Origin: Ulva prolifera
Lineage: Eukaryota > Chlorophyta > Ulvophyceae > Ulvales > Ulvaceae
Direction: 5' to 3'
Assembly: GCA_023078555.1 (NCBI GenBank)
Contig: CM041197.1
Location: 7,348,842 to 7,412,841, forward strand
Length of the DNA: 64,000 nucleotides
Shown: piece after piece, positions 1 through 64,000 of the stretch
Layout of the letters: each line of letters starts with the position of its first letter
Numbering within the stretch: the first letter of the stretch is position 1
Translations under genes and position numbers: made by a program
Notes under the pieces: model-generated
What the model was told of the DNA's origin: nothing
Seen by the model: the letters and a program-made list of their open reading frames with translations, nothing else
Database searches by the model: none

Positions 1-95
1 CTGGATGGAAAACTGCGCTTCGACACTATAGTAGCTTGCATTTATAGCTAGCATTTACATTGCTAGCTAGCATTAATATTGCAAAAGATCACTTC

Positions 96-128
96 CAGTG
101 TTTGTTTTCTCCCGTTCACTCTTTTGTA
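96..128 (+). mobile_element. Tail-only LINE-1-type fragment
   Basis: The bases match the 3' end of the LINE copies at 1906-2208 and 13048-13432, ending in the shared CTTTTGTA. It lies in sequence absent from X2 (right-copy DNA at about 57000 has no counterpart), so it marks a short insertion upstream of X1 exon 1. Confidence 0.55.
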
Positions 129-227
129 CCTCAACAGCCGGCGTTGCAGAAGCTGACTCGACAGTATTGAACGTGACAAAGGTTCTCGTTGATTGACTGG
201 CTGTCAAGACGAGCTGCGATAACAACG

Positions 228-3200
228 ATGAACTGCATCATGTATGATATTGTGATACTGGGGATTGTGGTGGCCTTGTTCCTGCAGGCGCATGTTGCTG
301 ACGCCGATTCGGGGCCACAACCGATCAGCAACTACTGCGCGCCCGAATCTTCAGAAACGTCGGTACGCTTTGCTCAGGATACGTCTGAAGTAATCTCGAC
401 TCGACCCGCGCATTTGTTCAGTGGCATGGCATCCTTGCAGCAGTCGATCCCATATCTCGAGATATCGATGAGAGCATCCGATGAGTCACAGCGACGCCGT
501 GACAGCAGAGGATGCTTGATCGTCCGTGATCAGCAGCCACACCCTCCATGCTCGATCGATTCCCTTGCGTAGTGCTTGGGCCTTGGATGTATGTTGCCTG
601 CCATCGTCATTCCTTTCGCAGCCAATGCATGCTGTCCGTGTGCCAGTGCGGCAGCTTCCTGGAATGACCGCCATCAACTAGTCGACTGACAACAAGAGTC
701 CAGTATCCTGCTGCATAGCTTGATGTTCACATTGCGCATATCTTCAAAGAACATGATCAACGACCCGTCTGAGAGGACCTGAGGCAGACGGCACATGCCA
801 GTCACGGCGACGCCACAGCCGTTGACTGTATCATCACGTACACAGAAGATACTTGCATTCGATTGTTCCCTTAAACCGCAGATGCGCAATTCGTATCGCA
901 TGCGTGGAAGCCAGTGCTGCCACGCGGGTTCGCGATGTACTGACAAAACAGAGAACGAAAGAAAACAAAGGGTCTCATGGGTTGAGGACGGATTAAAAGC
1001 TACCCCCTCCGATTCAGGTTGTCGTGGGTTCGATTCTGCGTGCGCTTTGTGGAATCGAAACGGCCGTACGTGACCACCTCGGTTAGCACAGGAATAGGCT
1101 CTGTGAGTTGCGTACGGTCGTCTGAGGGCGGTTTCCAGGTTGTTTACCCATTCGGCATATGTGGTCCCGTTAATTCGGAATTGTCAATGTCCAATAGGAT
1201 GCGGCTCAGTAAATTCAGATTTACTGTACTTTACAAACACTGAAACCGAATCTCATTTGAAGTTCGCGATGGACCTTCCAGCGCCTGCATCAGCAGTGCC
1301 GGATACTGCGCTGAAATCCCACCAGTACAGTATATTGTGGATACCTTCTTGTTTCATTGTGGCAAATACCGTGGTCGATAAAAGTGTCGTTACTGTGAGA
1401 GGAAACTGCCACCGGCTGTCGTGTCGCGGCACACAGGCGCGCGGCAGGCAGGCAAGCAGGGAATACCACGACAAAACCAATCTGCTGCAGGCTTGTGTGT
1501 GGACTGGTGAGTGCCCTGTCGGAGGCTGCGCAAACAAGTGTATTGTGAACAAAGGCCTGACCTCCAGCTGGGATGTACTGCTAGACAGAGCCGTGGGGCT
1601 GGCCTCCTTTGAGGCCTGCCCTCTCCTAGCATACTGGATCAACCTATTTGTCACCGTCAACAAGAGCGGCCGCAGGCTCCAGGCTCAACATGTGCGCCCC
1701 TGTCCTTGTGGCTGCAGCCACTTGCATACATACATACATACTGGCAACGGCTCGCCTCCTGGCAACGGCTCGCTGCCCGGCATCTGTCCTTTGTACCTAC
1801 ATACATACTTATGTCTGCAAAGAAATTGCACACTTACGCTAGCACCGCGTCAGCCAGACGTCCCCCTTGCTGCTTCATGACATGATGTAGCTCGTGAATT
1901 TCGTCGGTCAGTTGGGGGATGTGGCCGCTGCCAGTGGGCGCATCTCCAAAGGCGCGTTTGTCCAGTGGGCGCTGCGGGTGTTGTCGGTGTCATTGCAGCG
2001 CGGCAATGCAGATATGTATCGGAAGTCTGGGCTTGTCATCTCTCGGGAGCAAGGGTTGCGATATGATGCGGGCCTGGAGGACGCGATCCTGCCGGACTAA
2101 GTTGTGCGTGCGGTTGTAGTGTTCGTGTGTGTGTGAGTGTATGTTGCAGTTGATTCGGATGAGATTCGGTTTCAGTGTTTGTTTTCTCCCGTTCACTCTT
2201 TTGTAAACAGCTCGTGAATTTCGTCTGCCAACCACTGGCAGGCTGGCCTTCCAATGAGCAGTGAAAGTTGCCTGTCAAGCTTGGCCCATTAGAAAGACTG
2301 CATTGAAAATACTCTTCATCACTGCCTTATGTTTATATAGGACCAGGCTGGAGGTCTCCTGTGTGTGTTTTACGTGCCTGCCTAATGCTGTCATGCCAAC
2401 ATCAACGTATCCTGCGTGTCAGAGTACATGTGTTTGGTAAACTGCAAAAGGGCCGTTGACGAGGGTAAAGCCCAGTGCCGGCCGCTCCCTTTAGGTGTCG
2501 TAGACACAGCTGTCACGGGCCCTGCCAAAAACATGAGCATGTGAAGGTCGACCTGTCGGACGTTCTCCAAGAAAGCCACGCACATTCTCGAGAGCGGTCG
2601 AAGTGGGCAGTGCAGGAGATGGCTGAGACGGTGTCCAGCAACATGGACGACGCGCATCCACACGACCAGCGCCGCCGCATTCTCAACCTCTTTGCTGATG
2701 CCCCGGTGCCGTCTGGTGAAGAGCTGCCGACTAATGTGCGCCTTGCTCTTTCATTATTCTTTGGCTGCAACTCCCAGCACCAATCAAACAATGATGCATG
2801 CCGTCAGTGGATTTACAAAAGAATGAACGGGAGAAAACAAAGTCTGAAAATGAATGTCATCCGAATCAACAGCAAAATACAGACTCTCATTGCGTCAGGT
2901 ATGCTTAGCTGCAGTGGTCGATGTGCGTTTTATTGCATGAATGGATGATATGTGAACCTAGGGCCAGCTTGCATCTGATCGCATGTGCCCAGGCGCCTCG
3001 ACGCTGGCATGCGCAAACACACATGCCGGTGCCGAATGTGCTACAAGCAAAATTAGATTTCGGCCGTTCATCAAAGCTCCGTTCATCGACGCTGGTATGC
3101 ATACGCCATGGCGATGCTTGGTTCTATATATGTGCATTTGCCCGTCGCAACAGCGTGGAACATGCTTCTTCTGATGGGTCACCTTGACTGAGGGCATTCT

Positions 3201-6200
3201 TCGCGTCTCTGTCACCAGACAACACCCAGTGTGTGATTACACAGTTGCATCGATGCGCGATATCACGCGACTGCGTGCATGTCCTGCTGAATGGCAGCAC
3301 ATACATGCAGCCATGCCCAACCGCGGAGGACATAGACTCGGCGGCGTTCCTTATGAAAGATACTGCAGCCCTTTTGCGACGGGTCTTTGAGATTGACACC
3401 AGAGGTGTGTTACTCCCGCAACTGTGCATGCAAGCCAGTGAGAATCAGGAGGCGCTGCTGCATTTCGCCGTGAGGCCACCAAGGCTGGGACCGCCGTACA
3501 CCTTTCATCTGAATGCACCATTCAGCGAGCGCCGGGCGACGCCTCGCAAACTGCATCTGCCAGATTCATGATTTACGATAAGTGCATATCAGCATGTTTC
3601 ACCTTCAGTCTCGAATATGGAGGATGATGCGCAGTATGGCATAGTCCTAGCGTGACTCAGCTTGGACATCTTCCAAATATGCTACTTGATGTTGCATGCC
3701 ACGTGTCTGTGACGTTGACAGTCTATGAACGAATTCTGGCGTGTTGTCCACATGGGCATGTGCCAGAGGACTCCATGTGTAGTGAAGGTGCCAATGAGGA
3801 CATGCGGCCTGCTGCAGGAGAGGAGATGCCCGCCGACCTCGTGGACTATGCCTGGGTGCTTGAGTTCCCCAACAGGTACCAATTTCTGGTGAAGATGCTG
3901 GAGGACGTCGACGCAACTGTCGAATACGTCACAAACAACTGTGTGGAGGGTCTCGTGCAGAACCTTGAGAGCATCTTCTTCTTTGGCTACCTGGCCGTCG
4001 ACCAGTATGATCTCGTTGACTTCTCCTCCGGAAGCCAGATGCGGCAGTGCATAGACAACTTTGACGCTTTGGACGAGCTGACCAGGTATAGACCTGCCTA
4101 AGGAATGTTAGTGCTGTTGCATGCCTGTGCTGCGGAGTCTGTGCAGCATGATGTGGGTACATGGCACCTGTTCACGTGAATATGTTTGACTGCCATTTTG
4201 CCACTTGTTGGCCCCAAAGCGCATCCGTTGATACCTGCATCTGTGCATGTGCCCTTGAAGCGCCTATAAATGAGACTCCTGCCACGCTGTCACTGCACAA
4301 GGGGGTCAACCACTCCCGCTACATGGTGGGGCCACCTACGGCGCGCACGGCTGCAATTTTGGCCGCTTGGGGAAGACTTTGGCTAATGTCTATGTTGAAT
4401 GGGCATTCATAGTGTGTCATCTCACTCGGTTGGGGAAAATGGCCCGTGATCGTCAATATGGCTCGTCTGCTTGGGAAAAATCGGCCTTTCGCGACGCTGG
4501 CTCCCCAACATGCCCAGGCGCTCAGTCGCCTCCCCAAACCTCCCCAAACGTTCGCATGTGTTCCCAAGCGCCTTTAAAATGAGCTCTCTAAAGCTCTTGT
4601 TGGTAATCGCAAGGCTGTATGTGCATTTTTTTCGTCGGTGAGGCTTCATGGAGCTGTATACGGCTTAGTTTTCTGGAGGCTGGCCACATAGTGACGCACG
4701 GTATGCAATGTGAGTCGTATAAATCCTTCTGATAATGCTGGATAGGTCCGAATCTCTGGATATCCGGACAGGGCGTCCTACCTGCAATCTGTGTGTAGCA
4801 TGGGATGGTGGCGCGAACTGAATTATACACGAGATATCAAACCTTCACTGCCTGATCTTGATTGATCGTCACTCTCGTAGAACGTTTGATGTCGGCATGG
4901 GGCACATGAGTATCTGGATTCCTGTGACAAGCCTGACAGGCCCTTGTGATGGAGCATGATCCGGAGCTTTGCAGTCCACTACGTGTGTACTTCTGACGTC
5001 AGACGCCAGCGTAGGTATGCCTAGGTCATCTTTTGCGTAGTGTCACTGGAGACGTGTTAAGTTACTCTGGCCTGCTGTGATCATGCCTCGCCATTGTACA
5101 CCAATGAATCATTTCAATAGAGCTGTGGATGCTGGATACACGTTGGATACATCATTGATGTGCAGTTGTGGTATCATTTGAGTGACATGCTGTGAAATAA
5201 GGTGTAGATGTGACGTTGCATTACAAAACATGGGCATTCACCATTGCACATAAAATTGAGGCAGGGTCCTTCAACACGCAATATTCAACACGCAATATTC
5301 AACACGCAATATGCGGCCATTCAATGCTGGCATGTCGCCTGACCAGTGCGTGAGCGCCCCGCCATGTCGGCCCGATCAGCTAGCGCGCCGTTGAATAGTA
5401 CCTCACTTGCCGGATGCTACCCACAGATGTGACAGAAGCAATATGTCCTAGCCCGGTGAGTATTATAGCATATTTTGAGTGTGTTGTGTGTTCTCGATGC
5501 AACGGCACACGTTTGGGCATGAACGACCCTCGTTTGGGGAAAAGCGCGGTTAATCGACAAAACCCGGGTTTGCGTAGGGGAGACTCCCCAACAGCGAGAT
5601 GACACACTACGAATGCCCATTCAACATAGACAATAGCCAAAGTCTTCCCCAAGCGGCCAAAACTGCAGCTGATCTTGCGCGCCGTAGGTGGGCCCACCAT
5701 GTAGCGGGAGTGGTTGACCCCCTACTGCACATGTCAAATCAGGAGTGGACACTTCACTTCCAGTCTGAAGTCCAAGTTGACTTGCGGTGGTGGCTGCAGG
5801 GACCTCTCCGCTGTCATGCAAGCCTGCAGCCCCCCCTTTGGCCAGACACCCGATTGCTTTGCCGTCTCGGGCTTCGAAATGATCACTTCTAGCTCGTGTG
5901 CACAGGCATATGCCCGCATGTTCAACATCTCAGACGTGTCCAATCTCAACACTATCGGCAGGACAATCGGAGCCATCCACGACGCGTGCACACAGGTGGT
6001 CATGGAGGTGCGCATGCGACCCGGACCAAGCCGTTTTTACACGCGGGCGCGGCGGTAGCGGTACCATGTTACAGCCCCACTGGGAACCTTTCCAAGATGT
6101 GCGCCGGCGATGTTCGGGCGTCAAGGGACGTATCCACAAGTGCTCTCAAGATTCGCTGCATGCCATCACGGCACTGCTATGCCCCGAACTGCATTGCATC

Positions 6201-6897
6201 CGCCTCGACTGACCCGGGGGCGAATGGACTTCGTGTTCTAAGAGGTTACAACCGTGTTCTCGGCGTACTGTGGATCTTTTATAGACCATGAATGAACTTT
6301 CCTGCTTGGTCGCTTGATGCAAGCACACAGTTTGAGCCTTGCCCGGGGGGCAAAGACCACGGGACCACCAGGCGAGCATGCGCTTGCCAATGCTGAAAAC
6401 GCAGGTAGGGCATGCCTAGCTCGTGCTTTGGCAGTGCGGGTCACTCAGCTGTGTTATCATGCTCGCAGGCAGAGTGTCTGTCCGCGAGCACCCCGGCCCT
6501 AGCCACCATCGAAGAGTACCATGACAAGATCCCAGTACGCAACGCCCTCGACCTGCCCTTCCGTGGCCCTGCAGGCGCAGATTCCCCAGAGGTAGTCGTG
6601 TGCTTCACTGGCCAAGAGTGCGAGCCGCCGGCGCCACCTCCTGCTGTTGCGCCAGACCCTGCGGAGGCCCCTGGCACAGGCGGGACTGGGCCCAACGTCC
6701 CCATGGCACCTGTGCAGCCTCCGAGCGTGCAGCCTCCGAGCGAGCCTGATACATCCACTGAGGCACCGCTCGACCGCGAAATGGTCACCCTCGATGATCT
6801 CTCAGCATTGTCCTCTTCGAGGAGATGCGCAAGCACCTGGCTTCCTGCGGCCGGCGCCGCTGCTGTGGCAGTGTTTGCGCTTGCTTTACTCGGATGA
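228..6897 (+). CDS. X1: secreted, cysteine-rich, probably GPI-anchored protein, left paralogue, damaged
   Basis: Family not recognised. The exon model comes from comparison with X2 at 57088-62350. Exons: 228-362 (signal peptide, ILGIVVALFLQAH core), 1491-1691 (CPVGGC and NKCIVN motifs), about 2475-2735, about 3300-3404, 3783-4085, 5771-6098 and 6469-6897. Donors are mainly GTGCGC. The last exon is Pro-rich and ends in a hydrophobic tail (AAAVAVFALALLG) that looks like a GPI-attachment signal. Damage: relative to X2 exon 5771-6098 carries 4 extra bases near 6040, which shift the frame into an early stop. A small X2 exon at 61051-61090 has lost its TTGCAG acceptor here (the left copy reads CTGCGG). 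A 1.4-kb transposon sits in the intron before 5771. Small exons may be missing from this model, and exon 3-4 borders are approximate. Confidence 0.6.
1216..1256 (-). mobile_element. Degenerate LINE-1-type tail fragment
   Basis: Contains, in reverse orientation, the CACTGAAACCGAATCTCAT block found just upstream of the LINE 3' end elsewhere in the window. The CCCGTTCACTC part is missing. It lies in the first intron of X1. Confidence 0.4.
1725..1806 (+). mobile_element. LINE-2-type tail with ATAC microsatellite
   Basis: A duplicated CTGGCAACGGCTCGC block is followed by TGTCCTTTGTAC, the same tail that ends the LINE-2 copies at 59541 and 62970. It is bordered on both sides by CATACATACATAC repeats, which may be target duplication or slippage. 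It lies in an X1 intron. Confidence 0.45.
1906..2208 (+). mobile_element. 5'-truncated LINE-1 copy with 17-bp target duplication
   Basis: Flanked by a perfect 17-bp direct repeat, AGCTCGTGAATTTCGTC, at 1889-1905 and 2209-2225. X2 (about 58310-58350) has the uninterrupted site. The insert holds the C-terminal end of an open frame (GQLGDVAAASGRISKG to EDAILPD, stop at 2098-2100), a GT-rich 3' region, and ends CACTCTTTTGTAAAC. The same frame occurs in the copy at 13048-13432. A related frame occurs at 63040-63288 (minus), sharing the LSVALCKGN-like core. Common 3' end, variable 5' truncation and 13-17 bp duplications point to a non-LTR retrotransposon. No reverse transcriptase core is present here. 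Confidence 0.8.
2813..2878 (-). mobile_element. Degenerate LINE-1 tail fragment
   Basis: A diverged reverse-orientation copy of the LINE-1 3' end, with TTACAAAAGAATGAACGGGA followed by a weakened CATCCGAATCAAC block. It lies downstream of X1 exon 3 and has no counterpart at the matching place in X2. Confidence 0.5.
4300..5723. mobile_element. Non-autonomous TIR transposon, hAT-like 8-bp target duplication
   Basis: Terminal inverted repeats of about 120 bp begin AGGGGGTCAACCACTCCCGC and pair 4300-4420 with 5600-5723. An 8-bp direct repeat ACTGCACA flanks it at 4292-4299 and 5724-5731. X2 (about 61190-61220) has the unoccupied site. No transposase frame is visible, and several CTTGGGGAA-type subterminal repeats lie inside each end. 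An 8-bp duplication fits hAT or P superfamilies, but the terminal bases are not a clean hAT consensus, so the superfamily is uncertain. It is in an X1 intron, between the exons ending at 4085 and starting at 5771. Confidence 0.85.
5271..5311. repeat. Three tandem copies of a 14-bp unit
   Basis: The unit AACACGCAATATTC is repeated three times, the last one diverged, inside the hAT-like element. Confidence 0.8.
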
Positions 6898-7494
6898 CCT
6901 AAATTAGTAAGAAGCACTTGATTCTTATAAGTTGACATTTGCGTGTATTTGCCAAGATGCGCAGCTTGGGGAGCGCACCTCTTCTTCATGGCAATCCCTG
7001 TCTTCTTTTTTGGGACATGCGGTGCCGTGGGTCATGTTCTGGCGACGGAACTCGGGTACAATACGTGTCAATTCACAAAAAAAGTCATGGCCCTGTAGGC
7101 AACAACTGCTGCCACTTGACTTTTCCCCGTCCAGATCCCTTGCCAGTGGTGCATGAGCAGGGCACGTGATTGTTTGTGGCCACTTCAGTCGCTCGGTGGT
7201 CCTTGCATGCTCAAGTGTGAGGGAATGACGTTGAGCAGCCACCGGCAAACGGCTTCGTGCGATACATGTAAATCCGCACTATGCATCCCTGACGGGCAAA
7301 TCAACCATGTGGGGTTTGGTCCAGAGCTTTTGGCTGTAAGGGAATCAGTACTGGTCATTTGTCTGCACATTAGTCTCCGGCACATTAGAGTTATTCAGGC
7401 TGAATACAAGCTTTACTGGCAAACGTCATGCGGGGCTGTCTCTTGCCGAACTCATGCTTTCGCCAATCCTCCCGCTTGTCGCAGCTAGTACCGG

Positions 7495-7835
7495 CACTAG
7501 AAGAATGGCGCCACGGTGAATCGGGGAGCTGACGTAGTGTGTACGGAGGGGCAGTTGGAGAGACATCGGAGAATCGGTGGAGGCCGGACGTAGGTTGCAC
7601 GGAGTATCGGATCGTTGTGGCGGAGGTGGGGCAGAGGTAGGTAGGATGTTCCGATTCCCGTCCGGTACACCCCCGGACAACGCCTTTTGTGGCAAGCCTG
7701 CCTTCGGAGCACAACCGGAGGATGTACGGAAGATAAGTCGGTTCCGTTATGCGTCCGGCGGACGGGCTACGGACGCTTGCACTAAATTTCGGATCCGTCT
7801 CGTATCCGTCTGACGTCCGCCTCGGGGATGCAGGA
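7495..7835 (+). repeat. Left terminal region of element A (L-type end)
   Basis: About 340 bp here match, as the reverse complement, the right end of element C (about 21590-21930). Shared blocks include GTGAATCGGGGAGCTGACGT, a block around TGCCTTCGGAGCACA, and GCACTAAATTTCGGATCCGT. Repeated TCCGTC/GTCCG motifs are probable transposase-complex subterminal sites, by analogy with CACTA elements. Confidence 0.8.
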
Positions 7836-8313
7836 AGTACGGGCTGGGCCTTAGGATTGGTGACCTCCCGACGCCTTATACCCGTCTGGCTTGAGATACT
7901 CACGCATGGTCACGAAGGATGTGCACTTGTAGACACGCGCGTCGTGCCATGCTTCACCCGGGGCGTCATGGGCGTTATTACCGGATCAGACTTGGTCGCG
8001 CTCGTGTAAGCAGAGTGCAGGCAGGAGAGCGGTTTCGTGGAAGCATGATGGGGTGGATTTGTTTGTTATCATTTGAGGCACATGTACACGGCACTGTAGT
8101 TGGCAACTTGCCTGCATTCATATGATGTAGGTGCTTACATGGCTTGCGCATTCCTTGTTCATATCGAGCTTCATACATAGCTCACACTCCCATACATTCC
8201 CTCAGGACAGACTCCCTGACATTCCCTGCACATGACCGGGCAAAGGACATGTGTACAGGCTGCAAGATGGTCCTGAAGTGACTCAACTACAACCATGCAA
8301 TGCACTGGCATGT

Positions 8314-10742
8314 CTACTCGTCCTCGTCCGAGAGGCCGTCAATTATGGAGTCTTGAACCTTCGATAACTCGTCCTGCATGCAATACCATCTGCATGAGTG
8401 CACGGCTCCGATGCATGCGTTGTCCGAGTGACTGTAACACAAATAGTGCTACTACCTGGGATTGCAGACATTGGTGTCACATGTCAAATCAACTGTATCG
8501 GGGTAGTGACATACCGTCAATACACTAATCTGTTGTATTAATTTCTGCACACTCGGACCCTTGCTTTTGGGCTGATGCATTGCCAGCTTAGCCTTGCAAT
8601 CCTCAATCTTTTTCCGAATATCGCTACGCGCTTGTAGGGCGGCCTCCTTGTCTGCCTTGGCCTTTCGCTTCTTGAGAGCTTTATTGGACTCTTCTGCAAC
8701 GTACATGCGCTTCTACACCTGGTCTGATTATGGGTGGGGCAATTACAATCGGACTAGGCACACATTGGCACAAATCATAAGAGGACATACCGGCGCCACG
8801 GCTTGTAAATCAATCTCCGGGGACTTCCATCGATTGTCTGCACGCTGGGGAGAATCAGGCTCTTCATCTTCCTCCGTCTGATCGTGACCAACCTCGTCCG
8901 GCTGGTGCTCACTGTCCTGAGCAGCAGTGCAGTCTGCCCTTGGTTCTCGCTGGAGGCCTGGCCGCCGGGGAGAAACGTCAGCGAGCATTGTGCGCCGTCC
9001 GCTGCTGGAATGAGTGCCCCGTCTTCCTGACTTGGATGCGGTAGGAGCCTGTACCCGCATGGCTGTCTCGAATCATGGTTCATGCCGGTCACACAGGCGC
9101 CCGTACAATCCTGGTACCACTTAATGGCCACCCTCAGGCGGGCAGTACAGCGTGTGGGGAGATTGTACCTTCCCGGTCTTCCTTGGTCGCTTGCCCCGTT
9201 GGACGGGAGAGTCAGCGGTCCCTTCGATGGCGCGCTGGCCTGCAACAACCTTAGCGATTCCTTCGCACACATACAGACCGTCCTCCATAGCCCATGCCTG
9301 GGGGGTTTTCATTGGTTCGTCAGCAATAGGGAGGCGGTCTCGTCTCACGGTGAACTGCGCACGAATCACGTTGGTTGGAATACAGTGGCCATTCGCCGAA
9401 TGGCCAGTCAGTGCCCATGCAAGTGCCGATTCATGCAGGCCGCGCCGCGCTGGAGTGGCCATTCGCCAAATGGCCACTCCAGGCGCGTGCAGTGCGAGAC
9501 AATGCATGACGCGCTGGAGTGTCCATTCGCCGAATGGCCACTCCAGGCGAGTGCAGTGCAAGACAATGCATGACGCGTTGGAGTGGCCAGTCGCCGAATG
9601 GCCACTCCAGGCGCGTGCAGTGCAAGACAATGCATGACGCGATGGAGTGGCCATTCGGCGAATGCTGCTTTGACCAAGGAGGAGGACATGCCTTGGAGTT
9701 CTGGAACACTTGCATCGCCGCTGCAAGCTTCCTCTGCTCACGAGAGTCGGGATTCCTCCGCAGCGCAATGTTATGGTCCCACGCCCGCTTCGCATACTTC
9801 CTGCACATCGGGTCACCTCCGTCTGGGCGGATACTGTATGCTTCCCTTCTCCGCCACCGTTGGGTACGGCAACAGGTACGGCATAACCCGAGCATCAGCA
9901 GAGGCACACTCTTTGGTCGTGGCGTTCAAATGGCGGTGCTGGCTGTAGAAAGCATGATTGATATTAGTCGCAACTTCGTACGCTTCACCTGTTTTGCCAA
10001 CCTGTACACGATACCCGTATCGGCATTCTGACCGCGAATGGCGATGGTGATGTGCCGCAAGAAACTACACCGAAAGTTGGTGGCATGCGATCCCGTGGCC
10101 CTCGCGGGGTGGTAGTGGACCTCAGGATGTAAACACGTTGTTAGTCGGAGACAGCAGCCGTACCCCATATGCAGTTTTGCCGAGTGCGTCCGTCTGCGTT
10201 TTCGTTAGAATACTCCCTACCCACACCTTCTCGTCGGCTGGGGCGTTCAGGTTCACTAGTGCCTGCACGAGCTTGCCTTCCTTGTGGGCAGCGGCCATCC
10301 CCTTCACCTTGGATCTCATCCCTGCCGTCCACATCAGCACCGCATCCTTCATCGTTTCCCAACGCACGTCAGCTTCGGGGTCCGCAGTCAAGGCCGTAGC
10401 TGTTCAGTGTGCAGTGCCAACGGCTGCCGACGCTTGCCCCACGCTCCCTTTGCCCTTGCCCAGCGCCTTCACCAGCACGGGCGGCTTCAGCAGTCCAGCG
10501 ATTGTGCCTTTCCTGAAGAAGTACTTTACGCACGTCATCAGTTTCTCGACACTGTCGACATCAACGGAGCTGGCTTTGTCGACGGTTGACGTCAAAGTCA
10601 ACCCGTCGACGCCGGCACCCCTGCTCCACACGTTGCTGACCAGCACGTCAAGCATCCCTGCTCCGTTGTCTGCATCATCTACAACTTCTTTCTCGATGAT
10701 GACGGGCGAGGCGCGGAGGAACGTGAACTGCAGGTTGGACAT
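8314..10742 (-). pseudogene. Gene D of element A: coiled-coil, candidate TNPA-like protein, with internal stop
   Basis: Colinear with gene D of B (47711-50885). Exons on the minus strand: 10742-10164, about 10055-9985, about 9890-9760 (YAKRAWDHN motif), 9354-9169 (WAMEDGLYV), about 9055-8804 (Arg-rich then acidic), about 8682-8520 (Lys/Glu coiled coil, ALKKRKAKADKEAAL), and 8373-8314 (ends DGLSDEDE). Exon 1 has an in-frame TGA at 10404-10406 where B reads through, so this copy is probably dead. The intron between the YAKRAW and WAMEDG exons holds the palindromic array at 9384-9665. Function is unknown. Size, basic region, C-terminal coil and divergent position beside the transposase resemble TNPA of En/Spm only in general outline. 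Confidence 0.7.
9384..9665. repeat. Palindromic array P1, left array of element A (five units of about 64 bp)
   Basis: Each unit has a long near-perfect palindrome whose arms are GAGTGGCCATTCG and CGAATGGCCACTC, followed by a spacer with AATGCATG. Five palindromes begin near 9385, 9453, 9518, 9582 and 9644; the first and last are partly decayed. The array lies inside the intron of gene D between the YAKRAW and WAMEDG exons, the same intron that holds a different palindrome array in element B. Confidence 0.85.
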
Positions 10743-11078
10743 GGTGGAGGAGTAGACAAAGCGGAATTAACACACGTATACAGTCGGTATTGTGGATGGT
10801 CTTTTCGTATGACAGCTAACAGATCGCGTCGTTCGCACATGCTTTGCTGCTCCGTGCTTTGAATGGTATGCCGATGTAGCGTCGTCGCGCGGTCTGCCTT
10901 CAAAGGTTTGGCTGCCTCGATACCCCGGTGCCTCGCCAGATATCGTGGCGACAGGGCGAACACGGTATACGACAGGGAGGTCTTTGTGATGTTTAATGCC
11001 ATCGTAGGAACGGTAAACACCAGAGGCCGCGCTGTCGTATAACTTCGTCACAAGTATGCTCAACTACAGCTGGCTACG
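10743..11078. promoter_or_regulatory. Bidirectional intergenic region between D and T of element A
   Basis: These 336 bp separate the divergent starts of D and T, as 47236-47710 does in B. No TATA box or clear repeat was recognised. Promoter function is inferred from gene orientation only. Confidence 0.4.
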
Positions 11079-11533
11079 ATGGCCGAGTCTAGACTGAAGA
11101 AGTATGAGGTGAACGACGTGATTGCCAAAGCGAACTGTAAGCGCCTGGTCCCTCCTGAGCCGACGGGGAAGGAACCGTTGAAATACCAGTGTCTAGCCTA
11201 TGGTGAGAAGTTTGCCCGGCACACCACCGCCCAAAACCATTACGATCCCTGCAGCAAGTTACGGAGTGCAGCAGCCGCAGCGCGGAGAGCCGCTGGTGGA
11301 CACGACGACGCGGGCCCATTCTCGAGGCCAGCCACTGGCCCGACCTCCGCTGCTGCCGATGATGACGTCATCGGCATACACGACGGGGCCGGTCCCTCTG
11401 GGAGACCACCATCCCCTCCAGACATGTGGGGTCCCCCCAATGACCCTGCCCACTCCGACGACCTCTTCGACGTGCGTACCTGCGGTAGTTGACCGTGCTG
11501 AGTCCCGGATTGCCTGATCATGATGCAGATCGG

Positions 11534-14121
11534 CACTACAAAGATGGTAGGCACACATGAATGTACACTTTGAATGCTCGTTGTGGTGAGTCGTGCAATC
11601 ATGTACATTTTGAAGACTGTTTGGATACATTTCAGTATATTCGGGAAATGTAAAAGTAGATTGTACATTAGATGCTCTCTCCAAGTGCACATGGCACGTA
11701 CATCCTTGGTACCTGATGGGGTCACGGAATGTACATTGCACGACCGCGCTTCCACGCTCCCATGTAATGTAAACTCTCTCGGCTGCGATGTGTACCGGTC
11801 GAGTGCTTTTTCGCCCCTCAGCCACAACCGCGCGATTTGCACTTCAACACGCGTCCACGCTCCGCCAGAGTGTACATGCTGGATGTACCTCTCGAGCACA
11901 TTCTGATGGAGTACGATTAACGCGCTGAGACATGGTCCCGTCTTGTCGGTATGCCTGTGTATGCCGTGGTTGGAGCTCGTCCAATCTGTGTGCTGCATGT
12001 CGGGAAATCCGACTCCATACATAAATGAGATACTATCATCCAAAAGTCTTGTACAATATGAACACTGTGTTGAATCAAGATGCTTTAACAGCTTGAACAT
12101 ATGGTGTACATTCTCAGACGTTGCAAGTAGTTCCGCGGCAGTTTCACAAACACGGAACGCAGGAATTAGTCAATCTCGCTGTCAATGTTTGACAATCTAC
12201 ATTCGGAATCCGTACGCTGCTGGAGAGGACCATGTAGCTGTCAAGCCAGTGCAGTTTACAGCGCATGCCGCTCTCAACAGGCGCACATCATGGACCCACT
12301 GAGACGATCCACAGTTCCACAATGTCAAAATGACAACCAGGTTGAAAGGTAAATTATAATCAATAGTAATGCCTAGCTGCGTTTTGTTGCTGACTGCAGC
12401 CATCGCTGGTCGACGTTGTGCTCAGGTTGTTGCTTCATTACCGTTTCATTCGCGGGTATGAAGCTCGCTACTGCTTGTTGCGACTGTAGCGCACGAAACA
12501 CGAGGAGCTTGACTGATTCAATGGGTTCTTGAAGCTGGTTCGCGGCACCTGCTGGTTTGACCGTTAACATTGACCACCAGTGTCCGCTGAACGTCGGGAG
12601 AAGACGCCATAATAACAAAATATGAAACCAGCACTCTGTAGAATGTCTGCAGTGATCATGTCCGGTGCGGTGACCATGTCATCACGTCGAATGGATGTGA
12701 GCATGTCGTGTCGGTTGTCGACGTGCGACCGCAGTCAGTTAGAAACATTATGCTGTATGGGCTGTAGCTAACATCAAGCAAGTGTACGATGATTTCCGAC
12801 AGTGCAAAGCGTAAGGCAGGTATTGTATTAGCATGCAATTGGACTTTCCGTCCCGGTCAGACTTGCGAGTAGTGCTCAGCTCCATGCGCATTTCAGTCCA
12901 AGCCGTCCACGTTTGTCTGAGCAAGTCTTGATATGTTCCTAGGAGTTGTCTATATTTGGTCGGGCGTAGCCTTTTCTTCCATTGCTGCATGGTCGCGAGC
13001 TCTCTTGCAGTGTTGTGTATGCTCAGTGCAACGTACCTACGCAGCTTGCCTGACCATGCCGCGTTCCGGTTTGTTCCGTTTGCGGTCGAATCGTGTGTCT
13101 TCATGGGCAAGGCTGCCGTGAGGTTCGTCGGTCAGTTGGGGGATGTGGCCGCTGCCAGTGGGCGCATCTCCAAAGGCGCGTTTGTCCAGTGGGCGCTGCG
13201 GGTGTTGTCGGTGTCATTGCAGCGCGGCAATGCGGATATGTATCGGAAGTCTGGGCTTGTCATCTCTCGGGAGCAAGGGTTGCAATATGATGCGGGCCTG
13301 GAGGACGCGATCCTGCCGGACTGATTTGTGAGTGCGGTTGTAGTGTTCGTGTGTGTGTGAGTGTATGTTGCAGTTGATTCGGATGAGATTCGGTTTCAGT
13401 GTTTGTTTTCTCCCGTTCACTCTTTTGTAAAAACCTACGCAGCTTATCATACACACTGCTCAGGCCGCTCCATGTATATGCGCTGCAGTTCATACGACAT
13501 CGAGTAATCTTTGTTGTGCCGAACATGTTTGGGCGGGGCAGTACGGGGTTTATCTCTAGATACTACAGCGTTGTGATTGGCCTGTACAGGTATGTACAGA
13601 AACTTGCAAACCACATGCTCCCGCCAGATATGTGGCCTGTCATAATGTACATCTTCGCTATGATATAGTGTGCCTCTGCAGTACACGAACACATATGCAA
13701 CAGTACACTATCCCGCAATTTGAAGCGTACACGAGCGCAAGAACTGTATAGATAATGCATCGATGATGCAAAGATTTTACCAAGTGTACACGATCTGACA
13801 ACTCGTGTACTCGACGTGTACGAGTCGGCGTTCCCTTGTGTACCGGCAAACAGTACAGTTTGCTCGCCCGCGTAGACACTCCGCGTACATTTCACCTGGG
13901 AGTGTACATTGCTGCTCACGGGCGATCAGGCCTGGCGGCAGCAAAAGGTACATTTCCTATCCTATACTGCACCAATAAAGCCGCAGAACGTACCTTTCAC
14001 ATGCACGAGTGCAAATGCCAGCAGACATTCGGTCTACATTAGCATGCCATTTGTGTTGCTGTTCCAAGGCAGAATCCCGCTCGAAAGTGTACATTCCTGC
14101 GTGCCTACCATCTTTGTAGTG
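11534..14121. mobile_element. Element D: non-autonomous CACTA transposon of a second family
   Basis: Ends are CACTACAAAGATGGTAGGCA at 11534 and its inverted partner finishing CTTTGTAGTG at 14121. The target duplication is CGG at 11531-11533 and 14122-14124. The terminal zones, about 600 bp on the left and 450 bp on the right, are packed with GTACATT/TGTACA motifs in both orientations. This is the subterminal-repeat arrangement that binds TNPA in En/Spm. No transposase gene is present. A LINE fragment at 13048-13432 landed inside it. It sits in intron 1 of gene T of element A, about 60 bp after the exon 1 donor. Confidence 0.9.
13048..13432 (+). mobile_element. 5'-truncated LINE-1 copy with 13-bp target duplication
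   Basis: Flanked by ACCTACGCAGCTT at 13035-13047 and 13433-13445. It is 82 bp longer at its 5' end than the copy at 1906-2208 and otherwise nearly identical. The open frame runs from the insertion start (PFAVESCVFMGKAAV) through GRISKGAFVQWALR to the stop at 13322-13324, and the 3' end is CACTCTTTTGTAAAA. The high identity of two differently truncated copies suggests recent activity of the source element. It is nested in element D, which is nested in element A. Confidence 0.85.
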
Positions 14122-16029
14122 CGGCATGACAGCGGCTCGTGATGGGCATGGGTGTCAGGGCTCCTGTCCCTTTGCTGTATCCTGCCTGCTCGCCCAAAGC
14201 AACTCTGATGTGTTGGGATTGTGTACAGCTGCCCCCACCGTCCGAAAGTGACTATGCCGAGGGCCTCGCACAATTTTCAGACGCCGACTCAGACACCTCA
14301 GACGCAGAGTCCATTGCCTTCTCCTCAGAGACGGACTACAGTTCAGACGAATCCGAGGTGTGTCCTCATCTTCCATTACATGCAATGCTGTGAATCCGCT
14401 CGTACTCCTCCGTGGGACTGGCCGGATCGTTGCACATGCAGGAGGCGGATGACGACGGCCCGCTCCCCACCACAGGGGCCCGGAAGGGCACGGGCGCCTG
14501 GTGGCATGACCAACGCATGAAACACATATACACTGGCAGCGCCCTCACCGTCCTCACGGTGTGCATGTGGATTGCCCAGTTGAAGAGCCTCTTTCGCATA
14601 CAAGACGTGGTCGTCGATACGTGGTGCAGGTTCATACCTTACCTCCTCCTACCCGATGGCAACTTTTTCCCCCCCTCCTTTCACCTCGTCAAGGCGGTGT
14701 TGGGTGTCCCGCCTGTTTCCTCTGTGACGCGCCACGTTTGTCCCCAATGCTGGAACTTGTTCCCCCCACTTGATCCGGGTGACCATCACCAGCATCTGGC
14801 GGACACCTGCGGAACCCCTGGTTGTTGTCATCAGCGATTCGATGTCGATCTCACAGGGAAGGGTGTCCCAGTGCGCTCAGCTTTCTTCTTTGGCGAAGAA
14901 GCCTCGCTGAAAGACCTCCTCCTGCAGCCGGGGCTGCTTTCGAGCGTACGGGAAGCCAGGGCAACATCTGTCAAAGACAAAAGCAGCTTCCTCAACTCCC
15001 CGGCTGGAAAGGCCCTCAACTTGGCGTGTGGGGGAAAAATCCTCAAGCCAAAGCATCGGGAGCTTGTCCTGCTGTTCAGCCTCGGTGCGCTCCATCTCCA
15101 CAACTGAGTAGGTGGCTATCAGGCACACCGAAAAGGCACGCATATGCCACTCCGCGAATTGAGACCCACAGCCACGTGTCCCGACAGTCGCGTCTCCTGC
15201 AGGGGGGGACGGGGCCCAGCTGTATGTCAACAAGCAGCATGGGGTCACCATCTGGGGGATCCGCCTGCTTGACCTGCCGCCCCATCTCTCAAGTACCAAT
15301 GTGGCCTGGATTCCCCTTGGAGTGGTGGAGAGGCCATCCGAACCGACGTGCATGGCCAGCATTCTGGAGTCCGTGATGGCGTTCTTCAAGAAGCATGATC
15401 CGGGCGCGCACTCACCTTGCCTGCCTCATCACTGCCGGGTGATGTGTACAGTTCCCGACCCCGTAGTGTCTGTCCCCGCCATCATGGGATGGCTTCAATG
15501 CAGGAGCTGGCGGAGAGGCACTCGAAATCACACTGCCTGGGGGCGAGGTACTGCACGTGTGGCCGGTGCTGTGCTGTGTGGAGGGGGATATCCCATGGCT
15601 GGAGAAACTTACCAACAGCATCGGCCACACAGCGAAGAGGGCATGTTTCAGATGTGCCCAAAACGGCGTGTGGCATTACCCCGCCAACACGGTCAGGTCC
15701 GTGGTGGTCACTTCCGTGTGTAAACACTTTCCTGCTAGTGCTGCCCCACGTACCTGTCCCGCTTACAATTGCTATCATGCATGCCACGGCGATGCAGGTG
15801 GATGGGACACCACCTCCCTCTGCATCAGCCCCTGCCCTGCTATGCCGACGGGCCTCTGAAAGGGACATCACTCCCCCCGCACTAGGAGAATGGCGACATT
15901 GCGAGACGGATCCGGATATCGTCCGACAGATTCCGAAAGCCCGTTACCTCTCCGTCACCTCTCCACAGCTTTCCGATGTCATCGGATGCGAGGTGCCGGA
16001 AGTGCTGAGGACTTTGAATGATTGGAATC

Positions 16030-17084
16030 CGCTCAACGGAAGGTAATTAGTTAACGCCACAAAACACAACGAGCACGTTCCGCCAACACGAACTTGGACA
16101 AGCTACCCAAGCACGACACTTGAGCACCGCGATGCTCTGCCTGCCCTACTGAACATAGATCGTGGTCGACACGCAATTACTTTGATGATCAACTTGCAAG
16201 TGACTCGTAGCTATGGCAGGCAAGACACAGTGTGAGGCTTTGCATCTGCATGTGGACACCCAGGCGCCCGGCTCGACAGAAGAGGCATCCGCAGTAACGT
16301 GCGAGGCTTGGCATAATCATTGGTCACTCTGTATACAAGTCTGCTTCGCGACGCCATGGCCATGGTGGCGGGGATCACTCACGCGCGGGAGAACATGTAC
16401 AGGCGTGAGCAGCGCACAAGGACACGCTTGGACGGCCTGGTCATGATAAAAAAGCAGGTAGTCCTGTAACATCCATGTGATCCAGACTCGGCCCCTTGTT
16501 CAGTGAGCCTGCACGGATGGCGCCCCATCAGAGGAACAACTGTTGTCGAGCGGGTAATGGCTGATGACTCGTCGACAGTTTAGCTTCAGGATAGCCGAGA
16601 GGGAAACAGAAACACCAATATAGTCTGCGAGTGTAGCTGAGGACTCAGTGAGCACAGGGAGGCCGCATCACCAAGCTCGTCCAGGTAGCGCTGTACGTAC
16701 ACTGTCTGGTATCAGCTGGAATTCTTGGACACAATTGCAAACCCCAATGGACATTACGTAGTCTTTTGAAATTGCAGCAGCAACAAGCAGCTGCTCTATG
16801 TAGATGCGGCTGGTTGTGGTCTCAGTAGGCCCGACTGATGCAAGGGGCATGCAGCCCCGTACCATCGAGGTGGGCGGTGTCAATGCCCCAGTGGATGTTG
16901 CTATAACCATGGATGTGATTACGTCGTCATTGCCACGCACAATGCCCTGGACACACATGTGCACATCGACCAGGCGGCTGATGCGTGTAGCATCATCATC
17001 ACCCCCACTGCAATGCGCGAGGGGGCAGAGGGCACAACACACAAACACCCGATGCCAATTTCAATCTGCTGCGGCTGTGATGGG
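16030..17084. other. Non-coding interior of element C, left part
   Basis: Only short unrelated open frames are present. No homologue in element A or B genes, no repeat structure and no structural RNA were recognised here. Confidence 0.5.
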
Positions 17085-18170
17085 CAGCATCACTTCCACC
17101 CCGTCAGAGGCTCTGCACCGCGTGCGGGGGCAGATGGCACAGCAGCACAGGAACACCAAGTGCCGCTGTGGCAGCTATGGATAGCGGCGCTGTCACCCCC
17201 TCTGCACCGCGTGCGGGGGCAGAGGCCACAACAGCACAGAAACGCTAAGTGCTGCTGCGCTGTGGCTGCGATGGATAGACTCGCTGTCACCCCCTCTGCA
17301 CCGCGTGTGGGGGCAGATGGTAGACTAGGACAGAAACACTAAGTGCCGCTGTGGCAGCTATGGATAGCAGCGCTGTCACCACGTCTGCACCGCGTGCGGG
17401 GGCAGAGCGGGGGCAGAGGCCACGACAGCACAGAAACACCAAGTACCGCTGTGGCTGCGATAGGCAGCATCACTGCCACCCCCTCTGCATTGCGTGAGGG
17501 AGCAGAGGCCACAACAGCACAGAGCACCAAGTGCTGCTGCGCTGTGGCTGCGATGGACAGACTCGCTGTCACCCCCTCTGCACCGTGTGCGGGGGCAGAT
17601 GGCAGACTAGGACAGAAACACTAAGTGCCGCTGTGGCAGCTATGGATAGCAGCGCTGTCACCACGTCTGCACCGCGTGCGGGGGCAGAGCGGGGGCAGAG
17701 GCCACGACAGCACAGAAACACCAAGTACCGCTGTGGCTGCGATAGGCAGCATCACTGCCACCCCCTCTGCACTGCGTGAGGGAGCAGAGGCCACAACAGC
17801 ACAGAACACCAAGTGCTGCTACGCTGTGGCTGCGATGGATAGACTCGCTGTCACCCCCTCTGCACCGCGTGTGGGGGCAGATGGCAGACTAGGACAGAAA
17901 CACTAAGTGCCGCTGTGGCAGCTATGGATAGCAGCGCTTGTCACCACGTCTGCACCGCGTGCGGGGGCAGAGCGGGGGCAGAGGCCACGACAGCACAGAA
18001 ACACCAAGTACCGCTGTGGCTGCGATAGGCAGCATCACTGCCACCCCCTCTGCATTGCGTGAGGGAGCAGAGGCCACAACAGCACAGAACACCAAGTGCT
18101 GCTGCGCTGTGGCTGCAATGGACAGCATCGCTGTCACCCCCTCTGCACCGCGGCCGGGGGTAGAGGACGC
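17085..18170. repeat. Minisatellite with about 70-bp subunits and 282-bp higher-order period
   Basis: Subunits carry CACCGCGTGCGGGGGCAGAG, a CACAGAAACACCAAGTGC-like block and GTGGCTGCGATGGATAG. Blocks of four subunits repeat with a 282-bp period (17343-17624, 17625-17906, then a third with a one-base offset). Because 282 is divisible by three, open frames run through the array, but the reading frames carry no other sign of coding. It lies inside element C. Confidence 0.85.
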
Positions 18171-18470
18171 GGTGTTGCTGACATCACAATGCATTGCCGA
18201 GCTATTACTGGTGTATTATGCAGCGACATAGCCACTGGCACACTTTACGCCTCTGCCAGCAGAGAGGGGGGAGGCCGCACCCTGCTCACCCGCACAAACA
18301 CGCATGCACGTCCATGGTGCACATCTGTACATGTACAGATGTTGCAACATCCCAGACAACGACAACCTGATCATGAGTGGCCAAAGACGATTTTGCCTGG
18401 CGGAGCGCCTCCTGACTTAAGGTGGCCGATACTCACAGAATGGCCTAGCTTCCTTTAAATTGAGAACGCG

Positions 18471-20070
18471 TACGCAGTACTATAGGCACAGCATCGCCCC
18501 TGTGGCTGCAGTACAGACTTTGGATGCAGAGTGTTGATAGGTAAAGTCTCAACTGCGTTCTAGCTACAACGGCGGGAACACCCAGGCCTTGCGACCATTA
18601 TGGAAAGGACAGTGTCAAGCAGCCACTGAGATGGCCATGCAGCGGCTGAGGGCAGTAAAGGTTGACAGCATGCATACAACTTCCTCCACTGACACGGTCA
18701 AACTGTGTCATGGCGATGCTGTGTACATTTGCTGCTAGCTATAGATAAAGGTACCTAATACGTATTATAAGGCATGTCTCAGCATATATGCTAAAAGGGT
18801 GTGAACAGCAATCTGCTTCGAGTTAGCACAGCAGCATTGCATGTACTACAATTTATTGCCACTTGTCTTGCATGTGAATGTTGATATCACTGCATCCAGT
18901 TGTAACACTAGAACGTACATGGCTCATATATACCGCCGTTGCTGCTCTGCTTTCGGTGTCGTCAATCATGTGGGGTTCATGCTAGCGCCAGAAGGCACCG
19001 TGAGGTCTGTGTAGTGGAGACCTGGGACTGTCAGCGTTGCGTGCATTGGTGGGTCCACAAACGCCACACACACGGCCATGCTGTTTATGCATGCATGCGT
19101 GCATGCGCCGTGCGGCGAGAACGCTCGCCAGTCCAGGTGCGATCTCCATGTGTGAGCTGTTAAGTTCTACACATTGCATCATGAGTACAAATGTATGATT
19201 AATCAACTGTTCTGTCGCAAGTCCTTGGAGTGCTATAGCGATGACATCAGGTCGATGTCGTACCTGTACTGCTTGTGCGGGCGCACCGACACGTTCATTG
19301 CAACGTAGCTTGAAGACTAGGGCGCCTGAAGAATCATTTAATCTCAGGCTGTGGGTATTGCTGTATCATGTGGAGTGAATCGTAAGCGGTTCTTTCACTA
19401 CTGGGCTGGCGTCTCCTTGTTAGCAAGCAACAGTCGCAGGCGTCATTGCCCCTGCGCAACTTCCGACATGCTCACTTCAAGAATGATACAAGGTATGACT
19501 TGAGTATATGTCTGACAGCGTCGTCGTGAACAATACTACCTTGCAAAGGCGTCGAAGACGCAGCTGCTGTGCCTATCGTCGAGGCGCACACATTGTTCTG
19601 TTCGAGATGGTGCCTTCTACCACTTTGGAACTACTTCGTATGCCAAATTCTGCTACGCTATCGCTTCGGATGTGCGATGGCGCCTGATTGCATGAAGCTT
19701 GTTCACCTTGCTTGTAGAGCGGCTGTCCGAGGTCATGTCCGTTCAACTCCGTGCCTTAGACAAACTTCAATTCTCAGATTACACATAAGCAGTAATTTTT
19801 CATGGCGCCTGTTTACTGCTGCTTCTTTGCTGCTCGATCTGGACCGTCGTGGTGCCCTTCATTTTCTCGGTTGTTGACCGGGTGCTTTTGCAGGTCACAA
19901 GTCGTCAGCATCTGCCGGTAAGAACACGCGTTCACGTGCAAGTTCACCGGGCTGGCCATGGGTTTGTGAATTCAAGCTCAATCGGATGAAATTGGGGTGG
20001 TGCGATCCTATAGCTATGCCGAGGGCATCCATCGTGGAGTGCATACGGATGGGGCATGTGCAAGGTAGAC
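18471..20070. other. Non-coding interior of element C, middle part
   Basis: A 1.6-kb stretch with no recognised gene, repeat or RNA. A 102-codon open frame at 19569-19877 has no supporting feature. The region joins the satellite to the palindrome array. Confidence 0.45.
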
Positions 20071-20074
20071 TTTG

Positions 20075-20645
20075 GCTGGAGTGGCCATTCGCGGAATGGC
20101 CACTCTGGTGCGGCGCGGCATGCATGAATCTGCAATTGCATGGCCCAGAGTGGCCATTCGCTGAATGGCCACTCTGGCGCGGCGCGGTATGCATGAATCT
20201 GCACTTGCATGGCCCAGAGTGGCCATTCGCTGAATGGCCACTCGGGCGCGGCGTGGCATGCATGAATCTGCGCGTGCATGTATCTTGAGTGGCCATTCGC
20301 TGAATGGCCACTCGGGCGCGGCGTGGCATGCATGAATCTGCACTTGCATGGCCCCAGAGTGGCCATTCGCTGAATGACCACTCTGGCGCGGCGCGGTATG
20401 CATGAATCTGCACTTGCATGGCCCAGAGTGGCCATTCGCTGAATGGCCACTCGGGCGCGGCGTGGCATGCATGAATCTGCACTTGCATGGCCCAGAGTGG
20501 CCATTCGTTGAATGGCTACTCGGGCGCGGCGTGGCATGCATGAATCTGCACTTGCATGGCCCCAGAGTGGCCATTCGCTGAATGGCCACTTGGGCGCGGC
20601 GCGGCATGCATGAATCTGCGCGTGCATGTATCTTGAGTGGCAAGT
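20075..20645. repeat. Palindromic array P1 in element C (eight units of about 70 bp)
   Basis: Eight copies of the palindrome with arms GAGTGGCCATTCG and TGAATGGCCACTC, each followed by a GCATGCATGAATCTGC spacer. The core is the same as in both arrays of element A but the spacer is different. The array lies 1.3 kb from the L-type end, comparable with the array 1.9 kb from the L-type end of A. Confidence 0.88.
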
Positions 20646-21580
20646 AGCGTAGTGACTACTTCGCAAGGTCTGACCATGTTTCTGTGCAGTTTACCATCCG
20701 AAGAAACCTCATCCCACCTGACAGTGAAGCGATGAAGCCGCCCGAGTAATAGGCATTCGAAGACGGACAGTTTGCATTAAAATGTTAGCAAAAGCATGGA
20801 CGGGGCCCTAGTTGTTATGGAGGGGACCGCGGACTCCCCCCCTGTGCAACATGACAACTTGAAGAGAGCGAACAGACTGGGAAGGTTGGTACCATCAGCT
20901 TTGATCATGACATGACCGCCTGAGCATGATGTGTGCAGGAAGTGATCAATGTATGGCTAGCTATCCGTAACCGCCTGCGCCGCCATTCAATGCAAACCGT
21001 TTGCAGGCTGAGTTGATAAAGGCCGAGGAATACTTGGTGGCATCGATTTGCCAACAGAGCGGGTATAGATGCCCACAGACTTCAAGAGTGAGGCAAGGCC
21101 GGCTCACAAAAACATACATCTTGTATGGTACATATTCATATCCTTTGCCCGATGTCAGCTATAGAGCATGTTACGCTGGTTTGGCAAAAGAGGTTGTGTG
21201 TGTTAATGGGGATGTGTCATGAATGTGTGTGTGTGACCCCGCGTGAAATTGGTGTGGTCTCCGAAATCAATGTAAGCAAACGAGGCATACAGTCTCTGGC
21301 GAGCTGCTTGTGTACAATGCTGTGCTCATGACGTGCAGACAAACGAAATATGACTCTTCAACTCGATACATAAATGTGTTGCCATCACCTCGAGCACTGT
21401 ACGAGAACATGACCTGGAAAGGTCAGCTTCACCCGCGCAAACGCATCATATATCATCCAGTGTACAATGCCAATCACGAACAGTCCGCGAATGGCGAAGT
21501 GTCCACACGTGCAAACATCACGAGCCATACTTGTCATATATCACAAGCCGAACGTCAGAAATCACCATATTTACAGCCAA
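20646..21580. other. Element C interior between array and right terminal region
   Basis: No gene was recognised. In element A the corresponding interval carries the last exons of gene D, but no match to them was seen here, so that part appears deleted or replaced. Confidence 0.4.
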
Positions 21581-24561
21581 GCCTGCGCATTCCGCCGCCC
21601 CGTGTCGGACGCCATACGGATACGAGACGGATCCGAAATTTAGTGCAACCGTCCGTTTCCTGTCCGTCGGATGCACAACGGAACTGTGATTTCGTCCGTC
21701 CAAACTCCGAGTGTGCTCCGAAGGCAGGCTAGCCACAAAAGGCGTGCCCCTGCGGCTTACTGGACGGGAAACGGATCATCCTACCTACCTCCGCCCCACC
21801 TCCGCAGCATCGCCCCGATAGTCCGTGCAACCTACGTCAGGCCTCCACCCAATCTCCGAAGGCACTCCAACTGCTCCTCCGTACACACTACGTCAGCTCT
21901 CCGATTCACCGTGTCGCCATTCTTCTAGTGCCGGAGGAAGAAGCGGCATCTTCAGCTGCAAACCCCCGGATGGTGCTTGGGAGTGTACAACCGGACACTG
22001 GTGGCAACCCGCCGCGGACCGCGTGGACCGAGCCCCAGCATGTGCAGCCCTGTTCCTGGGAGTCTGACAACCGCTTGAAGTACTCGGCGGCAGAGATCCT
22101 GGCGAGGGGCCAAAAGGGCGACAAGATTGCTGCTCAGGTGCAATTCCGTTGACAGTGTCATCGATTTCCATCTGTGCACATGCGGCCTACTCCCCTGCCC
22201 CCCCTCTGTGCGCCGCAACTCATCTTGCCAACCCCTCTGACACAGAACACGCGTCGTAGGTGATACGGCTCTTTTCTTGTGGTAACCTTGGCCAGGCCTG
22301 TGGTATTGCAGGTCCACGCACCAACCTTGAAACGCTATTGCGACCGGAAGACACCGAAGTCCAGGGCCAAGCTCGCCAAAGACGAGTACAAGCTACTGGA
22401 GTGAAAGGTTCTCCGCTCTTCAGTCTCCTCTCCTACTTCAAGTACGAGCACCCCCAGCCTGCTGCTCCCTGCCCTGCCCTTGAATTTGGAATTGATTATT
22501 AATTACGTTGTGACGTTGCAGTCCCTGCCATTTCTTCCGGCTCGGAGTGGCGCACGTGTTTCTGCTCGGTGTGCTCATGGACTTCTGGAACCAGTGGCTC
22601 CCTCCCCTGGGCCGGAAGAAGTCCAAGAAGGCGCCATTGGCGGGCCTCCGGGCCCTGTTCCGACTGCCAGAGGATGTCGTCAAGGCGATAGCTGCCAGAG
22701 CGCCCCACATCATGCAGTCCTCTCTTTTCAAGAAGGTGTACTCCGACATCACCAAGTGCGCAGTCCCATCGCCTGCACGCCCTGCTCGCATCCGAGGCTG
22801 CGCCACTTGTCGGACTGTTACTTGGACACGGGAACCATGTGCACTCCTGTTGAAGCAGCCCGTCTGAGTCAGGGTGACTGTTTGCGTAGGCACCGCAGTC
22901 GCTGGCTCATGGAAGACTGGCTGGCCTTCACCGAGACATTCTCGCTGTACCTCATGCACGATCTCCCGTGGAAAGCCTCCGAGAAACGCATACGCTGAGT
23001 GTTTGAGCAGTCGTGGGGGCTCCTGCGAGCAGGGGCCCTCTACTTTCTCAGATATGAAGAGGGTCAGCACACACCGGCCCGAATCACGGAAGCACAGCGA
23101 TTTATGCTGCAGTACGCCAAGCTGGCGGAGGAGACGTTTGAGGGCGCTGCTCTCAGCACGTACAAGCTGCATCTGGCAGCTTGTCACCTTCCGGATCAGG
23201 TGTGGTGCTGCGGTGCATCCTTCTTCAGTCTTGAATTCTGGATTGAGCGGATGGTCCAGCTCTTGAAGAGACTGATCAAATATCGATCGACTCGTTGCCC
23301 TGAACAAGTATACGTGAGCGATGAACTGCTGCGCCGCACATGTATGCGGCTGCTACATGATGCAGCTTCACTGACTGCTGCCATGACCTCACTGTCGGAT
23401 GCCATAGCGACGGAGAAACGCCGGCGGGCACGAACTCGCAATGGAAGATCCGCTGACGGGGATCAATCAGTTGACAGCGACCGGATCACCGGCAGGGTCG
23501 TCGGGGTGGGCAGGGCTCCTGCCCAGTCTGAGACAGCAGATGTCCTCCCCCTTGACTTCGTGGGAGATGAGCTGACAGGGTTGCCGTACCACCTCTTCCA
23601 TCAGGATTCCCTACAGGATGAGGGCTGGCCAACTCACTGTCGCCGGGGGGTTGGATATGCACGTCGCGTGGCCATCCACCGAGCTGTGGGCCTGAAGGTG
23701 GTTGGCACTGTTGATGAGGCTCGCCGTGAGGGTACAGTGACACTTCTGAAGTTCCACAAGATGCAATTCCGCGTTGCAGTCATGTTCAGCTGCGCACAAC
23801 AGTCTACGCAAGGGAAGAAAGACAACAAGTGGTGCCTCTTGAGGTACCTCATTGGGGGGGACGGGGACGGGGGTGGCGGGACAGTGACGTATTACGTCGG
23901 GGAACTGCAGTATTTCATGAGGGCGTGTCTGCAGCCCCGGGATGGCGTGAGTTGCGTGTCATGTGTTGCGGAACCAAACCCATTGTACATGGGGGTTGCT
24001 GATCTGTATAAATGCACCTTGCCAGCCACCCCGGGTGCCCGCGCCCCAGATCCCGTGTTGAAACGTCCCCCTGAGTTTTTCGGTGTGGCGGGTGCAAACA
24101 GGGGTTCTCGGGCGTATGGCGGCAGATACGTCGTAGACTTGGACGCAGTCCCATGCCAATTAGTTCCAGTCCGGAGGGGTGCACAAAGTGTGCAGTATTG
24201 GGCCACTGCGAACAAGGCTTCTGGCCGAACCGTGTAAAGCACTGGGGGCATCGTGTGCTCTCCCATTGATACTAATACGGCACATGCATAAGCAGATAAG
24301 TTGGCGCGCAGTCTCCGGCACTGTATGGCCACCGGTGCATTATCGGCAGCAGCCAACAGTCAATCGCCAAACGTGGTACGCGTGTAGCCACTTTCGCGCC
24401 TGCTTCGAGCATCGGCGACGGCTCCGACATCATGGTACCGGCACTGCGGATCGATTGAATAGATGTTAATAGTTAAATGTATGAGATACTGGATGACGGC
24501 GACGCGATAAGCTCGGTACAACACGCCCGCAGTGCTTAGATCCCCAACTTGGTTAGACAGG

Positions 24562-27500
24562 ATGATTTCAGCCGGGGACCTGAGGACCTTGATTGCGACA
24601 TTAAATAGTAGAAATTCATACGAGTCGTCGTTCTATAGATTCGTAGAAACGGCCCTAAGGGGGACATGGACGCCAGGTCAACCGATTCCGGTTCTCACTA
24701 TCTGCAGCAGGGATCCGGGGTTCCCACTAGATTCAATGGGGAACTCCTATCTCCTGACCACGGTTGACATCACCATGGTGGGGTTTATTATCGATGCCGG
24801 GGGAGAAGGGCTGGACGAGTACCTGGACTCCATTCGGGCGATGAAGGAAGGCGTCCAGGTAGCCCATGCCGCAAACCACGCAGCGGTCGTAGAGAATAAG
24901 ATGCATTCTCTATGGCACGACATCCGGCTCATCGCGGTCGAGCGCGCGGTCAGGACGGGCGCACCGTGCGAGCCCGAGGACATCGTACTGTACAGAGCAT
25001 GTAAAGCCGGAGGGGGAGTGGTGGAAGATGCCGGCGGCCTGCTCGTGCGTGTGCTGGGCACGAGCGGGACCGAGGCGATTCGCCGGTGGGTAGAGGTGGA
25101 GAGGGAGGCGCCGCATCAGCGCAATCCCACATGGCCACTTTCAGAGGTGCAGGTGGCCCCTCTGCAGGCGCCTCTGTTGCCCTTACAGCTCGACTCGGGG
25201 GGGGCTGCTGATGACCCCGCTCCGGAGGGGGCCACTGACGCCGCCACATCCCCGGGCGTGGTGTCGGTCGCTCCCTTACAGCTCGACGTGGGGGGGGACT
25301 GCTGGTGACCCCGATCTGGAGGGGGCCATCAACGCCGCCACATCCCCGGGCGTGGAGTCGGTCGGTCCTTTACCCCGGGCGGAGTCCAGCGGCGACAGCG
25401 TGTTCAGGGGTGGTGGCAAGCGGGGGCGTGGCAGACATGCCCCGCAGCGGCACAGGGCGGGTGGGGGCACGAGGGGCAGTGGCACCGGTTGCAGGGCGTG
25501 GGTCCCGCCCTAACACCCTCCAACAGCCCGCGCGGGTACGTGTCAGTGCACGGGTGGCTCCCGGCGGGGCGCTGCGGCCGTGGCGGAGATACTCAGTCGT
25601 GAGCCTCCGGCACCAGTAGTGCCAGCAGCAGTAGGGGCTCGCCCTCCGGCGGTGCGCCCAGAGCCCGATCAGCCAGAAGGGCCTGCAAGGGCCGCGTCTT
25701 CTCCATCCCGGACCACCGGCTGTCTGCCACCTCCGCTTCCGGGGGTGGCTGCAACAGCTTCCGCCCCCCCAGGCCATAGGCAGAGGCAGAGGAGGGTCTA
25801 ATAGCTCGGGAGGGGGCCATTGCAGACCCCCCCGCAGAAGGTGACATCGAGCCAACTCCTGAATCTCAGGGCGTGCCGGTCACCGCTGCGGACGACGGGG
25901 AGGGTCCAACGCATGTCACCTGGGGCAGACACGATCGCCCTCCCTCCGACAGGGGCCAATCGGGGCGTACAGCTGCTCTCGGCCTCACTACTGGCCCACC
26001 CTCCGGTGACTCCTCCGGCATGGGTGACGGACATGCCCGCAAAGCCGCCGTGGAAACTGAAGCAGCTGTGGTCGCCGACACCCCCGGGGCCCAGTAACAC
26101 AGCCCCTGCCCAGTCGCGTGACGCGGGCGGGCCCACTGAGGTGCCCTCCTCCGATGACGACGAGCCAGGCCCGTCATCGGTGCCGGGGGGCGTAACGGTA
26201 AAGCTGGGGCATTTTGGGGAAGCGCGGGAGTATGTGGTCGTGGGACTACCAATCCTTGCGAGAGGCTGGCCCACGTCCCGGCTAGAATCGCCGCACGTAG
26301 ACTACGCACTCAGCAGATGTGTGACACGTGCAGGCCAGGGCGTCATCGCGCTGCAAAGCACGAACTTGGCCGGGGAATGTACCGGGGATGCGGGTGCAGG
26401 CTGGTCTGCCAGTCGCATATGGTGTTTGGGGCGGTGGATGGTCCGAGCCCACATATTCGAGCAAGCATGCGTCATGGTCCCAGTACCCCGGAACGGCCAC
26501 TGGGCACTGGCCGTCATCTGGCATCCATGTGCGCCCCCTCGACTCAACTGACTATGCAATGAGAATCGCATACTCTGTTAGTGGCTCCTGTCGCGTTATC
26601 CTAGCAGGCGAGGACACTGCAAGGGCCCACCGATGGTGATGTCGCGTTGCAGGGCTGTTGAAGCAGGACAAGGCCCCTAGCATGTACTTTTTTGACAGCT
26701 TGATGGACGCGGGCCGCGGCACCACCGAGCGGGTCCAGGCGGTGCTGAGTGAGGCGCTGTGCATGGCGCTCGACAACCCGGAGCGCCTGGCAACCGGCAC
26801 CTCCCTGCCAGAGGATCCCCCAACTAGGTCGGGGACAGGGAGGGGAGGAGTGGGTCGGCGTCCAAACGTGCGTTTGGGCACCAGGCCACCGGCTTCAATA
26901 GCGAGGATCACTCTGAATTTGACTACAGTGCGATTCTCCCCGGGCACTGGTATCCTGAACATGCGGCCACCTGATTGCTGTCACCCGCTCACAGTGAGTC
27001 ACACGCTCAACCGCGTGGCGCCGGCCAGCTTCCATTGTGCCCCCGTCCTCCAGCCACCCGCCGCCTCAAGCCACCCCCAAACTCCCCCCCCCCCCCCCAC
27101 CTTCATCCCAGCGGTCCTTGTCATAACCACACCCTAGCATGTCATTGACTTTAATTTTCGCCGTTGACACGCCCGTCTTGGCCACCTACACCAGTGCGCT
27201 GTGGAATACAGGTCGGTGCAGTCCCCCAACAACCGAACGGCCATGATTGCGGGGCGTACACTGCAATGTTCGCCGATGCAGCATGCCAGGTCGTCAGCGA
27301 AATGCGACAAGAGGAGGGGGACCTATTTTCTAGTTACCTGCATGGGGTGGAGGCTACTCGTAGGGTCGTGAAGCGCATATCCCGCCTCAAGGTGCAGCAT
27401 GCGGTGCTGTACCGCATCCTGCTTACACGGGCCCTCTTGCAAGAATGGCACCGTGGTGGGAGGGCGGGGGACCAGCTAGTGGGTCTATCCGCTGAAGACG

Positions 27501-27879
27501 GCACCAATATCCTTGCCGATGCTCGGTGGGACCGCCACCTGCAGTCCCCGCCGTTTGCAGACATGTCTGCAGATCAGTTGAGGTGTACGCTACACAATCC
27601 CCATGTTACCACCATCATAGCCCCCCCACCTCCACTGCTCTGGAGAGTCTGTCATTTGCCGGCCCGCACAGGCCTTGTCTAGTCATCGCACAGTCGCTGG
27701 TCCCGCCCCCAACCGCCCCCCGCAGGCGGCACCACTCCTACAAGATTCCGGAACTATGCAGGGAATGGTACCTTCACGCGGGGTTCGACGCCTTCATGCA
27801 GAAGGTGCAGCCACTCGTTGGAACCCTTAGTCAGCAGTACAACAAGCTGTTGGCCGTTCCGCTGAAGACGCGGCGCTGA
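24562..27879 (+). pseudogene. Gene U of element A: Ulp1/C48-type protease domain protein, frameshifted
   Basis: Exons: 24562-26528, 26653-26927, 27212-27582 and about 27727-27879, with donors GTGCGC, GTGCGA and GTGTAC. The start is placed at ATG 24562 by alignment with B; an upstream extension to 24532 is open. The N-terminal 230 residues (YESSFYRFVE motif) match B, followed by a Pro/Gly-rich linker and a protease domain with the triad residues of Ulp1: His in NGHWALAVIW, Asp in YFFDSL, and Gln and Cys in PQQPNGHDCGAY. The reading frame of the first 230 codons and that of the protease part (from about 25820) differ, so at least one indel lies in the G/C-run-rich linker at 25190-25810. It may be a mutation or a homopolymer sequencing error. 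Ulp1 proteases cleave SUMO; the role in transposition is unknown. Confidence 0.75.
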
Positions 27880-28426
27880 GTATCCCTACACGGCGTCTGC
27901 CGGGCGGTTACAATGCACCGACCGCTAAGCGCCAGGTAGGCGGGTATTCGTGACAGAGTTGCCCATTGTACTAGCTGGCAGGTGGGGTGGTTGTGAGGGG
28001 GGGATACTAGTGAAGGATGGGACTTCCAGGGAATTGGGGGCGGCTATGTGGGCGGGACGCGCACGGCACGCCATAGCAGTCATGAGATAGTGTCACTGTG
28101 GCCACAGGCCTCCCCCGGCGTTGATGTTGTAATGCAGTGTTGGGTAGCTGTATACCATTCGTGTGTCTGCTGCGATAAAAGGCCAGAGCCACCTTTGTTA
28201 AGAAGGTGTACTGAGGCGTGACAACCTTCAGTCTGTTTGCATCTACAGTTGGAATGGCCCATGCATTGCTGGTGCTCGTTGGTGTACGTGCTCATTACTC
28301 GTTCGCAAAGGTAGTTTTCAGAGTCAACATTCTACGGAAAGCCCCCCCCCCCCCCCCCCCCCCCCCGACCACACCATAATCCGCACTCCAGCACTCCTCA
28401 TAGTAGCTCCCCTTCGTCGTTCAGTT
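27880..28426. other. Convergent intergenic region between U and C of element A
   Basis: A tail-to-tail interval that contains the C25 run at 28342-28366. No gene was seen. In B the equivalent interval is 39300-39597. Confidence 0.6.
28342..28366. repeat. C25 homopolymer
   Basis: Twenty-five consecutive C residues on the plus strand, next to the 3' end of gene C of element A. The length may be inexact because of sequencing or assembly slippage. Confidence 0.9.
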
Positions 28427-31400
28427 TCACTCGGCCACATTGCGTCCCTGTACGGTGAGCAGCCTCGAATAATGAAATGGGTGTAAGGGGGCAGGACGCA
28501 AGAGTGGCAATTGGGAGACAGGGAGGGCCTCCGCAACAGTCAAGCACAGTGAGAGAGGCAACCACAGAACGGAGCATACCTTCCGGATCAGTGCCACAAC
28601 CTCTGCTATTGTGGCACTGTCAGGCTCCAGCCCATACGCCGAAACAAATCGCCTTGACGCGTTCCAGGCGCTCGTTATCATCCTCACGCAGACGGGGGTT
28701 GCTGAGCATCATTAAGTCGCATGCAACGACAATGAACCGCAATTGAGTAGCTCGCCCGAAACCTTCTCCTTCGGACGTGGCGAAGGTGGCGGCCATTTGA
28801 ACGGTTGTCTGTTGTGCAGCGGGAGACTCTGCCAGGGTGAGCTGCACCGTGCCAGCTGTGTCCCGCAGGTATACTATAGTACAACTGGGACGGCCTCACC
28901 TCTGGATCATCTGTCGCCAGGTCGTCCTCATCTACTGAAAAGTCCGCCGAATCCGCAGGCCCCGGATCGATGTCAGAACTAAAAGCGCCGAACGTATCTT
29001 CGTAGTCGAGGTGCAAGGCATCTGCCAGGGGTTCGGCGAACTGGGCGTTGTCCTCGGCACCGCCCAGAACGAACCCTAATCCATCGCCACCATCCGCAGT
29101 CGGCTGCGCGGTGGGGAGGGGTTCCTGTGCCCTTGCATGTGGGGGCGCAGAGGTGCCACGGGGGCCCGCGGTGACAGCCTCGTGGGGGGTCAGCCCCCCC
29201 GCCGCAGGCCCCCCCGCCGCAGGCCCACCGCCCACAGGCTCTGCTGATTCCGCCAGGTTCAGCCCCCCCGCCGCAGGCCCACCCCCCAAAGGCCCGGCTG
29301 ATTCCCCCGGGTTCAGCCCCCCCGACGCAGGCGCACCCCCCACAGGCCCGGCTGATCCCCCCAGGCCCCCCTCCTGCCGAGTTGCGGGTGCCCCTGGCCC
29401 AGCGCCGGCCGCTGCGCCTGTGAGGGTCACCGGAAGCGCCGCCGCGCCGCCGGACGCTCGGCGGGCGGGGTTCGCCTCGCCACCGGAATCCTGTGTGGCG
29501 CTGTCGCCGGTGTTGGTACCGGCAACGGCAGTGCCCGCGTTCAGGGGTGCTGGAATGCCGCACTTTCGCAGCATCAGCGCCTACTCGCGTGATTTTGCTG
29601 CCGAGCTCCTCCCACTTGCTCGACGCTGGTGGTGGCCTCGGGCACGGGCATCATCGGTAACCCCTGTCCCCGGGGACGCCTGGGACGCAACCGCAGGGGG
29701 CTGCCGGCAGCCCACGGGGAGGGTGGCGAGGATGCCATCGGGGATGTTGACGAGCTCCTCCCTGCGAACCATAGCCGATAAGCCCACTCCATACAGCGCA
29801 TGGCGCGAGTCACAGGGCACATGCATGCATGCAATTGATACAAGAGTAGGAGGTGGCCACAGCAGTGTTCGCCAATGACATTACATCCGTGTAGCAGGTT
29901 CTGATGCAGACGACAACGAACCGTAGGGCCAGACATCGATGGGGTATGCACCTGTAGCAGGTTGGACTCTGCATCCCTTTGGCGATGGACTGCTTGGCGA
30001 GTTCTTCAGCGCCGGCGTAATCCCAATCCTTGATACCCGGGAACGTCAGTGGCCTCAGGCGAATGGCGGTCGTGGAGACGGGATCGCCAGAACTGCTCGC
30101 CGCGGGGACTTTTTGCGCCACAGCCAGGTGCCGCCAGCTCCTGAGCGCCCAGTGCCAGAGCGTGTGGGGCGGGCACAATGGAATCAGCGCATCAGCCAAC
30201 CTCTTGACAGGCTGACCGTACCCCGATTTCACCGAGCCTGCATGCACCGCGGGGTTCAGGCGTTCACACTGACTGCAAAGCGTAGTGTTGACCCACCCGG
30301 GGGATTACAACAGGACACTACAGATCCATGTACAGGTGTACATGACAGGCTGGCGACGCACAGCTGTGATTGACCGTGCACACCAGGATGGCGGCAAAGG
30401 CGGGATCAAGGAGACTGGGCTCCAGCGCCGGGATGTCCTCTCCACCCCGCCTTTCTAGGTCAGGCGCACCAGGGTTGCCTGTCATTGTTGTAGCAACGAG
30501 GCGCACATACGCATGCATAAAGAGGTGGACCCCGCTACTGGCGAAAGCCGCCAGGTCCTGTGTGGACGACCGCAGCCCTGAACATGCTCCCATGATGTGG
30601 GAGTAGAATGACTTGCCAGAAAGCCACGCCGGATGGAGGGCTCGGGCTACCCTGTCTCCCTGCACGGCCAGAACCAAGAGTGAACGACATGGGGGGTTAG
30701 GCCAAGTAGCACCACAGAGTCACGCCGCCCAAGGGATGTTCAGAACAGTGGCGACTCGCACCCCTGACCAATCCATCAACGGATGCTCCGCCGCATTCGC
30801 CAACACCCGGGGGGCTAGATTGTAGAGGGTGGTGACGAATTCGCCGAGGAACTTCATATCCTGCACGATCTGAGGCATGTTACACAAATCGATCACAGGC
30901 CTGTGACTAGGCAGGCTTGAGGTGTAGGAGGAATCAGAGGCCGCCTAGCCACACTCATGCATGCGTGGTGGAAAGAATGCACGGCAGAGCCAGACAACGC
31001 ACAAGCATACAGGCAGCCATGCCTGACCACACCGGAATCATAGAAAATATCAGGAACGCACGAACGCCTCGATGAGGTCCGAGTGCCAGACGTGCATGTC
31101 CGCTAGTACCGGCGCGCCCGAAGTCAGTTGGTACACCACCTGGGAGAAGACCCCATTTGTGTTGGCCAGCAGCGCATGACACCGGTCCCCAATGTGCCGC
31201 GCTAGTGACTGAGAAGGTTCGAGCTTCTTTTCCTTGATGCCCTCCAGACTTTCGTAGTGGGCATTTTCATACAGCACCCACGCCACCAGTGGGTTGAGGT
31301 CATCAGGGAGGTTGGAGGTTGGTCTCTCCTTGCTCCTGGAGGACCCGGCCCCCCCCGCCGCGGGTGTCTGCTTTCCGGCAGTCCACAGTTTGACACGATG

Positions 31401-32331
31401 CGGGGAGAGGCCAGACATGAAAGAAGCCCATGCCCACACGACGTGCCGGGGGGTTGGGCAATAGAAAACTGCACCGACACCTCTTATAACGTGCCCCTTC
31501 CATCACCTCTGGGACACGCCCAAGAACACATGTGGAACTTATGCACTGACACGGTGGCCTTTGGCACGCCCGCGGTGGACACGGAATGCATGACTCCCAA
31601 AAAAGGGCAGCACACGGGGAGTGAGCACACCGTCAGGAGGCGGGGGGTCAGCGGCTTTGCGCTTCTCCCCAACCTTCGCCTGTGGGATATCGATCCGCTC
31701 GGCGAGCTCCGGATCTCGCTCCTCCGTGACTGTAGTCTTGGGGACTCCTGACTCAGATACGTGGCCCGTGACCTTATGCTGCATAGCTGGATGCACTGAC
31801 TACTGGACCCACTCCACAGTCAGGCTACGCCCCTCCGCAGTAAACATGCAGTTGCAGTAGAGCGTGGTCAGCAGTTCTACCACCAGCCCACCAGCAGGCA
31901 CACACCTCCTTCGTTCCCAGCAGAGGCCTCCACCGCAGGGGTTCCGTGCACCCAGCAGGGGTCCTACCTTTGCCCTCCCACGAGGACACGAACATATCCT
32001 GCTCGTGGAGCCAGCCGGAGAGCACGAGAAAGGTAGTAACGGCCACTCCCATGGCCGTTTCCAGCTCACTCCCCCGGCTCACCACCACGTTGTCTCGCAA
32101 GACCTCCCCAAGGCCCCACCACACAGCCACCCCAGGCCCGCTTGCTGGACCGCTATTGGTGCCGACGCGGGCTCGGTCAGTGAAACGCCCGTCTCTAGAA
32201 ATCAAAGTACCCACTACTGGGATTCGGCTAGTGCGCATGCGACCGACAAGCAAGTCGCCGCTGCGCCCGGAAGTCAGCCCATGCTGGGTACTTGGCAATC
32301 CTGCGACCAGTGCTGCAAGGCGTGGATCCAT
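28427..32331 (-). pseudogene. Gene C of element A: large protein of unknown family, frameshifted
   Basis: Colinear with gene C of B (34840-39299). Recognised parts on the minus strand: exon 1 from ATG 32331 (VVGTLISRDGRFTD motif; an upstream ATG at 32415 is also open) to about 31905; an exon near 31760-31600 with EKRKAADP; an exon ending near 31060 (WAWASFMSGL to DLIEAF); a short exon 30869-30762 (LGEFVTTLYNLAP); an exon about 30665-30330 (AAILVCTVNHSCAS); one about 30230-29950 (LWHWALRSWRHL, GIKDWDYAGAEELA); and a long Gly/Pro/Ala-rich exon from about 29880 to 28590. Near 28640 the frame shifts between NPRLREDDNERLERVK and AYGLEPDSATIAEV, which B reads continuously. The terminal exon is uncertain. 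No known domain was identified. Confidence 0.6.
29170..29385 (-). repeat. Gly/Pro-rich coding minisatellite in gene C of element A
   Basis: About four imperfect repeats of 51-60 bp encode GGLNPGESAGPLGGGPA-like units on the minus strand. They occupy the same part of the protein as the 123-bp repeats in B but have a different unit. Confidence 0.65.
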
Positions 32332-32569
32332 CGCTAATACGTATGTCAATATACTACTACCGAAAGCGGTCACTGGTGACGAGATGCGCAGATCTGCAAC
32401 GGAATTCCAAGTCACTTCGACAGTATCGAATTGCGATGCCAGGTAAGCTACGACCGCCAGCGATTAACCGTATCAGACACACAATCCTCCATTCGTACAT
32501 TTCATGCAGCACGACGCCCCGATTGCAACGGCACCTGCGCACTCGGGTGGAGCACGATGACAGCACCCC

Positions 32570-32815
32570 GTCAGAGTCGCCATTTGGCGAATGGCCACTC
32601 TGGACCAGCGCATGCATTCGCGTCTAGGCGGACGAGCGCACGCCTTACCTGGAGCACGATGACGTCACTCCGCCAGAGTGGCCATTCGGCGAATGGCCAC
32701 TCTGGACCATAAATGGCATTCGCGTCCAGGAGGACGAGCGCACGCCTTACCTGGAGCATGATGACGTAACTCGGCCAGAGTGGCCATTCGTCGAATGGCC
32801 ACTCAGGACCACCGC
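32570..32815. repeat. Palindromic array P1, right array of element A (three units of about 100 bp)
   Basis: Three palindromes with arms GAGTGGCCATTCG and CGAATGGCCACTCTGG near 32573, 32675 and 32775. They are separated by spacers with CATTCGCGTC and GAGCACGATGACG that do not resemble the spacers of A's left array. It lies about 240 bp upstream of the start of gene C of A, the place where element B has its left array. Confidence 0.85.
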
Positions 32816-33267
32816 ATGCATTCGCGTCCAGGAACCTATGTGCACGCTTTTCCGGCCACCATTCACAGGGCGACGACCAACACTACATGGACTGCTGCCG
32901 AGCCTGAACTACGGACCAACGCTATCTTGGGCGATGCAGAAAGTCACCGCTATTGTGAGCCTGCCTCCAGCTTCCTGCCGCAACGTCTCCTGCCCAAAGT
33001 CGATGTCAGTTGCCATGAGTATGGGTCCGCGTATACCTGCACCGTGTCCAGTCCAGTCGTTTCCAGATACTCGTGTATAGTAATAAAGTAACCAATAGTA
33101 TCAGTCGATCCACTGTTAGCGCGGGTTTGGCCCGAAGTGACCTCCACTAGGAGAATGGTGACATTCCGGGGCGGAACCGAAGGCGTTCCGCTGACAGAGG
33201 AACGTTCCTACGAGGCTCTTGACCTTCCGCCCGCGCGCGTATGCTTCACAAGGAACGATGGTGGCGG

Positions 33268-33356
33268 AATGTCCTATGGCTTCCTCGGTGGCCGCGGAAT
33301 GTCCTATGGCTTCCTTGGTTGCCGCGGAATGTCCTATGGCATCCTGGGCAACAGCG
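33268..33356 (+). repeat. Subterminal 30-bp repeats of element B
   Basis: Three tandem copies of a unit containing GCGGAATGTCCTATGGCTTC, 120-210 bp inside the left end. With the dispersed GTTCCG motifs of both ends they are candidate transposase-complex binding sites. Confidence 0.7.
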
Positions 33357-33664
33357 CTGACCGGAACGTACGCGTGTGCTCTTCCATAGCGCGAGACCAG
33401 GCCAAGCAGTCTCCGCAGATGAAGAACACTGGAAAGCCATTGCAAGCTGTTGCGAAAGCTACAGCGCACATGCAGGTCCGGCAGACCGAGCTTGGAAATG
33501 TGTTGACACATTATGTTGGAAAGGAGTGAGCACAGCAGGATTTAAATGCGACGCACATATGCGTCGAGGATTCGCCTTATAGGCTGGTCTGGGGCAACGC
33601 TGGATTGTCTGGGTAAGATATGGACCTCATTCGTAATTTGGATCTGGCCTGCTAATGGTCGGTG

Positions 33665-34560
33665 TGGCACCTTCCATGGCAGCGCCTGTGTGCCCAGTCA
33701 GCACCTTCGTGGAATGGTCGGTGCCTCACCAACCATTCTGTATGCGAGCAATGCATGTGCCCCTTCCATGGCAGCGCCTGTGTGCCCAGTCAGCACCTTC
33801 GTGGAATGGTCGGTGCCTCACCAACCATTCTGTATGCGAGCAATGCATGTGCCCCTTCCATGGCAGCGCCAGTCAGCACCTTCGTGGAATGGTCGGTGCC
33901 TCACCAACCATTCTGTATGCGAGCAATGCATGTGCCCCTTCCATGGCAGCGCCCGTGTGCCCAGTCAGCACCTTCGTGGAATGGTCGGTGCCTCACCAAC
34001 CATTCTGTATGCGAGCAATGCATGTGCCCCTTCCATGGCAGCGCCTGTGTGCCCAGTCAGCACCTTCGTGGAATGGTCGGTGCCTCACCAACCATTCTGT
34101 ATGCGAGCAATGCATGTGCCCCTTCCATGGCAGCGCCAGTCAGCACCTTCGTGGAATGGTCGGTGCCTCACCAACCATTCTGTATGCGAGCAATGCATGT
34201 GCCCCTTCCATGGCAGCGCCAGTCAGCACCTTCGTGGAATGGTCGGTGCCTCACCAACCATTCTGTATGCGAGCAATGCATGTGCCCCTTCCAGGGCAGC
34301 GCCCGTGTGCCCAGTCAGCACCTTCGTGGAATGGTCGGTGCCTCACCAACCATTCTGTATGCGAGCAATGCATGTGCCCCTTCCAGGGCAGCGCCTGTGT
34401 GCCCAGTCAGCACCTTCGTGGAATGGTCGGTGCCTCACCAACCATTCTGTATGCGAGCAATGCATGTGCCCCTTCCAGGGCAGCGCCCGTGTGCCCAGTC
34501 AGCACCTTCGTGGAATGGTCGGTGCCTCACCAACCATTCTGTATGCGAGCAATGCATGAG
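33665..34560. repeat. Palindromic array P2, left array of element B (ten units of 80-92 bp)
   Basis: Ten units each carry GGAATGGTCGGTG followed by CACCAACCATTC with a two-base interruption at the centre, then GAGCAATGCATGTGCC. Long units have a GTGTGCCCAGTC segment that short units lack. Open frames of more than 300 codons cross it in all three plus frames, the sign of a stop-free repeat rather than of genes. It lies between the left end and the start of gene C. Confidence 0.9.
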
Positions 34561-34839
34561 CCCGGCTGCTGAAGTGTCGACAGGATGCCCACGAGCACCG
34601 AGTATCGACTTTGCTGAACTCTGGAGTGAGCGTGGTACCTTCCAAGTTTCCCAGAGCGCTGTGAGTCGCTTCAGACGAGGCAAGGTTGTTGTCGCGTGAC
34701 CGCAGTCTCATCACGGCATTGACATAGACTCAGAGTTGTGTATCTATCGCTGGTATCGTCCTGGCGTCTACTGCGGCCAGCTGATTGTGTGCTGCGTCCC
34801 GAAAGTTTTTTCAGATAATTTCGAAAAGTGTTGTAGAAG

Positions 34840-37800
34840 ATGTCTGTCGTGGGTGGTGAGGAAGCTGTAGCCTGTTGCCCTGGCGATGCCCAGCCTGACA
34901 CAAGCGTTGCTGCGTTCACACCACCCGCCTGTCTGCGGCCGGCGCTGTCTCCCGTGATTGGGACGCTGATATCTCGGTCAGGCCATTTTACGGACTTGGG
35001 GCGCGTCGGCCGTAAAGGACAGCCCGGCTCTGACAGCGCTTGCGACGCTTGGTTGAATGCCGGGCTACAGGCGGTGGGCCGTGTCTCGCAAACAGTAGAA
35101 CAGGGCGTAGCATACGTGAAATATTCTGTAGTGCTCGCTTGTCTGCAACTCGGGGCGTGGATGCGCGAGCAGGAGGAGTTGTTGGTGCCAGCATGGGAGG
35201 GAATCTCAGCACCTCCACCTGGATGTGACGCCCCTTGTGTGTTGGCGAAGTTGTACGGTCAGAAAAAGGTGTGCCCACCCCAGACCCAGGAGGTCCGTTC
35301 TGTTTGGCCCCGACATTACACACGGGAAATGCACTGTCGGCGCCCATGCCCATCCGCCACACCCCCGACCTTGTCACACCCGCCCTTGTTTGTGAATTCG
35401 CCATCCCGAGTCCCCCCGGATCATGTAGGTGCCTGTAACTGGGAATGTTCGCCAGCATGCCCCACCAGCGCCCGCTCGGGCGACTACCGAATCGGGTCAC
35501 GCTGGGGCTGCTGGCTCCGAGACTGTGCAGCAGAGCGACAGGGCGGCGCGCGGGCTCCCGCAGTTGAAGAGCTCCAAGAAGCGGAAACAGCCCGATGCCC
35601 CCCCGAAGGAACACGGCAGTATGAAATCCCCCCCCCCCCCCCCCCCTCCACGACACTTGTGTACTGTCGACAGTGCCTCCCTGTCGCCGTGTTTCCGACA
35701 GTTGCACGTGGTGTATCACGTTGTGTGAGCGGGGTGTGTTTTGTAGAGTACTACGTCGCCACTCCTCGGGCCATGTTGTGGGCCTGGTGCTTTTTCTTCA
35801 GTGGCCTCCCCCCAGACGCTCAGTGCATGGACGTGCCCAGCACCAAGCGTTCAGAGGCCGAGGAGGGGACGGGCGGTAAAAAGGGCAAAGCCAAACTCAA
35901 GGTGCCCGAGCCCACCTGCAACGTGCCGGTGGGTTGTAACCCCCTGTGCTCGTTGTTTTTGTACGAGAAGACGAGGGCGGCACTTCTCTGCTCTGAAAGC
36001 GGGAGGTCTCCAAGCGATGAATTGGCAGTGAAGGTCTACCAGGAGACAGCTTGCCGATCCGTCCTGTCAGGGCACAAGGGTGAGGTGTCCAAAGCGGTGA
36101 CAAACTTGGCCGCCGGTGGGGGTCTGCTTACCGACATCCACACATTCTACCCTCATCTCATAGACGTACATGTGCGTTCCTCCTCTCTGGGCACCCTCTA
36201 CAAACTTGCCTGGCGCATGTGACGTTGACCAGTAGCCTATCGCTGTTGTCCCCATTCCGGCCTTGCGTGTGTCCTTTTCGCCCAATCGGGGAATCAGGTC
36301 AGGGGTGCAGCGATTTAGCAAACAGACCGTCTGCAGGACATTGACATCATCGGGGAGTTTGTTGCGGCCGTCTATAATCTGGCCCCTTTTGTTGTGGAGT
36401 ACGCAGCGGCACACCCTCTGCTGAATCCGAGGCTGGTGTGGCTCCTTCAAATACGAATCTCCCTGTAGCCACGACTACGGCGTGTGTTAGCTGCACATGT
36501 AGTCACTCAATCTAGGAGTAGTATACTCAACTAGCATGCAGGAGTCTGATCAATCGAGGCTTTTTGCTGAATGCTTCGCAGATGTCACGACGTTCCACCA
36601 AGCCATGCTTAGTGCCTGCGTCGCGTACATGCCAGTACGTGGGTCCTCCTGCGGGTCGGGGCTGCAGCTTTGCTTCGCCGCCTACCAGGCTATGGTGTTT
36701 GGGTGGGCGCACGCAGACCCCGATGTCAAGCAGCGGGTCCCGGCGTGGGAATATGAACCCTATCGCGACGCCGGGCCCTGCTTTTTGGATCCTCTCATGG
36801 CGGCCATACTGGTCACCGCTGTGAACACTTCCTGTGCGTCCCTAGACTGCCTCTGCCTGTTCCGAGGTGTTGCTGGTTCGGCTCCCTGGTTTGGTAGTGT
36901 ACGCGATGCCTTTCCCCCGGTGGGCCTCTAAACGCTACCCCGCTTGCAGGGCTGTCACCCACCGGCGTCGGGAGCCCGGTGCACCTCCCTCCTCATTGAC
37001 GTCTGCCCGGGCGATACCATCTGGCATTGGGCATTGAGGGCATGGCGGTTCCTGTGCACCACCAGTGTCCCTGAGATTGAAGGTGCCGCAGATCAAGGGG
37101 GCGCAAAGAAGAAGAGTAAGTTGCTTGCCCTTGTCCCAGCGTCGTTCCAGGACATTGAGGACTGGGGGTACGACGCGGCGCAAATCCTGGCTACAAGGGC
37201 TATCGTCATGGGGATGCAGGTTCCAGAATGCGCCAGGTGTGTCATGCCGCTCATGTGTGTTTTCCTGGATGCCCTGCAGTGTCATAACAGCGTTCAACAG
37301 CCCGCGTGAGACACAGCTAGGGGGATGGTTTCAAACACACTCGCTGTTTGTACAGCGGCGAGCTTGGGCACCTCCCACATTGTGTACGCCAGCAGCTACC
37401 CCCCGATGCCCTGGGTGCACCGCTGGTGTCCACTGCGGAGGGGGGTGGGAATAGTTCCACCTGCACCACCGGCTCTGGAAAGGGATCTGGTAGCGACGTG
37501 GACAAGGGTGATGGGGACCTCGCCGGGCGCAGGGCGCAGCCCAAGCCACGGACTGGCGCGAGTGCGTCTGTCTGGGGCCTGCCGAAGGCCGCGGGTGGGG
37601 GGAGTGGTGGCAGTGGCCCCGCCGCTGCAGCCGCCGGCACTGACAACGCCGCAGCTGCGCTGTCGCAGCCGGCTCAGCAGGCAGCTGCTGCCGGGGGGGG
37701 CCTGCTGAAGGCCGCGGGTGGGGGGAGTGGTGGCAGTGGACCCGCCGCTGCAGCCGCCGGCACTGACAACGCCGCAGCTGCGCTGTCGCAGCCGGCTCAG

Positions 37801-38648
37801 CAGGCAGCTGCTGCCGGGGGGGGCCTGCCGAAGGCCGCGGGTGGGGGGAGTGGTGGCAGTGGCCCCGCCGCTGCAGCCGCCGGCACTGACAACGCCGCAG
37901 CTGCGCTGTCGCAGCCGGCTCAGCAGGCAGCTGCTGCCGGGGGGGGCCTGCCGAAGGCCGCGGGTGGGGGAGTGGTGGCAGTGGCCCCGCCGCTGCAGCC
38001 GCCGGCACTGACAACGCCGCAGCTGCGCTGTCGCAGCCGGCTCAGCAGGCAGCTGCTGCCGGGGGGGGCCTGCTGAAGGCCGCGGGTGGGGGGAGTGGTG
38101 GCAGTGGACCCGCCGCTGCAGCCGCCGGCACTGACAACGCCGCAGCTGCGCTGTCGCAGCCGGCTCAGCAGGCAGCTGCTGCCGGGGGGGGCCTGCCGAA
38201 GGCCGCGGGTGGGGGGAGTGGTGGCAGTGGCCCCGCCGCTGCAGCCGCCGGCACTGACAACGCCGCAGCTGCGCTGTCGCAGCCGGCTCAGCAGGCAGCT
38301 GCTGCCGGGGGGGGGCTGCCGAAGGCCGCGGGTGGGGGGAGTGGTGGCAGTGGCCCCGCCGCTGCAGCCGCCGGCACTGACAACGCCGCAGCTGCGCTGT
38401 CGCAGCCGGCTCAGCAGGCAGCTGCTGCCGGGGGGGGGCTGCCGAAGGCCGCGGGTGGGGGGGGGGGGGTGTCCGCAGATAGGCCAGGATCTGGCAGCAG
38501 CTCGGGGCCCAGGGATGATTGGGGCTGCGCGTCAGGGCCACCAACGGCCCTGAACGCATCATGGCCCGACGGAGGTACCCTTCTGGGTACTCTGGCCCGC
38601 GTGTCAGGCGTTGCCCCCCCCTCTTCGGATCCATCCTCTGGGGTCTTG

Positions 38649-38680
<32 letters not shown>

Positions 38681-39299
38681 CGGAGGGGGGGGCACCCCGA
38701 GCGTCGTGAGGTCCACCGCCTCACAGCCCCCAACGGTCGGGCCTCAGTATGACCCCGTCGACCCCACGTCGGGACCAGACCGCCCTATGTGGGACCCAGC
38801 GACCTCGCTGGTGCCAGCCGGTCCTGGGACTCTTGTAGTATCCGTTAACAAGCAGGACCGTGGCCGCAAGACCGTCATAACCATAAATGACGATCCGCCT
38901 TCGTCCGGTCCATCCACCTGCGACAGGGAGACGAAGCTGCAGTGTGCCGCTGCCATGTGGGGGACAATGACGCGCTGCAACCCGCGTCTACAGTCACCCG
39001 GGGATGACCAGAGGATCATGCTCATGGTGGTCCTTTCTGGCCATGGGCTGATTCCAGACGCCACCACCATGAACGAGGTCCTCTTGATGAGTCAGGAGGT
39101 GTGTCGCTGGTTGTATGAGTCCCCTGCCCAACTACGTCGTCCATGTCCGGTCCCCCGCATCCAAGAGTAAGACGTGTGACCTCGTGAGGTGGCCTAACTG
39201 GCGCCGTGTTTGCAGTCTCCCCAAGACCCCATGAGTGAACTACGAGAGGCGCTGGGTATACTGGAGGCGGATGAAGGTGACATTGCCGGCGGGGAGTAG
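34840..39299 (+). CDS. Gene C of element B: about 1200-residue protein of unknown family
   Basis: Eight exons join in phase: 34840-35268, 35429-35618, 35747-36171, 36337-36435, 36542-36898, 36950-37236, 37356-39098 and 39216-39299 (stop TAG). Features in order: VIGTLISRSGHFTD near residue 50, a basic KSSKKRKQP stretch (possible nuclear signal), WAWCFFFSGLP, Cys-rich NTSCASLDCLC, WHWALRAWRFL, seven 41-residue Gly/Ala/Gln repeats, a poly-Gly run, and a conserved C-terminal part (MWGTMTRCNPRL, DATTMNEVLLMSQE). All conserved blocks recur in A's copy. One G is missing in the fourth repeat (five Gs at 37966-37970, six in the other copies), shifting the frame by -1; restoring it makes the total length divisible by three. 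It converges on gene U. No domain was recognised; it may be an architectural or DNA-binding factor of the transposon. Confidence 0.75.
35628..35646. repeat. C19 homopolymer in intron 2 of gene C
   Basis: Nineteen C residues in a row, immediately after the proposed exon 2 donor region of gene C in element B. Confidence 0.85.
37580..38470 (+). repeat. Coding minisatellite, about seven copies of a 123-bp unit
   Basis: Each unit encodes 41 residues (PKAAGGGSGGSGPAAAAAG then TDNAAAALSQPAQQAAAA). The copies are nearly identical, which indicates recent amplification or homogenisation. The fourth copy has a one-base deletion in a G-run at 37966-37970. The last copy runs into a longer G tract. Long open frames also occur on the minus strand because the unit is GC-rich and divisible by three. 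Confidence 0.9.
38651..38680. repeat. G30 homopolymer in gene C exon 7
   Basis: Thirty consecutive Gs encode ten of the glycines of a poly-Gly run. Length variation here would change the reading frame of gene C, and the assembled length should be regarded as approximate. Confidence 0.9.
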
Positions 39300-39597
39300 G
39301 CAGCCTGTACATTTGTTGGGGGTTCTTTGCAGTGTGGTGGGTGTGTTACCGTTGGGGTGCGAGGTGTCACATCACGGATCTGTAACCTGCAGTCCGTGTA
39401 TACCAATGCATTTACTGGCTCATATTGTCACGAGCTGATACATTTGTTCGCGTGAACCACACGTCCGCTGTTAGTATTACAATCAGCATTTGTCTCTAAT
39501 GTGTCAGTCGTATCTGCTAGAACCACATGCGCCTAGACAGCATCAGTCACCTACTGATCAACGCAGCTGCTGTACCCAACATGCGCATATTCTGCGC
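39300..39597. terminator. Convergent 3' region between genes C and U of element B
   Basis: 298 bp between the stop codons of C (plus) and U (minus). A TGTAAC at 39381-39386, about 80 bp after the stop of C, fits the TGTAA polyadenylation signal of green algae. No gene was seen. Confidence 0.4.
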
Positions 39598-42465
39598 TTA
39601 TCGCCTGAGGCGTGGCAATGACATTTGGAAGAGGGCTTTGTACTCGGCGTGCAGGACTTCCGCCGGCTTCTGAATACTGGGGACAATGTCTGGCCACAAT
39701 GTCGTCCTGAACCATTGCCTGCAGACAGATGCTCCCGCGTCAGAAGACATGCCAACTACTGACAGTCCCTGGACATGGACACGCGCAACGTACATGCCTT
39801 GCACTGTGTGAGGCAATTGGTGTCCGGAGCGGTACCGTAGTTCCTCTTCCGTGATGTCCGGGCAGATAGGCTCCTTCAGGTTCACATCCCACCTGGCATC
39901 AATTAAGATTCGTCGGGCCTCCTCTGAGCCTAGGCTACCTACGACATCGCCTGCACGCCCCTTATTCTCCCATTCCTGTAACAGTGTCCGTGCCATGAGG
40001 ACACGGTATATCACTACATGCTCCGCCTTCAACAGCTTCAGCCGGCTGACAGCCCCCCTCTCCACGGCGGACCCATCGCTGGTGGTCAATACTACCGCGT
40101 TCTGGCGACCCTGGTCACACTGTTTAATGGCGTCACCCACAGCCTCTGCCATCAGGCAGGTGAAGACCCCGCAGTCGAAGGTATTTTGCTGTTCAGGAAT
40201 ACCTTTAACCTGCACACTCCGCCTTTGATCAGAGGCCCCACTTGTGGCTGGCAGGACTCGTCCGCCACACTGTGATGCGGCGCAACTGACGGCTACAGCG
40301 AGGTGACACACAGATGAGACATACCACGCGTAAATTGAGGCGGTACTTCGGCTTCAACGGTGGCATGGCACCTTGTTTGGCTCCGCGCTTCGGCTGGAAT
40401 TTTTGCCGACCAGGTGTAGATAACCCCTCGGGCAGCTCAGTAAGGGGGGGTACCCCGGAAAGGCCCTGACACAGCGCCACACTCATCACGTCTGTGAGGG
40501 CAGTTGGTGCTGACGCCGACGCGTCGGCGAGGGAATCGAACCAGCTCATGGCCGGGCGCTTCCCTAGCAGCAAGATCCCTGCATGTAGGGGTGGTAAGAG
40601 TGTACACAGCGGCATTGTGTCACACGGCACAAATGGGGGAAGGGGGGGAAATTGGGGGGTTTGTGGGGGGGGTGTTCACATGCACAGTTAAGATTGCATA
40701 CGATGGTACTGGAAGTCGCACTTGGAGAAAACACCACTGCAAGTGCCCAGTGCTTCCCCGTTGGCACCGGGATGAGGAGACACCGCGAGTTTAGTGCGTC
40801 CGCCCTCTTCAGCCACTTGGCGAGGTGCATCAGCATTCTACGGGCCTCAGGGTCGCTGCTAGGGTCACGGGTGACCAGTCCTGCGATGTGGTCAGACGGG
40901 ACCGCAATGACCCCCGGCCCGGCTAGGACAGCCGCCTTCACTACCGCATACTGCACCGGGATGGAGCTGAACCACTCTGTCACCCAGAACTCCCGGAAGT
41001 GGTCGACAGCCACATGTACCGTCACTTTCGTGGCACCGAAATCTGCCAGGTGCACTTCAACACTGGGCACTCTAGTGCTGCCTGATGGACACTCCACGTC
41101 CACCACGTCGAGCTTCTGGCCGCGGAGGAGGTTCCCCGTGGGGGCCACGTGCGACATTTCAGCGGCCAGCCGCTTCAGCGGCCGGGCATCCGACCTCTCC
41201 GGAGCCCGGTTCATTGGCTGTCTCCCTCCCCCGCCCTCCGGTGGCAGCAAGCTCGCAGGGGACAAGAACCCCTTCCCCACAGCGGGTGGGTGAGCTGCGC
41301 CTTCCCTACCGTCTGGGGTGTCCACCTCCATCGGCCCAGCGGCACCGGCTAACTGGCCCGAAGCGGATGGGCGAGCTGGGCCTTCTCTACCGTCTGGGGT
41401 GTCCACCTCCATCGGCCCAGCGGCACCGGCTACCTGGCGCGGCGACGCCGGTGTGGGCCCAGGAGGGTCCTGGGCGGCTGCAGCCAGTACTGCGCCGCGG
41501 CTGAACCTCCTGGGCTGGGCAGGGTGCATCATTGCACGCCCAGAAGCAGCAGCCCCCTTTGCCTTGGGGGCCGCGCACGCCTGTCGATCCGGCAGAGCCG
41601 CTGGCGGTGTTGCCGCCACTGCACGTTCCGCTGCGTCATCGTCCCGGGGGCTGTCGGGGGCTGGTGCCAGGCGGGACGCCACCGTGGTCCCCACAGCGCT
41701 CTGGCCGCAGGATTCTGCCCTCTCGGGAGGGCCAGGCTCGGGGGCCTGCGGTGACCCAGATGGCATGACACCGCCATGCGGGGCCGACAGCTGTGCACCC
41801 TGGGGTTCGAGCTGCGGCGGCATTACTGGCGCCGTTAAGCGGGCCTCGAGGACCGCCGGTCTGGGCCACATCGGTGTGGCTTGTGGGGCGCTGGCCTGGA
41901 GCCTATCCCACCATGCTGCAATCGGCCGGCCACCGATGGTCAGCCGGAGGCGAAGCAGAAGCCCTGCCATGGTCTCGTCGGGGCCTTGGGTCGTGGCGAC
42001 GGACCTGTACATCGCGATGGCATGCACCCCGCACGGTGCTTCTGACTGGACGGCCCGCTGAAACGCGGCTTCTCGCATCGCGACCCATAGCAGCTTTAAA
42101 TGGTGCGTAGCAGCTAGGTATGGAGTACTTGCGCCCGCTACTTCGCGGGTTAGTACCCTTCCCATGGACGAGAAGCCTGCCAACATCCTGGACTCCGCCT
42201 TTTTATCGCCGGCAAGGATGGTATCTATCATAGCGACATCGTAAGCTGTCAGTACCCAGCCGGATTCCATCATGTCCACCGGAAAGCCGTGTGGCCTGTC
42301 CATGACCAGCGACGGGATGCGGTGCCCAGGAACCCAGTTTCCCTGTGACGCTACCTCCACGAATCTATAAAAAGTAGGCTCATATTGAGCTCTTCTATCT
42401 AATTCAGTGAGGTACGATTTCAGCGTTTGCACGGTGATCGTGCCAATGTTCAACGTTGAAGACAT
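39598..42465 (-). CDS. Gene U of element B: Ulp1/C48 SUMO-protease-like protein
   Basis: Four exons, 42465-40722, 40578-40325, 40209-39836 and 39718-39598, sum to 2493 bases (830 residues) with all phases agreeing; donors are GTGCGA, GTATGT and GTACCG. The start ATG at 42465 is chosen because homology with A begins just after it (YEPTFYRFVE); the open frame extends upstream into array P2 but that part has no counterpart. Domains: conserved N-terminal region of about 220 residues, a Pro/Ala-rich linker, then a protease domain. The triad is visible: His in TGKHWALAVVF, Asp in SWFDSL, and Gln and Cys in PEQQNTFDCGVF. Proteins of this fold remove SUMO or related modifiers in eukaryotic nuclei. 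Here it may process the transposase or host factors, which is inference. Ulp1-like domains are known passengers in some plant DNA transposons. Confidence 0.88.
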
Positions 42466-42679
42466 CGGAATGAATCGCGGGCCACGGGCTCGAACGACAA
42501 TGGGAGCTAATACTACACAAGCTGGAGCGAGACGCGTGGTGTACTGTAAAGGAGGTACATGGATACAGCGCGTGTGAGAAGCGCGTGTCCTTGAGAAGCC
42601 AGGCTGGCCTTGGCCAACTCCACATGACGTCACAGCATCGACGCTGTGCACGCGGGCATCCTGTAGACACTTGAGTAGT

Positions 42680-42832
42680 GCTGGGCACATGCATTGCTCG
42701 CATGCGGAATGGTTGGTGGGCCACCAACCATTCCACGGTGGCGCTGACTGGGCACATGCATTGCTCGCATGCGGAATGGTTGGTGGGCCACCAACCATTC
42801 CACGGTGGCGCTGACTGGGCACATGCATTCCG
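42680..42832. repeat. Palindromic array P2, middle array of element B (two units)
   Basis: Two copies of a perfect palindrome with arms GGAATGGTTGGTGG and CCACCAACCATTCC, each with a spacer containing GCACATGCATTGCTCGCATG. It lies just beyond the 3' end of gene T and about 215 bp upstream of gene U. Element A has no array in this position. Confidence 0.88.
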
Positions 42833-42863
42833 CATGGTGGCCGCCATATGGGGGATGACCTAC

Positions 42864-45800
42864 TTACACAGTACGCCCGGAGGCCTTATTCGCTGTCTGC
42901 CAGTACTGAACACCTCCTGCCGTCCGTTTCACCGGAACCAGCTGCCCGGCCATAGCATCAATGTTCACTACATACCGGCCAGTGTAAGCTGAGGAACGGT
43001 GATGCACGCCATCAACCCTGTAAAACTCGGGAGCGCGGTTCAGCTCCTCATCCGCCTCCCTGCATCCGGGTGTATAGGGTGTACTACACTCGTACACGTC
43101 TGTCACACCGAGGTACAGTACGCTGGCCTCTACAGTGCAGGTTCTACAGATATTCGACCCGTCTGCCGTGCTGAGCCTGGCACGGACTATGTATTGCAAG
43201 TCGCCGACATAGTACCGATCCTGGCCCCTATTCGTACCCTCTTCTACTACATGGTACTTCAGCAGGCACCATCGATTGTCGTTCTTACCCTGACCAGTGT
43301 GCTGCGCACAGGTCAGGACATCCCCTACCAAAGCCCGCCCTCGCAGGAATTTTCGCAGGTGCACCTCACAGAGCTGCCGCTCAGCAACAACCTCCCCAGC
43401 AACCGGCAGCCCAAGCGCCCGCATGATGGCCTCTCTCCTGCCGTAGCCCGCACCCAAGACCCGCTGGGTCGGCCACCCTGCATCCTGCAGGGCGTCCTGG
43501 TGGTAGAGCAGGTAAGGCAGCCCGGACAACTCACCGACCCCAGTGTACCCCAGCGGCATCACTTCTTTCTTCTCTTCGGCGTCGAGGTCCTTACCCGCCC
43601 CAAACACCCTGTCGTCATCACCGTCATCAGAGTCGGTGTCGCCCATGTGCACAGCGGCCCGGACCTTGCGCCGTTTTGACCGACGGTGTTTCTCTGAGGC
43701 CACGGCCTCTTGCAACGTGCGCATGGCCGCCTCTGCCGTCTCGCTGCTGTGAAGCAGCCTCATGCATGTGCGCCGCAGCAGCTCATCGTTGACATACACT
43801 TTCTCTGGTGATTTGGTGGAACGATATTTGATCAGCCGTTTAAGTAGCTGCACCATGCGTTCGATCCAGAACTCTAGACAAAAGAACGCAGGCCCACAGC
43901 ATCTCACCTGGTCCGGTAGGTGCCAGGCTGCAATATGAAGCTTGAAGGTGCAGATCACCTCCCCCCCAAAGAGATCTTCTGCCATCGCGCCGTACTTTAT
44001 CAATGCGTCTTGAGCTGCTTTGATCCGGGGTGCGGTATGCTGGAGCTCCTCGTACCGCAGGAAATACAGGGTGCCTGCCCGGAGGTGCGTCCACATCTCC
44101 TCGAACACCAGCCGAACATCCTCCTGGTCGGGCTCCCATTGGAGGTCGTGCAGCAAGTACAAGGAGAACGTCTCAGTGAACGCAAGCCAGTCCTCCATGA
44201 GCCACCGAGACCGGTGCCTGCAGCAGTGCAAACTTGAAGCGAGCCACCTGCTGGCCTCCACAAGATGTAAGGTTCACGACATTTGTGCATGGGACAGCTG
44301 CCAGCAGTAACCAGTGACCGTATTGTGGGGGGCCGCGGAACCGCACTTGGTGATGTCGGTGTACACTTTCTTGAACAGATAAGTGTGCATGATGTGGGAC
44401 GCGCGGGCAGCGATCTGGGCCACCACCTCTTTAGGCAGCTGATACAACCGCCTGGGGCCTGCAGGGCGGGCTTTCTTACGCCTCTTCGAACTCGGCAGCC
44501 ACTGATTCCAGAAGTCCATGAGGAGGCCAAGGAGGAACACGTGCGCGACACCGTAGCGGAAGAAGTGGCATGGACTGCAGAAACAACCTCCTTCACGGTG
44601 TATTCATGGGTCCAGATGACGGTATGGCAGCTGTCCTGAGGTAGGGGTGCGCACTTGAAGTATGAGAGGGTGCTGAACAGGGAAGACCCTTTAACCCCCA
44701 GGCGGATGTGCTCCTTCTTCGCAAGTTTCTGCCGTTCCAGCAGGGTGTCTTTGGCAGTGTAGCGGTCCAACGTGGGGCTGTTGGTCTGCATGCAAGGCTC
44801 CTGGTGGGCGTATTGGCAGAACATCGACCATGCATGCTGGCACATGGGCCGCAGGACAGAGGAAAGATTCATATACAAGGGTAGCCGCACCTGAGCGATC
44901 AACAAGTCTGCTGTGTGGCCGCGAGCGCACATCTCTGAAGCAGAGTACTTCAGCCGGCAGTCCTTTGCCAGGGTCGCCGGGTCGATGGTGGTAACCTCGG
45001 ACCACTTCGTGCGAGGGGGGGGGGCCCCGGGGTCTGGTTCCATACTGCCGGGCACCATCCTCGGCACCGCCCCCGCGGCAATCTCCGTCTCTTGCGCCGC
45101 TGTGAGGGGCTTTCCTTGATCAGGCCCCGCAGCGTGAACCGGCTGAGGCTGGATGACCGGGCCGTGGAACCCAAGCCAGCTGCACGGCGGATGATTGATA
45201 AGGACAGTAGTGAGCCCCACAGCCATGTCGGAGTGGGTGGCGGAGGCGGGCTTGGCAGGGATGCCAGGGGTAAGCAGGGGTGGTCAGAGGCAGCATGGCG
45301 ACGGCACGGCAACTGGAGCCATCATACCGAACTGTGTTGGCTGCGAACACCCAGACGCCGTTCTGGGCGCAACGGAAGCACGCCCTCTTGCCGCCGTGCC
45401 CGATGCTGTTGGTCAACTTCTGCATCCACGGAATGTCGCCCTCCACACAGCAGAGCACAGGCCAGATGCGCAGAACTGTTCCGTCAGGCATCTCGACTTT
45501 GAGAGCCTCGACCCCGTCCTCGCCCTTCCTGGCTGCATTGTAGGGGGCTTATAGTGAACACAGCGCACATTAAGCACTGGCCGGACATGAGTGTGCGGTG
45601 GGTACACACTCGCCAGACTGACACGTACCTGGGTCATGCTTCTTGAAGAACTCGAGGACCTGTGCAAGGATGCTGTCCATGTTCGTGGGTTCAGTTGGGC
45701 CCTCGACTACCCCCAGGGGGATCCAGGCCTCATTGCAATGAGACAGATGAGGGGGGAGGTCCAGCAGGCGGATGCCCCAGATTGTGGTCCCGTGTTGCTT

Positions 45801-47235
45801 GTTCACGTACAGTTGGGCGCCGTCACCCCCTGCAAGCGGACTTAGTGTCGGGGAGAGGCTGCTGCAGGCCCCACTGGACCCAGACGATATTGTGGGCCTG
45901 GCAACTGAGTGACGGGGACCCAGGATACGCCGAACTCAAGCCGAGCGCACCCAAGCTGAAAAGCAGTGCAATTTCGTCCGGGTCAGCCTTGGCGAAAATC
46001 CCGCCGCATGCGGCGTTCAGGGCACGTCCGGCAGGGGACTGCCAGAAACCGGCGGGATCCATTAGCGCGTGCACTCGATGAGCACGAACCGCGGCCAGGA
46101 CGCCAGGTTGCAGAATCAGGTCTTTCAGCGATGCGGCCTCCCCAAAGTAGAAGACACTCCGGCAAGGTGCACCCTTGCCTGCCAGGTCCACCTCGAAACG
46201 CTTCTGGGTGCACCCTGGGGTGTTGCAGACATCGTCCAAGTGGTGGGTATGATCACACGGCTTTATACCTGGGAAGAGAGTCCAGCACTGTGGGCACACG
46301 TGCCGGGTCACTGAAGAGACATCTGGTACAGCCAGGACAGCCTTGACCAGGTGGAAGGATGGGGGGAACATATTCCCATCTGGTAAGAGTAGGTAATGCA
46401 CAAAACGACACCACATGTCCACCACAACATCACTCATCCGGAACATGCTCTTCAGGCTGGCGATCCACATTGATACAGTCAACACTGTGAGACGGCAGGT
46501 GTCGGAGACCGGATCCATCCGTCTCTGACGCCACCATGCGGCAGTCCCCTTCACGGCTGCAGCCTCAGCTGCGACCTGTGGACCCTCGCGGCCATCGAGG
46601 GAGTCGCTCTGCACATATTCACCAGCCATTTACACCGACAGGGAGCAGGGGGTGGGTGCCCAGCACAAGAGCAAATCGGATAATCAGGCTGCGTCGGGAG
46701 ACACCGAAAGGACAAACCTCCGTAGAGGCTGTGTCCCAGTCATCTCCTGACAGGCTGGAGAAGACACTGCTGGCGTCGTCGTATAGGCTGTCCACATCGT
46801 CGTCTCCGTAGTCTTCTTCGGATACGTCGGAGCCCTCAGGGACCTGGCCACATGACACCAATCACGATCACCAGGTAGTCAGCACTCGAGAGCAGACGAG
46901 GTGATCAGGGACAGGCGCACCTCGAAGAGGACCTCGTCGACTCGACCGAGGTCGACAACGCCGGGAGGCTGGTTGCCCGCCACTGGCTGGTTGCCTGTGT
47001 CATCTCCCGTGCCCTCGTCACGAGTCTGAGCGCGCCCCACGGCTTGTCCCCCGGGGCAGTCGCGGGGGTGATTCTGGGCAGTCAGAAGCCTGTCAAACGG
47101 TTTACTACATTTAGTGCACTTGTATAGCAGCTTTTTGTCCCCATCATGAAGTGGAGGATCAAGGCGCAGCACGCCAACGAGTGCAAGGTCGTCGTCGACA
47201 GCACGCTTGGCGGTGCGAGGCCTACGCGGAGCCAT
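42864..47235 (-). CDS. Gene T of element B: Tnp2-family CACTA transposase
   Basis: Nine exons, 47235-46921, 46843-46718, 46608-45951, 45829-45629, 45532-45328, 45179-44891, 44800-44655, 44574-44347 and 44217-42864, encode about 1173 residues with every phase agreeing and no stop. Exon 1 has a zinc finger (YKCTKCSKPF then NHPRDC), exon 2 is acidic, and exon 3 has a second Cys/His cluster (VCPQCWTLF, CDHTHHLDDVC, PGC). The Tnp2 DDE-type core shows GDGAQLYVNKQHG (first Asp), VEGDIPWMQKL with the GHGGKRACFRC pair, and GVAHVFLLGLLMDFWNQWL. The last exon has the DUF4218-like HLPDQVRCCGPAFF and FWIERMVQLLKRLIKY. The enzyme should cut at the CACTA ends and integrate with 3-bp duplications. The stop overlaps TGTAA, as in A. 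It is divergent from gene D across 475 bp. Confidence 0.93.
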
Positions 47236-47710
47236 TATCTACACATTAAAGGTCGATGAACTCTGCCTGGATGAATGGAAAGACGTCGCCGTAAGCGAGC
47301 GGCGTGGTACGAACGAGGCTCAGGCGTAGTGAAAGCGTCCTCGGGGACGAGTGGAGTGGCGGGACGCTTACAAAAGAGTGAACAAGAGATATCAAACACT
47401 GAAACCGAATCTCATCCGAATCAATTGCAACATAAACTCACACACACACACGAACACGACAACCGCACTCACCACTCAGTCAGGCAGGATCGCGTGGAGT
47501 GGCGGGGGGATCCTCGTGCGGTGGGGATGTAACGAGGGAGTGTCCCTGTGGCCAATGGCCGGGCACCAACACGGGCCTGTGTTTTCAAAATCTTGGATAC
47601 CAGCATTGACGGATAGGCCTTCCCAAGTACCAAAGACGTTGGAGTTACTGTAAACGCATCGGCTGCGGAGTGTCTGTCGAGTTCCGGTCCTCTCTAGTGT
47701 GTACGTCGCG
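47236..47710. promoter_or_regulatory. Bidirectional promoter region between T and D of element B, with LINE tail
   Basis: This interval separates the divergent starts of T and D. About 130 bp of it are a LINE-1 3' tail (47364-47493). The rest, including GAGTGGAGTGGCGGG, has no recognised core-promoter motif. The role follows from gene orientation. Confidence 0.5.
47364..47493 (-). mobile_element. Severely truncated LINE-1 tail with 13-bp target duplication
   Basis: Flanked by GTGGAGTGGCGGG at 47351-47363 and 47494-47506. It holds only the 3' region of the LINE in reverse orientation: TTACAAAAGAGTGAAC, the CCGAATCTCATCCGAATCAA block and the CACACACACACGAACAC stretch. It landed in the shared upstream region of T and D, so it may affect expression of both. 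Confidence 0.8.
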
Positions 47711-50700
47711 ATGCCGGACAACCTTGAGTTTCAGTTCAAGCGAGCAGCCGCGATCTTGATAGACAAAGACACTGCGGACGACGATTCGGATAATGGGATG
47801 CTGGATGTGCTAGCGAGGAGTGTCTGGCGAAGGGGAGGGGGGTCGGACGGCATGACACTGGCGTCGGCCAACGACGAGGAGGCCACCTTGGACGTCGACA
47901 ACGTGGAGTCCCTCAAGAGATGTATAACTTTCTACTTCAAGAAGGGGAGGATCGCCGGCGGCATCGAGCCCCCGGTGCTGGTGCTGCCCATCAATCCACG
48001 GAAGAATCGAGGCTCCGCTCCAGGTGCGTCGGCACACACAGCGGCCTCCACTGCTACCGCTGCGACGGGCGACAGCGATCAAGTGTGGGAGGTACTACAG
48101 TCGGGAGTGCTGCTGTGGACTGACAAGTTGTCGGCGATCCTGGGCCAGATGAGGGACGAGGACAAGGCGTCCCCGCTCATGAAGGCGCTGCTGAAGGACG
48201 ACGGCGACCCAAAGCTGCGAATGTACGAAGGTTGTATGCTGATGCATCAGCACGTTGGCGCGATCACTGCGGCAGCAGCTGGGGTACGCTTTTGCAAGCC
48301 TGCTAACAAAATGAACCTGTTTCGCCGGGCTGAGTTGCTGGGGCGGTTGCCATACGGTAATGTGAAGATTACGGTAGATTGCGATGAACTCGTGTTGTCA
48401 TGTATGGCTGAGCATGTAGAGTGATTGACCCAGTTGTTGTTTTCGTGCTGGAAGTGGTCGCCGCGGACCGTGCGCCGCGGGAGGCAATGTCCACCGCAGT
48501 ACATCGATGATGACCAGAATTGATTGACTTGTGCAGCCGGGCAAAAAGGGGACGGCGTACACGGCTGCGAGGAACATAGCAAAAGCGTTTCGGGGCCAGA
48601 CAAGCATGATGAGGGAACTGAAGTACAAGTGCGTTCCCTCTTGAGCATGCGACATCACGATCTTGACAGGATGCTCACGTTCGGCCATAATCAGCGGCCC
48701 TCCTGTGTTCGTGTAAGCACACACGCCCAGTCCTGACCAAGCCGACTCCTGCAGCGGTTTCGCTAAACGAGCATTTGATCACAACAAAAAGATGCGGCAG
48801 AGCGAGCGAGCCCGCGAGGACCCGAAAGTGACCTCGGCAGTGACGGGCGTAGAAGAGGAACAGGCGCGTGCTCCCTTCTCCCGGATCATGACATGCATGA
48901 CTTGCCCGAATGGTCGGTGGCCCACCAACCATTCGGGGCGCGTGGATAGTGACATGACATGCATGACTTGCCCGAATGGTCGGTGGCCCACCAACCATTC
49001 GGGGCGCGTGGATAGTGACATGACATGCATGACTTGCCCGAATGGTCGGTGGCCCACCAACCATTCGGGGCGCGTGGATAGTGACATGACATGCATGACT
49101 TGCCCGAATGGTCGGTGGCCCACCAACCATTCGGGGCGCGTGGATAGTGACATGACATGCATGACTTGCCCAAATGGTCGGTGGGCCACCAACCATTCGG
49201 GGCGCCTGGATCGTGATATGACATGCATGACTTGCCCGAATGGTCGGTGGGCCACCAACCATTCGGGGCGCGTGGATAGTGACATGACATGCACGACTTG
49301 CCCGAATGGTCGGTGGCCCACCAACCATTCGGGGCGCGTTGATAGTGACATGACATGCATGACTTGCCCGAATGGTCGGTGGGCCACCAACCATTCGGGG
49401 CGCCTGGATCGTGACATGACATGCATGACTTGCCCGAATGGTCGGTGGGCCACCAACCATTCGGGGCGCGTGGATAGTGACATGACATGCCTGACTTGCC
49501 CGAATGGTCGGTGGCCCACCAACCATTCGGGGCGCGTTGATAGTGACACGACATGCATGACTTGCCCGAATGGTCGGTGGGCCACCAACCATTCGGGGCG
49601 CGTTGATAGTGACATGACATGCATGCCTGCCCGAATGGTTGGTGGCCCGCCGACCATTCGGGCTGACATGCATGTCACTCGTGCGCTCGTGCGCCGCGCC
49701 TAACTTACCGTTGCAGACCCATATGATGTGGACGGTGTGCTACTGCGAACACATTAAGCAACCGCATACTAGTGCGCGTGACAAGCGCAAGCCACTGACA
49801 CATCACCTATCCATGCAGCTGTCCAGAATCGGAACCAGGCTTGCTTACGGCGATGGCACGATGAAGTCAGCCGCGCAGTGGGCACGAGAAGAAGGAGTGT
49901 ACGTGGCTGACAACCACTACTTCAGGGATTTCATACAGGGCAATCTAAAAAGGGAACAGACAGCGGAATCTCCGTTGCGTCCCACCCACCGGAAGAGCCA
50001 GAAGGGTGGCCGGGTACGTGTTCGCGGCCATGCTGTACATGAGGCAGGGACATGAATGCGATGCCAGTCGTAGAAGTCGCGCCGACACAGAATCGCGACG
50101 TGCCTTGCTACGCAGGCCGAGACCAGCAACGGCGGGAGACGCGCCCGCAAGAGAGGCAGCGACAGGTCAATCGCCGATCTCCCTCCTTCACCTCCGATCC
50201 TTACCCGAACACGGAAGGATTCGACTCCCACTGACAGTGACGACCAAGCATTTGAGGAGTTACCCCACACAATGGAAGTTGCGGACGACGAGATGCCCCA
50301 GGCCAAGGCTCGGAGAAGCGACGCAGCAGAAATGGACATACAGGAGGATGAACCGGTGCGCCTCTATTTGTACATATCTCCATATGGTTGACATAAACTG
50401 TGCTTGCATAAGTCCAAGCTCGTGTACGTGCGTTCGTGATGATGTAGTGAGCTTGATGAGGCGCATCAATGGTATGTATCGTATACATGCTGGTCATGTT
50501 TCAGTAGGTGCGAGAGATCTTGTGACAGCAACGTTGTTCTGCAGAAGGCCAAGAAGAAGGACACGCATCCGGCTCTGGAGAAACGACAGGCAGACGCCGA
50601 CCTCGAATCTCTCCGGAATGCATGCAAGGTTCTCAATCAGAGAATAGCCGAGTCTCAGGATGAATTAGCGAAGCTGGCATCCGGCCCCGCCCGCACGCGG

Positions 50701-50885
50701 AAGGGTCCGCAGACAAAGAAGCTCGATGATTCCATTAAACAGGACCAGGTGTGCCACAGCGAATCTCAACGAGTTGGACCGACGACCTATGCATGCAATA
50801 TGTGTGTACTGGTTTGATACAGCGGCGGGGCGTGCAGGAGGAGGTCCGGGCCCTTCAGCAGACCTTGATTGAGATGCTGTCGTGA
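47711..50885 (+). CDS. Gene D of element B: about 498-residue coiled-coil protein, candidate TNPA-like partner
   Basis: Proposed exons 47711-48283, 48537-48628, 48755-48839, 49819-50013, 50071-50355, 50545-50748 and 50823-50885 sum to 1497 bases with consistent phase. The exon 3 donor is the least certain border. The N-terminal 190 residues (DNGMLDVLARSVW, ITFYFKKGRIAGG) have no recognised domain. Then follow AKRAFDHNKKM, WAREEGVYVADN, a basic RRARKRGSDR stretch, an acidic stretch and a C-terminal coiled coil (LEKRQADADLESLRNACKVL, QEEVRALQQTLIEML). Every block recurs in A in the same order. Intron 3 contains the P2 array at 48888-49680. In En/Spm, TNPA binds subterminal repeats and dimerises through a C-terminal region; this protein has a similar general make-up, but no sequence link to TNPA was seen. 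Confidence 0.78.
48888..49680. repeat. Palindromic array P2, right array of element B (twelve 66-bp units)
   Basis: Twelve units, very uniform, each with GACATGCATGACTTGCC, then a palindrome of arms CGAATGGTCGGTGG and CCACCAACCATTCG, then GGGCGCGTGGATAGT. The unit is divisible by three, so frames of about 300 codons cross it on both strands; these are not genes. The array is inside intron 3 of gene D. The homologous intron of element A carries the P1 array. Confidence 0.92.
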
Positions 50886-51306
50886 GTGAGGTGAAGACAC
50901 AGGTTAAAGATGACCCCGAAGATGTCTGTCGATTAGTTGTACACCAACGAGGGCTCAGAAGAAACTGTCGCTGAGCACGGGCGGGCGTGACTGAGTGTAT
51001 GAGTGGGGTATATGACATGTTAGAGGTGGCATTATCTGGTTTAGTAGTAATGTCGGTCCGTATGGACAGGCAGAGGTCACAAGGTGACGATATCTCAATG
51101 TAAGCGATGTCTCTGATAGTCTATGATTGCCTATGCAAGCCAGGACCGCCTGCCTATAAATTCGTATGAACACATCAACAAAGCTGTCTTGTTTCGGAAC
51201 CACGGTGTACATGCTGCTTGGATATGCACGCAAAACTGCCTTTCTCGCCGGACCGTATGTCATGTGTGCACCAATCGCGATTCTCGTCGAAAGCGTGGTA
51301 CACCTG

Positions 51307-51365
51307 TTACAATAGAGTGTAGGGAGAGAACAAACACCGATATCGAGTCTCAGCCGAATCAACGT
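51307..51365 (-). mobile_element. Diverged LINE-1 tail near the right end of element B
   Basis: A degenerate reverse copy of the LINE 3' end (GAGAACAAACACCGATATCG, CAGCCGAATCAACG). An imperfect direct repeat, CGTGGTACAC and CGTGGCACAC, flanks it and could be the target duplication. Confidence 0.45.
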
Positions 51366-51419
51366 ACACGTGGCACACATGTAAAGGAGGCCTCGCTAAC
51401 CTCACCACGTACGTAATCT

Positions 51420-51826
51420 GCCTCCGGCACGATCGGTCACAGAGTAACCAAGTAATAACCCCTCATGAACCAGCATGTTCGTCCAGGCTTCCGTACGGCT
51501 TCCGCAAGGCTGCCGGAACGTTCCCGGATCCGTCATCGTTCCGAAATTTTAAGCATTCTTCCTCAAACAGTCCTCTGGATGCATTGCGGATCCTTCGCGC
51601 GTTCCGGCACCACTCCGAAAACGTTCCGGCGGTACACCCACGTGGAGTGCACTTGCAAACCACCCGGTCGGAACGCTCGCGGAACTTCCTCCCACACTCC
51701 GGGCTGCCTTCCGGACGCTCCGCCAACAGTCCTTTCGCCGTTCCGGGGGGCTCCGCCACGCCTCCGCCCCTCTTCCGCGAGCCGTCCTCGCACCTTCCTC
51801 ACCACCACGTCACCATTCTCCTAGTG
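51420..51826. repeat. Right terminal region of element B
   Basis: About 400 bp dense in GTTCCGG, TTCCG and CGGAAC motifs in both orientations, ending in the terminal inverted repeat. The same motif density occurs in the first 250 bp of the left end. It is the expected place for transposase-complex subterminal sites. Confidence 0.7.
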
Positions 51827-51829
51827 CTC

Positions 51830-52056
51830 GTATCATGGCAGCCGGCGCAGACATGCGAAGGCCACTTGCAGCGGTAAGGTACGTCCACAGTCCGGCAGAT
51901 TATACCTGGGTCGGCGGATGATTCGGTGCCAAAGTCCAAGGTCCATCCGACTGCTCGCATCCGATGTCGTCGGAGAGGTATCAGAGAGTAAAAGGACTTT
52001 CGGAATCTGGCGGACGACACCCGGATCCGTTTCAGAGTGTCGCCATTCTCCTAGTG
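51830..52056 (-). repeat. Right terminal segment of element A (R-type end)
   Basis: The 227 bp beyond element B. Read from the outer end it matches the left end of element C over about 150 bp (ACGGATCCGG, GTCCGCCAGATTCCGAAAG, CATCGGATGCGAG). It shows that B inserted very close to the end of A. Confidence 0.85.
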
Positions 52057-52059
52057 CGG

Positions 52060-55000
52060 CATATTCCGATCATGAGAACGCCCCGGTGTGTTGCTAGTTT
52101 CGGTCACTGGATCTGCGCAGCTGTCGAGTGGCCTGTGAAACTTGCTGTGGCAAAACCATCATCTGTGCGATCATGCTGTCCACTTCCCTCGAATACGGCA
52201 TCTATTGTCATGACCAAATGCTGAAGAGATCCATGGCTAGAACACCTCGGCTAGACTGAGCAGGTGATGTGTTTGTTACAAAATTGTGTCACCTAGCTGG
52301 CCTGGGGGCAGAAGTGCCTGCCAGAGGTACCCATCCTTCATCGCATGTTTAGGCCATGGCTTGTATTTGGTTGTTCGGCAAGCCCCGAATTAGCCCGATT
52401 TTACGTCGGCCATGGTGTTGCGTGCAACGGCAGCGCGCCTTGCCAGGAGGGCGACAAATTGTGTTTCGTGAAACACTAGATGTGATCCGATCCCAGATAG
52501 CATGTGTGCACCAGTGTACCTCCAAAGAATTGACTCGTCAAGGGATTACTGTCCTCGCGCCCTCTGCCGTTTGCTGTGCTGCCAGCATGCTAGCGTCGTA
52601 GCAGCAGTGTTCCACGCTGTGCTAAGCTGTGCAGCAAGCTAGGCAGGTTAGCCAGGGGCAGGTTAGCCAGGGGCATGACGAACCGAAGGGGCATCGTTAT
52701 GTTTGTTGGCCTAGAGCTGCGTTGAATGGAGGGTGTGGCTTGGGGGGATTAGGGGTGTGGGTGAGTGGGTGAGTGGGTGAGTGTGGGTGCGTGTGCGTGT
52801 GTAGATGCGTCTCTGGTGCGGGTGTGGAGACGTCGTTCTGCGCTCAGGACCCGCGGTTGAGTTTGGCGTGGGTCAGCGTCCGATGTGATTGGTGGCTATG
52901 GGATGCTTGTGCGTTGCCCTGGAGGTGCTACTAGCCCCTCCGGCTTTGACCCTGTAACACAACAAGCATATGGATCTACATCCACACGCTCACGCTTATG
53001 TAGAGGGCACGGGGTCAGGGATGCATAGGAAGATCCAGTGCAGCCTAGAGCTTTGGCAGCGGAATTATCTGCATGCATGTTGTGGTCATCATTCAAGCCT
53101 ATCCAGTCCAAATGAGCAGTAATGGCGGCTTTGCATGCCATTCTGACTCGTTGTCGCAGGAAGTGAGTGACACCAAACCTGGTCCTGATTCACGAGGAAC
53201 GAAGGTAACATACACATGTGGTCCACAACATTTGACGCAACAGGGACTGCAATGATTGATTGTGCACGGGTGGACAGTGTAGACGACAGCACTCTGGAGG
53301 TCGGCATCCTGGAAGAAGCCTGTACACTTCACACTTGCTAGCCTGTCATTCCCAGTGGAGGGTCACGCTATAGAATTCGCACAGTGCTCCACTTCAGGCT
53401 CACCTCGTTCGCAACAGTGAGCCAGAATGATCCACTGCAATCATGAAGCTGCCAATCACAGTGACGTTCTGATCGACCTTCATGTTATTCTGCGGTGTTG
53501 ATGTACGCTGTCTGGCTGTGCCGTGCAAGCAGCGATGAACAATACACGACCGTACAGCAACAAACTGCCGGGCAACACCACAGACAACGCATCCGCACTG
53601 GTCACGATCAGGTGCATCAATGCTACAGACTGCGCTCGCCTGGAAGCCTCTGCTCGCGCGCCGCTGAGTGCCTGGTGGAATGCGAACGGGCCCGACCCTC
53701 CTGAGCCGTAAACAAGCTAAAGCGATCAAAACATTTCACAGTGTATTTGAAAGATTAGAATACAGGGCACAAGCGTGGGCGTGCCTCGGAGGGCGTTGCA
53801 GAGCACGAACTGTTAAAAAGGCATGCGCAGCTTTTGCACAGATTTGATGCGTGAATAGAGGCGACCTGTATTCCGTGAAATTGTAAACATTCGTGCGCAT
53901 CAATGAAGGGACCCTGTTGCTGCCATTCGATCGTACGCCATGCTTACGTCGGACACGCTTCTCGCCATTGCGCGGGGAAGCATCGGAGAGCGTCGCTGGG
54001 TATGCGTACCTCACCGTCACGACTATATACAGTTACATGTACCTTTATGTCAATGCCAATCTGCGGAACACGCATACAGACACTCGCCGTGTACATGCAG
54101 CGTGTCACCGCCTGGTGAAGTGTGCTCAGACACAGGCGCACTGCACGCAGCGACTTGTTGGCGACAGGTGTTGACTCGACACGTGCAAAGCCGCAATTGT
54201 AGCTCCGAAGACGTCATCTCTGCGCTGCAGATGCCTGGTCCGAATGCAGGCACCTCACTCGGCCGAGCGCCGCATGCATTCTGCAGCGTGGCGTCAGGCC
54301 TGCAGGCCATGGCCATGGCCAGTGCACTCGACTCTGTTCATGTTGTGGCACAAGGACGGGTGAAAGTAGCAATCATGTTGTTTCTACGAAAAAACGAGTG
54401 TACAGTGCCACTTACACCAAGATCAAGGACCACGTTGCAAGTCCCCAGGTACCTCGCCAAACGGGCTCGATAACGATGAGTCATTTGACGTCTGCGGGCG
54501 TGAATCAGGCAAGGAGCACCTCAGCTGAGAGCACTGTAAGTGTGACGCGACTTCACACCGATGTATCGCGGACCCGGCCCCACAGCACGGCACTGGTCCT
54601 GACAGCACCGCGTGCCATGTTCGTTTCGTCCATGCACAGATATCTCGAAGATCTTGATTGCCCACCGGGCCTTAGAGGCTCCGCCCCCTCCCGACGTGTC
54701 GGATCGCCCCCCTCGCCACCGATTCCACGCGTTTTTAGTGTAGCGATCGCCCCCTGGCGCCGCGTCGACCGCGTACATGGTCAACTGTTCCGGAATATTC
54801 GATCAATCGTTCCGGCATGGTCCCGGCACCGACCTTCACAGGTCCGCGCGAAACCTGCAGCGTGCGGACGTGCGGCGACACAGCCGGAAACAGGTACACA
54901 ATTAATTTTGCTGCATGCTTCGATATGCCGTCCCAGCAGGACAGCGGTGCAGCCCGTTCATGTCCCGGCGTACCGGCTGCCGAGCAGACTTGGCACGGAC

Positions 55001-56890
55001 GGTTGCTTTCACCGATCAGACAAACTTTGCAGCTGCACATGTAGATGCCGAGATTCTGTAGTTTACAAGCGGCGTTCCCGCTGCATGCGTTGATCATTTC
55101 GCTGGCTGCATCCTCTGTTTCTGTAGTCGACGATGCTCTGTGCGAGCTGTGAGCCGTGCTGAATGCCTGCTGTGTGCGAATCCAACCGCGCACAGCTTGC
55201 AGAGGATTGATATCGTCTCAAGCAGCCGTATATGCTGCGACTGCCTGCCCTGGTCTGCCTCCGATGAAGTTCGATTGGTAGCCATCTTCGGACTGATGGT
55301 CCGGGTATGCTGTCACAAATCACACTCTTGCTTCTTGCGGCCCTGTCGATCGTATGGCCATGCTGCATCGAGCATAGTGTCACAACAGTATGTTCCACGC
55401 AGAGCTGTCAATGATGCAACAGCTCTGTAGTGCCCGCGACGCCTGGCCACTCTCCTTTGCTGTGCACCGCTTCGCTGTCTATACACTCGCAGAGATCTCT
55501 GGAGAAAGGCAACGAGGCTCATGTCACCGCATTAGACTATGGCGTTTGCTCTGCTCGGCTGCTTGCACAGCAGCATGACGTGCTGTCCCAGCGTATACGC
55601 TGGGACAGCTACCAAGCAGTACGTACCAGCTACCAAGCACGCCGGATGCAACGTTAACACATCATCGATTGTTCGCTCAACACATGTACCGTTCTGTAGC
55701 TCACATATAGCTGGAGAAGCGACATGCTGCGTTGCTATTCCAGCGGCATGTACCGTCGCTGTTGCGAAGATGCACTACCGCTGCGCACACTGCAGCACAA
55801 GCCCTCGACAACTGACAAATAAACTCTCGACTGCACATTTTGCTGCATCGCACAGCATGCACTGTCTGCCGATGGCCACAATCCGCTATTTCACTGAGCC
55901 GCTCCGTGACAGCACTTACAGTCTGTTCAGCACCACAGCCTGCTGCAGCCCCTCACGACATAGATCTGGCCAGTCGTTTCGGTAGCACAATTGGCGCTGG
56001 CCTTCTGATAGCAAAGCAAGCAGACCACTCGAAGCATGGAACGATGGAATAGCAAAAACAACACAATGTCACACAAGCAGCAGCACTGCGGTGCTTGAGG
56101 CATGCACATTCAGGCCTGCATTCTCTGCACATGGACAGATGTCATCTGATCACAGAAGAACTCAAGTTATCGCAACAGAAGCTTGCACACTCTGGCCCAC
56201 ACCATCTGTCCTTTGCTAGGAACTCAATGGGCACCACAACATAGAGCAACACAGCACAAGTTGCTACAAATGAAGCTTGCACTTCTAGAGCCAGGCTATC
56301 CTCCCACTGCGAGGGACCAACAAACATGCACTCACACTGGCTTCAAACTCCGAAGCATGCACGCCCACCACAACACCTGCAGCCATCTGCCCTCTTCAGA
56401 GCATACACACGTTCACAACTACCTAAAACGTTCAGAACAGCTGTTGCTGCTACCTAAGTGCCCTGCTGCCACCATCTCAGCACCTCGGCCCCACATGCCA
56501 CCTCCGCAGCCCCTCGCCCCCGTGGACGGGCCTGTTGAGGCTACAGCAACCACATCACATATATCGGAATCCCGAAACCTAGCGCGCACCCCGCCCGGTG
56601 GGCTAGGCACGTAGTGCCATCGTTTTATAAGGCCTTGCCCGGGACAATCCGGAGGTGCTTGTTGCCTGGGTCGGACTCTCCGGGCCTGCCTTTAGCTCGC
56701 TCTATCCACAGAGCGCCGCAGTGATGGTGTAAGCCCAGTGAGCCACGCATGCATCAACAAGTGCCCGCGCCTCGTCCCTGGCTCATGCACGAAGACGTGT
56801 GAGGCGTCGTCGCGTTGTCGGCGCGGCAACAGCTGCGACGTGATGGAGAGGTCGTCGACTCTTTGCATTCCAGTGTGAATAAGCGTAGCA
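52060..56890. other. Host flank with no confident gene
   Basis: Between element A and the right copy of the segmental duplication. Contains a GTGGGTGA-type microsatellite (about 52738-52800) and a 28-bp palindrome (55582-55609). Some open frames may be exons of secreted proteins: 53523-53711 (ends NGPDPPEP, several Cys) and 54817-55044 (GPRETCSVRTC, YTINFAACFDM). A longer frame at 53940-54473 has a Cys-rich middle. None has splice support or a homologue in this window, so no gene is claimed. Confidence 0.4.
55582..55609. repeat. Perfect 28-bp palindrome
   Basis: GCTGTCCCAGCGTA followed directly by its reverse complement, with no spacer. It could form a cruciform or hairpin or be a dimeric protein site. 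It is outside all recognised elements and occurs once. Confidence 0.85.
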
Positions 56891-57087
56891 ACAAACATCT
56901 ACTGCAGCGTGATGTTTCGGGAAGGCTGGCTCGCCTCTGCAGATGTGTCACAGATGGGACGCTTGCCTAGTTGGGAAACTGCGCTTCGACATTGGTCCGG
57001 GCATTGCAGAAGTTCACTCGACAGTCCTGCACGTGCTAAAGGTTCCCGTCGATCAGGTGGCTGTCAAGTCGAGAGTCGATATCAACG

Positions 57088-60000
57088 ATGAAGAGCATAC
57101 TGGGGATTGTGGTGGTCTTGATCCTGCAAGCGCATGCAGCAGCAGCCGATTCGGGGCCACAACTAATTCGCAACTACTGCGAACCCGAATCTTCGGAGAC
57201 GTCGGTACGTTATTTTTCAAACGCCGTCTGAAATACTCTCGTCTCGAGCCGCGCCTTGTTCAGTGGCATGGCATCCTTGCAGCGATCGCACACCGATGAG
57301 AGCAGCATAGCGACGCCGTGACAGTAGAGCATGCTTGGTCATCCTGAATCAGAAGTCACACTTTCTAAATTGGAGCCTTATTCCTGTCCTTGCATATTGT
57401 TTGGGTCGCGAGTGTGTGGTGCCTGCCATCGTGTTGTCTTTCGCTGCCAATGCGCTGCACTACTGCCCGTGTGCCAGTGCGGCAGCTTCCCGGGCTGACA
57501 GTCATCAGCACGGCGACTGACGACATCAATCTTCTCTGTTGCTGCGCAGTGCGGGGTTCGCCTGGCGTGCGCACATGCGCATGATCGAAGAGCGTGATCA
57601 ACGCCCTGGCTGAGACAGCCTGCGCGCGGGGGACGGCACCTGCCTGTCACGGCCACGCCGCAGCAGTTTATTGTAGTATCCTGTCAAAGTGATTAGCTTG
57701 TACCTGGCTGTTCCCTTTTGCCGCAGATACGCTCGTCGTATCGCACTTTTGAAAGCCACACGGATTCGCGACAGTCCTTCCTTCGCCTGCACCAACAGTC
57801 CCGGATCCTGCGCTGAAGCACCGCCAATACATTCTCCTGTGTATAGTGTGCTGTAGTATCATGGCAAAAAGCAGGGTTGAAGAAAGCGTCGCTAACGTTC
57901 TGAGAGTCATTCGCATGTGCTGTCGTGTCGTGGCGCGCGGGTGCGCTGCAGGTAGGCAGGGACTCCCACAGTTGATAACAGAGCTGATGTTGTTGCAGGC
58001 TTGTCTGTGGACTGGTGAATGCCCTGTCGGAGGCTGCGAAAACAAGTGCATAGTGAACAAAGACCTGACCTCCAGCTGGAGTGTTCTGCTAGACAGAGGA
58101 GTCGGGCTGGACTCTTTTGAGGCCTGCCCTCTACTATCTTTTTGGCTCAACAAAATGGTTAGCATCGTCGACACGAACAGCCGCCGCAGGCTCCAGGCTC
58201 AACATGTGCGTCCCTGTTCCTGTGGCTGCACATGTGGTCTGCGACGCCATTGCACACTTGAAGTTAGACCGCGTCAGACAGAGGTCCTCCTTGCTGTTTA
58301 ATGGCGTGATATTGCACGTGAAGGTCATCTGTCAGACAGGCCGGCCTTCCAATGAGCTGTGCAAGGTGCCTGGCTAGGCCCGGGCCCTTTGCCTGGTCCG
58401 ACAGCAAGAGTCTCAGATTACTTCACACCGCTGCCGCATGTGTATACAGGACTAGGCTGCAGCTATCCCTTGTATGCTCTGTAATCCTGCCTAGTGCTGT
58501 AATTTCATCATGAAGCCTGGGCAGATGCAGGATGTCAATTGCTATGCTGTGTACATAAGATGCATCCCAGGTACACTGCCTCCAAGAGGTTGTGGCGAAC
58601 TGGCTGATTTCCTGAGCACGTTGTGCTGCTGCCAGCGTGTCCTACATATCAGAGTACATGGGGATTTATCTAATCTGCAAAAGGACCAATCATCACGGCA
58701 CAGTGCCCGGTGCCGGCCTGTGTCCTGTCACGGGCCCTGCACGAGGCATGATCATGTGCAGGGTGACCTGTCGGGCGTTCTTCGAGACAGCCGCACGCAT
58801 TCTTCGAAGCGGTCAGAGTGGCTGGCACAGAAGATGGCCCAGACGGTGTCCAGCAACATGGGTGACACGCATCTACACGCTCAGCGCCGCCGCATTCTTG
58901 ATTTCTCCGCTGATGCTCCGGTGCCGGCTGGTGAACAGCTGCCGACCAATGTGCGCCTTGCTCCCACGCTCCTTTGACTGCAGATGCCAGCAGCATTCAG
59001 GCAATGTTGCATGAATGCAGTTGGTGATCCTTCGATGCTGCTCATGACTGGGGGGACCATTGGCCGAACGGCAGGGTTCATTGGGATGGCAACAGTTGCC
59101 ATAGGTTCAAACAGATCAATCTCAAGTCTGCCACGCCTCGGAAAGCAGCTCGGTGTAGCACATGTGTGCCGCCTGCTTGTTTTACTGCTTCGTATCCCTG
59201 GCCCTGCTGGTGCTGCAGCTGCCGGCCTCTGAGAGCCTACCTGGCCTTGTGCTTGGGACTGCCCGTGCGCGCTGATTTCGGGGCAGATTCTCATTGCACC
59301 AGCTCTGCTTAGCTGCAGTGCTCGATGTACATTCACCGTATGAAATAATGCCTTGTGCACGGATCATCACCTCGCATGTGCCCAGGCCAACACCGGTGTG
59401 CTGCGACGCATACAGGCCTGAACACACATGCCGGTTCCAGCATGTGCTATAAGCACAAAAGGGCCAAAAACGCCGTTGTCATGAACAGCGGGTGTGTTGT
59501 TACTGTGTATGTGCATATAATTACTGTATGTGTGCATGCTGTTACAAAGGACATGCCGGGCACCGTGCCGTTTCTATGAATGCACTCACAAACACACTCA
59601 CTCATTCATGGCACTAGGCCGGGCACAAGCGCGTACCACAACCCTGCCGGTGATTCCAGCCAAAGATTGAGCCCCCGCACGGAGCACAATAGCAATCCCT
59701 TTGCACGGAGCACAATAGCAATCCCTTTGCACAACGCCACACCCAGCCGCCGCAGAGCATTCGTCACAAACACCACACCGGGACGCAACCTCCGACCGCC
59801 GATTCAAGTGATCCATAGCAGGCTATCCCAAGAGAGCATGCGTATCATATGATAACTGCACAAAGCTATATACATCAGGGTCGTACAAACGGTAAGCATT
59901 GCGTTTCTGCACGCCCCTAGGCCTCGTCACTGCAGCACCCCCGTCCTCCCGGTTTGCCCGGCCACAATAGGTATCAGCGCAGGGGTGTGCACACTGTTAC

Positions 60001-62350
60001 TGAATTTGGGCCCTTCCCAGTCGCCAGCGCGTGGAACTTGCTTGTGCTGATGAATCGCCTTGACCTGCGGCCCTCTATGTTGCCAGAGAACACCCACCGG
60101 AGTGATCACACAGACGCATCACATGCGACTGCGAATATATCTTACTAATTGGCAGCACATGCCTGCAGCCATGCCCAACAGCGGAGGAGATAGATTCAGT
60201 GGCGTTTCTGATGAATGATGCTGCAGCCCGCTGGCGACTGGTGTTTGAGATTGATGCCAGAGGTATGCTGCTCCCACGACTCCTCTGCGTACCAGTGAGA
60301 ATCAGGAACCTGTGCTGCATATTTTCCGTGAGACCGCCAAGGCCGGGGCTGCCTTACAGCCGGAATCTGTCTGCAACATTCTGCGGGCGCCCGGGCGACA
60401 CCCCGCAATATGTGTATGTCAGATGCATGATCTAGTTCAGTTCTTTTTAGCTTCAGTCGCGGATACGTAGGATTATTCGCTGTCTGGCATAGGACCAGTT
60501 TGACTCGTAAACCAGGAGGAAATACACGAGGAGGGAATATGCTATTTGATAATGCACACCACATGTCTGTGCCGTGGATAGTCTATGGGATAGTCTATGG
60601 GATAGTCCGTGGATAGTCTATGGGATAGTCTACGTGGATAGTCTTAGTCCTGGCGTGATGTCGACATGGACACATGCCAGAGGGCTCACACATGCAGTGA
60701 AGGTGCTGATGAGGAGATGTGGCCTGCTGCAGGAGAGGAGATGCCCGCCGACCTCGTGGACTTTGCATGGGTGCTTGAGTTCCCCAACAGGTACCAATTT
60801 CTGGTGAAGATGCTGGAGGACGTCGACGCAACTGTCGAATACATCACAAACAACTGTGTGGAGGGTCTCGTGCAGTTCTCCGAGACCCTCTTCTTCTTTA
60901 GCTACCTGGAGGACGACCAGCTCGCCCTCGTCGACATCCCCTCTGGAGGCCGGATGCTGCAGTGCAGAGACAACTTCGACGCTCTGGACCAGCTGACCAG
61001 GTACACGCCTCCCTGTTGACTGTCGGCTCTGCTGCATATCTGTGTTGCAGAGTCTGTGCAGCACGTCCTGGGTATGCGGCACCAGTCCATGTGCACAAGA
61101 TGAAAAGCCAGTGTGTCATTTGGTCGGCCCAAAGTGCATGCGGGAATACCTGCATCTGTGCCTGTGCCCCTGAAGCGCATGTAAATGACACTCCTCAATG
61201 CACCTGTCAAATCAGGAGCGGACACTAAGCTTCCAGTCTGCAGTCAAAGTTGACTTGGACTGGTGGCTGCAGGGACCTGGCAGGTGTCACGCAAGCCTGC
61301 AGCCCCCCCTTCGGCCAGAAACCCGATTGCTTCACCCCCTCAGGCTACCACATGATCACTTCCACCTCGTGTGCGCAAGCATATGCCCGCATGTTCAACA
61401 TCTCAGACGTGTCCAATCTCAGCAACGTCGGCAGGACGGTCGAAGCCATCCAAGACGCGTGCACACAGGTGGCCACGGAGGTGCGCATGCGACCCAGGCC
61501 AAGCCGTTTTTGCGGGCACGGCTGGCGTGGTGCCATATTGCAGCCTGACTGGGCACCTTTCCCAGATGTGAGACGGCTACATTCTGGTGTCAGGGAATGT
61601 GTCTACAAGTGGTTCCCGCCGCCTCTGTATACTCTGTGTATGTCATCACGGCACTGCTGTGCCCCATGCTGGACTGCATTCGCCTCGACTGACCCTATGG
61701 CGAGTGGCGCTCATGTTCTGCTTGGTTACGGCCTTGCTCTCCGCGTACTGTGGATGTTGGTGTACCATGCATGCATTTCTCTGCCTGCTCGCTTGATGCA
61801 AGCTTACACAGTCTGAGCCTGGCCAGGAGGGGCAGCGACCACCAGACCACCAGGCGAGCATGCGCTTGCCTATGCTGAAGATGCAGGGCATGCCTGACTC
61901 ATGCTAGGGCAGTGCATGTAAACTCAGCCGTGCAATCATGCACGCAGGCGGAGTGTCTGTCCGCGAGCACCCCGGTCCTGGCCACCATCGACGACAACCA
62001 TGACAAGATCCCAGTACGCAACGCCCTCAACGTCCCCATCCTCGGCAGGCGCACCTGGCCCAGAGCCAGTGGTGTGCTTCACCGGCCAGGAGTGCGAGCC
62101 GCCGGCGCCACCTCCAGCTGCTGCGCAAGATTCTGCGGAGGCCCCGGGAACAGGCGGGACTGGGCCCGATGTCCCCCCGGAATCTGTGCCGCCTCCGCGC
62201 GTGCCAGGTGCACCCACTGAGGCACCGCTTGACCGCGGACTGATCACCCCCGATGACCTGTCAGCATCGTCTGCTTCCAGGGGGCACGTGACCAGCTGTC
62301 TTGCCGCGGCCGCTGCTGTGGCAGTGTTTACGCCTGCTCTACTAGGATGA
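57088..62350 (+). CDS. X2: secreted, cysteine-rich, probably GPI-anchored protein, right paralogue
   Basis: Exons: 57088-57204 (signal peptide, ILGIVVVLILQAHAAA), 57999-58205 (GECPVGGC, NKCIVN), about 58700-58950 (SCHGPCTRHDH), about 60146-60262 (QPCPTAEEID, VFEIDAR), 60698-61000 (ADLVDFAWVLEFPNRYQFL, EYITNNCVEGL), a small one 61051-61090, 61244-61567 (SCAQAYARMFNISDVSNL, EAIQDACTQVATEVRM) and 61948-62350. The small exon makes the phases of its neighbours agree. Donors are GTGCGT/GTGCGC, GTACAC, GTGCAC. The last exon has a Pro-rich stalk (ECEPPAPPPAAAQ) and an Ala-rich hydrophobic end typical of GPI attachment. Near 62046 it lacks 5 bases present in X1, which shifts the frame unless an unseen splice removes it. 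More exons may be missing. Family not recognised; cell-surface or matrix location is inferred from the signal peptide and tail. Confidence 0.62.
59541..59860 (-). mobile_element. 5'-truncated LINE-2 copy
   Basis: On the minus strand the 3' end is GTCCTTTGTAAC at 59541. Interior matches 62970-63300, including the frame remnant with LSVALCKG-type residues, now broken by frameshifts and a duplicated 33-bp block (GCACGGAGCACAATAGCAAT repeated). It is absent from the matching place in X1. Confidence 0.7.
60574..60650. repeat. Imperfect 15-bp tandem repeats
   Basis: Five to six copies of GTGGATAGTCTATGG-like units in an X2 intron. X1 has a single related stretch near 3718, so the expansion is specific to the right copy. 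Confidence 0.75.
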
Positions 62351-62865
62351 CCTGGAAATGTGTGACATGCTTCTTCCATATGAACTGCACTTTGCGCATA
62401 GGTGCCCTTTCGTGTGTCCATATGCATGGCATCGCAGTGTGATACAGGCATATTGGGCCTCTGGCCACAGCCCGGCAACTGTGCATTTGTGGATTTTGTG
62501 TTGATCCGCAGAATGCAGATCTGTTTCTGTTTCATATACGAACCGCACACATAAGATTTGTTTCACCTTTGGCCCTTGCCGTCGGTACAAAAGGCAGCAA
62601 CCGCACACGGGCGTGTACGCTGCAATTCAGGTGGTCCTCGCATTCTCAAGTGTAAGAGAACAATGTCGAGAAAGTTTGGCAGAGGTGTTCATGCAAAACA
62701 TGTATCACGCCCATCTGCAGCCTGTACAAGCAAATTGCCGACGTGGAGGTTCTTGATTCCAGTTTTCCAAACTCAGCAAAGTTCACATGTCTTGAAAGCA
62801 GGATCCGACACAATGCAGTCAGTGTTTGTACTTGTTGCAGCCATTAGGCGCAGACGTTGTGCTTC

Positions 62866-62960
62866 TACTATGTAGTTACAAAGGACAGAGGCCGGGCAGC
62901 GAGCCGTCGCTAGGCCTAGGAATTCACACGCAAATCCACTCACGCCGTCATGGCACTTCT
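62866..62960 (-). mobile_element. LINE-2 tail-only copy
   Basis: Begins GTAGTTACAAAGGACAGAGG, the reverse of the LINE-2 3' end, and includes the GGCTCGC-type block and CACTCACGCCGTCATGGCAC. It lies directly beside a second, longer copy. Confidence 0.65.
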
Positions 62961-62969
62961 AGTATGTAT

Positions 62970-63300
62970 GTAGTTACAAAGGACATAGGCCGCGCAGCGA
63001 GCCGTTGCCAGGAATACACACGCAAATCCACTCACGCAGTCATGGCACTAGGCCGGGTATACGAGCACGTACCGCAGCTCGGCCGGTGATGCCAGCCAAA
63101 GATTGAAGCCCCGCACGGAGCACAAGAGCATTCCCCTTGCACAACGCCACACTCAACCGGCGCAGAGCATTCGTTACAAACAAAGCACGGTTCACCTTAC
63201 CACACCGAGACGCAACCTCCGCCAGCCGATTCAAGTGATTCATGGCAGGCCGTCCCAAGCGACCATGCGTCTCATGCGATAACGGCACAAAAATATTCGC
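62970..63300 (-). mobile_element. 5'-truncated LINE-2 copy with C-terminal frame
   Basis: On the minus strand an open frame (63288-63040) ends NALRRLSVALCKGNALVL then a Gly/Arg-rich stretch to IPGLVP. It aligns with the LINE-1 frame (QWALRVLSVSLQRGNADMY). The 3' end is TATGTCCTTTGTAAC at about 62972. TATGTATGTA occurs on both sides (62962-62972 and 63323-63345) and may be the target duplication, but it is also simple repeat. Confidence 0.72.
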
Positions 63301-64000
63301 ATCAGTATATCAATATTCGCATCGTACTGTATGTATGTATGTATGCACTAGTTATGTGCCTCATTACCGATCCCAGTGCCAGAGGTCTGTCTACAAGTGG
63401 ATACCCTGGTGCACAACACAGTCACGGTGGTCATCATGCCGGACACACGTGTTGCTGCTCCTGGCATTTCAACAGTACATCAGCAGGCGCAGCGCCTGGT
63501 GTAGCTTCGCACACGTTTGGCCAGTACGCTCTATGGAATGATTCTGAAGAGGTGCATGTGAATTTTGGTGTCGAAACCGTTCATGTTATCTGTGCAAGGA
63601 CTTTGCAGCTCGAGGCTTTCCGACTCCAAAGCAGGCACCCCAAGATTCTTTCAGTAACACGGATTATCACGACCACATGCGCGCTGCAGCCTAGCTTCAA
63701 ATGCAGCTCTGTGCGCACTTTGAAGTGCGTGCTGCACACAGGCAGCTGGTATGAAGTAGCGTAAGTCATCGTGAACATAGCATGCTGTACAGATTGCAAA
63801 GTCAGCAATATGGAGACAGATATCTGCCGTGTACCATTCATGGTCCACCTAGATACAGCAACTTTGAACACGCCTATGTACGGCGCCTAGGGGCCACAGT
63901 GTGCTCTGCTCAGGCCCAATTACCTGATACATGCAGGATACTCCCGCCCACACAGCACGGTTGACATGTGTACTGCTTTCAGAGGAGTGTAGACTGTGGT
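63301..64000. other. Right edge of window, no gene recognised
   Basis: Short open frames only. A TATG microsatellite lies at 63328-63345. No match to X1, X2 or the transposons was seen in the last 600 bp. Confidence 0.45.

What the first reader, a model, noticed from the sequence alone, without database searches (positions are those of the whole stretch)
9384..49680. Palindrome arrays whose core follows the terminal repeat of the element that carries them
All arrays in A and C-element use a palindrome built on GAATGGCCAC; all three arrays in B use one built on GAATGGTYGGTG. The terminal repeats differ at the same base: CACTAGRAGAATGGC in A and C-element, CACTAGGAGAATGGT in B. The right end of A continues GAATGGCGACACTCTG, close to array units GAATGGCCACTCTGG. 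Array spacers differ even within one element, apart from a recurring ATGCAT, so the conserved part is the palindrome. This looks like internal arrays of inverted binding sites co-evolving with an element-encoded protein.
Basis: partly seen in the sequence, partly recalled or inferred. Interest (0 to 1): 0.88.

Follow-up and report, generated by a model that had tools for sequence, protein, structure and literature searches.

The report
Transposon palindrome arrays match element ends

Summary
The window holds three nested CACTA-like transposons with 3-bp target duplications. Two end in CACTAGRAGAATGGC and carry only GAATGGCCAC palindromes; the third ends in CACTAGGAGAATGGT and carries only GAATGGTYGGTG palindromes. 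In the 88.9-Mb genome, 251 such ends split 120 T / 131 C, no other base. In 28 elements read here (14 C, 14 T), 200 C half-sites lie in C elements and 357 T half-sites in T elements, none in the wrong family. Palindromes with another base are nearly absent (7 sites against 1208). Both are 27-bp dyads (12-3-12); 229 of 278 have ATGCAT 4-14 bp away. Arrays sit about 0.5-1.8 kb from the 3' end and 1.1-3.3 kb from the 5' end. Two short copies share little with full-length ones beyond ends and arrays, so the arrays are most likely cis-acting binding sites, like TNPA sites of En/Spm. That the array 'follows' the terminal repeat rests on one evolutionary contrast and a shared 7-mer (2-3% by chance per family), with a partial parallel in Chenopodium CACTA elements. 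A variant of a known kind, not a new system.

The parts
7495..52056 (+). Outer C-type (GGC) CACTA-like element, interrupted by the inner element and by B; TSD CGG
   Evidence: Ends and TSD; main aligned pieces 88-92% identical to a 17.6-kb copy after leaving out the two insertions
15880..21930 (-). Inner C-type short element, 6051 bp, TSD CCG; shares only its two ends and the 5' array with full-length C
33145..51826 (-). B: T-type (GGT) element, 18682 bp, 5' end at 51826, TSD CTC
9383..9664 (.). 5' array of the outer element: C dyads, 64/70-bp steps (last unit partial)
32574..32804 (.). 3' array of the outer element: 3 C dyads, 102-bp steps
20079..20628 (.). 5' array of the inner element: 8 C dyads, 69/70-bp steps
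33653..34539 (.). 3' array of B: 11 T dyads, 59-92-bp steps
42707..42800 (.). Middle array of B: 2 T dyads between the transposase gene and the gene 2 region
48908..49659 (.). 5' array of B: 12 T dyads, 65/66-bp steps, in an intron-like gap of gene c
42867..47238 (-). B transposase gene (several exons): N-terminal Cys/His finger-like stretch; C-terminal exon 42867-44219 with sub-threshold DUF4218
   Evidence: exon boundaries inferred
47711..50814 (+). B gene c (antisense to the transposase; several exons, contains the 5' array); no known domain
   Evidence: exon joins inferred
39601..42828 (-). B gene 2 region, with a weak Ulp1-type C48 protease match at its C-terminal part
34840..39167 (+). 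B gene 3 region (antisense, starts just inside the 3' array); no known domain

Best explanation
The arrays are subterminal cis-acting sites of CACTA-like transposons. Shown: two families (C and T) each carry tandem arrays (or, at some 3' ends, a single copy) of a 27-bp dyad near both ends in 17 of 18 full or paired copies; the arms are conserved between arrays while most flanks are not; arrays persist beside the ends in short derivatives. Inferred: a protein encoded by the element (a TNPA-like product of gene c or gene 3, or the zinc-finger-like N-terminus of the transposase) binds each dyad as a pair, many dyads load many molecules, and the loaded arrays bring the two ends together, and perhaps regulate the genes beside them, before the transposase cuts at CACTA. 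The GAATGGY just inside the terminal repeat is probably a related half-site contacted by the same or a cognate protein. A C-to-T or T-to-C shift in specificity then changed both places and split the family into two systems in one genome. ATGCAT beside the dyads is probably a second, shared factor's site.
For: 28 of 28 elements carry only the array type of their own ends (200 C and 357 T half-sites, 0 in the wrong family). 251 ends: 120 GGT, 131 GGC. Other-base dyads: 6 and 1 against 828 and 380; 4 of the 6 are GAATGGATGGTG, 3 of these 1.2 kb inside T ends, the fourth (C35) not checked. The first 50 C dyads listed lie within 3.5 kb inside a C end; of the first 59 T dyads 34 lie so inside a T end and 13 beside a damaged T end (L045); 0 of either near an end of the other type. 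Arms 97.5% (C) and 95.8% (T) identical between arrays, flanks 52% and 56% against 42-43% shuffled. Inner element (6051 bp) shares with a 17.6-kb copy only bases 1-432, the 5' array and the last 137; L048 shares the first 912, the 5' array with about 330 bp beside it, bits of the 3' array region and the last 319; L049, a plain internal deletion, keeps 721 bp of the 5' end and the last 2.7 kb with the 3' array; L050 (2.7 kb read) has the T 5' array. 34 of 44 arrays have at least one step that is not a multiple of 3, so they do not look like coding repeats. ATGCAT 4-14 bp from 229 of 278 dyads, 9.7 per kb near dyads against 0.55 elsewhere. Shared 7-mer with the TIR: reached by 428 (T) and 536 (C) of 20000 shuffled half-sites.
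Against: No binding data. The family association is one evolutionary contrast, not 28 independent ones. Within T arrays the echoed base (position 7) is among the more variable: T in 74 of 86 half-sites, A in 9. L045 has a damaged end (GTTG for GGTG) but intact T arrays. The C and T arms differ at 5 of 12 positions, of which one is echoed in the TIR. L011, a full-size C copy, lacks the 5' array; the inner element lacks a 3' array and L049 the 5' array, so neither array alone is indispensable. L049 also keeps part of gene 3, and L048 a piece of gene c, so they are less clean than the inner element. Two array pairs have similar flanks (84% and 75%). Ten T dyads at C1:2838831-2839924 are unexplained. 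No DNA-binding protein was named.
Confidence: 0.68

Rival explanations
1. Co-inheritance only: arrays and ends are binding sites for different proteins (as TNPA and TNPD in En/Spm), and the shared GAATGGY and its matching base are coincidence fixed by descent in two clades.
For: Only two states and one switch are seen. A 7-mer match arises in 2-3% of shuffles, and given an array change the same base in the TIR is perhaps a 15-20% event (rough estimate, not computed). The echoed base varies within T arrays. In En/Spm the two sites are assigned to different proteins (PMC2613891, passages seen). In two of the four Chenopodium pairs the longest shared word is no longer than chance.
Against: The matching 7-mer occurs in both families and the changed base agrees; in the C dyad GAATGGC is the least variable stretch (62-64 of 64 half-sites at each of seven positions). 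In the four Chenopodium CACTA elements the TIR tail matches the own motif at 9, 8, 9, 7 of 9 positions against 6, 7, 6, 5 for the other motif group (from PMC8978399).
Confidence: 0.4
2. The arrays are transcriptional control elements (enhancer, silencer or insulator) of the element's genes rather than transposition sites.
For: The 5' array lies in an intron-like gap of gene c, the 3' array just upstream of gene 3, the middle array of B between two genes. ATGCAT resembles the CATGCA site of plant B3 factors (recalled).
Against: The inner element, which shows no gene similarity to full-length copies, still carries an array beside its end; L048 likewise, apart from a gene c fragment. Dual use, as for TNPA in Spm, is possible.
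Confidence: 0.2
3. The arrays are neutral satellites born by tandem duplication and spread with the elements.
For: Copy number and step length vary between copies; the inner element holds another, unrelated tandem array at 17111-18166.
Against: Arms are conserved between arrays with mostly unrelated flanks, in 5', 3' and middle positions, and between C and C2 copies whose longer aligned pieces elsewhere are about 67-77% identical.
Confidence: 0.06

Closest known systems
En/Spm of maize with TNPA and its subterminal sites (PMC2613891, passages seen; details partly recalled)
   Same: CACTA ends, 3-bp target duplication, many short repeated sites near both ends, needed in cis and kept in defective copies
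   Different: Here sites are 27-bp dyads in tandem arrays 0.5-3 kb from the ends; the TIR shares the core of the array; no TNPA homologue was found
Tgmt* and Tgm1 CACTA families of soybean (PMC2613891, passages seen)
   Same: Subterminal repeats form palindromes; two families in one genome have different motifs
   Different: There 4 repeats within 159 bp and 24 within 732 bp of the ends; no link between motif and TIR is made in the passages seen
Jozin CACTA elements of Chenopodium (PMC8978399, section 6 and passages seen)
   Same: The tail of the TIR resembles the subterminal motif and differs with it, imperfectly, between species (not remarked on in the parts I read)
   Different: 12-bp motifs in direct and inverted order near the ends; between species rather than two families in one genome
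Hermes (hAT) with BED domains on quasi-palindromic subterminal repeats (PMC10368747, passages seen)
   Same: Works-like comparison: zinc-finger domains of the transposase bind an inverted pair of subterminal sites
   Different: Different superfamily; the sites lie within 27 bp of the end, not in arrays

Membership tests
CACTA (EnSpm) superfamily | Termini CACTA...TAGTG | tested here: met
   251 ends CACTAGRAGAATGG in the genome; both ends in all three window elements
CACTA (EnSpm) superfamily | 3-bp target site duplication | tested here: met
   Identical triplets in 9 of 10 full C elements, 8 of 8 T elements, 3 of 3 window elements, L048 and L049: 22 of 23; L013 reads CAG/CCC
CACTA (EnSpm) superfamily | TNPD-type transposase (Transposase_21, DUF4218) | tested here: inconclusive
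   DUF4218 is the only Pfam family hit in the C-terminal exon of T, C and C2 but below cut-off (E 0.0033, 0.052, 0.02). Transposase_21 gave one weak hit in the genome (E 0.03), not at a listed element, and none in the exons scanned. All searches were exon by exon
CACTA (EnSpm) superfamily | Repeated short motifs in direct and inverted orientation near both ends | tested here: met
   Dyads at both ends of 8 of 8 T end pairs and of 9 of 10 full C elements, two of these with a single dyad at the 3' end; L011 has a 3' array only. Farther from the ends than in the plant cases read
En/Spm-type system with TNPA | Second element protein that binds the subterminal motif | not testable with these tools
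   Genes c and 3 are candidates by position; no domain found, homologues without names; model of gene c exon 1 has mean pLDDT 34.6
CACTA (EnSpm) superfamily | Cut-and-paste mobility in trans of copies without the transposase | not tested
   Indirect only: short copies with clean TSDs

The most novel reading that the evidence does not exclude
One element-encoded DNA-binding specificity (GARTGGY) reads both the terminal repeat and kilobase-distant dyad arrays; a single change of specificity rewrote ends and hundreds of array sites together, creating two mutually blind transposition systems that live nested in each other in one genome, with a shared ATGCAT-binding factor at the dyads.
Probability: 0.25. 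Interest if true: 0.65.

Novelty: new variant of a known kind. Interest (0 to 1): 0.42.

Why it matters
How a CACTA transposon tells its own ends from those of close relatives is, to my knowledge, not settled. Here two related families (120 and 131 exact ends) share a genome, their sites differ in a defined way, and natural short copies point to the minimal cis parts, so the recognition code and its switch can be tested directly. It also adds a case of palindromic subterminal arrays from outside the flowering plants, if the host is the green alga that I suspect (not shown).

Tried and rejected
Other collections: no relative of the transposase in viral contigs or genome contigs and no exact terminal motif in viral contigs, so no independent lineage could be added; named or annotated relatives were not found among proteins either. 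Ends of other families: CACTAGNAGAAV gave 30 hits against 130 for the reversed control. Arrays as coding repeats: rejected on step lengths (34 of 44 arrays with a step not divisible by 3), although arrays are open in some frames and 10 of 44 arrays have only steps divisible by 3. Structure model of gene c exon 1: mean pLDDT 34.6, so no fold search was run. A 9-base likeness of one C 3' end to the recalled TNPA motif was dropped because that stretch varies between C copies. Index slip for L045, corrected. Paper searches whose listings held nothing on these elements. On re-checking, the novel reading was lowered from 0.27 to 0.25 because of the variable position 7 in T arrays.
Full report
What is there. 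The window lies at G000:C2:7348842-7412841 of an unnamed 88.9-Mb genome in 44 contigs. Size and intron-like gaps point to a eukaryote; I suspect a green alga, but the organism was not identified. Three nested elements are delimited by ends and identical 3-bp flanks: outer 7495-52056 (CGG), inner 15880-21930 (CCG) and B 33145-51826 (CTC). Outer is in + orientation, inner and B in - orientation.

Ends. CACTAGRAGAATGG occurs 251 times in the genome: 120 with T next and 131 with C next, so none with A or G. Among the 186 ends on contigs C1-C6 listed, adjacent +/- ends less than 30 kb apart are of the same type in 62 pairs and of different type in 2. Beyond about 18-20 bp the 5' and 3' ends differ from each other. 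The T 5' end is very uniform: 59 exact 24-mers, 3 with one mismatch, 1 with two; of 20 rows with three mismatches 14 are C-type ends listed.

Arrays. Both dyads are 27 bp, 12-3-12. T: GAATGGTYGGTG-NNN-CACCRACCATTC, 828 sites in the genome. C: GAGTGGCCATTC-NNN-GAATGGCCACTC; its inner 21 bp occur 380 times. Outer GARTGG cores have the same places in both, 21 bp apart centre to centre, two helical turns. C has an additional inner pair facing outward, and there the heptamer GAATGGC is the least variable stretch (62-64 of 64 half-sites at each position, from 32 distinct dyads). In T, from 43 distinct dyads, position 7 is T in 74 of 86 half-sites and A in 9, so the base echoed in the TIR is not the best kept one. 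Converging palindromes with a base other than T at position 7: 6 sites, of which 4 are GAATGGATGGTG (three of these 1.2 kb inside T ends; the one on C35 not checked) and 2 look like chance. Diverging palindromes with a base other than C: 1.

Family association. I read an end and an array in 28 elements: 14 C (ten full copies, the window's outer and inner, L046/L047, L049) and 14 T (eight end pairs, B, L048, L050, L002/L003, L004/L005, L045). C half-sites: 200 in C elements, 0 in T; T half-sites: 357 in T elements, 0 in C. Of these, L045 has a T-type end with two mismatches, and L004/L005 and L050 show an array at one end only. L001 and L006 (T ends with 1.5 kb inside) were left out because no array was in reach, and L007/L008 are the same copy as L009/L010. 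On contig C1, all 50 of the first listed C dyads lie within 3.5 kb inside a C end. Of the first 59 T dyads, 34 lie within 3.5 kb inside a T end, 13 beside the damaged T end of L045, 2 are a middle array 9.4 kb in, and 10 lie 11.3-12.4 kb inside a T 5' end without a matching right end and remain unexplained. None of either type lies within 3.5 kb inside an end of the other type. Dyads elsewhere in the genome were counted but not placed.

Not 28 independent cases. The transposase exon falls mainly into lineages T (93-100% to B), two of about 58-60% with frames of 467 and 455 residues, and C (about 610 residues, 57-58%); 91 of 291 candidates were scored. All non-T lineages read here end in GGC with C dyads. 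So the contrast is one event, and common descent alone would give the perfect association. The functional reading leans on other facts: the 7-mer shared between TIR and dyad in each family (428 and 536 of 20000 shuffled half-sites reach it), agreement of the changed base, conservation of arms, and what short copies keep.

Arms and flanks. Between arrays of the same type, arms are 97.5% (C, five arrays) and 95.8% (T, five arrays) identical, while 30-bp flanks are 52% and 56% identical, against 42-43% for shuffled flanks (T figures). Two pairs have clearly related flanks: C and C2 5' arrays (84%) and the 3' and middle arrays of B (75%). ATGCAT lies 4-14 bp from the dyad in 229 of 278 dyads and has a density of 9.7 per kb near dyads against 0.55 per kb elsewhere. 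Units within an array are copies of one another, so these counts overstate independence; each of the ten arrays compared carries ATGCAT within 15 bp of the dyad shown.

Positions. In the copies read, arrays start or end between about 0.5 and 1.8 kb from the 3' end (L017 is the far case) and between about 1.1 and 3.3 kb from the 5' end, apart from the middle array of B.

Short copies. The inner element (6051 bp) shares with a 17.6-kb C copy only its first 432 bp, the 5' array and its last 137 bp. L048 (T, 6027 bp) shares the first 912 bp, the 5' array with about 330 bp beside it (a gene c region), pieces of the 3' array region and the last 319 bp (pieces over 60 bp). L049 (C, 3431 bp) is a plain internal deletion with the 3' array, part of gene 3 and no 5' array. 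L050 (T, 8.4-kb class, 2.7 kb read) has at least 20 dyads starting 1.3 kb inside its end. So ends plus at least one array are kept in these; neither array alone is always kept, and the full-size copy L011 lacks the 5' array. Four short copies are a small sample.

Genes. Comparing T, C and C2 gives one layout, 5' to 3': gene c antisense (with the 5' array in a gap between conserved exons), transposase sense, gene 2 sense (Ulp1-type protease match just under the cut-off), gene 3 antisense beginning just inside the 3' array. 34 of 44 arrays have at least one step not divisible by 3, and a CTAAC...CAG acceptor-like stretch follows the B 5' array, so I take the 5' array as intronic (inference, no transcripts). 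The transposase N-terminus has a C-x2-C...H...C stretch in T and C with only weak zinc-finger matches.

Known systems. PMC2613891 (passages): TNPA recognises subterminal repeats of Spm/En; soybean Tgmt* repeats form palindromes; soybean has two families with different motifs. PMC8978399 (section 6 and passages): four Jozin TIR and motif pairs; my comparison shows TIR tails at 9, 8, 9, 7 of 9 identical to the own motif and 6, 7, 6, 5 to the other motif group, but the longest shared word beats chance in only two of four (6, 1056, 0 and 2952 of 5000 shuffles). PMC10368747 (passages): Hermes BED domains bind quasi-palindromic subterminal repeats. PMC8195511 (passages): a 3.9-kb non-autonomous CACTA copy in lettuce with intact ends moves. 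PMC4219821 (passages): binding to subterminal repeats is proposed for soybean TgmR*. Searches for CACTA with Ulva, green alga or Chlamydomonas, and for subterminal palindromes with co-evolution, listed no description of these elements; apart from the papers named above only listings were seen.

Verdict. A real and strikingly regular feature; most likely cis-acting sites of CACTA-like transposons, with a terminal repeat that carries a related half-site. Co-evolution is plausible and has a partial parallel in print, but is one contrast here.

Noticed in passing
G000 places: Several further CACTA-like families (DUF4218 below cut-off, open frames of about 231 to 570 residues) share this genome; no sign of ends of the form CACTAGNAGAAV above chance.
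   Followed up: partly
G000:C1:2838831-2839924: A T array 11.3-12.4 kb inside a T 5' end (2827563) with no matching right end found: expanded middle array, nested fragment or rearrangement.
   Followed up: partly
window 17111-18166: Tandem repeat with 89-93-bp and 282-bp periods in the middle of the inner element, unrelated to the palindromes.
   Followed up: no
window 37574-38462: 123-bp tandem repeat, 7.2 copies, 98% alike, within the gene 3 region of B.
   Followed up: no
window 13300-13430 (approximate): A stretch of about 128 bp, 90% identical to T element sequence, inside the C-type outer element.
   Followed up: no
window 39601-40311: Ulp1-type cysteine protease match just under the Pfam cut-off in gene 2 of B.
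   Followed up: partly
L013 ends: Of the ten full C copies, the only one whose flanking triplets differ (CAG/CCC).
   Followed up: no
L011: Full-size C copy without the 5' array; between its first 0.7 kb and about 7.5 kb no long match to L009 was printed, so its 5' half may have been replaced.
   Followed up: no
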